A DNA stretch of 64,000 nt from Aspidapion aeneum (lineage: Eukaryota > Arthropoda > Insecta > Coleoptera > Brentidae). The first letter of the stretch is position 1. Every line of letters begins with the position of its first letter. The stretch is taken from positions 50,909,847-50,973,846 of the forward strand of contig OY755044.1 of NCBI GenBank assembly GCA_963576565.1, read 5' to 3'. The notes below the pieces were generated by a model. That model had not been told where the DNA came from and made no database searches. It saw only the letters and a program-made list of their open reading frames with translations. Shown in pieces: positions 1 through 64,000 of this stretch. The position numbers and the translations under genes were made by a program.

Positions 1-374
1 TTATATAGTATCTCAAAAACTATAAGCGACACAAGACATTTAATTTTATATGAGTTCAATTTCTCTATTTCGGAATTATTCCGTTACGTCATTTTGTCAA
101 CAGTCTCTTATTATCTTTTTTATCATGTTCTTCCTTTATCGCTAGAATTTTTTTAAGTGTTTTTTTAAAATGTTCTAGAATGACACAATTGACAAGAAAA
201 CGTAATTATCTTTTTTCGATTGCGCTTTAAGTTAAAGTTTAATTTTTTTTAAATAAAATTGTTGCTTTTTGTGATTTTTTTTGTATTGTGGGCTTAAAGT
301 AAGAAAAAATATTTTTCCTCTCATTGTGGCTAATGTATGAAATAAAATAATTTAATCTAATCTTCTTTTTACAG
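1..374. other. intronic or intergenic sequence before host exon 1
   Basis: AT-rich sequence with no coding signal that I can support. It ends in a pyrimidine-rich tract and AG (371-374), which serves as the acceptor of the following exon. It is taken to be intron on the assumption that the exon at 375 is not the first one. Confidence 0.5.
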
Positions 375-565
375 GGAAATTATTAGCAAAGCGCAATCAA
401 AAACTCAAACCATCCCTTCGCTGATATTCTTTATTAAAAAACTGGAAGAGCTAAAGGAAGTTGCCAAGTTAAAATTGTATTTTACCGGCGATGAAGAAGC
501 AGCTAGGGACAAGCAACTCAGGCATGCGTACAAGTCAAATGTGATGTTAAACGCCGCAATTAACG
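375..565 (+). CDS. host exon 1: coiled-coil protein, possibly DRC10/IQCD-like
   Basis: Acceptor TTTTTACAG lies just before 375 and the donor GGTAAAAT begins at 566. The exon starts with one base that completes a codon, stays open, and ends with one base left over (G565). The encoded stretch is charged and helical, with motifs KKLEELKEV and RDKQLRHAYKSN. The leftover G joins AC of the exon at 1698 to make Asp, so the frame continues across a 1.1-kb intron. If the donor were ignored, the frame would stop at 607-609. The composition, together with the next two exons, loosely resembles IQCD/DRC10 of the axonemal nexin-dynein regulatory complex. That identification is from memory of the family and is tentative; that it is an exon is more secure. 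Confidence 0.5.
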
Positions 566-1697
566 GTAAAATAAATAGCCCACAGTACACCGGTCTATTT
601 TTTCAGTAACAGGATGATTTTTTTAAATAGTTTTATTTTGCTAAGACTTTTTTCCTTCACGAAAATTCTTAAAAGTGATTCCGAACAGAGGGTGTAGGCG
701 TTAAATGTAAATCTTGTGGTTGTGAAAAATTCTTTAAGTAGTAAAAATGAATTGTTGAGAAAACGTTAGTCCTACAAATTAAATGCTTTGACGGCAGTAT
801 CTCCCACCCCAAATTTGTCAAAATAATGAGATGAAAAAAGTAACAGTAAAGAATTAGCAAGCGACCATTTATTTTCTGTAAAAAAATGTGTTTTAAATTA
901 AATGGCAACATTGTCCTTTTTTTATGATTTTTTAGTCGAATTGAGATTCCAAAAACTTTTCATGGTAAAACCTGGTTTTCTGTTTTCTGCTTTTGAGAAT
1001 TAATTTTTTTTTTTAATGGAATTTTTTGGAAAAACTATATACTTGCTCACATTTTTCCATAAATTAAAAAAAAATTGTAATAGGGTAATACATCATTTTA
1101 TTAGAAATTTAACCAGCTTTTAAAAAATGTAAGTAGTACCTATACAAGGTGGTCCCGGTTGTGAAGAAATTTAATAAATAAGAAACTTATGTATGTAGGA
1201 ATCTCGTATATCAGTAAATCGCCTCTGCGCCACTGAAAAGTTAACAAAAAACGAAATAGGCTTTTAAAACCGTGGAAGGGTACTGTATATTTGTACAAAA
1301 TTTGTTAAAGAGAAACAATTATTTGGAAATCCTAAATTTTTGCCTGGTCTAATAATACATGTTCCATCTGAAAATTTTTCGAAAAATTAAGATTATTATT
1401 CCATGTTATTTTTCTGGATACAACGTAAGTAAAAACTGAGAGAAACGAGAGTGTACAGGCACAGTGTGTATAGAGGTACATAATAGAGGTATCCACTACC
1501 ACTGGCTCTTTGCGCGAACACTTTGTTGCACTTGTAAAGTAATATCCTCATAATATTATGTTTACAATTTTTAAATCGAATTTATATAATTAAATCGAAA
1601 ATAATAAACCGAACCGAACGGAACCAAATATTAGAACTGACAAATAATATTACATAATATTACATTATAGACATGTTTACCCATTTTCCCCTAATAG
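566..1697 (+). other. host intron, about 1.1 kb
   Basis: AT-rich, with no supported gene. The donor at 566 (GTAAAAT) and the acceptor TTTTCCCCTAATAG ending at 1697 bound it. The short minus-strand open frame at 669-911 has no recognisable features and is treated as chance. Confidence 0.45.
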
Positions 1698-1833
1698 ACT
1701 TGAAGCAACAATCAGAACTTCAAAGAAAACAACTAGGTGAAGAACTAGACAAAAAAGTTTCGACTTTTGATGGATACAACAGAAAAATTGGAAAAATTAA
1801 GGAAGATTTTCAAATAAGTATTGAAAAAACAAT
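1698..1833 (+). CDS. host exon 2: coiled-coil segment of the same protein
   Basis: The acceptor is TTTTCCCCTAATAG and the donor is a strong GTGAGTAAG at 1834. The exon is 136 bases, enters needing two bases and leaves with two bases (AT). It encodes about 45 residues rich in Lys, Glu and Gln, for example KQQSELQRKQLGEELDKK, a typical coiled-coil pattern. Its entry phase fits exon 1 and its exit phase fits the exon at 52571. It would stop right after the donor if unspliced, which supports splicing. The possible family is DRC10/IQCD, by inference only. Confidence 0.55.
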
Positions 1834-1855
1834 GTGAGTAAGTAATAGACACTTA

Positions 1856-2116
1856 TTGGAATAAAACCTGACCTTATTTTAAAATCGACCGTATTGTGAC
1901 AGATTAACATATAAAAAGCAGCTGCTTCCTTTTAAAATTCGGCCTTTGTGTATTTAAGAACCGGATTTATTAGTGTCTGTATTTATTTGATGAAAGTTAG
2001 CGACTTTATTTTTAAATTTGACTTTGGTATGTCAATTTTGAGTGGTCAGCTGTCAGTTTTTTTTTAAGTCTGCCAGAATAAAGTCGACTCTAAAATAAAG
2101 TCAGGTTTTATTCCAA
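1856..2116. mobile_element. MITE with TA target duplication (Tc1/mariner-like size)
   Basis: Terminal inverted repeats of about 35 bases begin TTGGAATAAAACCTGAC at the left, and the right end is the reverse complement with a few mismatches. TA flanks both ends (1854-1855 and 2117-2118). At 261 bp it has no coding capacity. It lies just inside the large intron after exon 2. Confidence 0.75.
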
Positions 2117-2158
2117 TAAGTCCATAATAAGGAACTATCAGCGGCGTAGCTACGGTTA

Positions 2159-2324
2159 GGGATTGTTCTTAAATTACGTAACGCTCTACGAGGGGAGGGG
2201 GGGTTTGGCCTTGCGTTACACTCAATGTTTTTTAATGTATTTTTTCTTGAAAATGCGTTATTAGGGGGGGAGGGGTTTGTCAAAAATCCTGAATTTTTGC
2301 GTTACGTAATTTAAGGACATTCCC
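2159..2324. mobile_element. MITE with TTA target duplication (PIF/Harbinger-like)
   Basis: The left end reads GGGATTGTTCTTAAATTACG, and the right end, reverse-complemented, reads GGGAATGTCCTTAAATTACG. TTA flanks both sides (2156-2158 and 2325-2327). It is 166 bp with G-runs inside. A 3-bp TTA duplication is the hallmark of PIF/Harbinger-type elements. Confidence 0.75.
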
Positions 2325-2327
2325 TTA

Positions 2328-2960
2328 TCGGCGCTCGGTTCAGACATTAAAATTTGGCACCCCTCGCCATACACAGATAGATTTAGTGTCAGCCATGATA
2401 AAAAACACAATCGTTGTTTTGCCAGTATAAATTTTGCTGCATCCCCTGACCGGCACCGCAGAGTGGGCACTTGGACCTGATTTTTGGCCAAAAGTAGATA
2501 AAAAGGTTTTATGACAATATTTTGTTTTGAAATAAGCAACATAATTATAGTTTAAATATTTTCAAAACCATTTTATTATGACGAAGTTTTTTATTTATGA
2601 GCCGATATGTATGAAATTTGGAACTTTGGGTGTTAATAGTCGCTAATTTTAATTTTTAATAGTCGCTAATTTTAATTTTTCTCTCTCACTCAAACTTAAA
2701 AAAGTTGGCGGTTTAAAATTTTTATTTATGAGCCGATATGTATGAAATTTGGAACTTTGGCGTGCCTAAAGTCGCTGATTATAATTATGGACTTACACTT
2801 AAAAAAAAGGTCATAGCGAAATTCAAGTATCAAATTTTCTTTAAGATGACGTATCACAATGACCATTATAACTTTTTTTCACACTATTTCTATTTTTTAA
2901 TATGAATATTTTTTTTTATATTCTTATTTATTTTAGTTAGCGTAAAGTGCCTAAAATATA
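2328..2960. repeat. non-coding stretch with a 39-bp direct duplication
   Basis: The segment TTATTTATGAGCCGATATGT and its continuation through GGAACTTTGG occurs twice, near 2591 and 2722, about 131 bases apart. A shorter duplication of TAGTCGCTAATTTTAATTTT lies between them. No gene is supported. A run of 17 G follows at 2998-3014. Confidence 0.6.
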
Positions 2961-4610
2961 ATACGCAAGCACAACGGCGTATCCAGCCCATGCGCTTGGG
3001 GGGGGGGGGGGGGGTAATCCATCGGGTAATAGAAACTTAGAACAAAAATTAAAAAATACTTTTGGGTAATAACTTGTTATTATTTCTCTCTCTCGATTCG
3101 TCTATTCGACATCCAAAAAGTAAAAACACATTACAACACAAAATCTAACTTTATGTTTTTTTAAAAAACAAAACGGTTATTACAGACTCTGTATTCACTG
3201 CTATATCCTGATGGATGTGTAGCAAAGCTAAGCCGATAAGTTGATCTTGCCCCATAGTACTTCTTAACCATGTAAGCAGGCGCCTTAATGACGAGAGTGT
3301 CCTTTCAGGAGTGGCGTTACTGCTAGGCAGAGTTAAAGCTATTTGTAACAGAGTTTTTATCCGGGGAAATATGTTTTTAGACTTATTAGTAGCAGATCAA
3401 TTTCTCCAGATAATTCGAATTGAATCAGGCTTTTACTAGAACCTTCAATGGTACTTAAATAGTTTGATAATTATGATACAATATTGAAGGTACCAAAACG
3501 CTAAAATCAAACATAATCATGTTTTCTTCTGAAAATATATTATCCAATAAAGAAATATACACCGAAGTTCGATAATATTCTTCAGGATCAGCCACAGGAG
3601 GATTCGCCCTATTTCTCTGCCTTTGGGTAAGCCTTGGAACGTTTACCTCAAATATCTAGTAATATTTTTGGTAACTGCCTACTTAGATTAATTGTAGCGC
3701 GTAAAATATTTGACAAACAAACCAAACTTACAATAAAGCTACTAGTACTTATTGCACTTATCAAGCACTGAGCTTTTGACGAAGACGGGATCTTTCCAAC
3801 CAGAAATAGTATTTAAAGGATCTACGATATTTGGCAAACAATCAAGAAAAATCAAAACTGATTCGTGACGTTCGATCAATCTCGTTTCGCTAAGAGATTT
3901 AAGGTTATGGTTATTTTTCTGCTTTAATAATACCAACCGCATTTCTAACATTTTGTACATTATTGCACTTGGAAATTGATAAATTTAAGGAAAGACTCAT
4001 ACAGTGACATTTAATAGCATTTGGAAGATATTGTTTTAACCAGGTCACTGCACCTTTTTGTTCACCTATCATAACATTACACGTATCAGTGCTAATTGCA
4101 ACACAGAAATTTAAATCAAACTTATATTTCCCCAAAAACTGTATGACTGTTTTTGCCAGAATTTTTCCTGTAAGGCTAGGTTCCTCGACAGATGAAGAAG
4201 ACGAAGATCCCGATTCTTCACCTTCGTAGTTAGAGCGGTAACAATCAATGAACGCAAGAAATCTTTCTTGAGGTTCTCCATCTTCAACGTATCTTACGTT
4301 CATTGACATTTAAGACGTTTTTTTTACGATAGTTTCAATTATTTCATCCCCTATACAGTTGATGATTTCATTTTGTATTATGCTGCTACTTATATACGTA
4401 GCTTTAGCTGAGGTCGTTTCTAAATGTTTTTTTTAAATTTCAACAAATTCCCGAAAATTCACCTCGTTTATGGGAGACTTTAAAAAGCCACTATCTCTGT
4501 GACCCCTTAAAGGTATGTTTTGCCCCAAAAATATTATTGATTCAATTATTGTCTATTTTCCAAAACTTGTTTGTGGCGCTCTTTGTCTAAAATATTACAG
4601 ATATTTTTAT
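2960..4610 (-). pseudogene. hAT-family transposase remnant (ZMYM/DUF4371-like), broken
   Basis: Read on the minus strand, frames from about 4610 down to 3160 carry hAT hallmarks in the right order. These are LRGHRDSG (near 4500), the DUF4371-like block ending CVAISTDTCNVMIGEQKGA (ORF 3911-4309) with the first catalytic Asp region, ETRLIERHESVLIFL (3742-3960), and the C-terminal dimerisation motif SNATPERTLSSLRRLLTWLR with LALLHIH (about 3195-3325). Stops and frameshifts separate the blocks, so it is inactive. A possible 3' terminus with GGCGTATCCAGC lies near 2970, next to the G-run. Confidence 0.8.
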
Positions 4611-4619
4611 CGGGTCTAT

Positions 4620-6450
4620 CAAAACTTTTTAAAAAATTCATCTTTTCCGGATTTAAGCTTTTTTATACTATTCTTTATCATTTCTTTTTCGATGATTACT
4701 TCCCCTCCATGTACTTCTATGTCTCTCCTCGGAGAGGCTGTGAGATATTCGGGTCTCGTCTCCTGCAGCAGTCCCTTGTAGTGTTCTGTCCATTGTTCTG
4801 GTTTGATGATCTGGATGTTTACTTTTTATTTTGTTGGGTTTTTTACTGTAGAAATGAATTTCCATACTTCAGAGCTCTGCCTACCTCCTACGTGTGTATT
4901 TATTATATTACATTTCATTTTTTTCTGTGCGTATCAAACTTCTTTTTGTTTTCCCTGTATATTTATAGGTCTCTTTGCTCTTTAGTACTGAGCCATTTCA
5001 AGTATGTGCGTTTTTTCTCTTTGACCATTTCCTGTATTTTCTTCCTGTTATTTCTATTATCTTGGTATCCAACAGCTTCGTTGCTTGCTTCCTTCAAGCT
5101 TTTTATTATGTTTGTATATATCTCTTCAAATGAGTGATTTGTGTTAATTAATTTTGGATCTAATCGGTTCTGATACAATCTTTGAGTACTTTCGATTTCT
5201 AGACTTATAAAGTTGTATTTTTGATTGTCTTCGATGCACTCTAGGTTTTCATTTTCTCTAATACTTTCGTCCTTATTTGTTTTTCTTAAAGGGAATAATA
5301 TTTTTGCTTTTACCAGATGGTGGTCAGATCCACAGGTAACACCACGAAGTGCTCGCACATCATACCACTTTAATTGCGATTGTTGTCCACCTATAGCATA
5401 ATCAATGATTGATTTAAGATTTCTTGTTGGCTGAATCCAGGTATATCGATGAACATCCTTATGTTTAAAAAAACCATTATTTATTTTTAGGTTGTGGGTT
5501 TCACACAATTGTATCAGTCTTAAGCCATTATCATTTGTTACTTTCTCTCCAAATGGTCCTATCACTTTGCTCTGGGTTTGTCTACCAGTTCGGCTATTAA
5601 AATCGCCAAGCTTAATTATTTATCTGGTATTACCGATTTTTGTGATAGTCAAAGAACATTTGTTTTGTAGCTACTCTTTCGTCGTCTAATGGTGCGTATA
5701 CTGCTATTATGCTTATATTATGTCCAAGCATCTTTATGTTCACTAGAAGTATGTTTTCACTAATGCAATCGTAGTCTGTAATTTAATTCTTTAGATTTTT
5801 CTTTATTAACATGGATACCCCTCTGGCTGCTCTTCTTTCTTTTGGGACTCCAGTGAATATATGGACAAAATTACCGACACTATTCGTAACTGTTCCTTTC
5901 TTTTGTGTCTCTGTGAGTGCAATAATATCGATCTTACAATTCTGCACTTCGGTTGCAATAATATCCAACTTTTGATTCACTCTCTGTACGTTCCATGTAG
6001 CTATATTCATAGTCCTTTGTCTTTGCTTTTTTCGTCTTCGAGAGTTTCCATCCATTGCTCCGAGGCTTTGTTTAGGCTTTTTGGTAATTGCTTTGTTTTA
6101 CAAGTATTAGAGAACCAGTCTAATGCCTCAACCCTCGACTTGGAGGGCCAGGATTTTTCATCAAGGTTTTTCTCCTCTAGCCTTTGACGAGCCAACGCCA
6201 TACTGTAAGGCAACAGCTGTGGTATTTTATACTATCCCTAAAAGAAAGGGTTGCCACCTACGCTATGATCACCGTACCGAGGTCCATTCTCTCCGCCTTT
6301 CATATGCATGTGGTCTTCTCCCGTAACCCTGGGAAAGGGACCCTATAAAGGTGCTAACTCTCCGGGTCGGAGAGAATGAATCTACGGAGGGCAGGGGTCC
6401 ATCCATTTCCCCTGATAGACATCTGACGACGTCTACCCGTGCCTGAAATT
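4620..6450 (-). pseudogene. LINE remnant, RTE-like, apurinic endonuclease half
   Basis: Minus-strand frames at 6213-6007, 6055-5783, 5780-5570, 5565-4963 and 4865-4668 form one 5' half of a non-LTR retrotransposon ORF, separated by frameshifts. Endonuclease motifs are visible in order: NIATWNVQ, IDIIALTET, IIAVYAP, GDFNSR, TWIQPTRNLKSIIDYA and GSDHHLV. The stretch 6214-6450 is GC-richer and looks like the 5' leader. Such proteins are often mis-annotated in insects as craniofacial development protein 2-like. The reverse transcriptase half is missing. It abuts the hAT remnant at its 3' end. Confidence 0.8.
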
Positions 6451-7058
6451 TCCTGGGCTTTATAACGTCATCAAATAAAAAATATTGTTGTTTTATAATT
6501 TTTTGATTTAAAATTTTTGGGTGCAGTGAAGTATATAAATGTAAATTTTCTAGATGTAAAACACGGAAAACATCTATAAAAACACAAATACACAAAAATT
6601 AGAAACAAATTAATCAGATCTAAAAAATGGGGTTATGTTTTTGTTTTGATCTGACACGTTGCTCTGTCAAAAGAGATGGAGCAATTCCGAGCACCCGCTC
6701 GGAGATTTGCGGGCAATAGTCGATCACGCAAATCTTTTTTAGAGCACTGCTTATTTTTAAGTCGAACGCGTGCATCCGTTACAGAGCAATTTTCGAGCAC
6801 TCGAGGGCAGTTTTCGAGCAAAAGCCGAAATCGCTATAAGAAACTCTAAGGTAATACAAGTAAAACTACGCATTCGTTGCCACTGTTGTCAGAAAATAGC
6901 AAAACCGAATTCTGGGATTCCCCAGAAATATTTTAATGGTATGTCGGCAGACAGACTACAAAGCAAAAGCAAGTAGTTCAGCGCATGTAAGAGAGAGGTC
7001 GCTGTAGGAGTGTATACACAGACTTGCGGTCGACGCGTAGGCTTTGTTCCGTTTTACT
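6451..7058. other. no gene seen
   Basis: About 600 bases without a supported coding region. GAGCA and TTTTCGAGCA motifs recur between 6660 and 6830. The short open frames here lack features of real genes. Confidence 0.4.
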
Positions 7059-7222
7059 CAGTAGCGTGTCGTGGATAAAAGGACGGGGGGGGGGCACCAT
7101 TTGTTTTTTCGTTAAATTTAGTTTTTCAATTTTTTCCTCAAAGGACGCCAGGGGCGCCAGGCGCAGAGGGGCGGGGGGGGGGGGGGCTTTCGCGCCCCTG
7201 GCCCCTATACGACACGCCACTG
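7059..7222. mobile_element. hAT MITE with perfect 8-bp target duplication
   Basis: The element begins CAGTAGCGTGTCG and ends CGACACGCCACTG, an inverted pair with one mismatch. It is flanked by GTTTTACT on both sides (7051-7058 and 7223-7230). An 8-bp duplication with CAG...CTG ends is typical of hAT. The interior holds two long G-runs and no coding capacity. Confidence 0.85.
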
Positions 7223-7230
7223 GTTTTACT

Positions 7231-8014
7231 ATCGAAAGGTTGCAATTATTTTTGTGCTCCTGAAAATAAAGGAGTGGTCCAGTTCCTAAAAAATAGAAAA
7301 TAGATTTAGTTATAGGTACTATTAATTAATAATATTTTTTTATAGGTTACCATTGTGCATCTTGGTGAATAATTGTTCGTCCATCGCATGTCTTGGGGGG
7401 GTAAAATAATAAAAACATATAATTTCAAAAAATATTGGATACATTTTTGATTTCGGTTCATTTGATAAGGTCCATTGTACGTATTTTTATCATTTAATAA
7501 GTGTGGAAAGTGATACTTTACCGCACGTGACGGCAGTTGGCCGAAGGACGTGGAGTTCGGTTAAGCCGTCAAGGGCGGTAAATACACTTTCTGCATGTGT
7601 TAGATACAATATTTTACCTATTTTCAAAAAATAAAATGTAATTTATAAATAAACATGTCAAATTAGACGAAATTGAAATGTAAACAAATATTGAAGTTAT
7701 TGACGCGTTGCTAAGGTTTGTTAAGTCGTGCGCATGCGGTAAAGTAAATTTACCGTACGATGTGCGGTTAAAGTAATTACTTTACCGCACATAAGTAGGT
7801 AATAGTTATTTACCTAACAAGAGAGAAACGTAATACTTTACCGCACACGCCGTCAAGGGTGGTAAAGACACTTTCCGCATGTGTTAGGTACAATATTTTA
7901 CCTACGAGTACATTTTTTTCAAAAAATTGAATGTAATTTATAAATTAACATGTCAAAATAGATGGAATTGAAATGTAAACAAATATTGAAGCTGTCTTAT
8001 CAGCGTTGCTCAAA
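7231..8014. repeat. AT-rich sequence with ~280-bp tandem repeat units
   Basis: From 7490 the sequence is built of similar units. A block from 7578 (GGTAAATACACTTTCTGCAT) recurs at 7860 (GGTAAAGACACTTTCCGCAT) and includes the shared tail GAAATGTAAACAAATATTGAAG. Between them lie short palindromic pieces around TTTACCGCAC. Related sequence (GTGCGCGTGCGG, CGAGTAGGTAAAATAT) reappears just right of the nested elements at 51440-51490, so the outermost MITE landed inside this repeat family. Confidence 0.6.
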
Positions 8015-8138
8015 CCCGGTTCCCACCTACGACTTTCACGTGCGTGCCCACGCACGTGCACATGACGGATAACATTTCATATTGAGATCAGGTGACGCGT
8101 GAGCGGGCACCCACGAGAAAGTCGTAGGTGGGAACCGG
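8015..8138. mobile_element. foldback MITE, intact copy
   Basis: It begins CCCGGTTCCCACCTACGACT and ends with the reverse complement AGTCGTAGGTGGGAACCGG. The whole 124 bp is close to palindromic (GCGTGCCCACGC and CGCGTGAGCGGGCACCC in the arms). It stands eight bases before a second copy of the same family. Confidence 0.8.
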
Positions 8139-8212
8139 ATGTAACGCCCGGTTCCCACCTACGACTTTCTCGTGGGTGCCCGCTCACGCGTCACATGATC
8201 TTAATATGAAAT

Positions 8213-8236
8213 TGTGGGAAATAATGTTATAACGCC
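8213..8236 (+). repeat. first 24 bases of the Gypsy-B 5' LTR
   Basis: TGTGGGAAATAATGTTATAA and the following CGCC are identical to the start of the 3' LTR at 49632. The rest of this LTR resumes at 40304 after the Polinton, starting with the duplicated AACGCC. Confidence 0.9.
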
Positions 8237-8413
8237 AGTAGGGTATAAATAGGGAAGATCGCTTATCTATCCCATGTATTTCTTATGGCACTTCCGGTCG
8301 TTAGTTTCGGGTGCTGCCTCCGATGATTTGAACCAATGAGAAGGTTTGTATGAAAGTAGGTGGAGCTTAGATGATGGTGTGAGAGAGAGAGTGAGAAAGA
8401 GAGAGAGTGAGAA

Positions 8414-8447
<34 letters not shown>

Positions 8448-8620
8448 CGCGAGCGAGAAAACGGGAGAGAGAGAGAAAGAGACAAGTTGGGCTGTAAGAC
8501 TGTTCCCAAACTAGCGTGTGGTGTAAAATTGTGACCCCAGCAGACTCGACGCCCCGGCTACCAGATGGCGGGTGCGGGCGTCCAGCACGCTGGTGGGGGA
8601 TCCTGGATGTAGGAGCCTGC
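8237..8620 (+). repeat. Polinton left terminal inverted repeat
   Basis: It matches 39933-40303 in inverse orientation over nearly its full length, with indels in the (GA)n tract (about 8383-8480) and near 8262-8285. It carries TATAAATAG close to the tip, pointing inward, and a GC-rich block (GACGCCCCGGCTACCAGATG) near the inner end. Confidence 0.9.
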
Positions 8621-9044
8621 GCCTGTTAGTGGGATGTAATTCTTGCTCAATTAACCAATTGAGTGTTCTAGGCTCCTATCAAATTGTCAAAAATTAATTG
8701 CAACATTTAGGAAACTGATTTTTAATTCAATGAGTTTTTTTGTTTTTTTTAATTTATTTAAAATAGTAAACAAAATAGGGTAGAAGTAAAATACAGGATA
8801 TGGTATTCTATATTTTAGGAATCTATATTTATTTCAAGACATTTATGACTAATAGGTTTTCTTAAATGATAAATAGTTACAAAATAAAATACTGTTGAAA
8901 ATACTACATAAATTAATTCGAGTATAAAAGTGGGATTGTTGTAGTAGGATTGCGAACATGCGTCTTCATAGGAAGACTTTTCAAGTATAGGCTTCTTTTC
9001 TTGAGAAAAAAAAAGTCATATTGAGGCTGCTGCTGTTACTGCTG
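8621..9044. other. Polinton left subterminal region, no gene seen
   Basis: AT-rich sequence between the inverted repeat and the first minus-strand gene. A (CTG/CTGCTA)-like run lies near 9028-9050. No coding region is supported. Confidence 0.4.
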
Positions 9045-9049
9045 CTATT

Positions 9050-9422
9050 GTTGTGTTTTTTTTAAACTGTTTTCATCAGAATTATTTGGAAATGTGTCTG
9101 ATGTTGGGGGAGGTAGCAACTCAGGTACTAAGTCATAGTCTTGTCCTGAAACAAACCATCCAAATTCTTCCTATCCAGATTTTTTAAGGAACTTTAGTCT
9201 TAGTTTAAAAATTGTAATAAATCTACATTCGGATGCGTTGGCTGAGTATTGATAAAATTTTATGTTGCGGGTTTTATTAAAAATGCTTAATCTGTTCCAC
9301 TCGTATGAAGGCCAAACCGCATTGTTATCAAAGGTTATGTATGCATCTTGAATATGGTTTGGATAGAATAAAATAATTAACGTACAATTTAAAAAAGTAG
9401 ACAAAATTAATTGGCCAAACAT
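9050..9422 (-). CDS. putative secreted/membrane-anchored Polinton protein, unknown
   Basis: The ATG at 9422 begins MFGQLILSTFLNCTLIILF, a hydrophobic N-terminus that could be a signal peptide or anchor. An in-frame stop falls after about 83 residues. The same frame then stays open for about 40 more residues rich in Pro, Thr, Ser and Asp (LVPELLPPPTSDTF), so the original product may have been about 125 residues with a low-complexity tail. I do not recognise the family. Its place at the end of the minus-strand run suggests it is a Polinton gene, but it could be chance. Confidence 0.35.
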
Positions 9423-9612
9423 CTTGTCTGTCTGAATTATAATCTGAAACTAACTATGCTGTCTTTATGTTTGAAATTAAATATTGTGAAGAAAGAGTAC
9501 CCTTAACCTATTTGTTATCATATTTTCTTATCTGTTTTAAGGTTAGACGCAATACTACTACAGTTAAAATAGGTAATAAAATAAAACTAGCGTAAACTCT
9601 AATATAAAATAT

Positions 9613-10068
9613 TTATTGTGGTAAGCTATTAAAAATATATTTATATAAAATTTTAACATAGGTTTGACTACATGCACATTCCCCAAGAATATGAACACCA
9701 CAGTGTTCATTACTTTTTTTTAGTACTGGTACTGTGGACTCGAAAACATTCTCTAAATTTATAATAGTAGGAACATTGAGTTGCATGGATTTAAAAATCT
9801 TAACTATAAAGTCCTTTTTAACTTCACCTTTAACATAAATAAAGTCAACATTTATTAAATTTTCACAAAAAATCTGATTTAAATTTGTATATTCCGTATT
9901 TCCTTGATCATATGGAAGTCCATGATGCTTGTTCAATAAGTAGTTGACACTCCGTCTCTCTGCGTTGTTTAAAGATGTATAAGGGATCTTGGGGTTAAAG
10001 ACATAATTTTTTAGGACTTTTCCATCATAGATCGCCAGTTCCTTTACGTCAATTATTTTTATTTTCAT
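9613..10068 (-). CDS. conserved Polinton-associated protein, function unknown
   Basis: An intact frame of 151 codons starts with ATG at 10068. Motifs include NNAERRSVNYLLNKHHGLPY, FIYVKG, INLENV and a C-terminal HCGVHILGECACSQTYVK with paired His/Cys. From memory, proteins with the same HHG, YVKG, (D/N)LE and C..H...CA order occur as multi-copy uncharacterised genes in insects and some other animals. The arrangement could suit a nuclease-like fold, but this is not established here. It lies just downstream of the capsid gene on the same strand, and it is one of the few intact frames of the element. Confidence 0.55.
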   Translation of the reverse strand: MKIKIIDVKELAIYDGKVLKNYVFNPKIPYTSLNNAERRSVNYLLNKHHGLPYDQGNTEYTNLNQIFCENLINVDFIYVKGEVKKDFIVKIFKSMQLNVPTIINLENVFESTVPVLKKSNEHCGVHILGECACSQTYVKILYKYIFNSLPQ

Positions 10069-10089
10069 CTTAACTGCAAATACAACTGA

Positions 10090-11299
10090 TTAAAGCAGAC
10101 TTCTTACAATACCTGATAAAGGCAAATATTCAAAAACAAAGTCGTGTATAATAATGCAATAAGCTACAACTTTTTCGTTAAAGTTTTCTTGACTTTGAAA
10201 TTCCAGTTTAACGTCAACGGTGCTGCTTTTCAGCGAGTCTGTCTGTTTACTAAAGTCAATTACAAAAACAGGATAAGACAGAAATGTTGAAATGAAAATA
10301 ATTTTGATAATCCATTAGAAGTTCCACAAAACGTTTTCCATGGTAGGATCTTTGAAAGTCCAAATACATTCTATTCACATCGCTTATTGACTCATGAGGA
10401 TATGATTCTGAATTCAGATATAATCTTATGTCGGTTATTTTTATGTTATCAAACTGACTACAATCTGCTGTGGGGTTATTAATACGGTCTTTTTGAAAGC
10501 CCACAAGGATATATCTAGGTCGCTCTAAATTACTGGCTGTCTTCACCATCCATATATCTTTTTTTGAATTTTTCAGTGCAGGCAAATCAAAATATTCCCA
10601 TTTTCTAAAGGGAATAAGAACAGGTGTATCCTTTTCAACTCTTTCTAAGATAGCCATTTTCAAAGAATCATTTGGAAATATGTGTTTAACTTGAGTTCAA
10701 CAATAGACAGTGTCACTACAGCGGTTTTGGTTCCACTGCTTTTGTAGCAATTATTATGTTCTAGGTCTAACCAAACGAATCCTATGTCTTCCTGCAATTA
10801 CATGTTTATAATCATTAAGTATCCCAAAAAGAAAACTAAGTGGAATACGTAAGCTAAACTGACGACTTACTGCTCCAATGGGTTTTAAAATTCCGTCAGG
10901 CCAATTCCATCCTGCAGGTACTAATGCTTTGCTTTCTTGTTCGGAAAGACTGAGAAGTGCCCGAAACGTACTTAGCAGACCTGGTTCACGAATTCGTTCT
11001 ATTTCTTTACCATTCAATTCGTAAGACATGGATTCAAAAAGGAATGCGCCAAAGTTATTTGTCGTGGTAATGCTTCCTGTCAAAGCAGCATCCGTGGATT
11101 CTTCAAGTTTACCCTCAAGAATTAACTCGGCTTCACTAATATCCATCCATTGATCAAGTTGGTTTAAAACAATTTCTATCTCGTCGCTATTTTTGAATGA
11201 TTTTGTATAGGGGTGATATGTGTGCCACTCTTCACGAGCAATGCTCTCGTCAGATCTTACAGGATTAAAAATTTGCAGTTTTTCGAAGCCGGAAGCCAT
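10090..11299 (-). pseudogene. Polinton major capsid-like protein, frameshifted
   Basis: The N-terminal half starts at ATG 11299 and runs to 10754 (MASGFEKLQIFNPVRSDESI; EWHTYHPYTKSF; AFLFESMSYELNG). The sequence between 10753 and 10664 continues the same protein in a shifted frame. The next part is 10663-10256 (LIPFRKWEYFDLPAL; LERPRYILVGFQ; YLNSESYPHE). The C-terminus continues in another frame to the stop at 10090-10092 (SSTVDVKLEF; CIIIHDFVFEYLPLSGIV). The total is about 400 codons with two frame breaks. It corresponds to the putative capsid protein found in many insect Polinton-like elements; a jelly-roll fold is inferred, not seen. Its start overlaps the end of the penton gene by about 35 bases, as in a compact virus-like operon. 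Confidence 0.72.
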
Positions 11300-12135
11300 A
11301 TTTTTTTGCTAACTGTAGTAATAAAATATTTCGAAAAGTGAGCTGGTTCTTTTTTGACGGTCGCCGATCAAATAAAACTTGAGCAAAATAATTGTCTGTT
11401 CTATATGGTAAGTTATTACGACATTTACTATTGAATGTTAAGCCCATTTCTAATCTAATCAAAATTTTCTCACCTCGGAAATTAACAGGATTTGAATCTT
11501 GATCGATAAGATCCAAACTAATCGTGTCAATGATCTTTTTTGTGACAGGTAGAAAAATAGGATTGTTAGGTTCAATATCTATGCTATAGCCGGGATCAAC
11601 CGAGGGGCTAAATGCAAAAAGTGTGTGTGCTTGCTCGTTTCCGTTGTACGATGCTGATATAATGTTGCACTCTATTCGAATAGAAAGCACTGGAACAATT
11701 CTAACGGGTAAATCTGATTCGTGCAGGATATCGGGTTTATATTTTTTTGATGAAAATCCTAGAAGCTGGCCAATGCTATCTGGGGGTTCAAAGTCCACTT
11801 CGTATATGCTTTTTAACTCAACTTTTAGGGTACTAAGATTCGGTTTCAACAAAAATGGAGTACACTGACTGATATCAACTCTATCCTGACATAAGGCTTG
11901 CTGAATATATGATTCAATCCCATCAATTTCGTAGCTACCTGTAGGTATTTCTAAACTTAGGTGTTCTCCCTCACTATTATAGTAAAATTCCTGGCTCTAT
12001 GTTGGGAATGGAATTCCAGGTATTAAGAGAAATCAGTGCAAGCGAATATTCGAATCGAGGATCTAGTTGAATGGGAGGAAGAAAAGTTGCTGAAAGGCAG
12101 CTTGTACGACCCTTTAATGTGAACGTATTTGACAT
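11265..12135 (-). pseudogene. Polinton penton/minor capsid-like protein, one frameshift
   Basis: ATG at 12135 begins MSNTFTLKGR. The N-terminal part has LDPRFEYSLALISLNTWNSI, followed by a frame break near 11998. The rest reads to the stop at 11265 with HLSLEIPTGSYEIDGIESYI, DFEPPDSIGQLLGFSS, NIISASYNGNEQAHTLFAFS, PGYSIDIEPNNPIFLPV and FRGEKILIRLEM. Total length is about 290 residues. The order and motifs match the putative single jelly-roll (penton) protein of insect Polinton-like elements. It lies between the protease and the major capsid gene, the usual morphogenesis cluster. Confidence 0.68.
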
Positions 12136-12161
12136 GACTGGTTAAGTAAACCTGAGGTTGC

Positions 12162-12560
12162 TTATTTAATATTTTTATTGCTTTGATTATACAAAAAGGA
12201 TAGACAAAGATGTCCACAATTAACAGTATTAAACTTTTGATATTGGTCGATATTATACATTATTTTACAGTTTTTATAATATCTTATTACTTCTAGTGGT
12301 GGGACTATAGCAAATCCATCAAAATATACAGCAGTATTGTTTTTTTGTTTCCAAACAGCTACCCAGTGACTTCCACTTTGATCTTTGGTGTTGAGATTAA
12401 TAATAAAAGCCTCATTAGACCAGGGACGCTTATTTTTTGAGAGAAGCTCGTCTCATAAAAACGCCTCTAAAGTGACGTATTTTAAGCTGCTTTGCGTATT
12501 TTTTGTTAGGTCAAAATCGGTTAAAGGTCGGCTGGGTAGTTTTATTGGAAGTTTTTTGGC
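12162..12560 (-). pseudogene. Polinton adenain-like cysteine protease, one in-frame stop
   Basis: Reading minus from about 12560: LPSRPLTDFDL, then an in-frame stop at 12452-12454, then DELLSKNKRPWSNEAFIINL, GSHWVAVWKQ, AVYFDGF, VPPLEVIRYYK and NTVNCGHLCLSFLY, with the stop at 12162-12164. The order His (SHW), acidic (YFD) and Cys (NCGHLC) matches the C5/adenain maturation protease of Polintons and adenoviruses, so the catalytic residues are present although a nonsense codon interrupts the frame. The frame is continuous upstream with the PLA2/core protein, so it may have been fused to it or begun near the LPSRPLT motif. It probably cleaved capsid precursors. Confidence 0.75.
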
Positions 12561-13488
12561 TTTTTTTTTTATATATAACCCGTATCCTGATTTGTATTTA
12601 TGTAGAAATAGACCGCTACCCCTTTTTCCTACTGCAATGGATTCCATCTGTTTATTATGTCTTTCATCCTCCTGGAGTTTTTGCCTTGCATTTTTGGCGT
12701 CTATAATAGTCTTCGCAATGGCCTCCAGAAAGAGCTCCTAATGCAGAAAGGGCACTGTCGAAACAAAAATATAAAATCAAAAAAAAATCATTTAGGTTAG
12801 GTTAGGAATATTTTATAATATTAGAATAGTATTTACCTGAAAAGTGGGATCAGGGGAAGAAATCCACCTGTCTTAGGTACGGGAAGAACTCTTGGTAGTT
12901 TAATCTTCTTTTTGCCTCCTGCTTGTTTAACTGTCATTCGTGCAATGCAAGAGCAGCATTAATTTGTTTGCGGTCCGACAGACCTCGACCCTTGTAAACT
13001 TTCATTTTCCTTTTCAGAGGTGCTAAAATTTTGGAAGAAAAAGACTTCTTTTTCTCTTTTCGCACTCCCATGCCCAATTTTTGTTTTAGTTACATTGCTG
13101 ATGCAACAACAAAGGATGAGGCCTTTTCCCCAAAGCTAGCGTCTCCGGATTTAAAACGTTGCCACGCTTTCTCCGCGAGGATTTTATCTGCTTTGTGTCG
13201 GTCTTTTATATCTTTACTTTTAGAATAGGCAATATCGTGATCTTTACAAAAATTATCTAATGGATGAATTCCCACGTCACCTCTAGCCAACCGCTCTTTT
13301 AGACGAGTTCCTGGGCCACAGAACTTTAAAAAATAAAATAATCATATTTTTAAAAAAGAGGTAACTATAATTAAATAGACTAAAATAAATGTAATTATTA
13401 ATATCTACCTGTGAGATGGAAGATGTAACTCAAACGGGAGTTTATTGATTGCAGTATTTAATAGACCTTCACCCTTCGAAGGTGTCAT
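12540..13488 (-). pseudogene. Polinton phospholipase A2-domain/core protein with two introns
   Basis: Exon 1 (13488-13409) begins MTPSKGEGLLNTAINKLPFE. A probable intron (13324-13408) follows, and exon 2 opens with FCGPGTRLKERLARGD and has NFCKDHDIAYS, the HD dyad and Ca-loop pattern of the parvovirus-like PLA2 family (Phospholip_A2_4). An in-frame stop follows VVASAM, then a basic stretch (RKEKKKSFSSKILAPLKRKM), then after a frame change IKLPRVLPVPKTGGFLPL. A clean 82-bp intron (12755-12836) joins FS across AG|T to ALSALGALSGG. The tail has GSGLFLHKYKSGYGLYI. The Pro/Gly/Ala hydrophobic middle resembles adenoviral pVI/core-type proteins by composition only. The role is probably membrane breach plus capsid interior. 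Confidence 0.7.
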
Positions 13489-13529
13489 TACGATTGATCG
13501 TTTACTTGTGTGACTACCGTTTTTTACAA

Positions 13530-14217
13530 AGCTTGTTATAAGTCAAATTCAAGCTGAGAAGCAAGTGAACGGGGGTATTGAAATAATCAACCTGGATGAA
13601 TTTCAAGATCATAATAAAGATAAGTTTCAAAAACATGGGGCTCTGTTACCAAGCACGGTTCGGGGTCTGGTTGTTGAAACCTCGGGGAGCGGGAAATCAA
13701 ATGATGCCATTAGCTTGCTTCTAGATCCCAATGGACTACGGTTTAAAAATGTATTTGTGTATTCAAAAACACTGTACCAGGAAAAGTACCAGCTGTTAGA
13801 AAAAAGTCTATTCCGGAAGTTCAGTATGTACCGTATAGTGAAAATGAGGGAATCCCTGATCCTTCAAACGCTCCATCATATTCCATATTCATATTTGACG
13901 ACATTTAATCGCAAAAGCAAGACATTATTCGAGATTATTTTAGCAGGGGTAGACATTCCAATATAGACTCAATTTTTATTGCACATACTTACACTACCAT
14001 TGAAAAGAGAAATATAAGGGATAATGCAAATATGCTTATCTTATTCAAAATGGATGAACATAACCTTAAAATGGTTTTTAACGAACACGTCTCTCCCGAT
14101 ATGTCATTTATTCTATTTAAAGAATTATGTAAAAAGTGTTGGAAGAACCCTTTTGATTTTAAAGTAATAATAAAAGATTGCGATGTATCTAACCGAAGGT
14201 ATAGGTTATACTGTTAA
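13530..14217 (+). pseudogene. Polinton FtsK/HerA-type packaging ATPase, frameshifted
   Basis: The first frame (about 13530-13840) has EIINLDEFQ and a Walker A-like VVETSGSGKSN, where the usual leading Gly is Glu. The Walker B equivalent SIFIFDDI sits in a shifted frame around 13890, followed by QDIIRDYFSRGRHSNID, and after another shift IAHTYTTIEKRNIRDNANM. The C-terminal frame (14032-14217) has MLILFKMDEHNLKMVFNEHV and ends at 14217. The start codon could not be fixed; no good ATG was found near the beginning. It is transcribed away from the minus-strand capsid cluster, leaving a short divergent intergenic region near 13489-13530. It packages DNA into capsids in related elements. Confidence 0.72.
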
Positions 14218-14249
14218 AACCTAGACTAGTTTATTTAAATAACTTAAAT

Positions 14250-14449
14250 ATGAACAATTTTTATTTTTCGTTATTAAGAAATTTAGCATCATTAAAACAT
14301 AATTTTTTACCCATAGAGACAGTAATCGAACATTTTCTTTGTCATGAATTTCCTTTTAATAATGATAATATGATGTGTATGAGAGAGTGCTTCCTGTTTT
14401 TAAGGATAAATTATTACAAGATGTAGAAAATTTGGATGCAATAAATTAA
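14250..14449 (+). CDS. small Polinton ORF, unknown
   Basis: ATG at 14250 opens MNNFYFSLLRNLASLKHNF and HFLCHEFPFNN. The frame closes after about 57 codons, but a one-base shift near 14385 opens VLPVFKDKLLQDVENLDAIN to a stop at 14449, which looks like the original C-terminus. The original product would be about 65 residues. The family is not recognised. It sits 30 bases after the ATPase on the same strand. Confidence 0.35.
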
Positions 14450-14699
14450 TTATTTTAGAATTTATGTAGTTTTATTATTTCGAATACTATATTTAATTAG
14501 GCTGAATCACCCTATATATTAGCGCAAATTTTTGCACTCCTTCCACACAAGAGTGTTTTTTGTTGATAAAAATATTGATGATACAATTGCAGTGTGTAGG
14601 TGTCGAAACAAGATGCACCAAAACGCATTTTAAACCGAACCTCCATCATTTGAACATCAAAATATTATTAAAACCTTTTAAACTTTAAAAACTTAAGTT
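14450..14699. other. intergenic, no gene seen
   Basis: AT-rich leader between two plus-strand Polinton genes. TATATATTAG near 14512 could be promoter-like, but this is not supported further. Confidence 0.3.
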
Positions 14700-15272
14700 A
14701 TGTCTGAAAGACAAGAACCAAGCGGTAGTGCTACGCCCGAAAACAGTGCCAATTTACGTAGAATTCGGGAAATATTTTTGGGAGACGAGCCCTCCACTTC
14801 CAGTTCGGTTGTAGTAACTTCTTCGACAAAATGTATCGAATTTTTAAATTTGCCTTATTACAGAAGCTTAAGTAGAGAGTTTCAATCACTTGTGTCCCCC
14901 TTTAATATTCAATATAAAAGATATGGAACCCATTTTGATCCTCGGGGATTACCATGGGAAGAAAATTGTGACGCACTACAGAGGCATAAATGGGTACATA
15001 ATACAGGTACATCAAATTGTAATATTTATTATCACATTTTAAGCAAGGAGAACAAAGATTGGATATTATGTCCTAAATGCTATTGGGAATTGGTAGATTT
15101 GAAGGATATGGACACCTTAAAAATGAAATATAATTTCTTGTCGTGTAATAAGGTTCACTTGCATCGACCATTCCATTATCATTGCATCTACTGTTTGTTA
15201 GATACAAAATCTGATAATAGATGTGAATTTAAGTTCTCAAGTCTTCTATGTAATACAACCTTCACAAAATAA
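14700..15272 (+). CDS. Polinton Cys/His-rich protein, unknown
   Basis: An intact frame of 190 codons from ATG at 14700. The N-terminal 50 residues are Ser/Glu-rich and probably disordered (SERQEPSGSATPEN). The C-terminal half contains LCPKCYWEL, FLSCNKVHLHRPFHYHCIYC and CEFKFSSLLC, so several Cys/His pairs could bind zinc. I do not recognise the family. Its intact frame contrasts with the broken neighbours. It lies between the ATPase and the replication genes on the same strand. Confidence 0.6.
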   Translation: MSERQEPSGSATPENSANLRRIREIFLGDEPSTSSSVVVTSSTKCIEFLNLPYYRSLSREFQSLVSPFNIQYKRYGTHFDPRGLPWEENCDALQRHKWVHNTGTSNCNIYYHILSKENKDWILCPKCYWELVDLKDMDTLKMKYNFLSCNKVHLHRPFHYHCIYCLLDTKSDNRCEFKFSSLLCNTTFTK

Positions 15273-15438
15273 TTAACTTTTTTCTATTTCAAAAACTTTT
15301 TATTAAGCAGATACACCCTTATACCCAATAGAAAAATAAGTGGGAGGAAAAGAGATTTTTTTAATTTTTAATAAGACTATAAAGTAAAATTAGTTCAAGT
15401 TAAACCATTCAATAGATACAACCGAACAAGAAAAAAAA

Positions 15439-15747
15439 ATGGAAAAAGTTAATGAAGTGGCCTCATGTAGTTTTAAAGAAAAAATTGAGGTAGATGAGAT
15501 GGGAGTAGGGATCCCCTACAAAATTTGCGCTTTTAAAAAAATTAAAACACAGTTTGGCAAGAGCATCTTGTGTGAGCTGGAAGAGCGTACATTGTTTTTA
15601 CCAAAACGATTAAGTGCAGTGCTAACCGATTCTACTTGTGAAGAATTGTTATCAGGTAATGGATGCAGTGTTATTTTTAAAGGAAAAAAAGTAGTACCAG
15701 GACGGACACATCAACCAGCAAACACTTTTGAGTTTATTAAAAATTAA
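15439..15747 (+). CDS. small Polinton protein, possibly OB-fold-like DNA binding
   Basis: An intact frame of 102 codons from ATG at 15439, preceded by an A-rich leader. Motifs include GVGIPYKICAFKKIKTQFGK, ILCELEERTLFLPKRLS and CSVIFKGKKV. From memory, the pattern (start of strand, TKFG, VELE, FLPKR, FKG) recurs in small proteins next to Polinton polymerases in insects. An OB-fold single-strand-binding role is only inferred. It ends 10 bases before the ATG of the polymerase gene, suggesting coordinated expression. Confidence 0.55.
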   Translation: MEKVNEVASCSFKEKIEVDEMGVGIPYKICAFKKIKTQFGKSILCELEERTLFLPKRLSAVLTDSTCEELLSGNGCSVIFKGKKVVPGRTHQPANTFEFIKN

Positions 15748-15757
15748 AAAAATAAAA

Positions 15758-18700
15758 ATGGAAGATATTATCATTAAAACTATTCAAACTTATAATTCTA
15801 TACATACTCCAGAAGAATATTTACAATTTTTAATATCTCTTGAGGAGCATATAAATATTTATGTCCAAAAGCTTAAAGCATCAAATATTTCAGTTGGAAA
15901 AAGACTGCAGTTTGAACACATTATTTCGGTGTTAGAGACTTACAAATTTAGAACTTTTAATAATTTAACTCAATTTAATTTACCAATTGTTGATGGAGAG
16001 CTACCATCAACCAGCACGAGTCACCAGCGTATGGTTCAATGGAAAATTATATCTTCAGTATTCGATTGTCGCATATTGACTGCTCTTATAACCAATCATG
16101 GACATTTGGACCCAAAAAATTTTTTGGAAGATTGTAAGACAGTTTTAATTCAAAAGCTGTACGACTTTCCGAAGAAGAAAAAGCAATGTATAAAAGTCAA
16201 TTTTCGTTTAAATTGCCTTTTTGAATTACCAAGTTCACAGGAGCAAGATTATAAAAGCTTTGGAACATCGAATTATGAAATACTTTTGACTACTGATATA
16301 AACTCCATTCTAGACGATATGCAGGAAATTCTCATAAAAAAGGTATGTTATTTTTACTATATTTTATTAGAAAACAAAAACAAACAATTATAGGTATTTT
16401 TTGTCTCCTTTTTCGATGAATAAGGATTAAAATAAATTTTAGTCCCAGACCCTTTTTTGAGACACAAAAATACCACCTTTAGTCCTTTATATATTTAAAG
16501 TAAGCCAGTTTCAATTTAAGATTAAATTTAGAAATTTTTGAAAATTATTTTTGAAATAAAACCAATTTTAATTTTAATATGATTTTTAACTCTATTTTTT
16601 CAAAATTTTTCAACTAAGGTTTTTAAAAAACTAAAGGGAATAAAATAGTATATATCCCAAGGGTCTAAAGTGTTTTTTAATCCCAGGTAAATTATAATCT
16701 TTTGATTTAGGATTAAAAGTACTTTGAGACCTAAAGTTCATAATACACTATAATATCTAGTAAACTAAATTTATTTTTTGTTGTTGTTGTAGATGGAGGA
16801 GTTTTCACACAAAGGATCTGGATGGAGATATTTATCAGTATCACATTTGATAGTTTCAATCAATAAATTTCATCCATTGACTGCTGGCTTTGGAACTTAC
16901 ACCCCGCTTCCTTTATGGTTATTGCGCAAAGGTATAATTAATATAATTAATAATGATAGAAAATGTTTTTTATACTGCTTACTTGCGTTTTTTTATCCTG
17001 TTTCAAAAAATAAAGTTAAACCGGAGTTATATCCTCAAGATCCTTATCAAATATTTAACTTAAAAGGTATTGAAATGCCAATAAAACTTTCAAATATTTC
17101 TAAATTTGAACAACTAAACAATACTATTTCAATTAATGTCTTTGGTATAGACACAAAAAATAAAATTCTTAAAATTATCACACTAAATCTAAAAAAAAGC
17201 ATCATATAAATTAGTTGTACCTAAATAAGAATCGAACTTGTGGTCATTACTGCTTAATTACTGATTTGGCCAAAATTGTTGTTACACAAGTGACTAAAAG
17301 CAAAAACAAAATACATGTATGTGATTCTAATCACTTTTCTTCGGAGGAAAAATTTAAGAGACATATTGAAAATTGTTCTCTTTTTTCCCCACAAAAAATA
17401 ATTGTACCTGAAATTACCAACGCTGTTCTTAAATTTAATTCGTTTAAGGCTCTTATTATGAAGCCATTTGTCATCTATTGCGACTTCGAATGCTTCACTA
17501 AGAAAATAAGTACGTGTATACCTGATCCCACAAATTCTTTTCAAAATATTAACGAAAAACATGAGGCATACAGTGTGGCATATAAAATAGTGTGTTCTTT
17601 TGACGAAAAATTAAATAAATTTAACTTGTATAGAGGAGAAAAACCTGCAAAGTGGTTTATAGAACAACTAAAAAAGGAAAGCGCTCAGATTTCAATTATA
17701 TTAAAACAAAAATTATTGGATAACAAAATATGTGAAAATTCTGCCTTTAACTTTTCTGAAATTACATTATGTCCGATTTGTAATGAATGTTTCTCTGAAA
17801 AAATCCAAAAGTTTTACATCATGACCACTATACAGGTAAATTTATAAATTTTTTGTGTAAAGAGGAGGAATAACACAATCATGCACCCGATATAGCAAAT
17901 GTAACAACCGTTTTTTTCCGTGTACCTATGATAATTCTAAGCCTGAGGTGTATTTAGCCTATTGGGATCTTAATAATCTTTATGGATTTTGTCAAGCAAA
18001 GGCTCTACCCTATAAAGATTTTGTTTGGGTAAATCAACAGAAAATTGATAATATTTTTTATTTATTTCAGAAAAAACCCCTGTCTAATAAGCTCTTGACT
18101 CTCTACGGTGAAGACAGTAACACGGGGATAATTTTAGAGGTTGATTTAAAATATCCTGACTATCTCCATGATAAACATAAATTTTTACCATTCTGTCCTT
18201 TAAAAGGGACACCACCGTCGCGGGTAAATATCCAAAACTGCTTTGCACTTTAAATAATAAAGTTAAATATGTGATTCATTTTAAAAATCTTTATCAATGT
18301 ATCAAAGAAGGATTGGTTCTTAAAAAAATTCACAGAATTTTACAGTTTAGTCAAAAAGCCTGGTTAAAATCCTTTATTGATTTCAACACTGATATGCGAA
18401 TGAAAGCAAAAAATGATTTTGAAAAAGATTTTTTTAAGATGATAATAAATGCAAATTTTGGGAAAACAATTGAACGTGATAGAAAAAAAGAAAAATTTTC
18501 TTGGCCAACTCTTGGAATTCTGCTCGTAAATTTATTTCAAGACCTGAATTTAAAAATCTCGTTTCTGTTGAATTACATAAAACTGAAATTATTTTTAATA
18601 AACCAATCTATGTAGGTTTTTCAATTTTAGATCTGAGTAAAACTGTTTTATATGATTTTTACGATGGGTATATTCAAAATAACATTACTCCTTATTTTGA

Positions 18701-19214
18701 TGTAAAAATAAATTACATGGACACTGATGCATATGTACTAGAATTTACATCAAAAAAGGATAATTCTCTTACAATTTATGATATAATTAAAAGAGATGCA
18801 AATAGTTACTTTGATACTAGTTACCCAATAAATAACAATTTTGGAATACATCATGTTAATAACAAAGTTCCAGGAAAAATGAAGGATGAACTGAAGGGAA
18901 AAATTTTAACAGAATTTATTTCCTTAAGAGCAAAAGTATATTCATACTTGGTGAATGGTAAAGAATTATTATCAAAAATTAAAGGGGTGGGAAAGTCTTC
19001 AACTCGAAATGTGACCTTTGACGATTTTTCTAAGTGTCTGTTTAAGAACAGAACCCAACATGTTAAATTTAATACCATCCAAAGCAAATCGTGTGTTAAT
19101 TATTCTTTATCAATTAACAAAATTGCTCTGAATTCTTCAGATGATAAACGTTTTATATTGCCAAATATGATTGATACGTGTCCTTGGGGACATTATTCAA
19201 TAATGGAAACTTAA
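15758..19214 (+). pseudogene. Polinton protein-primed DNA polymerase B, degenerate
   Basis: The start is set at ATG 15758 (MEDIIIKTIQTYNS); an upstream ATG would overlap the preceding gene. The N-terminal exon runs to 16342. A phase-0 intron (GTATGTTA... to TTGTTGTAG, 16343-16792) joins ILIKK to MEEFSHKGSGWRY. Polymerase features follow in order: zinc-like C/H segment, exonuclease motif FVIYCDFECF (about 17465), YWDLNNLYGFC (about 17955), KMIINANFGKTIE (about 18440) and the catalytic YMDTDAYVLEF (about 18715). Frame breaks lie near 17209, 17840-17945, 18250 and 18550, with an in-frame stop near 17210, so it cannot make a full enzyme. It replicates linear Polinton or virus DNA in related elements. 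Confidence 0.85.
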
Positions 19215-19423
19215 ATTTTTCCTAGTTTGCCTGCATTTGCTATTTTTTACGTATTTTATAAGTATGTAACTGTGTTCTTCCTGTTAAAGACATAATTTTA
19301 AGGGTTTAATAATATAAGTTTAAAAGGTTTTAATAATATTTTGATGTTCCTCAGGAGTTTTTTTATTTTGTTGTAAAAATATTTATATTTTTACTTGTTT
19401 TAAAATAATAAATAACCAACTTA
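19215..19423. other. Polinton sequence between polymerase and Gypsy-A
   Basis: AT-rich, no coding region. The last four bases, CTTA (19420-19423), are the left copy of the Gypsy-A target duplication. Confidence 0.7.
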
Positions 19424-22400
19424 TGTGGCCTATTAAAATGCGTTGGGTGACATTTGTGGCAGCTTAAAGACGTTGCCGCCATTTTGTGACACTGTAAATA
19501 GAATAATAACAATTTGCCAATTTGTGACACAAAAAAACCCACTGAATAATTAAACAAATATCTGGAAGCAAAACTGTATTTTCCAGCTAGGTAAAACATT
19601 GATATGCCCGGTAACTTTTATACAGTGGAGAAAGGGGGGTTCAGAAATAAGAAAATTTTTAGTGCGCCACAGTGTTTAATACCAATGTTTTACAAAGAAG
19701 ATCTTAAATAAAATATAGTTCAACTCAAACAATGAAACTCTACTTACTTCCGAGGCTTCCAGAGTATTTATGTAATTAAGAATAACCAAAAAAATTGACT
19801 AATAAACAGAATAAAATTTAAAAGATTGAATTAAGATGGCAAAACTAGAAGCACTTTACAGGTAGATGGACTCCTTTAACAGGTCATAGTGTACCTACAT
19901 CTGAGTCAGTAGTGTGAGACTCCATTATATAAATGATTGAAGAAAAATATACACTTACAAAATCATTCCCATCATAGGGGAGATCTGGACCAAATATCTG
20001 CTGTCATCATTCTACGTTGGGTAGAATGAGACAGACAGCAACCCAGTCCGAGATCTACCCCATGAGGTAGAACAATGTAAGGAAACCGCTAAAAAATATA
20101 ACCTCATCTCTCTTTTTGTCTCTGCAAAGTTGGTCATTGGGATTGTACAAATAACACAAAAATTTAGTTCATCTTGTGTATTTCGAATATGGGGTAAAAA
20201 AGGAAAATTATCAAAAAAAATAAAGATGAAACCAAGTTGAAACAAACTCTTTCAAAGGTACAGTACAATTTAAATGGAAGTTATGCCGCAAAATTTTGGT
20301 CATGACGTCATACCTTATCTTGCGTTTACAAGAATGCAAAAGTTGTACTTAATGAAAAATTATATGGAAGTTATATGTAAAAAAAAATTATATCTAAAGC
20401 TTGCTCCTACCTTGGTCCTGGATTATTGTATGTTAAATAAGAGGGTGTTTTATTAAACCTGGAAGTGGTGTTCACAGACACTCCTCACTGCTACTGCTGC
20501 TCTTGGTTTGCCCGCGCCTCCCCTAATGCCCGCTTAGCACATCACGCTAGGGCAGCACATGGTGGTCAAAATGTTGTTGGCTTCTTGCCCGAGCGTAAAA
20601 CCCTGTGGAAAATGAAATGTTTCAGTTTCCTGGAATTCGTCTATTTTGCACGAAGTTCCCCTACACCGAGTAATTTAATCAAGAACCCCATGTCGACTCA
20701 ATAAAGTGAAGTAGATTTAAACAGATGATCTAAACTAATCCTAACGTACCTTTCCCAGGGTTACAAGGCTACACCCGGCTTCACACCAGCGTCCAGCACA
20801 ACTGTCGATGGAATGGACAGGCTGTAGACAAAGGAGAAAAACAATATATAGTTCTTATCCAAAACGTGGTCTTAAAAAAAAATAAAAAAAACTACAAAAA
20901 TTCCCCATGTCTCTTGTCGAAAAGTACATTTCACACGAAAAACAATTACAATTTGGGAGGCAAATATTATCTTGAAGAGTCCTCAAATAATCAAAAAAAT
21001 GAAAAAAATAAAATCGAACTTACCACTGCTCTTTCCGTAGAAACGGCGTAGGCCGCCTTAAGTCCCTCTATGCAGAGGATATGAGCCGTCTACGAGATAC
21101 GCCTCACGACGGACTCACTTCTACAGTTTCTGGGATATCTCCTGCAATCCCTGCAGTTCCAAGAACCAAAAACAATGGCGATCCCAGAAACTGTTGTCGA
21201 CCCACCGCCAATTCTTTTGAAAAGAGACAAGGCACTCCGTCGAGAACACAAAAAAATGAAGTGGCCGGAAACCGCTTTGTAAATGTGGTGGGGACAGTAA
21301 AACACACAGTACCAACCTAATTTTCCCGGTTAAATTCAAATAAGGATGCAAACCTATTTATAAAAAAAACGCTCTCATCAAAAAATCACTAAATGCGGTT
21401 TGCAACACTGGAGGAAAAACCCGCGGTTTTCAAACCAACCAATTAGGAAATACACCAATACCTCCACACCGGTATATAGGGGGCAGCACCGACCAAGGGA
21501 ATAGGAAATACGTAAAACGCACACTGAGGTGTTGTCGGATCTATTTCCACGGTTGGAATTTTTATACCAAGGACGTCGAGACACCCTCCATACATAGACC
21601 GAACATTTACCTACCGGACCCCTGCCGACATAGCAAGTACGAGGAAAATAACCAGACGGACTATAAGAAACTCAGCATTGAAACCATCAACTGTAAAATC
21701 AATTACTGGAGATCAGAGCTTGCATCAAACCCAGGAATATTCGAACACTCAACCAATTCCCATATGAGTAAAGCTATACTGAGTGTAGAATTTAGTTGTA
21801 TTTTAGTTACAGTCTTAGTCAAAAGTTTCCTTTGCTCTTTATAAATGTTTTCTCTAAGATTCATATGGTTTGACGCCATTTTTGTAAAACATTTCTACAT
21901 TAATAAAGTTGTTTCTGAACCTGAACCTAAAAATACACACTGAACTACTGCTTAAACTCGGCACAAGAGTGTTCAGATGTTAACTCACACGATTTCGTTT
22001 ATTCTTTTAGTCTTGGTTTTTATCCCTCGTTTATCTCCCATTTACAAAAGTGCATAACTCGTATTTATTTTATCTTCTCCTCATCAAATTAATAAAGATA
22101 TCAAAGGGGCGGAGCCTCGGTTGTTCCTGGTCGACCCAAATATGTTTTCGTACTATCAAAACTAGCTAATCCGTGAAAGATATGAGGTTCGGATTGTCCC
22201 AATATCCTCGAAAATAAACATAAGCGAATGAACTGTTCATCTAAATGTTTCCTTCCTGTTACTGAAACCATTTGTGATGCGGCAACGCCGCCATTCCCCA
22301 GCAGAACAGCTGTTTATTTTCGTGAACGCCAAAGAAAACCACAAAATTCCCCAGATAAACAAAACAATCAAAAGTTTCAATGTGATTTCCCGAAATCTGT

Positions 22401-22632
22401 GATCCCGAATTCCAACCACGATGTCCAGATAATACGGTGTGCGTAGTGTCCACAGTAATTCGATGGAATGTCTCCTTTATAAGGTAACTTTTTGGACACT
22501 ATATAACCTCCAAACCTAGCTCTATAAAATACCCTTAATTTGTGTACAGAAAGACGAGTCGAAGAGCCTTGATTATTTACCTAAATAAACAAATATGTAA
22601 CGTTGCCTTAAACGTAAAAATGACACGTTACA
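19424..22632 (-). repeat. Gypsy-A 3' LTR (about 3.2 kb)
   Basis: A direct copy of 35589-38769. It is unusually long for a Ty3/gypsy LTR. Short open frames inside it occur on both strands without recognisable domains and are treated as chance. Relative to the other LTR it lacks 13 bases near 19729 and has about 40 extra bases near 21420-21465. Confidence 0.9.
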
Positions 22633-22652
22633 TAATCCCCCCCCCAACTTCA
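22633..22652 (-). promoter_or_regulatory. Gypsy-A polypurine tract
   Basis: On the minus strand, GAAGTTGGGGGGGGGATTAT directly precedes the 3' LTR start TGTAACG. A run of nine or more G in this place fits the plus-strand DNA primer. Confidence 0.65.
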
Positions 22653-22672
22653 AGACGATTAACCTAAAAAGA

Positions 22673-24040
22673 TTAATCGGAGAGGTCCGCTGCCGACTTA
22701 AGGTCTTTGGCATGCCAACTCCCTGGCAGTACTTTACCCGATGGTTCCTGAAGCTCAAATACCCATGGAGAAATTTTATTCCTAATCACATAAGGACCAA
22801 CGAATTTCGGTGCTAACTTCTTCGAGAAAAACTTCGCAGCATCTGACAACACATAGTTCTTCTTCCAAACACGCTGACCCACAACAAAGTTGGGTACCCT
22901 TGTACGCAAATTATACTGAACTACGTTTTTCTCTCCTGCCACCTCTAACCTTCTCTTAACATCAGCATAGAGCTTCCGGAAACCTTCGTTCTTACTTTCA
23001 GCTGCGGATTGTACACCATTCTCTTCAGATAACAAAACTGGGTTGGAGTAATCTTTTCCTGATAAACACATATTCCTACCAAAATTAACAAAGAAAGGAG
23101 ACATCCTGGTTGTCTCATGGGTTGCGGTATGAATCGCGCAGGCAAGTTTATGTATTTGTTCGTCCCACTTCCTGCGGTTGTCTTTCACATAACAACATAA
23201 CATGGTTTTTAACGTACGATTCGTCCTTTCTGTTGGATTTACTCTGGGGTGATAATACGGATTATACTGAATTTTAACCTGATAACTCTCAGCAAAACGC
23301 TTAAACTCATTACTTTTGTACTGAGGGCCATTATCACAAAGTATCAAACGGGGTACTCCGAATACCATAAATACTTGCTCCTCAAGATGCTGGACAACTG
23401 CTTGAGTAGGGGCTGTTCGCATTGGAAAAACTAAGGAAAACTTACTCAAATAGTCCGTAACGACGAGAATCCAGCAATTACCCTTTGTTGAACGAGGTAG
23501 AGGGCCACATAAATCCGTCGAAATAATTTCCCAAGGACGAGTTGGTTTTGGGTGAGATATCATCTGATCAGATACACCTTGTGTATCACCTTTGTGAGCT
23601 GCACAGACAAAGCATTTCTTTACAAAAGTTGCCACGTCCTGGCGCATTTTTGGCCAATAATACTTTTCTGCCAGTCTGTGGAAGGTTTTATACACACCCA
23701 TATGTCCTGCGGTAGGAGGATCGTGAGCTTCTCCAACAATTTTACGCCTATGATCCTTGGGGACTACCTCTTTCCAATATTCGTTAGATGGTGAAAGTTG
23801 CGGGTATTCTTGTTTGACATATTTATACAACTTATTATCAGTGTATATCCAATTCATAAATTTTAACGGTGATTCTACGACCCTCTTTACCATCTTTTGG
23901 TACCATCGATCTTTAATTGCTGTTGAAACGTCTCTGGGCTGCGAAATTGTATCAATCATAGGTACTGCACGAGACAACATGTCCGGGACAACTAAATCTT
24001 TCCCTTTCCGATGGATTACTTCAAAGTCATATTGCTGCAT
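22673..24040 (-). CDS. Gypsy-A integrase (C-terminal part of pol)
   Basis: A frame of 455 codons. The start [20 protein letters not shown] is the RNase H/integrase linker, so this is the tail of a longer polyprotein, cut off by a frame break at a poly-A tract. The zinc-binding HHCC domain is visible (H106, H113, C143, C146). The catalytic core has ISTDLCGP (D176), ILCDNGPQ (D236) and NPTERTNR (E271). The C-terminus has a GPY/F-like module, KFVGPYVI. All catalytic residues are present. The product would insert element cDNA into the genome. Confidence 0.88.
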
Positions 24041-24480
24041 TTTTTTTTACAGACCAACGAGCAAGTCTTCCACTGGGCTCTTTTAAGCTATGAAGCCATT
24101 TTAAACTAAAATGATCTGTTATGACCTTAAATGAGATGCCCTCAATATATGGCCGGAGCTTCTCTATCGCCCAAACCAATGCCAAACATTCTCACTCGGT
24201 GGTCGTGTAAACACGTTCTTGCTTAGTCAAAGATCGACTCAAATAGCATATGACTTTGTCTCCTTCAGGATAAGGCTGCGTTAAACATGCTCCTATTCCA
24301 TATCCTGATGCGTCTGTTTGAATGACAAATTCTTTGGTATAATCTGGACATGTAAGAATCGGTGCAGTCACTAAAAGTTCCTTAATCTTAATAAATGCTT
24401 TTTCGCAGTCTGGAGTCCAATCGAACTTTTGATTTTTCTTAGTTAGAGCTGTAATTGGAGCTATTGTCGCTAAAAATTCT
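24041..24480 (-). pseudogene. Gypsy-A RNase H region of pol
   Basis: Minus-strand frames contain FDWTPDCEKAFIKIKELL, the RNase H start FVIQTDASGYGIGACLTQPY, CYLSRSLTKQERVYTT and [12 protein letters not shown]. An in-frame stop lies near 24195, and a frame break lies at the A/T tract near 24041, which separates it from integrase. The upstream part (from 24368) belongs to copy A of the internal triplication. Confidence 0.75.
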
Positions 24481-24616
24481 CTATGAAACGTCTATACCAG
24501 GAAATTGTACCTACAACTCTACGAATTTCTCTAACAGTTCTTGGCCTCTGGAGCTCTAACATGATTCTAATTTTATTAGGGTCAACTCGGATGCCTCGAC
24601 GGTCCACTACGAAACC

Positions 24617-25338
24617 TTAATAAGTCATTTCTGGCCTACACAGTTGGCATTTTTCCCAACTTACCGTTATCTTTGCATTCTGCAATCTTCGTAGGACTTC
24701 CTCAAGAATTCTAAGATGTTCAGAAAAGCTCTGTGTGACAATTACGAGGTCATCGAGATATACGTACACGTAGGGGTCTAAATCGTTTCCTATGATGCTA
24801 TCTATGAGTCTCTGCCAAGTTGTAGGTGCATTATGAAGACCAAATGGTAAACGCTTAAATTGGAAGAGACCTCGTCGACAGATGAATGCTGTTAGTGGCT
24901 TCGATGATTCTTCCATTGGTACTTGCCAATAAGCATCTTTACGAGCATGACTTATCACATAATCTAAAACGTACGTTAGCCTATCGGTCGATGCTTGTTC
25001 AGGCTGACTCGAAGGTCGACCACCTACGAGCGCCTGGGTCCGTTTCCCTGACGATTACAATTACGACATTCTCTGACTGTTACCCCTGCCTGACCACACG
25101 AATAACACTGCTTACCTCTAGGTAATGCGCACCCGATCGCCATGTGCCCTGTTTCGTTGCATCTATAACAAACAACGTCCCTATTCGCCCTACCAGATCC
25201 AACACCCTGTGGTGGTTGTCCATCTCTGTCATTTACACTAGACTGACCACTAGCTGGTTGCTGTCTGTCTCTATCAGCTCTAGCAGCGAAACTTCTTGCT
25301 GGCTGCTGCCTATCTCTGTTAAATCTATTATCAGTCAC
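24617..25338 (-). pseudogene. Gypsy-A copy A: gag zinc-knuckle fragment and truncated RT
   Basis: The gag end (25338-25024) has CYRCNETGHMAIGC and CYSCGQAGVTVREC. It is followed after the deletion by an RT piece (24958-24617) starting AYWQVPMEESSKPL and containing YVYLDDLVIVTQSF. The protease and the RT N-terminus are missing, so this copy cannot encode a working enzyme. Confidence 0.8.
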
Positions 25339-25623
25339 TAAAAGTTCCTTAATCTTAATAAATGCTTTTTCGCAGTCTGGAGTTCAATCGAACTTTTGAT
25401 TTTTCTTAGTTAGAGCTGTAATTGGAGCTATTATCGCTGAAAAATTCTCTATGAAACGTCTATACCAGGAAATTGTACCTACAACTCTACGAACTTCTCT
25501 GACAGTTCTTGGCCTCTGGAGCTCTAACATGGCTCTAATTTTATTAGGGTCAACTCGGATGCCTCGACGGTCCACTGCGAAACCTAAATAAGTCATTTCT
25601 GGCCTACACAGTTGGCATTTTTC

Positions 25624-26718
25624 TCAACTTACCGTTATCTTTGCATTCTGCAATCTTCGTAGGACTTCCTCAAGAATTCTAAGATGTTCAGAAAAGCTCT
25701 GTGTGACCATTATGAGGTCATCGAGATATACGTACACGTAGGGGTCTAAATCGTTTCCTATGATGCTATCTATGAGTCTCTGCCAAGTTGCAGGTGCATT
25801 ATGAAGGCCAAATGGTAAACGCTTAAATTGGAAGAGACCTCGTCGACAGATGAATGCTGTTAGTGGCTTCGATGATTCTTCCATTGGTACTTGCCAATAA
25901 GCGCTTTTGATATCTAAAGTTGACAAGTATTTAGCATCTTTCAACTTGTCAAGAGTCTCGGATACGAGTGGTAAAGGATAACTATCACGCGCCGTCACTG
26001 AGTTCAATTTGCGGTAGTCTACGCAGAACCGATATTTCTTTGTGTTTTTCCTTTGTACCATTACCACTGGTGAAGCCCATGAACTACTACTACGTTCTGT
26101 TACATCCATTTTCAGCATTTCGTCGATCTTGTCATCAATAAATTTTTGAATGACCGGTGAGACCTTATATGAACGTTGTCTTATCGGTGTTGCATCTGTT
26201 GTAATCTTATGCTCTACCCTGTCTGTACTTCCTAGTGAGTCACCCATAATAGTCTTATATTTAACGACCAATTCCTCTCGTCGTTCTGATTCATAAGGTG
26301 TAAGAGTTGTTTGTTGGTCTGATGTTTCTAAAGAACAAATCACATCTTTATTATCGGCAAAGTGCCACTCATTAGTACTTAAGTTCGGTACTATCCCCAT
26401 CGAAATCCAAAAATCTAATCCCAAAATCAAAGTGTGCGGCAACTCAGGAACGACGACGACCTCTATTAACCTAAATTTATCCTGAACTCGCATAGGAAGC
26501 TGCACTGTCCCAATACTACTCGTGCTTTGACCATTTGCCACAATACAACTCGTCTTCTTTGTCGTATCAAGTGAAAAACCAAACCTCTCGATGATTGACC
26601 AACCATGATTCCCTAAAAAGGTACGTGAAGCCCCGGAATCCAACAAACCTAATAACTTATTTCCGAGCACATTCACTTCTAAATAAGGCCTTTCATCTTT
26701 ACGAGCATGACTTATCAC
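25624..26718 (-). CDS. Gypsy-A copy B: protease and reverse transcriptase
   Basis: A frame of 364 codons. The start MISHARKDERPYLEVNVLG leads into the aspartic protease motif LLDSGASRTFLG and HTLILGLDF. RT blocks follow: SSWASPVVMVQRK, RFCVDYRKLN, LDIKSAYWQVP, FKRLPFGLHNAPATW and the catalytic YVYLDDLIMV. It closes at the copy-specific TTTTTCTC tract where copy C differs by one base. The RT continues in a second frame (25596-25384). Domain order is intact, but upstream gag in this unit is only a fragment. Confidence 0.85.
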   Translation of the reverse strand: MISHARKDERPYLEVNVLGNKLLGLLDSGASRTFLGNHGWSIIERFGFSLDTTKKTSCIVANGQSTSSIGTVQLPMRVQDKFRLIEVVVVPELPHTLILGLDFWISMGIVPNLSTNEWHFADNKDVICSLETSDQQTTLTPYESERREELVVKYKTIMGDSLGSTDRVEHKITTDATPIRQRSYKVSPVIQKFIDDKIDEMLKMDVTERSSSSWASPVVMVQRKNTKKYRFCVDYRKLNSVTARDSYPLPLVSETLDKLKDAKYLSTLDIKSAYWQVPMEESSKPLTAFICRRGLFQFKRLPFGLHNAPATWQRLIDSIIGNDLDPYVYVYLDDLIMVTQSFSEHLRILEEVLRRLQNAKITVS

Positions 26719-26783
26719 ATAATCTAAAACGTACGTTAGCCTATCGGTCGATGCTTGTTCAGGCTGACTCGAAGGTCGACCAC

Positions 26784-27386
26784 CTACGAGCGCCTGGGTC
26801 CGTTTCCCTGACGATTACAATTACGACATTCTCTGACTGTTACCCCTGCCTGACCACACGAATAACACTGCTTACCTCTAGGTAATGCGCACCCGATCGC
26901 CATGTGCCCTGTTTCGTTGCATCTATAACAAACAACGTCCCTATTCGCCCTACCAGATCCAACACCCTGTGGTGGTTGTCCATCTCTGTCATTTACACTA
27001 GACTGACCACTAGCTGGTTGCTGTCTGTCTCTATCAGCTCTAGCAGCGAAACTGCTTGCTGGCTGCTGCCTATCTCTGTTAAATCTATTATCAGTCACTA
27101 AAAGTTCCTTAATCTTAATAAATGCTTTTTCGCAGTCTGGAGTCCAATCGAACTTTTGATTTTTCTTAGTTAGAGCTGTAATTGGAGCTATTATCGCTGA
27201 AAAATTCTCTATGAAACGTCTATACCAGGAAATTGTACCTACAACTCTACGAACTTCTCTGACAGTTCTTGGCCTCTGGAGCTCTAACATGGCTCTAATT
27301 TTATTAGGGTCAACTCGGATGCCTCGACGGTCCACTACGAAACCTAAATAAGTCATTTCTGGCCTACACAGTTGGCATTTTCCCAA
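26784..27386 (-). pseudogene. Gypsy-A copy B/C junction ORF: RT tail fused to gag zinc knuckle
   Basis: A chimeric frame of 200 codons made by the tandem duplication. Its first half is the RT thumb/connection (CQLCRPEMTYLGFVVDRRGI, SWYRRFIENFSA, KAFIKIKELLVT). It then passes through the duplication joint into gag (DNRFNRDRQQPAS, CYRCNETGHMAIGC). It is an artefact of the rearrangement, yet open throughout. Confidence 0.85.
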
Positions 27387-28471
27387 CTTACCGTTATCTT
27401 TGCATTCTGCAATCTTCGTAGGACTTCCTCAAGAATTCTAAGATGTTCAGAAAAGCTCTGTGTGACAATTACGAGGTCATCGAGATATACGTACACGTAG
27501 GGGTCTAAATCGTTTCCTATGATGCTATCTATGAGTCTCTGCCAAGTTGTTGGTGCATTATGAAGACCAAATGGTAAACGCTTAAATTGGAAGAGACCTC
27601 GTCGACAGATGAATGCTGTTAGTGGCTTCGATGATTCTTCCATTGGTACTTGCCAATAAGCGCTTTTGATATCTAAAGTTGACAAGTATTTAGCATCTTT
27701 CAACTTGTCAAGAGTCTCGGATACGAGTGGTAAAGGATAACTATCACGCGCCGTCACTGAGTTCAATTTGCGGTAGTCTACGCAGAACCGATATTTCTTT
27801 GTGTTTTTCTTTTGTACCATTACCACTGGTGAAGCCCATGAACTACTACTACGTTCTATTACATCCATTTTCAGCATTTCGTCAATCTCGTCATCAATAA
27901 GTTTTTGAATGACCGGTGAGACCTTATATGAACGTTGTCTTATCGGTGCTGCATCTGTTGTAATCTTATGCTCTACCCTGTCTGTACATCCTAGTGAGTC
28001 ACCCATAATAGTCTTATATTTAACGACCAATTCCTCTAGTCGTTCTGATTCATAAGGTGTAAGAGTTGTTTGTTGGTCTGATGTTTCTAAAGAACAAATC
28101 ACATCTTTATTATCGGCAAAGTGCCACTCATTAGTACTTAAGTTCGGTACTATCCCCATCGAAATCCAAAAATCTAATCCCAAAATCAAAGTGTGCGGCA
28201 ACTCAGGAACGACGACGACCTCTATTAACCTAAATTTATCCTGAACTCGCATAGGAAGCTGCACTGTCCCAATACTACTCGTGCTTTGACCATTTGCCAC
28301 AATACAACTCGTCTTCTTTGTCGTATCAAGTGAAAAACCAAACCTCTCGATGATTGACCAACCATGATTCCCTAAAAAGGTACGTGAAGCCCCGGAATCC
28401 AACAATAACTTATTTCCGAGCACATCCACTTCTAAATAAGGCCTTTCATCTTTACGAGCATGACTTATCAC
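27353..28471 (-). CDS. Gypsy-A copy C: protease and reverse transcriptase
   Basis: A frame of 372 codons, the unit directly joined to the real gag. It has the protease motif LLDSGASRTFLG (with two residues fewer before it than copy B), HTLILGLDFWISMG, RFCVDYRKLNSVTARDSYPL, LDIKSAYWQVP, LPFGLHNAPTTWQ and YVYLDDLVIVTQSF. The product would mature Gag-Pol and copy RNA into cDNA. The frame ends just after KITVSWENANC and the RT continues in the junction ORF. Confidence 0.87.
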   Translation of the reverse strand: MISHARKDERPYLEVDVLGNKLLLDSGASRTFLGNHGWSIIERFGFSLDTTKKTSCIVANGQSTSSIGTVQLPMRVQDKFRLIEVVVVPELPHTLILGLDFWISMGIVPNLSTNEWHFADNKDVICSLETSDQQTTLTPYESERLEELVVKYKTIMGDSLGCTDRVEHKITTDAAPIRQRSYKVSPVIQKLIDDEIDEMLKMDVIERSSSSWASPVVMVQKKNTKKYRFCVDYRKLNSVTARDSYPLPLVSETLDKLKDAKYLSTLDIKSAYWQVPMEESSKPLTAFICRRGLFQFKRLPFGLHNAPTTWQRLIDSIIGNDLDPYVYVYLDDLVIVTQSFSEHLRILEEVLRRLQNAKITVSWENANCVGQK

Positions 28472-28536
28472 ATAATCTAAAACGTACGTTAGCCTATCGG
28501 TCGATGCTTGTTCAGGCTGACTCGAAGGTCGACCAC

Positions 28537-30311
28537 CTACGAGCGCCTGGGTCCGTTTCCCTGACGATTACAATTACGACATTCTCTGACTGTTACCCCT
28601 GCCTGACCACACGAATAACACTGCTTACCTCTAGGTAATGCGCACCCGATCGCCATGTGCACTGTTTCGTTGCATCTATAACAAACAACGTCCCTATTCG
28701 CCCTACCAGATCCAACACCCTGTGGTGGTTGTCCATCTCTGTCATTTACACTAGACTGACCACTAGCTGGTTGCTGTCTGTCTCTATCAGCTCTAGCAGC
28801 GAAACTGCTTGCTGGCTGCTGCCTATCTCTGTTAAATCTATTATCAGGAATATTCAAATTCTGTTGATTTGATGTCCCGGCACCTGATATTTGAATTGCA
28901 TCAACCCCTGTTGGAAAATCGTCAAAATCGCTCTCTACGTCAACGTAGGCCAAGTCAGGTTCAATAGATTGGTTTCTTCTAGGAGTAAAATTCTCCTCCT
29001 CTAACCCATATCTCTGGTCTATTCTACGACACAAATCTTTTAAATGTGATAGGCTATTGACCTCAGTAGCAATCAACCCTTTCTTATAAATGTCCGCGAT
29101 ATTTCTGAAGACGATAGCTAATTTCGCCTCTTCAGAAACAGGACAGCCAAGTCTTTGGAAATACGTGTTCATGACAGCAATATAGGTCCCTATAGACTCT
29201 CCAGGGCCTTGTTTACGTTTTTGGATCTCCTTCAATAGCTTCTCGCCATATGAAGAAGGAAGATACTCTGCCATGAACCTCTGTTCCAGCTGTTTCCATG
29301 TATGAACTTCTCTACGAACATCTTTATAAAAAGTATAGGCTGACTTTGATCAATGCCTGAGTTCAGTAGAACCTTTTTACTAACTCCTCTAGCCTGACTC
29401 AACTCGTCCACTCTCTCAAAAAATGCGGTGACGGAGATTGTACCCCTCTCGCCTGTAAACTTTAAGTTCCACTTATGCGGAGGTACAGGTGCAACATGAT
29501 ATGAAGTACCAGGATCACTTGACATTGGTACTGGCGACGAACAAGAAAATGGTCGTGACTGAGCAATTGGTGCAATGCTACTTTGGAGGGCAGCTAGACT
29601 CAAAGGAACGGTGATAATGAAAAGCTGATGCACCGTCATTCTGGATCGGCATAGGGAGTGGTGCTTGTACTGATGTTTGAGTTGGGTTCGTAAGCACTTG
29701 CATTTGCAATGGAGCATTGACCGACGGTTGATTTGTGGGCTGTTGAGCTGTTCTTTGTGTGCTCGAATGCTGTGGTTGCGGGAGTTGAGACTGGCTGGGA
29801 ATGTTGCCAACATTTGTCGAGTGATCTGAGCTTCGACTCGTTGATTGGGTTTCAGATGCTTCATCATCATCTGAGGTCACGCCAACTCTTAATAAATCTG
29901 TTGCTTGGCTCTGCAACCTCCCAATCAAACTCAAGGTTTCCGCAACCAGTATGCCTTTGGTTTGACTTTCTTCAAAGACGGATTCATGTTATTTATCCTG
30001 GCTAACACATGTTCCAACCTTACAGCGATTTTTCTAAACTCTCCCCCTTTGCTCGTACCAGAGAACTTCTCTACCAGCGGTACTAGACTATCAAGCTTCT
30101 TCATGCAGCTAAAAGCATCCTGGCCAAATTTAAAGGGATACGGAGGGTATCTCATACTTCCATCGGTCCTTTCTCTCTGTCTAATCAGTATGAGCTCTTG
30201 CTTCATCTCTTCCACCGATCCAATGGCTATGCCTCTCCATGTTAATTCATAGATTAACTCGTCCTTGACTAAGTACCTTATGTCAGACAACCGACTCAAA
30301 GAAATAGCCAT
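28537..30311 (-). pseudogene. Gypsy-A gag, frameshifted
   Basis: ATG at 30311 begins MAISLSRLSDIRYLVKDEL. The frame breaks near 29931. A Gln/Pro/Ser-rich linker follows (29934-29578), then the capsid region (KWNLKFTGERGTISVTAFFE, near 29470-29400), another shift near 29345, and the frame 29274-28537 with FMAEYLPSSYGEKLL, GESIGTYIAVMNTYFQRLGC and the nucleocapsid knuckles CYRCNETVHMAIGC and CYSCGQAGVTVREC. The second knuckle has Val where His is expected, in all three unit copies. Gag packages the RNA into virus-like particles. Confidence 0.8.
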
Positions 30312-33300
30312 GGTGCCTTTTATATTAAAACTTTAAACTTTAAAACTCTTAATTATACCTCCCAATTATAAAACTAAACCACGCAATAACAAACACAAAG
30401 TTCACTTTAAATTCACCAGTGAAAATCACTATAAATTTTCTCACAAATGTAGAAAATATAAAACTTAAATACGGGCAGACGCGAACAAAACCGAAAAACA
30501 CCTGGGCAGTAAGAAAAAAAAATTGATTTGTATTTAAAAATGTAATCATAGTTTATATTAATTATTTGTACAACCAACTATGACGTCCAACCTTGCAGAG
30601 AGAAATAACTACTTAAATCCTAAATTAGAATTAACAAGTAGCCATAAAAAAAAGTAAAAAAATAAAAGAGAGACGAGAGTTTTGGCAGTGTTCAGGTCTT
30701 ATGTTCCACTCCTGCGTGAGTAAAACCCAAAAAAAAATAATTGCGCTTATCCTAGCTGAACTGGAAAAAAATTAAAGTTAAGTGATGATTGTTTACCTCA
30801 GCAACCGAATAGGTAAATTAATCCCTAAATGGAACGTACAACAGACTAACTATAACAAAAATCCCAAAGCTGTTGTACACAGTTAACGCTAGGGTATACT
30901 CCGGCTATTGCAGAACGGCTCCACTAATAAACTCCAAAAAAAAACCCAAATCGCCGTATACAATGATTTTTCTAAAAAGAATAAATCAAAACCCACTTTA
31001 ACCTGCTTACCTATTCTGAGTTTACACGAAACATGCATTGCTTAAGACAAAATCATCCCTTAATATATAAGTGAACGCAATAAACATCGGAACAGATGTT
31101 CATGTTATAGAAATCGTAAAATATGCTCAATTAAAAAAAATCCGCTCGCTAAAATTGCGTCGAATTAGATTAGTAAGGATGTTGTGTGTAATTCAAAAAA
31201 AAAATTTGAAAAAAAAATTACCGATGGTATTAAAAAAATTTATACAAATAACGTCTTGGTAGGACTGCAACTCTCTAATAATCGTTAAAATGAAATTCCC
31301 AAAATTTTAAACTAAATTGATGCAAACCATGGTCAAGAAGACCCTAGGATCGTACCGGAAGGTGTCCAAAAAAAAAATTTAAAAATAAAATTTTTTTGCT
31401 GTCGACTACAGTAGCCCAATAATAAAAAAAATTAATTAGTGGCTCACTAAAATTTTCAAAATATTACTCTACCCTGGTTTGGAGTAGGGAGAAAAAAAAA
31501 TTAACAAATGATGATAGGTTGTTAAAACGCGAGGGTTCGAAATGAAATTATATTTTGATTCAGAAAAAAAAAATATTTAAATAAACTGGTAAAAGAATTG
31601 TAGGGCGAAGTACTACTATGCAGCAAAAAAAGAAAATTTTCCAACAAGAAAATCAAGTTTCCTTCCAAAAAAAAATAGTAGAAAAAAAAAATATTTAAAA
31701 AATATTTAAAAAAAATTTTTTTTAAACGTTTAAGTGGGGTCGCAGCTCCTATTAACGATTTTAAGAGAATTAAAATAAAATTAGCACTATAAAAATCTTT
31801 ATAGAGATATGTTATGCAACAGTCTCAGTTCTTTCCCTTTAAAAACTGTTGTAGATTCCCTTTCCTCTCCCAAAACTGTGTGAATGTGAAAAGTGAATAA
31901 GCTAAAAAAAATTAATTTATTATCCGGAAGAAAAAATTGTTGGGAATTAAATTTACTTAAAAATCATAAGGTATAAAAAGTCGTAATCGCAAAAGAACCA
32001 ATCAGTTTAGGAAAAGAAAAAAAGTATTTATGTTCCAAAAAAACAACCGATGTTAGTGTATTTGTTTAAAATTATTACTTAAGGAAATAAGCAACGTTAG
32101 TACTTATTTACTGTACCACTATAATGTGAAGAACCTTTGCACTCAACTCCGTAAAGAATTATCTTGTGTGCACTTTCAAAAAAACAAATATGAAAACAAT
32201 TTCAAGGTTCACCTATAAGAACGTTGTAAAAAGTGTCTTTACACACAACATCTATTAAAAAAAAAAATTTTTTTTACTGCTTAATGCATTCTCAGATTTC
32301 TATTCCTGGAGTTCACGAGATATACAATTAAGTTGGGCCCTCTCCACAACTATTAGTCAAAGCAAAATTACCAAATGTCCAAGGGCTAATGAGACCCTAT
32401 CACTTACAAATGACATTTTGAAATGAAACAGTTGGGAATAATCCTGCGTAAAAACCAGACAACAAAAATCAAGAAGCCAAAACTATTACATTAATTTTAA
32501 AAGAGCATAATAACCTCCCGGCCCCGAATAAACTTTTGTTATAACAAAACTCGGCCTAAAACCAAAAACCTTTTTATTAGACATTTCCCCTATTTCCTAA
32601 GTATAATGTCAATAAACCCAAAAACTTGTGATTTCCATTCCAATCCCATCTGGACCCTATATACTTTTCAAACGGTTAAACGCCCACAGGCGAAACAATA
32701 TCTTATTTCAAAGAAAGGGTGAAGATATTTTGAAGCACCCTGTGAAAATAGGACACTATTATGGAAAATTGTTCAGATCAGTGTTCTTACTAATTTTTAA
32801 CCTAAATATATCTAGTTCCCTCATGTGCATGTTACTATTTTAATTCCTATCATAACTAAACAGATCACAAAAATTGTCTTTCTCCGCAAATCTGCAAGGT
32901 CCTGGAAGATGTGAGATTCAGCCTGTAGGCCAAATTTAGTTGTATTTTAATTTAGCGAAAACAGAAGTTGCGAAATCCTAAAAAGATTAGCAGGAAGTCC
33001 TCGTTCCTCGATTTCTACACTCCGAACCAAACATTTTTTCCATTTCCACCTAGCTCGCGGGAGGAAAACCCCTAATTATTGCAATACAAAAGGTACTACT
33101 ATCATATTATGCATAACAAAAACAAGTATATGCCCTCACCATTGTTTAGTCGCATCAAAGAAAACCTATTGTTTTTAAATTTATTCTTAGGTTGAAATCT
33201 TTTTTTTAGAAATCAATGATCTTAAATTTATTGTTTAACCTGAACACTTTCCCATTTATTCCACAAAAGTGTATTGTAATTTAAAAATTTGCTTTAATAT

Positions 33301-35588
33301 TTGAGGTCACCAGTATGAAATTATTTTAAAATTAAAAAAAAAATGAAATAAAAAAAATTATTTCCCAATTGTCCACAACTTCCAAGTTTTCATCCCTAAA
33401 TACCTAGGTACTTTCTCAGTCTAACACCATCCATCGTTATCCAACATAACGCTTTAATTTCAGAAGCAACAAAACGAAGATTAAGTGAAAAAGCTAAGCA
33501 AGTAAATTGGAAGTTGCTTTACAATGGGCGCAGATGATAGGCCCCCTTAAGTACACGCCACTGTCTTGAAATGCAAACTAACGAAAAAACTGAAGACTAG
33601 CATATCTGCCGTCAAACAACATTTGGCATGAAATTAAAATAATTTCATATCATACCAGTATCCTCCAAAAACAAAACGTTTTTTACTATAAGACCCAAAC
33701 AACTAACCAATAAATCTTGTTATTTGAAATTATGATTCGGAAGTAAAAAGATTTATTTATTCCTGCCTGATCAACTAAGACAAAAAAAAAGTTCGCCTTT
33801 TGCAACTCAAGAAGTTCCCGTTTGGTCCCCTAAAAAATATAACCTGTCTGGTCACCCTTTAAAACTACGACCACTATACAAACCGTTTAGACCAAACAAG
33901 AATTCGAGAAGTTATGTTTACCGGGAAAAAAATAATCTTTTTAAGAAAAATTAAATTATTTAAAAAGGTAGTAAAATTTTGAAATATTTTTACCAATTAC
34001 CCCCGCCTAGCATTTATATTTAGTTGAAAGCCTCTCTTAAATTCACTGACCAATTTCACTGCCTCACAATGACATTACTTAAAAAATTACTGAACTTTAC
34101 AAGTCAACTAAAAAAAAATCAAAAAAACATCTATATCTGTCTCAGTTAAATATTTCTTTTGTGGTATTATATCTAGTTGGGCTTCAAATTTATTTTCTCT
34201 GTATTCAATCCGGAGCAGGCAAAACTTCTCAAGGCTCAAACATAAATGTTTGCTCTCCATTGGCCATGACCAAGCTATGACCTGAACGCAGAAAAAAAAT
34301 ACAGAAAAAAGTAATTGTGAACCAGAAAAACTTTAATTGATAGAAATACCCGTAGGTCATTTTAAAAAAAAATGCACTCCAAAGCCCAACGCCGTATTTT
34401 CTACTAAAAAAATTTTTTTAACAGTCACGAAACACAACTAGACAACTAAACCAAAGACCTAAAAAACTGTCTTTCAAAAAAAATACCCCAAAAAAAATGT
34501 TAACTGGACCTCTGGCGTTGATCTTCAGCCAAGGTGCTGCTCTAGGAATTTTAGCCTTGTGTTCCCTAAAGTTCCGAGCCGACACTATGTAGTAGTACCC
34601 TCGTCTGACCCGATGTAACTGAGTGACGCAAGATCTTAATTGTCATCAACAGTTACCACCAAAAAAAACAAGAAAAGAAAGTGACAAAGCAAAATAAACT
34701 CATTTTCCTTTTCTTTCATTACTAATTAATACTTTCAACTAAACACAGCTACCAGCTGTTAAGCTATATTTACTTTAAAACAACCTAGCCAAGAAAAATT
34801 TGTGTGAAACCCTGTAAAAATATTCCAATTTCCCAGTGGTGATATACCACAAAAAAGTAGAATCACCAAAAAAATAACTTGTTGACCTAAATAAATTCAC
34901 TGCACTAAAAAATAATCTGTGAAACAATTTCTATCTTATCACAAGCAGGAAATAATAAAATATAAATAAATGAACCTGCAGAAAAAAATTGCTAGAAAAA
35001 AACACAGTACCTATGTCATATATTTAAAACATTAGAAGACCATGTCTGGAGGTCCATCCACCTATAAATCAACAAAAAATTGAAGTAAATTTACATTACT
35101 GTTCTTAAAAAAAATTAAAACATGTTTCTCCTACAAAAAACTTTAAAGAATTAAGACATGAGTTGGACTCCGTTCAATAAAAACTCCTATGTTTTTTTAT
35201 CCACTTATTCTTCCTTAATAAATAAAAATGAATCTTTTATTTTCCAAGAAAAAACTTGTGAAGATAAGTTAATAAAAAACTATGAGGATCAACAGAGCAA
35301 CAACGAATTTCAAATCAAAGCTTAAATTACCAAAAAATATTTAAAAAGTGTTATTTCCAAAAACCAATGATCTTGTTTTTTATTAAAAAAATGATTGGGT
35401 GTTAAAAAAACACCGACAGCCACTGAAAGCCTTTAACCTGGCTTTGGCTGTACCACAAAAATATTTCAAAAAAAAATTCAAAAAATTTAAAAAAAAGTTT
35501 TTTCTTTTTTTTTCTAAATTAAAAAAGAACAAAAAAATTACATCAGATGTTAAAAAACTAGCCAAAAGCCCCACGTTGGGCGCCAATT
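30312..35588 (-). other. Gypsy-A 5' leader, about 5.3 kb, no gene seen
   Basis: Between gag and the primer-binding site there is no supported coding region on either strand. On the plus strand it is packed with runs of 5-10 A (T-runs in element orientation), especially 31120-35560. Such a long untranslated leader is unusual. It may contain decayed or captured sequence. Confidence 0.6.
35568..35585 (-). promoter_or_regulatory. Gypsy-A primer-binding site, tRNA-Lys type
   Basis: On the minus strand it reads TGGCGCCCAACGTGGGGC, three bases after the 5' LTR end. This 18-mer is the classic complement of the 3' end of a tRNA-Lys (Lys1,2 type). Confidence 0.85.
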
Positions 35589-38500
35589 TGTGGCCTATTA
35601 AAATGCGTTGGGTGACATTTGTGGCAGCTTAAAGACGTTGCCGCCATTTTGTGACACTGTAAATAGAATAATAACAATTTGCCAATTTGTGACACAAAAA
35701 AACCCACTGAATAATTAAACAAATATCTGGAAGCAGAACTGTATTTTCCAGCTAGGTAAAACATTGATATGCCCGGTAACTTTTATACAGTGGAGAAAGT
35801 GGGGGTTCAGAAATAAGAAAATTTTAAGTGCGCCACAGTGTTTAATACCAATGTTTTACAAAGAAGTTCTTAAATAAAATACAGTTCAACTCAAACGTTG
35901 TAGCCAAACAATGAAACTCTACTTACTTCCGAGGCTTCCAGAGTATTTATGTAATTAAGAATAACCAAAAAAATTGACTAATAAACAGAATAAAATTTAA
36001 AAGAATGAATTAAGATGGCAAAACTAGAAGCACTTTACAGGTAGATGGACTCCTTTAACAGGTCATAGTGTACCTACATCTGAGTCAGTAGTGTGAGACT
36101 CCATTATATAAATGATTGAAGAAAAATATACACTTACAAAATCATTCCCATCATAGGGGAGATCTGGACCAAATATCTGCTGTCATCATTCTACGTTGGG
36201 TAGAATGAGACAGACAGCAACCCAGTCCGAGATCTACCCCATGAGGTAGAACAATGTAAGGAAACCGCTAAAAAATATAACCTCATCTCTCTTTTTGTCT
36301 CTGCAAAGTTGGTCATTGGGATTGTACAAATAACACAAAAATTTAGTTCATCTTGTGTATTTCGAATATGGGGTAAAACAGGAAAATTATCAAAAAAAAA
36401 TAAAGATGAAACCAAGTTGAAACAAACTCTTTCAAAGGTACAGTACAATTTAAATGGAAGTTATGCCGCAAAATTTTGGTCATGACGTCATACCTTATCT
36501 TGCGTTTACAAGAATGCAAAAGTTGTACTTAATGAAAAATTATATGGAAGTTATATGTAAAAAAAATTATATCTAAAGCTTGCTCCTACCTTGGTCCTGG
36601 ATTATTGTATGTTAAATAAGAGGGTGTTTTATGAAACCTGGAAGAGGTGTTCCCAGACACTCCTCACTGCTACTGCTGCTCTTGGTTTGCCCGCGCCTCC
36701 CCTAATGCCCGCTTAGCACATCACGCTAGGGCAGCACATGGTGGTCAAAATGTTGTTGGCTTCTTGCCCGAGCGTAAAACCCTGTGGAAAATGAAATGTT
36801 TCAGTTTCCTGGAATTCGTCTATTTTGCACGAAGTTCCCCTACACCGAGTAATTTAATCAAGACCCCCATGTCGACTCAATAAAGTAAAGTAGATTTAAA
36901 CAGATGAACTAAACTAATCCTAACGTACCTTTCCCAGGGTTACAAGGCTACACCCGGCTACACACCAGCGTCCAGCACAACTGTCGATGGAATGGACAGG
37001 CTGTAGACAAAGGAGAAAAACAATATATAGTTCTTATCCAAAACGTGGTCTTAAAAAAAAATAAAAAAAACTCCAAAAATTCCCCATGTCTCTTGTCGAA
37101 AAGTACATTTCACACGAAAAACAATGACAATTTGGGAGGCAAATATTATCTTGAAGAGTCCTCAAATAATCAAAAAAATAAAAAAAATAAAATCGAACTT
37201 ACCACTGCTCTTTCCGTAGAAACGGCGTAGGCCGCCTTAAATCCCCCTATGCAGAGGATATGAGCCGTCTACGAGATACGCCTCACGACGGACTCACTTC
37301 TACAGTTTCTGGGATATCTCCTGCAATCCCTGCAGTGCCAAGAACCAAAAACAATGGCGATCCCAGAAACTGTTGTCGACCCACCGCCAATTCTTTTGAA
37401 AAGAGACAAGGCACTCCGTCGAGAACACAAACAAATTAAGTGGCCGGAAACCGCTTTGTAAATGTGGTGGGGACAGTAAAACACACAGTACCAACCTAAT
37501 TTTCCCGGTTAAATTCAAATAAGGATGCAAACCTATTTATAAAAAAACACTCTCATCAAAAAATCACTAAATGCGGTTTGCAACACTGGAGGAAAAACCT
37601 CCACACCGGTATATAGGGGGCAGCACCGGCCAAGGGGATAGGAAATACGTAAAACGCACACTGAGGTGTTGTCGGATCTATTTCCACGGTTGGAATTTTT
37701 ATACCAAGGACGTCGAGACACCCTCCATACATAGACCGAACATTTGTCTACCGGACCCCTGCCGACATAGCAAGTAGGAGGAAAATAACCAGACGGACTA
37801 TAAGAAGCTCAGCATTGAAACCATCAACTGTAAAATCAATTACTGGAGATCAGAGCTTGCATCAAACCCAGGAATATTCGAACACTCATCCAATTCCCAA
37901 ATGAGTAAAGCTATACTGAGTGTAGAATTTAGTTGTATTTTAGTTACAGTCTTAGTCAAAATTTTCCTTTGCTCTTTATAAATGTTTTCTCTAAGATTCA
38001 TATGTTTTGACGCCATTTTTGTAAAACATTTCTACATTAATAAAGTTGTTTCTGAACCTGAACCTAAAAATACACACTGAACTACTGCTTAAACTCGGCA
38101 CAAGAGTGTTCAGATGTTAACTTACACGATTTCGTTTATTCTTTTAGTCTTGGTTTTTATCCCTCGTTTATCTCCCATTTACAAAAGTGCATAACTCGTA
38201 TTTATTTTATCTTCTCCTCATCAAATTAATAAAGATATCAAAGGGGCGGAGCCTCGGTTGTTCCTGGTCGACCCAAATATGTTTTCGTACTATCAAAACT
38301 AGCTAATCCGTGAAGGATATGAGGTTCGGATTGTCCCAATATCCTCGAAAATAAACATAAGCGAATGAACTGTTCATCTAAATGTTTCCTTCCTGTCACT
38401 GAAACCATTTGTGATGCGGCAACGCCGCCATTCCCCAGCAGAACAGCTGTTTATTTTCGTGAACGTCAAAGAAAACCACAAAATTCCCCAGATAAACAAA

Positions 38501-38769
38501 ACAATCAAAAGTTTCAATGTGATTTCCCGAAATCTGTGATCCCGAATTCCAACCACGATGTCCAGATAATACGGTGTGCGTAGTGTCCACAGTAATTCGA
38601 TGGAATGTCTCCTTTATAAGGTAACTTTTTGGACACTATATAACCTCCAAACCTAGCTCTATAAAATACCCTTAATTTGTGTACAGAAAGACGAGTCGAA
38701 GAGCCTTGATTATTTACCTAAATAAACAAATATGTAACGTTGCCTTAAACGTAAAAATGACACGTTACA
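35589..38769 (-). repeat. Gypsy-A 5' LTR (about 3.2 kb)
   Basis: A direct copy of 19424-22632. It should carry the promoter on the minus strand; no convincing TATA box was singled out. It lacks the roughly 40-base segment present near 21420 in the other LTR and has the 13-base CGTTGTAGCCAAA segment near 35896. Confidence 0.9.
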
Positions 38770-38773
38770 CTTA

Positions 38774-39476
38774 TATTTTGCTTAAATTTGTATTTTTATT
38801 TCTCAAGGTATAATTTATGCAATCTCAGTTGAATCACCGCGGCAAGAATGTCAAAGACACCGACAAAGCAGTCGGCGCCTTTGACATTTTTTCCTCGGTG
38901 ATTCAACTGAGATTGCATAAATTTTACCTACCTATTACACATCAATAAAACAAATTAAATTATTTAATATTTTAGCTCCTTTATTCCTAATATTGTAGAC
39001 CTAAGTAACAACGCGTACTTTTTGTTTTATTGATCTTAGATATAAGTAGGTACTTACCTAATTTAAAAAAAAATATTTTTCTTAAGAAACATGTTGTTTT
39101 TCTCAAGAAACAGTATTTTATTTCTACCAAATATTTTTAAAAAGGAAGTTTTATTGTACATTTGCTATTAATAATACTCTTAAAAATTTGTCATTATGTT
39201 TTATAAAATTTTCTTCTTAAAAATGTTGGGTTGATTTGAAAGTATAGGTACCTAAAAAAGGTATAGAAACAGCGAGCAAACAACATAAAAAAAACAAAAT
39301 TATTCTTTAAAATATTTAATTTATTTTTTAAAATTATTAAGATATCTTAAAATTAACATTATTCTATCATAAGAGATGGGAGGATTTCTTAATTTAATAA
39401 ATTCTTCCTTCTTCAGGTTGAAGATGTTTCTCACGCATTTCTTCAAGAAATTCTTTTCGTAGATGTGTCTGATACT
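38774..39476. other. Polinton right arm, non-coding, with foldback element
   Basis: AT-rich sequence with no supported gene. It contains the foldback at 38807-38928 and A/T-rich tracts from 38940 to 39400. No integrase motif was seen on either strand. Confidence 0.5.
38807..38928. mobile_element. 122-bp palindromic foldback element
   Basis: The left arm is GGTATAATTTATGCAATCTC and onward through GTTGAATCACCG. The right arm is its near-perfect inverse, CGGTGATTCAACTGAGATTG through AAATTTTACC. Inner arms AATGTCAAAG/CTTTGACATT and a small CCGAC/GTCGG stem complete a long hairpin. It may be a MITE. Confidence 0.7.
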
Positions 39477-39833
39477 TTAAAAGATACTCCCACTCAATAA
39501 GCCATTCATCTGTTTGATTATTTCAAGCCATTCATGTTCTCGCACAAATTTTTCAGACATTTTCTGATAACGACATAAGAAAGGCCAATAGAGTTCACTT
39601 TTAAACATATGCATAAAAACTTCGGATAAGTTTTTCTGATATCTTGAGACATTAGGCCAGTGCATTCTATTGAGAAACGTTGCCATAAATATTTCTGATA
39701 ACCTATGTTTTCGACACACGATTTCCCAATTAATTTGTTCACAAAACCATCCTATAAATTGCTCGCTAATTACAGGTGATTCCGAAATTTCATCCCAAAT
39801 TTTCTTAACACAATCTTTGTTCTCGAGAATCAT
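39477..39833 (-). CDS. small protein of four ~23-residue LSE/W/YQK repeats
   Basis: An intact frame of 118 codons. It consists of imperfect repeats of the form (L/I/M)SE-x-F followed by an aromatic position and a Trp, then (R/K)YQK. Examples are ISEQFIGWFCEQINW, LSEIFMATFLNRMHW with VSRYQK, LSEVFMHMFKSELYW with LCRYQK, and MSEKFVREHEW. Similar repeats are known to me from large DNA viruses, phages and some mobile elements, without a firm function. It lies 100 bases inside the right inverted repeat, pointing inward, so it is probably a Polinton accessory gene. Confidence 0.55.
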   Translation of the reverse strand: MILENKDCVKKIWDEISESPVISEQFIGWFCEQINWEIVCRKHRLSEIFMATFLNRMHWPNVSRYQKNLSEVFMHMFKSELYWPFLCRYQKMSEKFVREHEWLEIIKQMNGLLSGSIF

Positions 39834-39932
39834 CTTACTTTCTTCTTATTGTTGATACTGCTCGCTTGAGTGCTCTATCTTAACTAATTTACCTAAAAAT
39901 TACAAATTTGATCTAGAAAATACATCCCTCAA

Positions 39933-40303
39933 GCAGGCTCCTACATTCAGGATCCCCCACCAGCGTGCTGGACGCCCGCACCCGCCATCTGGTAGCCGGG
40001 GCGTCGAGTCTGCTGGGGTCACAATTTTACACCACACGCTAGTTTGGGAACAGTCCCACGTTCCAACTTGTCTCTCTCTCTCTCCCGCTCTCTCGCTCGC
40101 GCGCTCTCTCTCTCTCTCTCTTTCTCACTCTCTCTTTCTCACTCTCTCTCTCTTTCTCACTCTCTCCCTATCTCTCTCTCTCTCTCACCATCATCTAAGC
40201 TCCACCTACTTTCATACAAACCTCATTGGTTCAAATCATCGGAGGCAGCACCCGAAACTAACGACCGGAAGTGCCATAAGATCTCCCCTATTTATACTCT
40301 ACT
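39933..40303 (-). repeat. Polinton right terminal inverted repeat
   Basis: The inverse of 8237-8620. It includes a (CT)n tract at about 40070-40190, GCACCCGAAACTAACGACCG and the tip CTATTTATACTCTACT. The Leu/Ser-rich open frame across the (CT)n tract is a by-product of the microsatellite. Confidence 0.9.
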
Positions 40304-40479
40304 AACGCCGCCACTGGCAGCGACACTCTCTAGATGAGTTTGGTGCCACGATGTGTTCACGTGATCTAGACGATGACGAAGCGTTTAAGCTCTCTACCGC
40401 CGCGCAGACCAGAATATACCCAACGTATCGAAGTGTGGCGCGAAGTGACTTTCAGTTTGCTCTTGGCTGCCATAAGCAT

Positions 40480-41808
40480 GCCTAGGAAACTCAATGCAAT
40501 TTGACAGGTCGTTAGGTTAAAGTTCTCACTAAGCTCAAAAGAGGCGCTGCGGTCGCGCGTTTGTTCCTTATTCTTTTTTTTTTGAGATTTATCTGTGGTT
40601 TGGATTTTCCGTCTCCCTTTTTTCAGGTAGAAAAACCTCTTCCACCGCATTTTATTTCGGGTTCATTTTAAATCTATCTTTTTGGCTTATGTAGGTAATC
40701 TTTGCTGCTGTGACGCATTAAAATTAAATTTTGTTAAATTTGTAACTTTTGCAATTTTTAAATATAAAAGAATAAGAATTTCTAGTTGCTTTTCTGGGTG
40801 AAGTGTCTAAAGTTCAGACGAGTATAAAATGCATAGTTATCCGAGAAATTTTAAGGTAAGTTTTCTTATTTTCTCATTTGAGGTTGATTGGCATTTGATA
40901 AAATTTGTATTGGTAGTGTCTTTTTAACTTCTTATCGCTTACTTTATGGAACTCTAAATACAGGTTTCCAATGCCTGGTAGGTGCCTTATTTGCCCATCA
41001 ATTAAGCACAAATTTAGTGTTAATTTTATGTCTATCCCTTTATTTTGATATTAAGTAAAAGGGAGACACATACAAAATTAACACTAAATTTGTGCTTAAT
41101 TGATGGGTAAACGAGGGATTACCCAGCAGCGTAATGTACTTTGAATAAATTTATTCCTTCATTTTAAATCTTCATCTTACCATAATCTAGTACGTATGAT
41201 TAATGTGGTTATAAGTTAATTTTTTTTTATTGTTTTCAGCTTGTGGATGATATGTGCGACCACTGATAAGCTATGTATATACTGCTTTGAAACATACCCT
41301 ACACAACTTACAACCAAGACGAGGAGGTACTTTTAAATCATGTCAGACGGTTCCGCATGTCAGATTTTCGTCAAGGTGTTAAAAAGTAGACATTTAAGAA
41401 TGATTCTCTTCACGAATAACTGTTTGATTATTTATTCACTCATAACTCACCAGAAATGTTAAAAGCTTGGTTTTTCATTATATTTTATTTTACGAATCAA
41501 TTAGACTATGTATTATTTCATCAATAGTTAGTCGTCAATTTGTAGCTTTTTTTATAATAATAAAAACTCATTTAAAAAATGTTTTATTTATTGCACTTTA
41601 TAAAATATTGACTGATTAAAAATTTCAAAAAAAAAACTTTAAGATTAAAGAAAATTTATTATAAAAGGAGATTCAAATTTCCCGCATCAACTTTTAGTTC
41701 GTCGCTAAGCTCAGTAGTGGGCACCACAGAGTTAACGATCTGTCAAACAGCCGGAGTTGCCTATCTAATAAAAGCTCACTGAACCGCAGCAAAAATCCTT
41801 TATCTGTG
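40480..41808. mobile_element. 1.3-kb insertion in the Gypsy-B 5' LTR
   Basis: The 3' LTR has no counterpart. CATAAGCAT flanks it on both sides (40471-40479 and 41809-41817), a 9-bp duplication, which would suit Mutator-like elements. No clear terminal inverted repeats and no transposase were seen. Inside, 40990-41110 forms a long hairpin: TTGCCCATCAATTAAGCACA and its inverse TGTGCTTAATTGATGGGTAA. Confidence 0.7.
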
Positions 41809-41828
41809 CATAAGCATAAGAAGGCTTA

Positions 41829-41986
41829 AGCCGATCACACACAAAAAAACATAACGCGTAAGAAGTTCAACCTTATGGACTTTTCTTACGTAAATCCAAT
41901 ATGGCCGCTGCTATTCGATCGCTGATTGGTTGAAAGCCCGCTATGCGCCATGCTACGGATTACGTAAATTGTGTGTGTGAAGGCCT
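41829..41986. mobile_element. 158-bp MITE with TTA duplication
   Basis: The ends are AGCCGATCACACAC and, inverted, AGGCCTTCACACACAC. TTA lies at 41826-41828 and 41987-41989. The uninterrupted version is seen in the 3' LTR (AAGAAGGCTTACCACGACG). It is probably PIF/Harbinger-like. Confidence 0.7.
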
Positions 41987-42191
41987 TTACCACGACGCGA
42001 GGCAAAAACGAGACGACGATTGATATTTGCCTACACGACGACTTACGACGTTTACTTAAGAGCCACGACGTTTTATTGTAAACCCCTAGTATTTTAAGTT
42101 GTTTTTAGTACTTTATGTTTGTTTGTTTCATTAATAAACAAGACTTATATCGCGTGCTACGAGTTATTCATCAAAAGAATCCCACAAAAAA

Positions 42192-42209
42192 TGGAGGCTC
42201 GACCGGAGA
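42192..42209 (+). promoter_or_regulatory. Gypsy-B primer-binding site candidate
   Basis: TGGAGGCTCGACCGGAGA lies five bases after the 5' LTR end. It resembles, with a few mismatches, the tRNA-Pro type primer-binding site of retroviruses. The tRNA assignment is tentative. Confidence 0.5.
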
Positions 42210-42807
42210 TGAATTAATTTCGTGAGTGCGTGAATTACCGAGTATGTAAAAACCAAATCACTAAAATAAAATACAGTGTTTGTGTACCGAAAAGTGACTA
42301 ACTAGATCGTCTTCTATGTTCCTCTTGATGCCTTAAAATTCAGTTGGTTACCAAAAAGCTCTACAATGAGTAAGAAAAAATGAAAAATTGCATTTTTAAG
42401 GTAAGATCGTTTCATATTTTTACCTAATCGAAACTCACCATCACTGCAAGTACTCGATCGATAAAAAATACAATATAAAGTGCATAGACTAAATAAGAGA
42501 CTAAATATTTTGTGCAATATAAGACTTTTTCTAAAAGTAGGATAGGTTGAATTGAGTAGGTCTATTTTACTTTAAAATACTTTATTTTTGCGTTTAAAAA
42601 ACAAATTTTTAAGACTGTAGCTGTTAAGTTTTAAGCAAAATGATTTGTCTCGGTGATAATAATAATAAGACATAAAGAGCTTTTACGTGTTACATCGTTC
42701 TCAGTGATAAAAAGCATTCATAAACTTATTTTTGAGTACGAGGGTGATAGAAATAATAGAAAACGGTTACGCGAGTTTACCGGATTTTAGTTTGAACTAG
42801 ACTCAGA
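42210..42807 (+). other. Gypsy-B leader and start of gag
   Basis: AT-rich, with the gag start somewhere before the MITE at 42808; the start codon could not be fixed. The minus-strand open frame at 42314-42517 has no recognisable domain. Confidence 0.4.
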
Positions 42808-43283
42808 TAGTGATGGGCAATCCGGGTCTTTTTTGAGATCCGGCTCAACGGATCCGGGTCAATACAAAGAGCCGACTCACTGAACCGGTTCTCCGGTTCG
42901 CTGTCAATTTGCGCTCTTGGCCTTGGCTTTTGCCGCTCGCCGCAAATGAGATACGTGGCGCTATCTAATAAAAATAAATAAAAGTTGTCAACGTGCTATT
43001 TACTTTGCTCCCTTAAGTGTTTTGTGTCTTTGCGATTCAACGCATCCAACGGATCTCGGATCTCTTCGGTCGCTTGATCTTTTCGGGCGGTTTGAACTGT
43101 GGTTCAGTCGGGAGTTCTGTGGTCGGAAGAGTTCGTGAATATTCGGAGGCTTTCTCAATCGTCACAGACACACAGATCGCGGATCCGCGAACCGGCTGTT
43201 TGAAAAACAGAGAGTCGATTCTCACGGCTCAGTATAAAGATCCGGATCTTTGAACCGGTTCATTCGCGAACGACCCATCACTA
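42808..43283. mobile_element. 476-bp hAT MITE inside Gypsy-B gag
   Basis: It starts TAGTGATGGGCAA and ends GACCCATCACTA. Perfect 8-bp duplications GACTCAGA lie at 42800-42807 and 43284-43291. The interior has repeated GGATCCGG and GAACCGGTT pieces. No transposase. Confidence 0.9.
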
Positions 43284-44738
43284 GACTCAGAGGAATATTA
43301 TCAAAAAATTGACTTTATCGACACAAATTTTTCGGAAATTGAATTGGTATCGATTGCGAATATTTTATCGGTAAATTACGAAAATGCGGAAAAAGACACA
43401 TTGGTAAAAAGACTTTGTAGTGTTTTAATGGACATTGAATCTTTAAAAAACGCTATCGCGGAGGAAATGGTATTATCAGACGATACTGACGACGAGTATT
43501 TTGAATCCGCTGACAAAGACTCTAACCGTGCGAGTCCAAAAACTAAAAAATCGCTCGAAAAAGCTGTGCATCATGAAAAATCAAAAAATATTGACAATTC
43601 GCTTAATTAAATCAAATCAAGTTTTTTCTAATTCTCAATGCGTAACTACGAGTATTCCGAATACATTTCCCAATACGTGTCATTATACGAGTCCTGTTAC
43701 GTTGCAAAATACAAATACGTTGCAAAATACAAATATGTTGCCAAATACACATATGTTGCCAAATACGAATATGTTGCCAAACACGAGTGTTTATCCGAAT
43801 ATTAGTGTTTTTCCTAACACAAATGTTTCGTCATTAAATTATGCTATTCAGCAACCAACCCCAACATTATTTTCGAGTATGACTGTACCTATTACTGCGC
43901 CTACCCACTCATATAACTTAAATAGTCCGACTGTACAACCGATGATGTTTAGAGCAATGCCACCAGAAATAACACATAATGTTGCTACTACTGCTGCTGC
44001 AATGAGTAATAATACGTATTCACCTAACATGTCATCTGCTGCGTATCAACCCAATTTGTTTGCAGACAATACTCCGTTTAATACACCTACACCGACGTTT
44101 GCAATTAGTTTTAAAGATGTAGAAGGATCCATACGACCTTATGATGGCTCAAAAAAGTACCCAGTAGAAAAGTAGATCAGAGATTTTGAAAATTTGATGA
44201 ATTTACTAGGATGGAATGAATTACAAACTTACCTCTTTGCTAAAAAGTCACTGACTGGACTAGCGAAAACTTTTGTAGAAGATGAAAGTAGTATTAACTC
44301 TTGGTAAACACTACGTCAAGCGCTATTATCTGAATTTTCATCTAAAGTAAACAGTGCTGATTTGCATAAGCAACTAGTAACTAGAAAAATGCATAACAGC
44401 GAAAATATTCAAGAATATTTTATTAAAATGAAAGAAATAATAGCTAGCAGAGGTGAGATAGAAATTGAAGCTTTGTGATAGATGGAATTCCTGACGATGA
44501 AGCAGCAAATAATGCAGTGCTGTATGGAGCAAAAAATGTACAAGATTTCAAACAAAAATTAAAAATTTACGAAGAAATAAGATCAAAGTCAAGATCTTCA
44601 GAAAAAATAAACACGTTTAATACTAGAGCCGAAGAATCACAGAAGAACAGAAATTATAATTTAGGATCCACAGAAAGACAAGAACGAAATCAGAAGACAT
44701 ATGTGCAAAATACCCAAGTAACATTTCTTAATTTATAG
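43284..44738 (+). pseudogene. Gypsy-B gag, broken
   Basis: It continues after the MITE with an acidic stretch (43344-43610), then a frame change into an Asn/Pro/Thr-rich region (43501-44175) with repeated LPNTNMLPNT-type units. Next comes the gag entry motif ISFKDVEGSIRPYDGSKKYP, an in-frame stop at 44173-44175 and another near 44305 (both TAG/TAA within DFENLMNLLGW...LLSEF), and a final frame 44475-44738 with IDGIPDDEAANNAVLYGA. The 1.9-kb element at 44711 then cuts it from the zinc knuckle. Confidence 0.72.
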
Positions 44739-46637
44739 CAGAAGCTAAAAGGTTGCCAGCGCCTTTCCTTAAAACCATTAGTTTCAATGTTTGGTCGCTA
44801 GCATGTTCCCATTACCCTTATATACCCCTTAGACCTCCTAAATGGGACTCCCCAATTGGTGATGGCAACCTATGTATTAAACTCACTATAAAACCATAAG
44901 AAATAAACTCCAGCTTCGCCCTCTAGCGGTTCCACCAGTATAGAACCTTTTAGAGCCTAAAGCTATTATGCCAGGTTCTAAAAGCAACTCAGAAACGTCC
45001 TCTATCCTATCCACAATGGCTATATAAAATAATTTAGTTCACAACATTGTCAAAAATGTGAGAGTCCCAAAATTATTTTATCACATAAAAATATACCGAG
45101 TTTGTCGTTTTGTTGATGATCAAATTGCCTGCCAGATTTATTTTTCTGATAAAATCGTATCTAAAAAGCTCTCAAAACAAGCGCGCCAGCTCAAGAATGC
45201 TTTTTAATAGTTTTTTGATAACAAAATAACAAATATTTAAAATTAAAAAATACAGTATTCACCATTAAAAAAGTCTGTTTGGTTTACATAAATCAAAATT
45301 AAAGTAAAATTATTGTTAAAAAACACTGCTAAAACGACTAGATAAATATTTTTTAAATAAATTTATATACGCCATTATGGTTTTATAGTGGTCACTTGGT
45401 TTTATTTGTTACTGTATCGCAACAAGGATTTTTGAGTGCCCTTATGAAACCAACAAAAAAGAACAATGTAAATTTAGTCAACATAACCTCACTTAAATTT
45501 TTTGTATTTGTTTTTAAAGTGTTTAAAAGCCTATAATTCAACACTTTTAAATGTTTTTTATCGTGCAATTTCGACACAATCGAGAGGGCCAGTGCAATGA
45601 TATTCGTTGTGCCTGCAGGTTGGTGGGCAACCTCTTATATTGGCCGTCTAAACAGGCCTTATCTAGGCCTGAGTGTCCTACCCAGGAGGACGGAAACTCA
45701 ACAATTATTCATTATTGGGCTTTAAATAATCAATCTTGCAATAGGTAGGTACAGTCGGGGACTTTTTAAATTGCCGGTGTATTTTTTTTCTGTCAAAATT
45801 AATCACTGAAAGAAATGAAAAAATATAAATTTTTAAATTTTTATGTATACATACAGAGGTAAAGTTCACAATTTTTTTATTTTGGTTTAAATTAATTTTC
45901 CGAATTTCAAATAAGAATATTTTTTATTTTCAAGGGCGGCCATTTAAAAAGTCCCCGACTGTACCAATCTGTACCTAGGTATATTTATTATTTTTACAAG
46001 AAATACCTAAAAAAATAAAACACGAAAGTATTTACTTACTTCTGTTAGAACCCTTAAGGAAACAAGGTTTTATATGGCCGCCTATTTAAATAATATGTAA
46101 TATACAGCTATGGGTAACTATAAATACAAAAGAATTAAGAGTACCTTTAAGCCTTCCTATAAAACCTTTTTAAAATGCCTAAAAGTAATGGCAAAAACCA
46201 AAAGTGTAAAGTTTATATTTACCACTCTTAAAAACCTTAAGGAAACAAGGTTCTATATGGCCGCCTATCTAAGCATATTTACTTTTAAACTACTGGTAAC
46301 TATAAAAACAAAAGGATATAAGATAACCTTTTAGCTCTATTATAAAACACTTTTGTGATGACCTAAAGTAATGAAAAAAACTAAATGACCAAAGTTTATA
46401 TTTATTTCTTTTTAAAAGCTTTATGTAAAATGGTTTTATAAGACCATCTTTATAAATCAGAAATCAATAAAACCAAAAATATTTAAAAGGAACAGAAGGA
46501 ATATCAGTTTTATTATACTCCCTTTATAAATCACTTTTTGGTTGTATAACACCCCTTTAGGTAATTGGCAATATAAATTACCTTTATGTAGCCAAATTGA
46601 GCCTAAAACCTTGAGTGGTAATAATGTTACTTGGGTA
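44711..46637. mobile_element. 1.9-kb TIR element inserted in Gypsy-B gag
   Basis: A perfect 15-base inverted pair: TACCCAAGTAACATT (44711-44725) and AATGTTACTTGGGTA (46623-46637). The gag frame stops at its left end and resumes with the zinc knuckle at its right end. AAA on both sides may be the target duplication but is not decisive. The interior is AT-rich and has related copies of a motif with GGTTTTATATGGCCGCCTAT (near 46064 and 46250). No transposase was recognised, so it is non-autonomous. Confidence 0.75.
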
Positions 46638-47079
46638 AAGAAAGATCTGATGGTAATATTAGATGCTTTAATTGCGGAGTACATGGTCACAGATCTGACC
46701 AATGTCCACGAAAGTCCGAAGGTACAAAATGCTTCAAATGCAGACACAAGATGGTAAAGTAAATAAAGTCGCATCTTCTCTAAAAAATAGCTATAAGGAA
46801 ATAATTGTCGATGATATGCCAATTAATGCACTTATAGATACAGGAAGTTCAGTAAATTTAGTTATAGAACAAGTATTAGATAAAGCATTTAAAAATGCCA
46901 AGTTAAGAGATTCCGAATTAAAACTAACTGGTTTTGGTAATACTGAGATAAAAGCTAAAAAATATTTTGAATACACAATAAAAATTGATGATCAGTATTT
47001 TCATACTTCATTTTACGTTGTACCAAACGAAGCCACAGACATAGATCTATTTTTAGGAAATTCATTACAGCAGAACTGA
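46638..47079 (+). pseudogene. Gypsy-B nucleocapsid knuckle and aspartic protease
   Basis: At 46664-46705 the zinc knuckle CFNCGVHGHRSDQC is complete, followed by a partial second one (CFKCRHK). The protease frame to 47079 has INALIDTGSSVNLV, with the catalytic Asp, and DIDLFLGNSLLQ-like near its end. A stop follows at 47077-47079. The protease would have cut Gag-Pol. Confidence 0.72.
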
Positions 47080-47120
47080 TAATTAACCAAGAGGGAATAA
47101 AAATTAGGAATCTAGAAACG

Positions 47121-47801
47121 ATGAAGATAATGAACATAGACATAAATCATGATGACGAAAATGATCTAAATATTACAGAAAGAAACAGTGAAACAGTTAA
47201 GAAAGTAGAAATGATGATGGAAAATTGTGTGCCCGAAAAAACAACAGACGTTGAACTAATGTTAATAGTTAAGTCAGAAGAACCGATTTATTGTAATCCT
47301 AGATGTTTACCTTACCCAGAAAGAGAGATAGTAAATAAACAGGTTGAAGAATGGTTAAACGATGGTATTATTAAACCCTGCACATCTGAATGGTCAAGTC
47401 AAGTTGTAGTTACAAGAAAAAAAGATGGTTTACCACGTGTATGCATTGATTACAGACGCATAAATAAAATTTTACTAAAAGATCGTTATCCGTCACCGTT
47501 AATTGAAGATCAGCTAGATAAACTAACAGATGCTAAAATTTTCTCAACAATTGATTTAAAGAATGGATTTTTCCAGGTTAGTGTTGAACCAGAAAGTAAG
47601 AAATATACTTCTTTTGTTACACATAATGGGCAATACCAATTTAGAAAAGTCCCTTTTGGCTTGTGTAATTCTCCGAGTGTTTTCCAGAAATTTATAAATC
47701 AAATTTTTAGACCACTGATAAATGAAGGAATTGTTTTACCATTCACATTCAGAATAGAAAAATTTATCCATCAGAGTTTAAAACAAAAGCAGCAGAACTA
47801 A
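47121..47801 (+). pseudogene. Gypsy-B reverse transcriptase lacking the catalytic block
   Basis: The frame begins at ATG 47121 and has WSSQVVVTRKKDGLPRVCID, YRRINKILLKDRYPSPLIED, STIDLKNGFFQVSVEPESKK and VPFGLCNSPSVFQKF. After INEGIVLPF the sequence jumps to a later part of RT, so the YxDD catalytic segment and about 80 residues are missing. The frame then shifts. This copy cannot reverse transcribe. Confidence 0.82.
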
Positions 47802-47809
47802 AATCGTTG

Positions 47810-48345
47810 AAACAAGTGTAAAGTTTTTTGGGATTAACCGGATATTTCAGAAAATTTATTAAAGATTACTCTTTAATAACAAAACCATTAAGTGATCAGC
47901 TTAAGAAAAACAACAAATTGCAGCAAAAAGCAGCTTTTAATCAACAAGAATAATGGCTGAAAAACCAGTTTTGACAATATTTAAACAAAGTGCTGAAATG
48001 GAATTGCATACTGACGCCTCAAAATATGGCTATGGTGCAATATTATTACAAAGATCAAACGAAGATATGCAATTACATCCAATTTATTACATGAGTAGAA
48101 AAACTAGTGACGCAGAACAAAAATACAGTAGCTTTGAATTAGAAGTTTTAGCGATAATAGAAGCATTAAAGAAATTAAGAGTGTACTTACTAGGATCAAA
48201 ATTAAAGCTTTTACGAAGACCATGGAAAAGAAAGATATATCGACAAAGATAGCTAGATGGGCATTAATGATTGAAGAGTTTGATTATGTAATTGAACATA
48301 GACCTGGAACACGAATGAGACACGTTGATGCATTATCAAGATACC
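47810..48345 (+). pseudogene. Gypsy-B RT tail and RNase H, frameshifted
   Basis: It contains FLGLTGYFRKFIKDYSLITK (about 47826-47890), then RNase H from 47953 with MELHTDASKYGYGAILLQRS, YYMSRKTSDAEQKYSSFELE and LAIIEALKKLRVYLLG. A deletion or shift near 48210 leads into KIARWALMIEEFDYVIEHRP and HVDALSRYP. The first RNase H Asp and the Glu are present. Confidence 0.78.
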
Positions 48346-49606
48346 CGATTATGACAATACAAGATGAAGAAAATATAGTGATAAAAATTAAACGAGCTCA
48401 AGAGACAGATGAAGACCTAAATACAATCAAAGAAATTTTGCGAGAAAAACTCTATAAAGATAACATATTAAGAAACAAAGTACTGTATAAGCTAATACAA
48501 GGAAATGAACTATTGGTCATACCAAGAACGATGCAAAATGAAATAATAAGAATGGTGCATGATGATGGCCATTTTGCGGTAAAGAAAACCGAAGAAGCAC
48601 TTAAACAACAGTATTTTATACCAAAAATGAAATCCAAGATAAAGAAAATAATATCTTGTTGAGTTCCATGTATTCTTGAAAACAAGAAAAAAGATTCTTG
48701 CATCCTTTGGAAAAAGATGACGTACCATTAAATACTTACCATATGGATCACCTTGGTCCGTTGGAATTAACTAACAAGAATTACAAGCATATCTTATGTG
48801 TTATAGACAGTTTTACAAAATTTGTTTGGTTATATCCAACAAGATCGACGACCTTAAGTGAAGTAATCAAGAAATTAGAGACGCAAAGTAATATTTTTGG
48901 AAATCCAAGTAACATCATAAGTGACAAAGGAACAGATTTACTTCACAAGAATTTAAAGATTACTGTGAATCAAATAAAATCAAACACCATGCAGTTACAA
49001 GTGGAAAACCTAACAGTAATGGCCAGATTGAGCGAGTGAACACAATAATCGCAAATGTGTTAACTAAGCTGTCCACAGATGATCCAACTAAATGGTATAA
49101 GCATGTAGAGTCAGTACAAAAAATGATAAACTCAAGTTATCAGAGAGCAATAAATATGACGCCATTTGAACTTATGTTTGGCGTAAAAATGAACAAACCA
49201 GAAGATTTAAGAATTAAAGAACTGATCGAAGAAGAAATGATAAAAACCTTTGAAGAATTAAGAGATGAACTGCGAAAGAAAGCAAAAGAACAAATAAAGA
49301 AAATCCAGGAAGAGAACAAAACTTACTATGACAAGAAGAGAAAAGAACCAAAAGACTATGAAATTGGAGACTTAGTAGCAATCAAAAGAACGCAGCTAGG
49401 TCCAGGACTAAAGCTAAAAATAAATTTTTTAGGTCCATATGAAATAACCAAAGTAAAAGACAACAACACGTATGATGTGATTAAATTTGGATGCCATGAA
49501 GGTCCAATGAAAACGTCAACATCAGAATATTTAAAGCCATGGATTGCTTACGACGATGATGAAGTAAATGATGAGCCAGACTCAGATGACGAAACCACAT
49601 CGGAGG
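48346..49606 (+). pseudogene. Gypsy-B integrase, frameshifted
   Basis: The N-terminal zinc domain has MVHDDGHFAVKKTEEALKQQ and CC residues around a stop at 48660. The core follows in the frame from 48698 with YHMDHLGPLEL (first Asp), VIDSFTKFVWLYPTRST and IISDKGT (second Asp). A frameshift near 48955 precedes NSNGQIERVN (the Glu). The last frame (49036-49606) ends with a GPY module, FLGPYEITKV, and an acidic tail. Frame breaks make it inactive. Confidence 0.8.
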
Positions 49607-49969
49607 CCGATGCAAACCAGGACGGCCGAGTTGTGGGAAATAATGTTATAACGCCGCCACTGGCAGCGACACAAGTCTCTCTAGATGAGTTTGGTGCCAC
49701 GATGTGTTCACATGATCTAGGCGATGACGAAGCCTTTAAGCTCTACCGCCGCGCGGACCAGAATACAACCAACGTATCGAGGTGTGGCGCGATGCGAAGT
49801 GACTTTCAGTTTGCTCTTGGCTGCCATAAGCATAAGAAGGCTTACCACGACGCGAGGCAAAAACTTACGACGAGACGACGATTGATATTTGCCTACACGA
49901 CGACTTACGACGTTTACTTAAGAGCCACGACGTTTTATTGTAAACCCCTAGTATTTTAAGTTGTTTTTA

Positions 49970-51270
49970 CAAGCTTTTATTTAGCTTCAGATGTTCTGTC
50001 TAACTATCTAACTATCTATCAAATCTTGTGAAGCGTTTTTGACACACTTCCCATTATCCGCTTTGGATGAAATTTGGTACACACATAGTGGTCCCATGAC
50101 AATACAACATTAAGAAAAAATATCCTCCCACCCCTACCCCCACCCCTTTTATAGAAAAATGTGTTTTTGACACACTTCCCATTATCCGATTTGGATGAAA
50201 TTTGGTATTCACATAGTGGTCCGATGACAATACAACATTTAAAAAAAATATCCTCACACCCCTACCCCCACCCCCTTCCATAGAAAATGCGTTTTTGACA
50301 CCCTTCCCATTATCCGATTTGGATTAAATTTTGGTATACATAATAAATTTATCCGTTGACAATAAAACTTTGAAAAAAAAATCCTACCATCTATAGAAAA
50401 ATGCGTTTTTTACACACTTCCCATTATCCGATTTGGATGAAATTTGGTATACATATAGTGGTCCGATGACAATACAACAATAACGAAAAAATGTCCTCCC
50501 ACCCTACTCCCCACCCCGTTCCATAAAAAATGAGTTTTTGACACGATTCACTTCAAATGACTTTTATAAAATTTGGTATATGCATAAAGGTCCGATGGCA
50601 ATACAGCCCAAACAAAAAATATATTTCTACCTCTACCCCCACCCTCTCCTTCCCCCAATAGAAAAATGAGTTTCCAAACAACTCACGATCAGCGATTTCA
50701 TTATATTCTAGAATAAACTCTTCTGTTGTGTTATTGAACAAATATTTTCATTTAATAGAGTGGATAGCTGAGACTAAAAAGTAAAAAATAAATTGGCAAA
50801 ATTTTTTTTTTAAGTCACAAGCTTTTATAAAATGCACTAAAAAATAAAAAGTAATTTTCTAACATTATAATATTATCATAATAAAAGCGGTGGCCGCAAA
50901 TCAAAGCATAAGTTAATCTAAATTTGTGATCTAAACATTTAAAGAATATTCAACATAGCAGGTCATCAAAGATATGTTTGATGTGCCGCAATGTTATGCC
51001 ATTGCCATACCTATGTCAGAGAAATGCTGGGGTATCTTGGGTCGGGTTGGGTGGGTTTGGTACCTATGCATTTTTCTGCTAGATTGATTCTTGCAAATAG
51101 TGATATTTAATTGATACGGATATCTTATCGTGCTAACATCGTCAAAATTTTCATCAGTCGGCCATCGCTTTTATTATTATGATAATATTAGAATGTTAGA
51201 AAATTATTTTTTAATTTTTAGTGCATTTTATAAAAGCTTGTGACTTAAAAATTTTTTTTTATCAATTTTA
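49970..51270. mobile_element. insertion with ~120-bp tandem repeats in the Gypsy-B 3' LTR
   Basis: Absent from the 5' LTR, where TTGTTTTTAGTACTTTATG is continuous. TTTTA flanks both ends. From about 50040 to 50700 there are five or six diverged tandem units of roughly 115-130 bp, each with CACTTCCCATTATCCGATTT and GGATGAAATTTGGTATACA followed by a CCTACCCCCACCCC tract. The right third is the foldback element listed next. Confidence 0.7.
50802..51262. mobile_element. foldback element with ~95-bp inverted arms
   Basis: The left arm contains AAGTCACAAGCTTTTATAAA and ATAATATTATCATAATAAAA. The right arm (51163-51262) is the near-perfect inverse, ending TTTATAAAAGCTTGTGACTT. The 270-bp middle has no coding region. 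A short piece, ACAAGCTTTTAT, also starts the larger insertion at 49969, so the two may be one compound element. Confidence 0.75.
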
Positions 51271-51422
51271 GTACTTTATGTTTGTTTGTTTCATTAATAA
51301 ACAAGACTTAAAAACCATATCGCGTGCTACGAGTTATTCATCAAATGAATCCCACAAAATGTTATGACAGTCATTTGACGCGTGCTTGGGCAAGCACGAG
51401 AAAGTCGTAGGTGGGAACCGGG

Positions 51423-52570
51423 TTTTAGGTTTCTAAGTGGTGCGCGTGCGGTACTACTTCTACCGCACGCGAGTAGGTAAAATATATTTTGTAGGCAAGG
51501 TAGTGAACAAGGCAAACTTAAAATAGGCCGGTATTAGATTAATATTTTAAAACTCTGTCTATTTACGGCTTATTAAACAAAAATTCCAAGAATTTGCTAT
51601 TATTGTTTAAAATATTTTATTTTTTAATTTTACGACAAAAAACAAAAAAAAATGTTTTGCAATTCTTAAGTCAAACACATAAAATATTTTTAAAGAATTC
51701 TGTCCAACAAGTTTTTTGTTACAAAAAAAATCCGGTAATAAATATTTTTTATATACCTATGGATAATTAAAGAAAACTATTCAAATGCTCACATATTTAC
51801 TTTTCATTAAAACTTCAAAAAATGGATTATTACAAGTATGCAAGCTCATCTCTTTCTGTATTCAGTAATAGTTTAAATAAGCTATATAACATATTTTATT
51901 ATTTTCTAATCACCTATCTATTAAATTATTAAAATGTATTCTTTTTCATAATGACAGTGGAAAAAAATTGGAAGCCATTGAAAATGACCCTATCTTGATA
52001 ACTATGATTACTACATCATAAATAGAGCCGCCTTAGCCTATTAACAAGAGGGAATTATTTATAGTTTCACAAATCAAAGGAATGGACAATTGTAACTAAT
52101 TATCCACTATTCTCCAATTATACACCTTTTATGTGCACATTTATTTTTGCTTAGTTTTTGAAGATATACAAGTCCTCCAAAGTATTTCTGCGAATTAAAT
52201 TATTTTTCATGATCAAACACAACATTTGTTAATAAGCCGGTATTACATTACACTTGGACCAGCCGGCGCGGCGCGACGTTAGATTAAGGCTTTTTTGATA
52301 GGCCGGTAATAAAAAAAATATATTTTTTTGGTACAAATAAAAAATATTTATACCCTTTTTTTTGTTGAAATTGTCGGATATATCTACCCTTTACAGCATA
52401 AAATAATAAATTTGAACAATGTATGAACTCTTTACACTAATGAAAGCGGGTAAACTGAAAACTTCCTTAACTGGGCCGTTAATATCCCATTTTACCATTA
52501 CCTACGACTGTCTTGCCATAATCAGGAAAATGGTATATAATCCAGTACCTACATGGATATGTTTTTTTAG
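51423..52570 (+). other. end of the large host intron
   Basis: AT-rich, no gene seen. The motif GCCGGTATTA occurs near 51531 and 52234, with GCCGGTAATA near 52303. A GC-rich spot, CCGGCGCGGCGCGACG, lies at 52262. It ends with a good acceptor, ATATGTTTTTTTAG. Confidence 0.5.
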
Positions 52571-52720
52571 ACATGATTCTGAAAAGAAAATGATGCATCA
52601 GTGCATGGAAAGTGAAGGAAAGCAAGCAGAACTTTTAGTTCTTGCACAAAACTTTACTGAGGAATATCAAAAACTTCTATTGGAGCATTTAGCAGATGAG
52701 AAGCTTTTGAGAACCAAAAG
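52571..52720 (+). CDS. host exon 3: coiled-coil segment of the same protein
   Basis: Acceptor GTTTTTTTAG and donor AAAAG|GTCAGT. The exon takes the AT left by exon 2, continues in frame for 49 codons (HDSEKKMMHQCMESEGKQAE; FTEEYQKLLLEHLADEKLL) and leaves two bases. Upstream residues of the longer open frame that starts at 52419 look random, which supports the acceptor at 52570. The pattern recalls the region before the C-terminal helices of IQCD/DRC10. No further exon could be placed confidently downstream. Confidence 0.5.
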
Positions 52721-53642
52721 GTCAGTTGTAACAGGGGTGGATAAACAGGGGTTCAGGCCTCTCAACTTTTTTTAGTTAAAAATAATTTATCCTCGAGTTC
52801 ACCAATGCCTAAAGGCGCGTTCTCACGAATCGATTTTAGTTGATCAATTTTGGTTGATCAACTAAAATCATCATCAAATCGAATAAAAAGAACTGTGAGA
52901 ACATACGTTTTAACTTTAATCGGTCAAGTTTTGTCGATTTCACAAAAGTTTGATCCATTCAAACTTTATCGTTCAAGTTATGAGTCATCAATATTTTGCA
53001 GACGAGTCGAATCTTTTTTGTAGCATGTGAACGTTTGTTGGTCGACTTGAATCACTGTATTTTTTTGTTGCAATTTGCACTCGGCAGCTCTTCGCTTTCA
53101 GCAATTTGGCGTTTTATAGAGTAATAATAATATAACAAATAATACCGTAAAATATGGTGAATAGGAACACTTTTTGAACTTTCAGAACGTGTACAAGAAA
53201 ACCTTTTAACGTTTTAACAAAAAAGTTTTATGTTAAAGTCCGAACTAGTTGAGGAATTTATGATGTCCAAATATAACTTATCTCTGAGAAGTATTAGTAC
53301 CTTTAAAAAAATAAAACCTCTGTTTTCCCATTCACCTGTAAATAGGAACAAGTGTTGTTTTGTACGTTTGTTCGCTTTTAGTTCGGCTGTAGGAGAAAGG
53401 GAACAAAAATGGAGACAAAATTTAACAAACCAGCAATAAGTTTTGTAAAAAAATTAGAATAAAACGAAAAACTCAAATTAAATTAAGTTTTATTTCTTTC
53501 AAAAATTTTGATGTGAACAAGTAAAAACTTATATTCCTATTTTAATAAAAGAAACTTAAAATTATAATTCTTTTAAATATTGTAAACAAAAACTTAGACA
53601 ACTAATATTCTAATTAGACAACTAATATTCTAGTTAGACAAC
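52721..53642. other. intron or flank with perfect hairpin and short tandem repeat
   Basis: A perfect hairpin, GATTTTAGTTGATCAA (52832-52847), TTTTGG loop, TTGATCAACTAAAATC (52854-52869), lies inside a region where GTTCTCAC and GTGAGAAC also pair (52819 and 52891). At 53599-53640 an (A)CTAATATTCTAATTAGACA unit of about 20 bases repeats. No gene is supported; the open frame at 53230-53439 lacks features. Confidence 0.5.
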
Positions 53643-55492
53643 TACACAGAAAAAAAAATAATTTTTAAATTTACATAATGCATAATGTTAACTTACACAT
53701 TTTTAGATCAATTGAATTTTGATGATTTCAACACATTTAATGTGTTCAGTTTAATATTACCACATTGTTAACATCAACATTTTTAAATTGAAAAAATCAT
53801 ATTTTCATAAGCACCATACTTGAACAACAATATGGTTAAACTTACAATATACATATTTTTAGCCTCTATGTTTTTAGATTCACCATATTTTGGTTATCCC
53901 AGAAATGTTGAAAGTATTAATTAATTATGTTGGTGTTTTTAATTTTAAAATTTATAAAAAAGCCTTTAATTAAACAAACCAGATTTTTAAATAATACCCA
54001 CTTGTTTCATACCTGTGGTTGAACACTATATATTATTAAAAATACTAAATAAAATTGTAAAATTTAAAGCTTAAAAAGAATTGATTAATTTTATTCATTT
54101 TAACAATATTCTCTTCAGTTTGCAAAAATAAAATTTCGATAATATTAGCGATTCACTTTAATGTTTGCATTTTTATAAATCACCTATACTATTCTGTTTA
54201 TTTTTGGAAACATTCACTGAGCACACAACAGGTAGAATGTGCTCTCTATGGCAAGGGACGTTGCGGAGAGATGCAGGGTAGTACAACGATGCCAGTTGGT
54301 GTCCAGATTCCTAAAATATCAGCAACGAGATTGATTCACATTTTCTTTCTATTAATTTATGGTTGCCTATTTTCTTATTCTCTGTTTTAATTTTAATTAT
54401 TGATGTATTCTATTTTATTAAATTACATTTGATTTAGTATAGATTTTCTCATTATATGAGTTTGGTTGTATATTACTTTATTGATTAGTATTGATTACGT
54501 AATTTTCTATTTTATTTTATTAAGGACACAAGGCAACGCTGTTTGCGGTCAGTATGTTTTACTCTTTCTCGCACATGGTTTTATACACTTCCATTGCTCT
54601 ATCCCTGTCTTCCAAATATTTGGAAAAGCAGTATTGATTTTTAAAGGGAGATGAAGAGATGTGTTTCCTTGGTATTTGAGAAACATAGCATGAGTTTCTA
54701 AAACCCACTCCATCTTTCGCGCAGGAACGCGCGCATGAGAAAAATGGTATGCAGAGTGAGAAGAGGAGATATAGCTTAGAGGTGTTAGAGTGAGAAGTAT
54801 TGTATGGTTCCTACTTCTTCCTCCACGTCCTATTTCGTCACTTTACTGTAGCCATTTTTGATGTTGGTAACACGGAAAAAGTTTTGGCATAGTTTTTAAT
54901 TATTATCAGCCATGTTTTCTGACAAAACTTATTTTAAATTGTCGCGGGATGTTCCTTTTGATTTTGCTTCGTTTACATTTTGTTGTTTGAAGTTCATTTA
55001 CCTTACCTTCGCGACATAACTCCGATGGAGGTTTCAAAACGTGCAACACGCCATGTCTAAAATTCTGCTATCCACCTTTAAGCAGAAGATTCTTGCTGGA
55101 GTCCACCCTCAGAAAGGTAATTACACCATTTTTATTAGTTTCAGTAATATTTTTCCAGTTTTCTTGTTATTTGGCTTGTTTTACACATAGAATTTGATTT
55201 AATAAATTTTCTAAGTGAGGCTTTTTGCATTACAGGGTCCTTGTACCAGGCCACAAATCCATCTATTCATCAATGAAGCACAACTCGTCCTAAATCTCCC
55301 TACTGATTGTCCTGTTATTCCTTTGGCCATGGAGACCATACCGTTTGTAGGGGAGTCCGGGGGAAATGGGTAACCCTTTTAGATTGTCGGCATAGACCTT
55401 GCAGTGAATAATGTGCCTAGGCTGCTTTCCTGTTGGTTGATGGAGACTTCCAGTAAAATCTACATGCAGTAAAGTCGGTATTTTCTCTATTC

Positions 55493-55493
<1 letters not shown>

Positions 55494-55573
<80 letters not shown>
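55494..55573. repeat. (TA)n microsatellite
   Basis: About 80 bases of uninterrupted TA. Such tracts are prone to length error in assemblies. Confidence 0.95.
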
Positions 55574-55576
<3 letters not shown>

Positions 55577-56004
55577 TTAAATACCTATTTGTAAATTTGA
55601 CTCAACTTAATTTTACTTTCTATTTAAATTAGTTTGATTACCTTTCCTTACGATGATAAGGGTTTTATTAGATAATTTGGTTATGGATTTGCTTTCTACT
55701 GAGTGAGGCCAATTTAACTATCTCACAGAGGTACTAAGGTTTCCTTGGTTTATCACTTTAGTAATGGCAAATTTTTAGTATTACCTTAGATTTTGTATAT
55801 ATTTTTACATACGCTGCCTGCGTATTAGTTTAATTTCACTAATTACTTTACGTTTGATTCAATAACTATGACATAAGATTACTGACTATTAATTATTTAT
55901 TATTTTTCCCTGTTGCGCCATAAATCGATGTAACCAAAAGTGCACTCTTGGGTCCGTTTTGGTGAACACTAAAATGTCAATAACTCCTTACTTATACATA
56001 AAAA

Positions 56005-56485
56005 CGAGGGGTGAACAGCTCTCACAATCGGTGTACACATTTTTCACAATCTGTTCACAATCCTTCACAATGCCTCCCAATCACCCACAATCTCTTACAA
56101 TCTTACCACAATCCTTCACAATCCCTCACAATCTTACCACAATCCCTCACAATCTTTACACAATCCCTCACAATCTTAGCAAAAGATTGTGGATTTTCAT
56201 AATCGGCGTACACATTTTGGGGTTAGCTGGTCACCCCTGGTTATGAAGTAGGAGGCCCGGTAACACTAAATTAAGAGGGCGGCCAAGGAAACGATAGACA
56301 TGATGACCTTTTTTTTTCTGGTCGCCAGAATTTTTGATGTGACGGCCCCCCCTTCAGGTATGCTACACCGCTGCACAGTCCTCCACAATCCCTCACAATC
56401 TTGCCACAATCTCTCACAATCTTAGCAAAAGATTGTGGATTTTCACAATCGGTGTACACATTTTGGGTTAGCTGTTCACCCCTCG
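56005..56485. mobile_element. hAT-like MITE with CACAATC minisatellite
   Basis: Inverted ends CGAGGGGTGAACAGCT and AGCTGTTCACCCCTCG. Perfect 8-bp duplications CATAAAAA lie at 55997-56004 and 56486-56493. The interior is mostly a short repeat of CACAATCCCT/CACAATCTTA type (56035-56170 and 56380-56430) with GCAAAAGATTGTGGATTTTC twice. Between the two blocks is a unique roughly 150-bp piece, perhaps a later insertion. Confidence 0.85.
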
Positions 56486-56493
56486 CATAAAAA

Positions 56494-57238
56494 TAATATT
56501 GACAATCATTTTTCCCTTTTAACTATAGGTTAGTTTGATTTTGATTACTCCGGTGAATCTAATCAGTAGTTCACTCCCGAAATCACGCTATGAACTTTGA
56601 TTAGCAGTTTACTTATTTTAATTATGGTCTCTGAACTACATGCCATCTAGGTATTCGTGATCATTTATCTAGTGCTATTTTTACCTACTTGTAAAAAGTG
56701 AATTGTAAATTTACCTTTGTAAAACTCCGATCATTTTGATACAAGTACAGGATTACAGGATTAAAAAAAAAACAACTTTCAGTGGCCTTAATTATTTATT
56801 TTCCCTTTTAATTAATTATTTAATTAATTAATCCAGAACTATTATTATTTAATATTATTAAATTTTCTTTCTATTTCTTTATCCCATTTTGTTTTAATTA
56901 ATCTATAAATAATAATTATTAATTAAAATTAATTGGTTCCGATTTAATTAATTTCAAGTGGCAGGCGATTTTATAGAAAATGTCCCACTTATTTTACATT
57001 TTATTTATGTGAAATTGAGTTCTCAACGAGACCGAGGAATTGGAGAAGGTTCGCGACTTCCTGGCGCCTTTTTGACTTTGTATCTCAGTAACTATGGCTT
57101 TTTAATTAAAACTTTAATAAAATATTTAACCCCTCCCACCAGCTCCGGAATTCTGAGCGTACGGGCAAACCCTATTGCAACTGCACTCGCAGCTCAATCT
57201 CACAAAATAAAATTATATTTCTTATTCAACCGAATTGT
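56494..57238. other. AT-rich, no gene seen
   Basis: Contains TTAATTAA-rich low complexity at 56795-56950. The open frame 56958-57347 has no recognised domain and overlaps an inverted repeat, so it is not called. Confidence 0.4.
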
Positions 57239-57590
57239 TAAAATATATAAATCAAATATTGGAATTTTGACACCTCATATCTGGAAAACTACATACAATA
57301 GCCCCATGATGTTGGGTATTGTTTTGAATTTTTCAGCAAGAATATAAAAATAAACGAATTTTAAAGGCTACTGTTTTGCACCTGCCATTTTTTACATTTT
57401 TCGTTTTTTGATATCAAAACAAATAAATAGCATTAACTGCAAAACAAAAACCTGCTTTATTCAAAACTATTACAGCAGTAAATTTTTCGCAAAAAATCCT
57501 TTAAAATGATACCCAACATCATGGGGCTGTCATACATTTTTTTCGGGATACAGGGTGTCAAAAAATTAAATTTTGATTTTTTAACAGTCA
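57239..57590. repeat. imperfect inverted repeat, arms about 80 bp
   Basis: The left arm has GCCCCATGATGTTGGGTATT (57301) and the right arm AATACCCAACATC-like ATACCCAACATCATGGGGCT (57510), with extension on both sides (TTTGACACCTCATAT against ATACAGGGTGTCAAA). It may be an old MITE. Confidence 0.6.
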
Positions 57591-57762
57591 ATATCTCAAA
57601 AACTGGTAAAGTGATCCCTATGATAGTATACTTTTTTAAAAGTAAATTTGAGCACAATTTAACTCTAATATTAAAAAATTGTGCTTCTAAAAAAAATAGT
57701 TGACCTAACCTCAAAATTACATATTTATGAAAGGTCTCGGTGAAGGATTTTAATTTCATTTA

Positions 57763-57866
57763 GGGTCCATCTCACCGACTTTTTTTTCTTTACTTAGCTT
57801 AAAGTCTTTCTTAATATAATCATAATATGTAACTAAGTTACGAAAAAAAATGTCGGTGCGATGGGC
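57763..57866. mobile_element. short MITE, about 104 bp
   Basis: The left end is GGTCCATCTCACCGAC followed by T8C. The right end, inverted, is AGCCCATCGCACCGAC followed by ATT and T-run. No coding capacity; the target duplication is unclear. Confidence 0.55.
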
Positions 57867-58714
57867 TATTAGAGTCATACATGTAAGCATGTTAAAAATA
57901 CATGTTGTAAGAAATGTATATTTTTTTTCTTTAAATTGGTGATTTTGCTAACTGTGCCTCTAAACCAACTGTGGTAGTTATTTATAGCTTTTTTTGAAAC
58001 GTTTTAAGGGCTAAATTAAACATTTCTATGTTGTCAAAACAAACATTTAAAATGGTTAAATTAACGATATTTCTCATTAGACTTGACAATGTGAGTTTAT
58101 TAATAACGCGAAATTAGGTTCAGACGTTTTGCATTTTTGAAAAAGTATATTCTTAATTTAACAGGCTGATTATGTTAAATTGACAAAATAAGTTGTAGGT
58201 AATGCATAAATGTGTTAAGGTATAGTCAAAGGCACGATTTTGTCAATTTAGTTATACCGTTTTATTTTTTATATGCAAAAATATAATTTGGTTAAGTTAA
58301 ACAAGTTTTTTTTAAGTTAACATTTTCTTTTTTTCTGTGTACTATTCTAATTTAAAGTCTATTCTAATACGCCCACTGGTGGTTTGTTATAGCCTTAATT
58401 GCACGAAGCATGGTCTCGGGGTCGTGAGAATTGTGCAGACACATATTTTCGAGGCACATTCAATGCTGGGCTGTTCCTATTCACCCCGTCAGCTGTTACC
58501 ATTTACCTGCTGGTAACCTTAAAATTACAATATTTTTAAAAAAACATTGTAACTTTTTCGATTTTAACATTTAAGTAAAAATTTAATATGGGCCTTTACC
58601 TACATCAATTGTGTGTGCTACTTTTTTATTGGATTTGTACTTATAAACAATGAGCAGCACTGTCCCTAGAGCAAACATTACTGGGGAAAAATTAAATTTT
58701 AAGCATTAATATTA
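57867..58714. other. no gene seen
   Basis: AT-rich flank, including the proposed right end of the TA-flanked element at 58339. GCTGTTCCTATTCACC near 58470 is the inverse of GGTGAATAGGAACA at 53157. Confidence 0.35.
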
Positions 58715-59860
58715 ATGTCGCAAAAATTACCAACCAATGGCATTTGCTCTAAGTGTCTTTCACATTTTGTGTTTAGAATCAAATATGGAAATAAAGATCT
58801 GTTTGGGTATCCATGTGACGGTTGCAAAACTATTTTATGCAGAAAATGCGAAAAATGGGGGACGACAGAAGTTCGGTTTATACAGACTGTATCCCGCAGA
58901 ATCCCTTATTTTTGTAGTGAATATGCCCAAGAAAAGTCGGGAACGACTATTAAACAACTGAGAAAATTTGAAGTTGAAAGTAAAAGTTTAAGGGCAGAAA
59001 TGGAAAAACTTGAAGGTAGAATTATAGATAAAGATAAACGCATATTTGACTTAACTGAGGAAATACAAAAATTAAAGCTTAAAAAAAATTAAATTGAGGA
59101 TTGCTTAAAAAGGAAAAAAAGGTGTACCATGGATTTCGAAAATGAAGTGTTTGCCGCAGAAGAAAATTTTCAAAAAGAATTAAAAAGACAAAATACCGAA
59201 ATTGATGAGCGTAAAGCTAAAATTTATGAACTAAGTAAGGAAAACATCACATTTACAAAAAAGATAACAGAGCTATTTGACAAAATCGATGAATACAAAC
59301 TAATTATTACTAAGTTAGAGAATGAACAACAGAAAATGAATACTATAAAGAATGACATGTTGAGCACCATAAAAACTTTAACATTGGACAACGAAGTGTA
59401 CGTAAAGGATTATAAAGAGTCACAACATCAGCTTTTTTACTCAGAGATAGAAAAATTGAAAATAAAAATAGTCAAATGAAAGATAACATAACACAATATG
59501 ATGTGATAAATGAAAACAAAAATTTTAGACAAAAAGAGCAATCTAAGCATAATATTCTTAAATGTCGTCGAAAATATTTGTAATTAGACAAAGGACTTTA
59601 AAACTACGGACTATGTTATCGTCAGTGGAGGTCAAAGCAATGCAGAATTGGGAGGTAGAATTGAAGTATCTGTCACTGAAAAAGTTTTGCACGTAAGAAG
59701 GAACACAAATCTTATTATAATTATAGTATGTTTCTTAACTTGAATTCTTTTTTGAACTCATCCTTTTTTAACCAACGCAATAACACTCTAAAATATGCAG
59801 GTAAAATTAAAGTAGTAGAAAAGTTATCTGAATATTTAACAAAACATTTTTTAGTATAAA
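58715..59860 (+). pseudogene. zinc-finger, coiled-coil, SGNH-like protein remnant (LINE ORF1-like)
   Basis: ATG at 58715 opens 125 codons with a Cys pattern ICSKC, PCDGCKTILCRKC and FC, like a PHD-type treble-clef finger, then a heptad-rich helix (KSLRAEMEKLEGRI). After a stop at 59090 a second frame (59129-59479) continues the coiled coil (EIDERKAKIYELSKEN). Further broken frames give KTTDYVIVSGGSNAELGG (about 59600-59650), similar to the GxN block of SGNH hydrolases, and SFFNQRNNTLKYAGKIKVVE (about 59765-59825). Finger, coiled coil and SGNH order is known from ORF1 proteins of CR1-like LINEs and from multi-copy insect families. No matching RT lies on this strand. Confidence 0.5.
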
Positions 59861-59889
59861 CAACGGCGAAACCAATCAAATAAAAATTA

Positions 59890-59998
<109 letters not shown>

Positions 59999-59999
59999 A

Positions 60000-61960
60000 T
60001 CGGTTTCACAACGTTCTACGTCTTCCTATACCCAATCTCCACTCGTTTCTGTTTGCCCATAATTCATCATCTAGGCCTCTTAATCTTATTTGACTGTCTA
60101 TTCCTTCTCTCCAGCTTCTCCTTGGCCGTCCTCGTTTTGTTCGGCCAGTTGGTTTCCATTGTAGTATTTGTTTAGGTAGTCTTTCATCATTCATTCTTTG
60201 TAAATGTCCGTACTACACCAGTTGCTTTGTTCTTATATCATCCACTAAAGTACGTTCCCCCACTGTCATAATTTCTCTTATTCTTTGATTTGTAACCCTT
60301 TCTCTTTTTGATTTTTCTGCTGCTCTTCTCCAAGAGTCCATCTCAGTTGCGGAAAGCATTTTTTCTGTTCTATCCTTGTTATGTTTTGATATACTTTGGT
60401 CCCAAATTATTTCATTTAATAAAGTTATTGCTTTTCTTCCTTGTAAGTTTCGATCTTTTATAGCTTTGTCTAGTGTTCCGACAGCTGTAATTTTTAGACC
60501 TAAGTATTTATACACATCACAGGACTGAATTCGCTGCCCGGTATTTAAGATTAGAGCCTGTTTCATTCCACCGATACACATATACTCTGTCTTATTGAGA
60601 TTAACCTCTAGTCCCCACTTATTGCACTCTTCTATTAGTTTTCGTGTTATATATTCGAGGTCGTCATAATCCTGAGCCACTACTATCTGATCATCGGCGA
60701 AACATAAAGTATACAAGGTGGTTTCGTCCAACGGAATTCCCATGTTTTGGCATTTTCTCTTCCATATTTTAAGGACTTGTTCCAAGTATATCTTGAAGAG
60801 CGAGATACAGCAACCTTGTTTAGTTTTGCCTTTATTTTAATTTTTGCCTTACTATTGCGGTATAACTCTTTGATGGCCTTAATTAGTTGTACGCTTATGT
60901 TTGTGTTTTCCAACGCTTTCCAAAGTAGATTTAGTGGTATACTATCATATGCCTTCTGCAAATCGACGTAAAGCAGATGCAGCTCTTGTCCGTATGCCAT
61001 TTTCTTTTCAATAACTTGGGTTATACAAAAGAGATGATCTGAAGTCGATCTACCCGCCCTGAAACCAGCTTGTTCTTCTGCCTCCATGTCTTTATATTCG
61101 CTCTCCACTTTATTTCTTATTATTTTACCGTATATTCTGCTTAGCGTACTAGTCACAGATATACCTCTATAATTGTCACATATATCTTTCCTTCCTTTTT
61201 TGTGTATTGTGGATATATATGACGTTTTCCACTCAGTTCGGCTGGGATATTTCCGGGTCCGGCAGATTTACCGCTTTTTAAGGTTGTGCACACGTTTTTG
61301 ACCTCAGAGATTGTAAGGGGTACTGGAGATCCCATCGTTCTAATTATATTGTCTCTTGCGTCTTCCTTGAATTCTGCTCTATCTTCAGTTAAAAGTTTTT
61401 TAAAATGCTCATCCCATTCTTTGTCTGGAATTGGTAAAATGATATCTCTGCATGTTTCTTTTTTAATCGATCTTATGGTTTTCCAGCTTTCGGTACTTCT
61501 CCTACCTAAGTAAGAATCCATTTTCTGGCACTTTTGCGTCCACGAATGATTTTTCGTATCACTGATCGTTCTTCTCACCTTTGATTGCGCGATTTTGTAT
61601 TCTTGTCTGCTTCTATCTGTCTTTTGGGATAAGTAGGTGTGATATAATTTCCTTTTTTCCTCTATTTCTCTTTCAATCTCAGCATCCCACCAGTATGGTT
61701 TTCTTCATTTAGAAGTTTCTTCCACTAATCCTAGTGCTTCTTCACTTCACTTCCGCATGTTGATCCACGCTTTGTTCTGACATCTTGAATTTTTAGTTTT
61801 GTCTTTTGTTTAATGATAATGACGGATTTCAGGTTTTGTGAGGGTTTGCTCCAGGTGTATTTGTATATTTCCTTATGTTGAAAAAAACCGTTTTGGATTC
61901 TTAGATCTAATTGCTCACATATGTTACGTGTGAAATTATCCTTAAGACACCGTGTAGTTT
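60000..61960 (-). pseudogene. LINE, RTE-like, 5'-truncated, frameshifted
   Basis: From 61960 down: endonuclease tail (IQNGFFQHKEIYKYTWSKPS), linker (61578-61153; LKSGKSAGPGNIPAEL), RT palm and fingers (61156-60683; AEEQAGFRAGRSTSDHLF and LYVDLQKAYDSIPL), catalytic LCFADDQIVVAQDYDD with KYLGLKI (60785-60213) and the typical end DERLPKQILQWKPTGRTKRG with SWREGI (60194-60006). The FADD catalytic pair is intact but the frame changes at least three times. It is the same broad family as the endonuclease remnant at 4620-6450, and the two pieces are complementary halves of such an element. Confidence 0.85.
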
Positions 61961-63957
61961 CACACTAACAATTGTGGTTAGTAATCAACATTCTTTTTAT
62001 AAATCTACTTTAAATTCTATAAACCTACCTTAAGTTTATGTCAAATCAATCCATGTTTCGCGCACTGTTAGACAGGTTCTGTTGTGATTTAAGATGGGCA
62101 TTTTTACAAATTGTATCACTGACTGCCGGAAAATAAAACACCTTTTTATTAGTTGAAAAATTAGAAAACCGTGTACTTAATTCGATTTTATTTACCTATG
62201 GAAAAGTGAGGCTGTAATACCACGCGCGGTGTTTTGGTTGGTTGCACAAGCACATTTTGCAGGTTGGTTACATTTCTCTGGTTGTATGGCTGCTCACGGA
62301 TTACTTATTCTGCTCGGTGCTGAATCTGGAACACTGGGACATTGTTTATATTATCCGGACTCATGAAGCAAATAAGGGCTGATGTTGTACATTGGTTGCA
62401 CAGTACATTTTTCTTGAATTTTGAGGAACGATTAACTTGGTTCTGATTGACAATACGGTTCGGTGCAACCAGTTCAGGAGGTTTGTTCTGTCCGAGTTGT
62501 GGTTGGTGCAGAGATGGAACCCGGGTTGGTTGTCACTGGTCGACTGTTCTTTCGTTCTTTTGACATCTTCCCTTTCTTTTGACATTTGTCTTTCTGGAAG
62601 CACCCTCGTGTAAAAGGGGATCGTTTTCCAGCCCTTAAAAAGGGGCAAGACCGAATTTTTGTTATTAAAAACTGTTCGATCTGTCTCCCGGCTACTGCTG
62701 AAACATGGGTAGTACCAGTGGAATTGTATATGGTAGCACGACCCATTTTAGCCTAATGTGCTAAGCCGAGGGCTGTGATGTGTCCGCTCTACCGGACTGT
62801 AGGATGAGACTGCGTTGGAGTGGGGAACCCTTCTTTCAGAAGGGTTCTCCAGGTGGGTTCTGCGTTTGAACGTACAAGAAGTTGTGTCTTTCTCTGTGTG
62901 GTTGTATGCTGTGACTGATTAGAACAGCCAGGTGATGTTGGTTCTTACATTGGTGTAATCAAGAGATGTGACAGCTCTTATGACAAAATTTTTACAATAT
63001 CAAGTTAGTAATTTGTAGTCGATCTTGGTTTAGGCCTAACTAAATATTTAGTCGTTGTCAAAGCTAATTTAAAGGTCGGTTATTGGCCACAGCCTATTGA
63101 CCAGGTTCGACTATAATATAAATAATAACTCATACTATTTGTTTTTATTTAAAATAATACCATGTTTCTTATATAGGTAACTTAACAATTGATATTCATA
63201 ATATTTTTTTTTCCCCAGTGTAAACGACACCCTGAGCTCAGACGTCGGAAACTATATTGTTTTTTTATATTTATCAATTTTATTTGCAAGAAGGATGATG
63301 ATTTCTAAACTTGCATAACTCCATTTTCCTATTCAACTTCAATTTTAAAATAAAAACCATATTTTGTTTTTTTAACCTAACTTACTGTTTTGCTTAGAAA
63401 TGTTAATTAATATTAATGATTAATAATTTCCTCCATTTAAACTGTTAGCAGATAAAGAAAGCCCATTATACAATCTACTTAACCTCAATCCTTGTGTTTA
63501 CTTATTTTGATAACCCTCTGACAGTGTCGCCGAATAGAATCAAAGAAATTGCCAACCTATTCTCGTGGGAGTATTCCTAGTTCTTTTAAGGGAAAATTGT
63601 TACAGTGATTAAATAGTTAGTTAATTGAAGTATTCAGTTTCCTAAATAGAGTAGTAATTAGTTCGTATTTGGGATTGTTATTCTGTGAACAAAATCTATA
63701 ACAAAAATTTAACACCCGACGTCCCCCACCTTAACAAATACGTGGCGCCCCTGGTTTTTCCTAATTTAGGTTTTTCTGGACTTGAACCCATGACCTTCCG
63801 GCTGTTAAACATAAAAAAGCTGGCGGCAGGTGGGACCGGCGTTGTTTATTGCAACTTGTCGATTTTGTTAGGGTCTTGGATATATACTAGAATTTATTTT
63901 GAAAATATATATCAATAGAAACAAGGGTGATGTACACAAAAAATTAGGGCCGCAACA
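61961..63957 (+). other. non-coding; right part probably the LTR of an element leaving the window
   Basis: No coding region is supported. A small hairpin, GAACCCTTC-TTTCA-GAAGGGTTC, lies at 62825-62847. Because a primer-binding site starts at 63962, some of this sequence, ending CGCAACA at 63957, should be a 5' LTR. Its left boundary could not be found because no second copy is in the window. Confidence 0.45.
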
Positions 63958-63961
63958 GATT

Positions 63962-63981
63962 TGGCGCCCAACGTAAAGGGC
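63962..63981 (+). promoter_or_regulatory. LTR-retrotransposon primer-binding site, tRNA-Lys type
   Basis: TGGCGCCCAACGTAAAGGGC follows CGCAACAGATT. The first 13 bases equal the Gypsy-A primer-binding site; the following bases differ. It indicates a plus-strand LTR element whose body lies beyond the window. Confidence 0.6.
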
Positions 63982-64000
63982 TAGGGTTTTGTAGATAAGC

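Follow-up and report, generated by a model that had tools for sequence, protein, structure and literature searches.

Nesting is common among the LTR retrotransposons of plants, and in the portions of a plant study drawn on here, nested LTR elements were least frequent in LTRs and in the integrase domain (PMC6911290). Intact Mavericks of vertebrates are 12,723 to 24,620 bp long, compared to 12,717 bp for the Polinton described here, net of the retrotransposon Gypsy-A inside it (coordinate subtraction), and their TIRs range from 46 to 1,447 bp, which includes the TIR lengths found in this study (PMC8097293, in part). In beetles, the legend to Figure 1 of PMC3671162 compares a fragment of the Tribolium castaneum genome with Polintons and has a parvovirus-type PLA2 domain in its key. 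The locus analyzed here is from Aspidapion aeneum (assembly GCA_963576565.1, contig OY755044.1) and occupies positions 8147 to 51422 of the window, that is, of the whole stretch of 64,000 nucleotides that was examined. No published account of this nest was found in the literature searched, which is not proof of absence. A tRNA search found no tRNAs.

The nest consists of a MITE, the retrotransposon Gypsy-B, a Polinton, and the retrotransposon Gypsy-A, each layer lying inside the preceding one. For three of the four layers, an exact target duplication abuts the exact ends of the element (CTTA for Gypsy-A, AACGCC for the Polinton, and AAAT for Gypsy-B). Among 400,000 random position pairs in the window, 4-mers matched at a rate of 0.0064 and 6-mers at 0.00064, so that finding all three duplications, exact and at ends that the elements themselves define, has a chance of ∼3e-8, assuming independence. 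Two joints also have empty sites within the locus, one for the Polinton in the 3′ LTR of Gypsy-B and one for Gypsy-B in a neighboring intact MITE. The element ends, duplications, empty sites, nesting, and gene content are directly visible, and every duplication is probably the repair product of a staggered cut. A first-pass annotation had described a four-level nest. Its four layers are real, but the description was incomplete, because four further elements lie directly in Gypsy-B and a second-order insert lies in one of these. The order of insertion that it had proposed (MITE, Gypsy-B, Polinton, Gypsy-A) is borne out by the geometry, the three duplications, and the two internal empty sites.

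Transpositions in a chain, one element into the next, very probably made the nest. A Ty3/gypsy element (Gypsy-B) would have entered a short TIR element with a 4-bp duplication. Next, a Polinton would have integrated 24 bp into the 5′ LTR of Gypsy-B, duplicating 6 bp, and a long-LTR Ty3/gypsy element (Gypsy-A) would then have entered the Polinton between the family B DNA polymerase (PolB) and the right TIR, again with a 4-bp duplication. Separately, four other elements would have entered Gypsy-B, and one MITE would have entered one of those four. Because LTR elements bracket the Polinton and two empty sites lie inside the same locus, the order of events is fixed without recourse to other genomes.

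The outermost layer, MITE 2, is split into a left half (8147 to 8212, forward strand), which ends in the AAAT duplication at 8209 to 8212, and a right half (51361 to 51421, forward strand). An intact short TIR element, MITE 1 (8015 to 8138, reverse strand), is inverted relative to MITE 2 and supplies the empty site for Gypsy-B. The two copies are 124 and 127 bp long with ends identical over 22 bp, and CCGGTTCCCACCTACGACTTTC is exact at all four MITE ends (mean of 0.00 in 100 shuffles). That the rejoined halves match the intact copy, as annotated initially, is correct, but the best match is in reverse orientation: 115 of 123 positions agree with four gap events, in an alignment that runs across the Gypsy-B joint without a break, compared to 103 of 122 in the same orientation (with the joint taken one base short). 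A search for the MITE end in genome contigs gave no match. Each element had also been said to have its own target duplication, which holds for the three exact ones above but not for the MITE, as inspection of the flanking sequence revealed no shared flank in either copy. The term MITE is therefore used loosely.

Gypsy-B with its inserts spans 8213 to 51356 on the forward strand, with ends TGTGGGA..TCCCACA and AAAT at 8209 to 8212 and 51357 to 51360; subtraction of the coordinates of the inserts leaves a net length of 6,346 bp. The first 24 bp of its 5′ LTR (8213 to 8236), ending in AACGCC (8231 to 8236), are identical at 24/24 positions to 49632 to 49655, and the remainder of this LTR, with two inserts, lies at 40304 to 42186, beginning with the second AACGCC (40304 to 40309). 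The 3′ LTR, with one insert, is at 49632 to 51356 (both on the forward strand). RT, RNase H, and H2C2 domains, on the strand expected for the element, scored above the cut-off and the rve core scored below it. Gypsy-B is assigned to Ty3/gypsy on its LTRs, 4-bp duplication, and RT-RNase H-integrase order. No clear polypurine tract was seen in the sequence upstream of the 3′ LTR, into which an ORF (48925 to 49959) extends.

The Polinton as it stands occupies 8237 to 40303, between AACGCC at 8231 to 8236 and at 40304 to 40309. Its TIRs (8237 to 8620, 384 bp; 39933 to 40303, 371 bp) contain GA/TC runs and end in AGTAG../..CTACT, and the TIR core is 89.9% identical (8281 to 8620 versus 39933 to 40281). 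The uninterrupted target reported earlier is indeed present in the 3′ LTR of Gypsy-B, where AACGCC (49650 to 49655) lies in an empty site that starts at 49632 and matches the left flank at 24/24 positions and the right flank over 16 identical bases.

The capsid module lies on the reverse strand in the left part of the Polinton. The major capsid protein (double jelly roll) is in three broken pieces (10090 to 11308) that matched PF21738 (profile length, 316) above the cut-off with E values of 4e-16 (3 to 101), 9.7e-26 (126 to 268), and 3.1e-13 (265 to 315). The stretch from 9613 to 10089 may encode its C-terminal part; no Pfam match was found in it. A penton-like (minor capsid, single jelly-roll) protein is spread over at least two frames at 11265 to 12141, with an N-terminal piece at 12001 to 12141, and has 70 homologues. 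When the modeled homologue P0010 (pLDDT, 86) was compared to the PDB, the best match was the mavirus penton (Foldseek E value, 4e-11; TM of only 0.41/0.37), with adenovirus pentons next, and these structural matches support a predicted penton-like minor capsid protein. Searches with the penton profile gave 38 pattern matches in viral contigs and 21 in genome contigs, none of them a relative, and the penton piece had no match in phages. A probable adenain-like protease piece follows (12162 to 12452; PF00770 E value of 0.084, below the cut-off); its translation, read by eye, contains GSHWVAVW, YFDGF, and NCGHLCLSFL, which we take to be the motif of such a protease. A phospholipase A2-like domain is encoded at 13090 to 13341 (PF08398 E value of 1.4e-7, above the curated cut-off).

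The module of the probable ATPase and PolB is on the forward strand. A probable packaging ATPase is in two pieces (13514 to 14217; AAA_29 E value of 0.011 and Pox_A32 E value of 0.0083, both below the cut-off), and the GSGKS read by eye in its translation is presumably the ATPase motif. The PolB region (14697 to 19214) has many broken frames and is assigned by position only from 14697 to 18180. DNA_pol_B_2 (PF03175) matched 18181 to 18615 below the cut-off (E value, 4.4e-4), and the piece at 18483 to 19214 has 217 homologues, with three among the 120 listed named as DNA-directed DNA polymerase and none of the 120 with a precomputed Pfam domain. Comparison of the PolB piece to solved structures gave a single match, to an oxidoreductase (E value, 0.65). 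At the right end, a repeat-protein ORF on the reverse strand (39477 to 39845) matched phrog_3532, whose function is unknown (E value, 1e-19), and had no Pfam match; one of five pieces compared to PHROGs matched. The capsid, penton, ATPase, and PolB genes are all broken, probably for the most part through decay after insertion.

The AGT-starting TIRs, the 6-bp duplication, and the capsid, penton-like, PLA2, and PolB pieces support identification as a Polinton. No integrase was detected in 47 of 48 ORF pieces of at least 60 aa and four shorter ones, as might be expected had a related adintovirus or another polinto-like virus integrated here with the help of a trans-acting integrase, and Drosophila-associated adintovirus 2 is among the structural matches of the penton model (rank 38). 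However, the integrase gene may merely have been lost from this copy, and the duplication, TIRs, PolB, double jelly-roll capsid, and penton fit the description of Mavericks (PMC8097293, in part). Thus, an origin from such a virus seems unlikely. Because the copy is heavily broken, we refer to it as a copy of the Polinton family in which no integrase was detected rather than as a complete Polinton.

Gypsy-A (19424 to 38769, reverse strand) is flanked by CTTA at 19420 to 19423 and 38770 to 38773. In element sense its 3′ LTR is at 19424 to 22632 (3,209 bp) and its 5′ LTR is at 35589 to 38769 (3,181 bp), both with TG..CA ends. The PBS-like TGGCGCCCAACGTGGGGC adjoins the latter, and a G run precedes the former. 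Gag, zinc knuckle, protease, RT, and integrase domains were detected on the expected strand in a scan of pieces other than that for RNase H. The LTRs, 4-bp duplication, PBS, polypurine tract, and gag-PR-RT-IN order are those of Ty3/gypsy elements, with the order interrupted by a triplication (below).

LTR divergence, proposed in the first-pass annotation as a source of dates, was computed and yields none. The LTR pairs differ at 8 of 397 sites in Gypsy-B and 36 of 3,166 in Gypsy-A, which is not a significant difference (P = 0.14), and the Gypsy-B differences are patchy (7/168 versus 1/229; P = 0.012). The claim that the nest gives a calibrated context for Polinton activity is thus not sustained. 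The Polinton TIRs differ at 8 of 254 sites, of which five fall within a single short cluster. A Heliconius value of 2.9e-9 per site per generation, not that of this host, was tried. Given the clustered or patchy differences and a rate from another organism, neither TIR nor LTR divergence was retained as a date for the Polinton; a dated bracket would need the mutation rate of the host and more sites than the LTRs supply. Gap events per substitution were more frequent in the Gypsy-B LTRs (seven for eight substitutions, two of the seven produced by the cutting of the sequence) than in those of Gypsy-A (six for 36; P = 0.027).

The nucleocapsid-protease-RT region of Gypsy-A is tandemly triplicated (24365 to 28847, reverse strand) in units of ∼1.76 kb, the unit adjoining the integrase lacking ∼790 bp. 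Units 2 and 3 differ at 18 of 1,756 sites with two gap events, as much as the LTRs do (P = 0.78), and the triplication therefore probably arose around the time of integration; the divergence between parts X1 and X3 (7/569) is also in line with the LTRs (P = 0.83). The alternative of a late origin, by unequal crossing-over long after insertion, or of an early and inherited one, long before it, is tenable but less probable. Head-to-tail tandem repeats are what unequal exchange typically produces, both unit-to-unit junctions are identical (with CAG microhomology), and divergence among the triplicated parts is uneven, at 13/570 for X1 and X2 (P = 0.042 versus the LTRs) and 1 to 2/400 for the Y parts. 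An assembly artifact might also be considered for part of the nest, and above all for the triplication, in a window full of long near-identical repeats. However, the joints of the nest carry matching duplications, which misjoins would not produce, and the differences and gap events between units 2 and 3 indicate that they are not a single stretch laid down twice, so that such an artifact is very improbable. The triplicated copy offers a small case for the study of template switching in LTR elements.

The four further direct inserts in Gypsy-B are 1,329, 158, 1,923, and 1,296 bp long. The 5′ LTR contains a 1,329-bp insert (40480 to 41808) with the 9-bp duplication CATAAGCAT, whose empty site is found in the 3′ LTR at 49825, and a 158-bp element (41829 to 41986) with TTA flanks and partly inverted ends, for which the 3′ LTR likewise holds the empty site. 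The 3′ LTR contains a 1,296-bp insert (49970 to 51265) that has the duplication TTTTA and includes a TIR stretch as well as a 128-bp tandem array. Paralogous empty sites exist for all three. The 1,923-bp element (44713 to 46635), with TIR CCCAAGTAACATT, TA on both sides, and a 183-bp tandem array, lies directly before a zinc-knuckle-like stretch that is probably gag; it contains the second-order insert, a 210-bp mariner-like MITE (45752 to 45961) with ends CAGTCGGGGACTTTTTAAAT and TA flanks. Counting the Polinton, four of the five direct inserts in Gypsy-B are in its LTRs, and these account for 13% of the element net of inserts (post hoc P = 0.0013). The combined reading in which the LTRs act as a landing trap and the Polinton belongs to a family that moves while encoding no integrase itself is nevertheless improbable.

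The locus is a clear yet ordinary example of nested transposons and a clean worked case of a Polinton whose insertion falls between those of two LTR retrotransposons. Named protein relatives are mostly from beetles. Over 98% of the integrase ORF (P0077), named Ty3/gypsy proteins of leaf and seed beetles (Gonioctena and Callosobruchus) show up to 57% identity; this resemblance is at the protein level, and Gypsy-A itself has LTRs of ∼3.2 kb, a leader of ∼5 kb, and a triplicated NC-PR-RT region. As in the legend to Figure 1 of PMC3671162, a fragment of a beetle genome can be set beside Polintons, with PLA2 in the key of that legend. Like the vertebrate Mavericks in the parts of PMC8097293 used here, the Polinton has a 6-bp duplication, AGT-starting ends, a degraded state shared with most of those copies, and a module of PolB with the probable ATPase on the strand opposite to the capsid module. 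It differs in that its modules point away from each other (there, such an arrangement is reported for Rhinella marina), it has no integrase that we could find, it has a PLA2-like domain, and its ends are AGTAGG/AGTAGA rather than (AGT)2. As in the plant nests described in the portions of PMC6911290 consulted, elements lie within elements and their relative order can be read; compared to those nests, four of the five direct Gypsy-B inserts, which are of other kinds, lie in LTRs, and one layer is a Polinton.

Gypsy-A (19424 to 38769, minus strand), one of two Ty3/gypsy elements in the locus, is inserted in a Polinton (8237 to 40303), which lies in the 5' LTR of the second, Gypsy-B (8213 to 51356, plus strand), and Gypsy-B in turn splits a MITE into halves at 8147 to 8212 and 51361 to 51421. 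Self-comparison of the window recovered the LTR pair of Gypsy-A (19424 to 22632 and 35589 to 38769), the core of the Polinton TIR pair (8281 to 8620 and 39933 to 40281), as well as the LTRs of Gypsy-B, which are split. The ends read from the sequence are bounded by duplications of CTTA for Gypsy-A (19420 to 19423 and 38770 to 38773), AACGCC for the Polinton (8231 to 8236 and 40304 to 40309), and AAAT for Gypsy-B (8209 to 8212 and 51357 to 51360). Among 400,000 random position pairs in the window, 4-mers matched by chance at a frequency of 0.0064 and 6-mers at 0.00064, and the joint chance of three duplications at ends set by the elements is ∼3e-8 if they are independent. The first-pass annotation described a four-level nest with a duplication for every level; this holds for these three elements, but no duplication of its own was seen for the MITE. 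An extra AACGCC between the two MITE copies (8142 to 8147) was taken as coincidence.

Empty sites for two of the insertions are present within the locus itself. The 3' LTR of Gypsy-B begins TGTGGGAAATAATGTTATAACGCC and continues GCCACTGGCAGCGACA; the 24 bases that begin this LTR recur unchanged to the left of the Polinton, whose right flank consists of AACGCC followed by the identical continuation. In the intact MITE copy (8015 to 8138), taken in reverse, the sequence spanning the point of Gypsy-B insertion is AATATGAAATGTTAT. This reversed copy matches the rejoined halves at 115 of 123 positions with four gap events, compared to 103 of 122 in the same orientation, in an alignment whose joint was set one base short. 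The two copies are thus mutually inverted, an orientation not mentioned previously.

The order of insertion given in the first-pass annotation is carried by the geometry of the nest and not by the divergence figures. Gypsy-A is the least diverged, which is consistent with what the nesting requires; its LTRs (36 differences in 3,166 positions) could not be distinguished from those of Gypsy-B (8 in 397; P = 0.14). The Polinton TIRs differ at 8 of 254 positions, with GA/TC runs excluded and five of the eight differences in one short cluster. This divergence differs from that of the Gypsy-A LTRs (P = 0.014) and not from that of the Gypsy-B LTRs (P = 0.44), and nominally exceeds that of the older Gypsy-B. 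The suggestion that the nest provides a calibrated context for Polinton activity therefore over-read the data; the observation was otherwise mainly right, although incomplete, because further layers had been missed.

Four further direct inserts were found in Gypsy-B: a 1,329-bp insert (40480 to 41808) with the duplication CATAAGCAT, a 158-bp insert (41829 to 41986) flanked by TTA, a 1,923-bp element (44713 to 46635) flanked by TA with the TIR CCCAAGTAACATT, and a 1,296-bp insert (49970 to 51265) with the duplication TTTTA. For each of the three smaller inserts, all of them in LTRs, the opposite LTR retains the empty site. Nested within the 1,923-bp element is a mariner-like MITE of 210 bp with TA on both sides, and the 1,329-bp and 1,296-bp inserts each contain one TIR stretch, which may represent another nesting layer. 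With the Polinton included, four of the five direct inserts are in LTRs, which account for 13% of the net length of Gypsy-B (P = 0.0013, in a post hoc test with n = 5 and with inserts more readily detected in LTRs). Directly after the 1,923-bp element is a stretch reading CFNCGVHGHRSDQC, which we take to be a zinc-knuckle pattern; the two upstream Gypsy-B pieces scanned gave no Pfam gag match. A 128-bp tandem array (50033 to 50673) is present inside the insert of the 3' LTR.

On the minus strand, Gypsy-A has domains of gag, zinc knuckle, protease, RT, and integrase; a PBS-like sequence and a run of G are also present. Three tandem units of ∼1.76 kb (24365 to 28847) repeat the nucleocapsid-protease-RT segment of the element, and the unit junction shows a microhomology of CAG. 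The unit adjoining the integrase lacks ∼790 bp; its protease is absent, and its RT is truncated at the beginning, with a profile match from position 75 onward. In the other two units, which stop before the integrase, the RT frame ends at positions 185 and 187 of 205. Thus, no unit has protease, whole RT, and integrase in a single run. Units 2 and 3 differ at 18 of 1,756 positions, which matches the LTR divergence (P = 0.78) and suggests that the duplication separating them would be about the same age as the integration. Divergence across the triplication is not uniform: X1 and X2 differ at 13 of 570 positions (P = 0.042 versus the LTRs), X1 and X3 at 7 of 569, and the Y parts at 1 to 2 of 400. 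Between the PBS and gag is a ∼5.2-kb leader (30333 to 35588), A-rich on the plus strand, in which the longest exact inverted repeat found was 16 bp. Of the 103 integrase relatives at E ≤ 1e-60, the majority are unnamed; named relatives with an organism are mostly from beetles (Gonioctena, Callosobruchus, Molorchus, Exocentrus, Henosepilachna, Popillia, Coccinella, and Rhamnusium), and also from an ant (Lasius) and a bug (Nesidiocoris).

The capsid, penton, ATPase, and PolB genes of the Polinton are each split over several frames. Matches to the double jelly-roll capsid family come from three pieces (profile positions 3 to 101, 126 to 268, and 265 to 315 of 316). The next gene upstream, penton-like, has 70 homologues, one of them in an endosymbiont record of a weevil. 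A structure predicted for one full-length homologue, with a mean pLDDT of 86.4, had the mavirus penton as its closest PDB entry (E, 4e-11), with TM-scores of only 0.41 and 0.37, followed by adenovirus pentons; the best match of this model in a viral structure library was an uncharacterized protein of Tetraselmis viridis virus S1. A phospholipase A2-like domain matched over its cutoff, and the protease, ATPase, and PolB Pfam matches were weak. Another piece of the PolB region has 217 homologues; among the 120 listed, 3 carry the name DNA-directed DNA polymerase, and precomputed Pfam domains are absent from all 120. The PolB relatives listed include beetles (Aromia and Psylliodes), a wasp, molluscs, and a spider. 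Taken over the relatives of the Gypsy-A integrase, the penton, and PolB, the window probably comes from a beetle. Scans of 47 of the Polinton's 48 ORF pieces with a length of ≥60 amino acids detected no integrase; the remaining piece (19363 to 19617) is mostly within a Gypsy-A LTR. A 34-bp exact inverted repeat (14652 to 14685 and 19316 to 19349) brackets the PolB region, an imperfect palindrome of ∼100 bp, identified by eye, adjoins Gypsy-A on the right (38815 to 38925), and an internally repetitive ORF at the right end (39477 to 39845) matches phage family phrog_3532 (E, 1e-19), whose function is unknown.

Outside the nest, the regions 60213 to 61267 and 4963 to 6097 contain RT pieces on the minus strand and endonuclease-like pieces with matches below the cutoff.

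Nested elements are already well known, and the locus adds a new and clean case to them. The gene arrangement of the Polinton, with capsid-side genes on the minus strand and ATPase and PolB on the plus strand, is one in which the two sets diverge, in contrast to the inward-pointing modules that a passage of PMC8097293 describes as general in intact vertebrate Mavericks.
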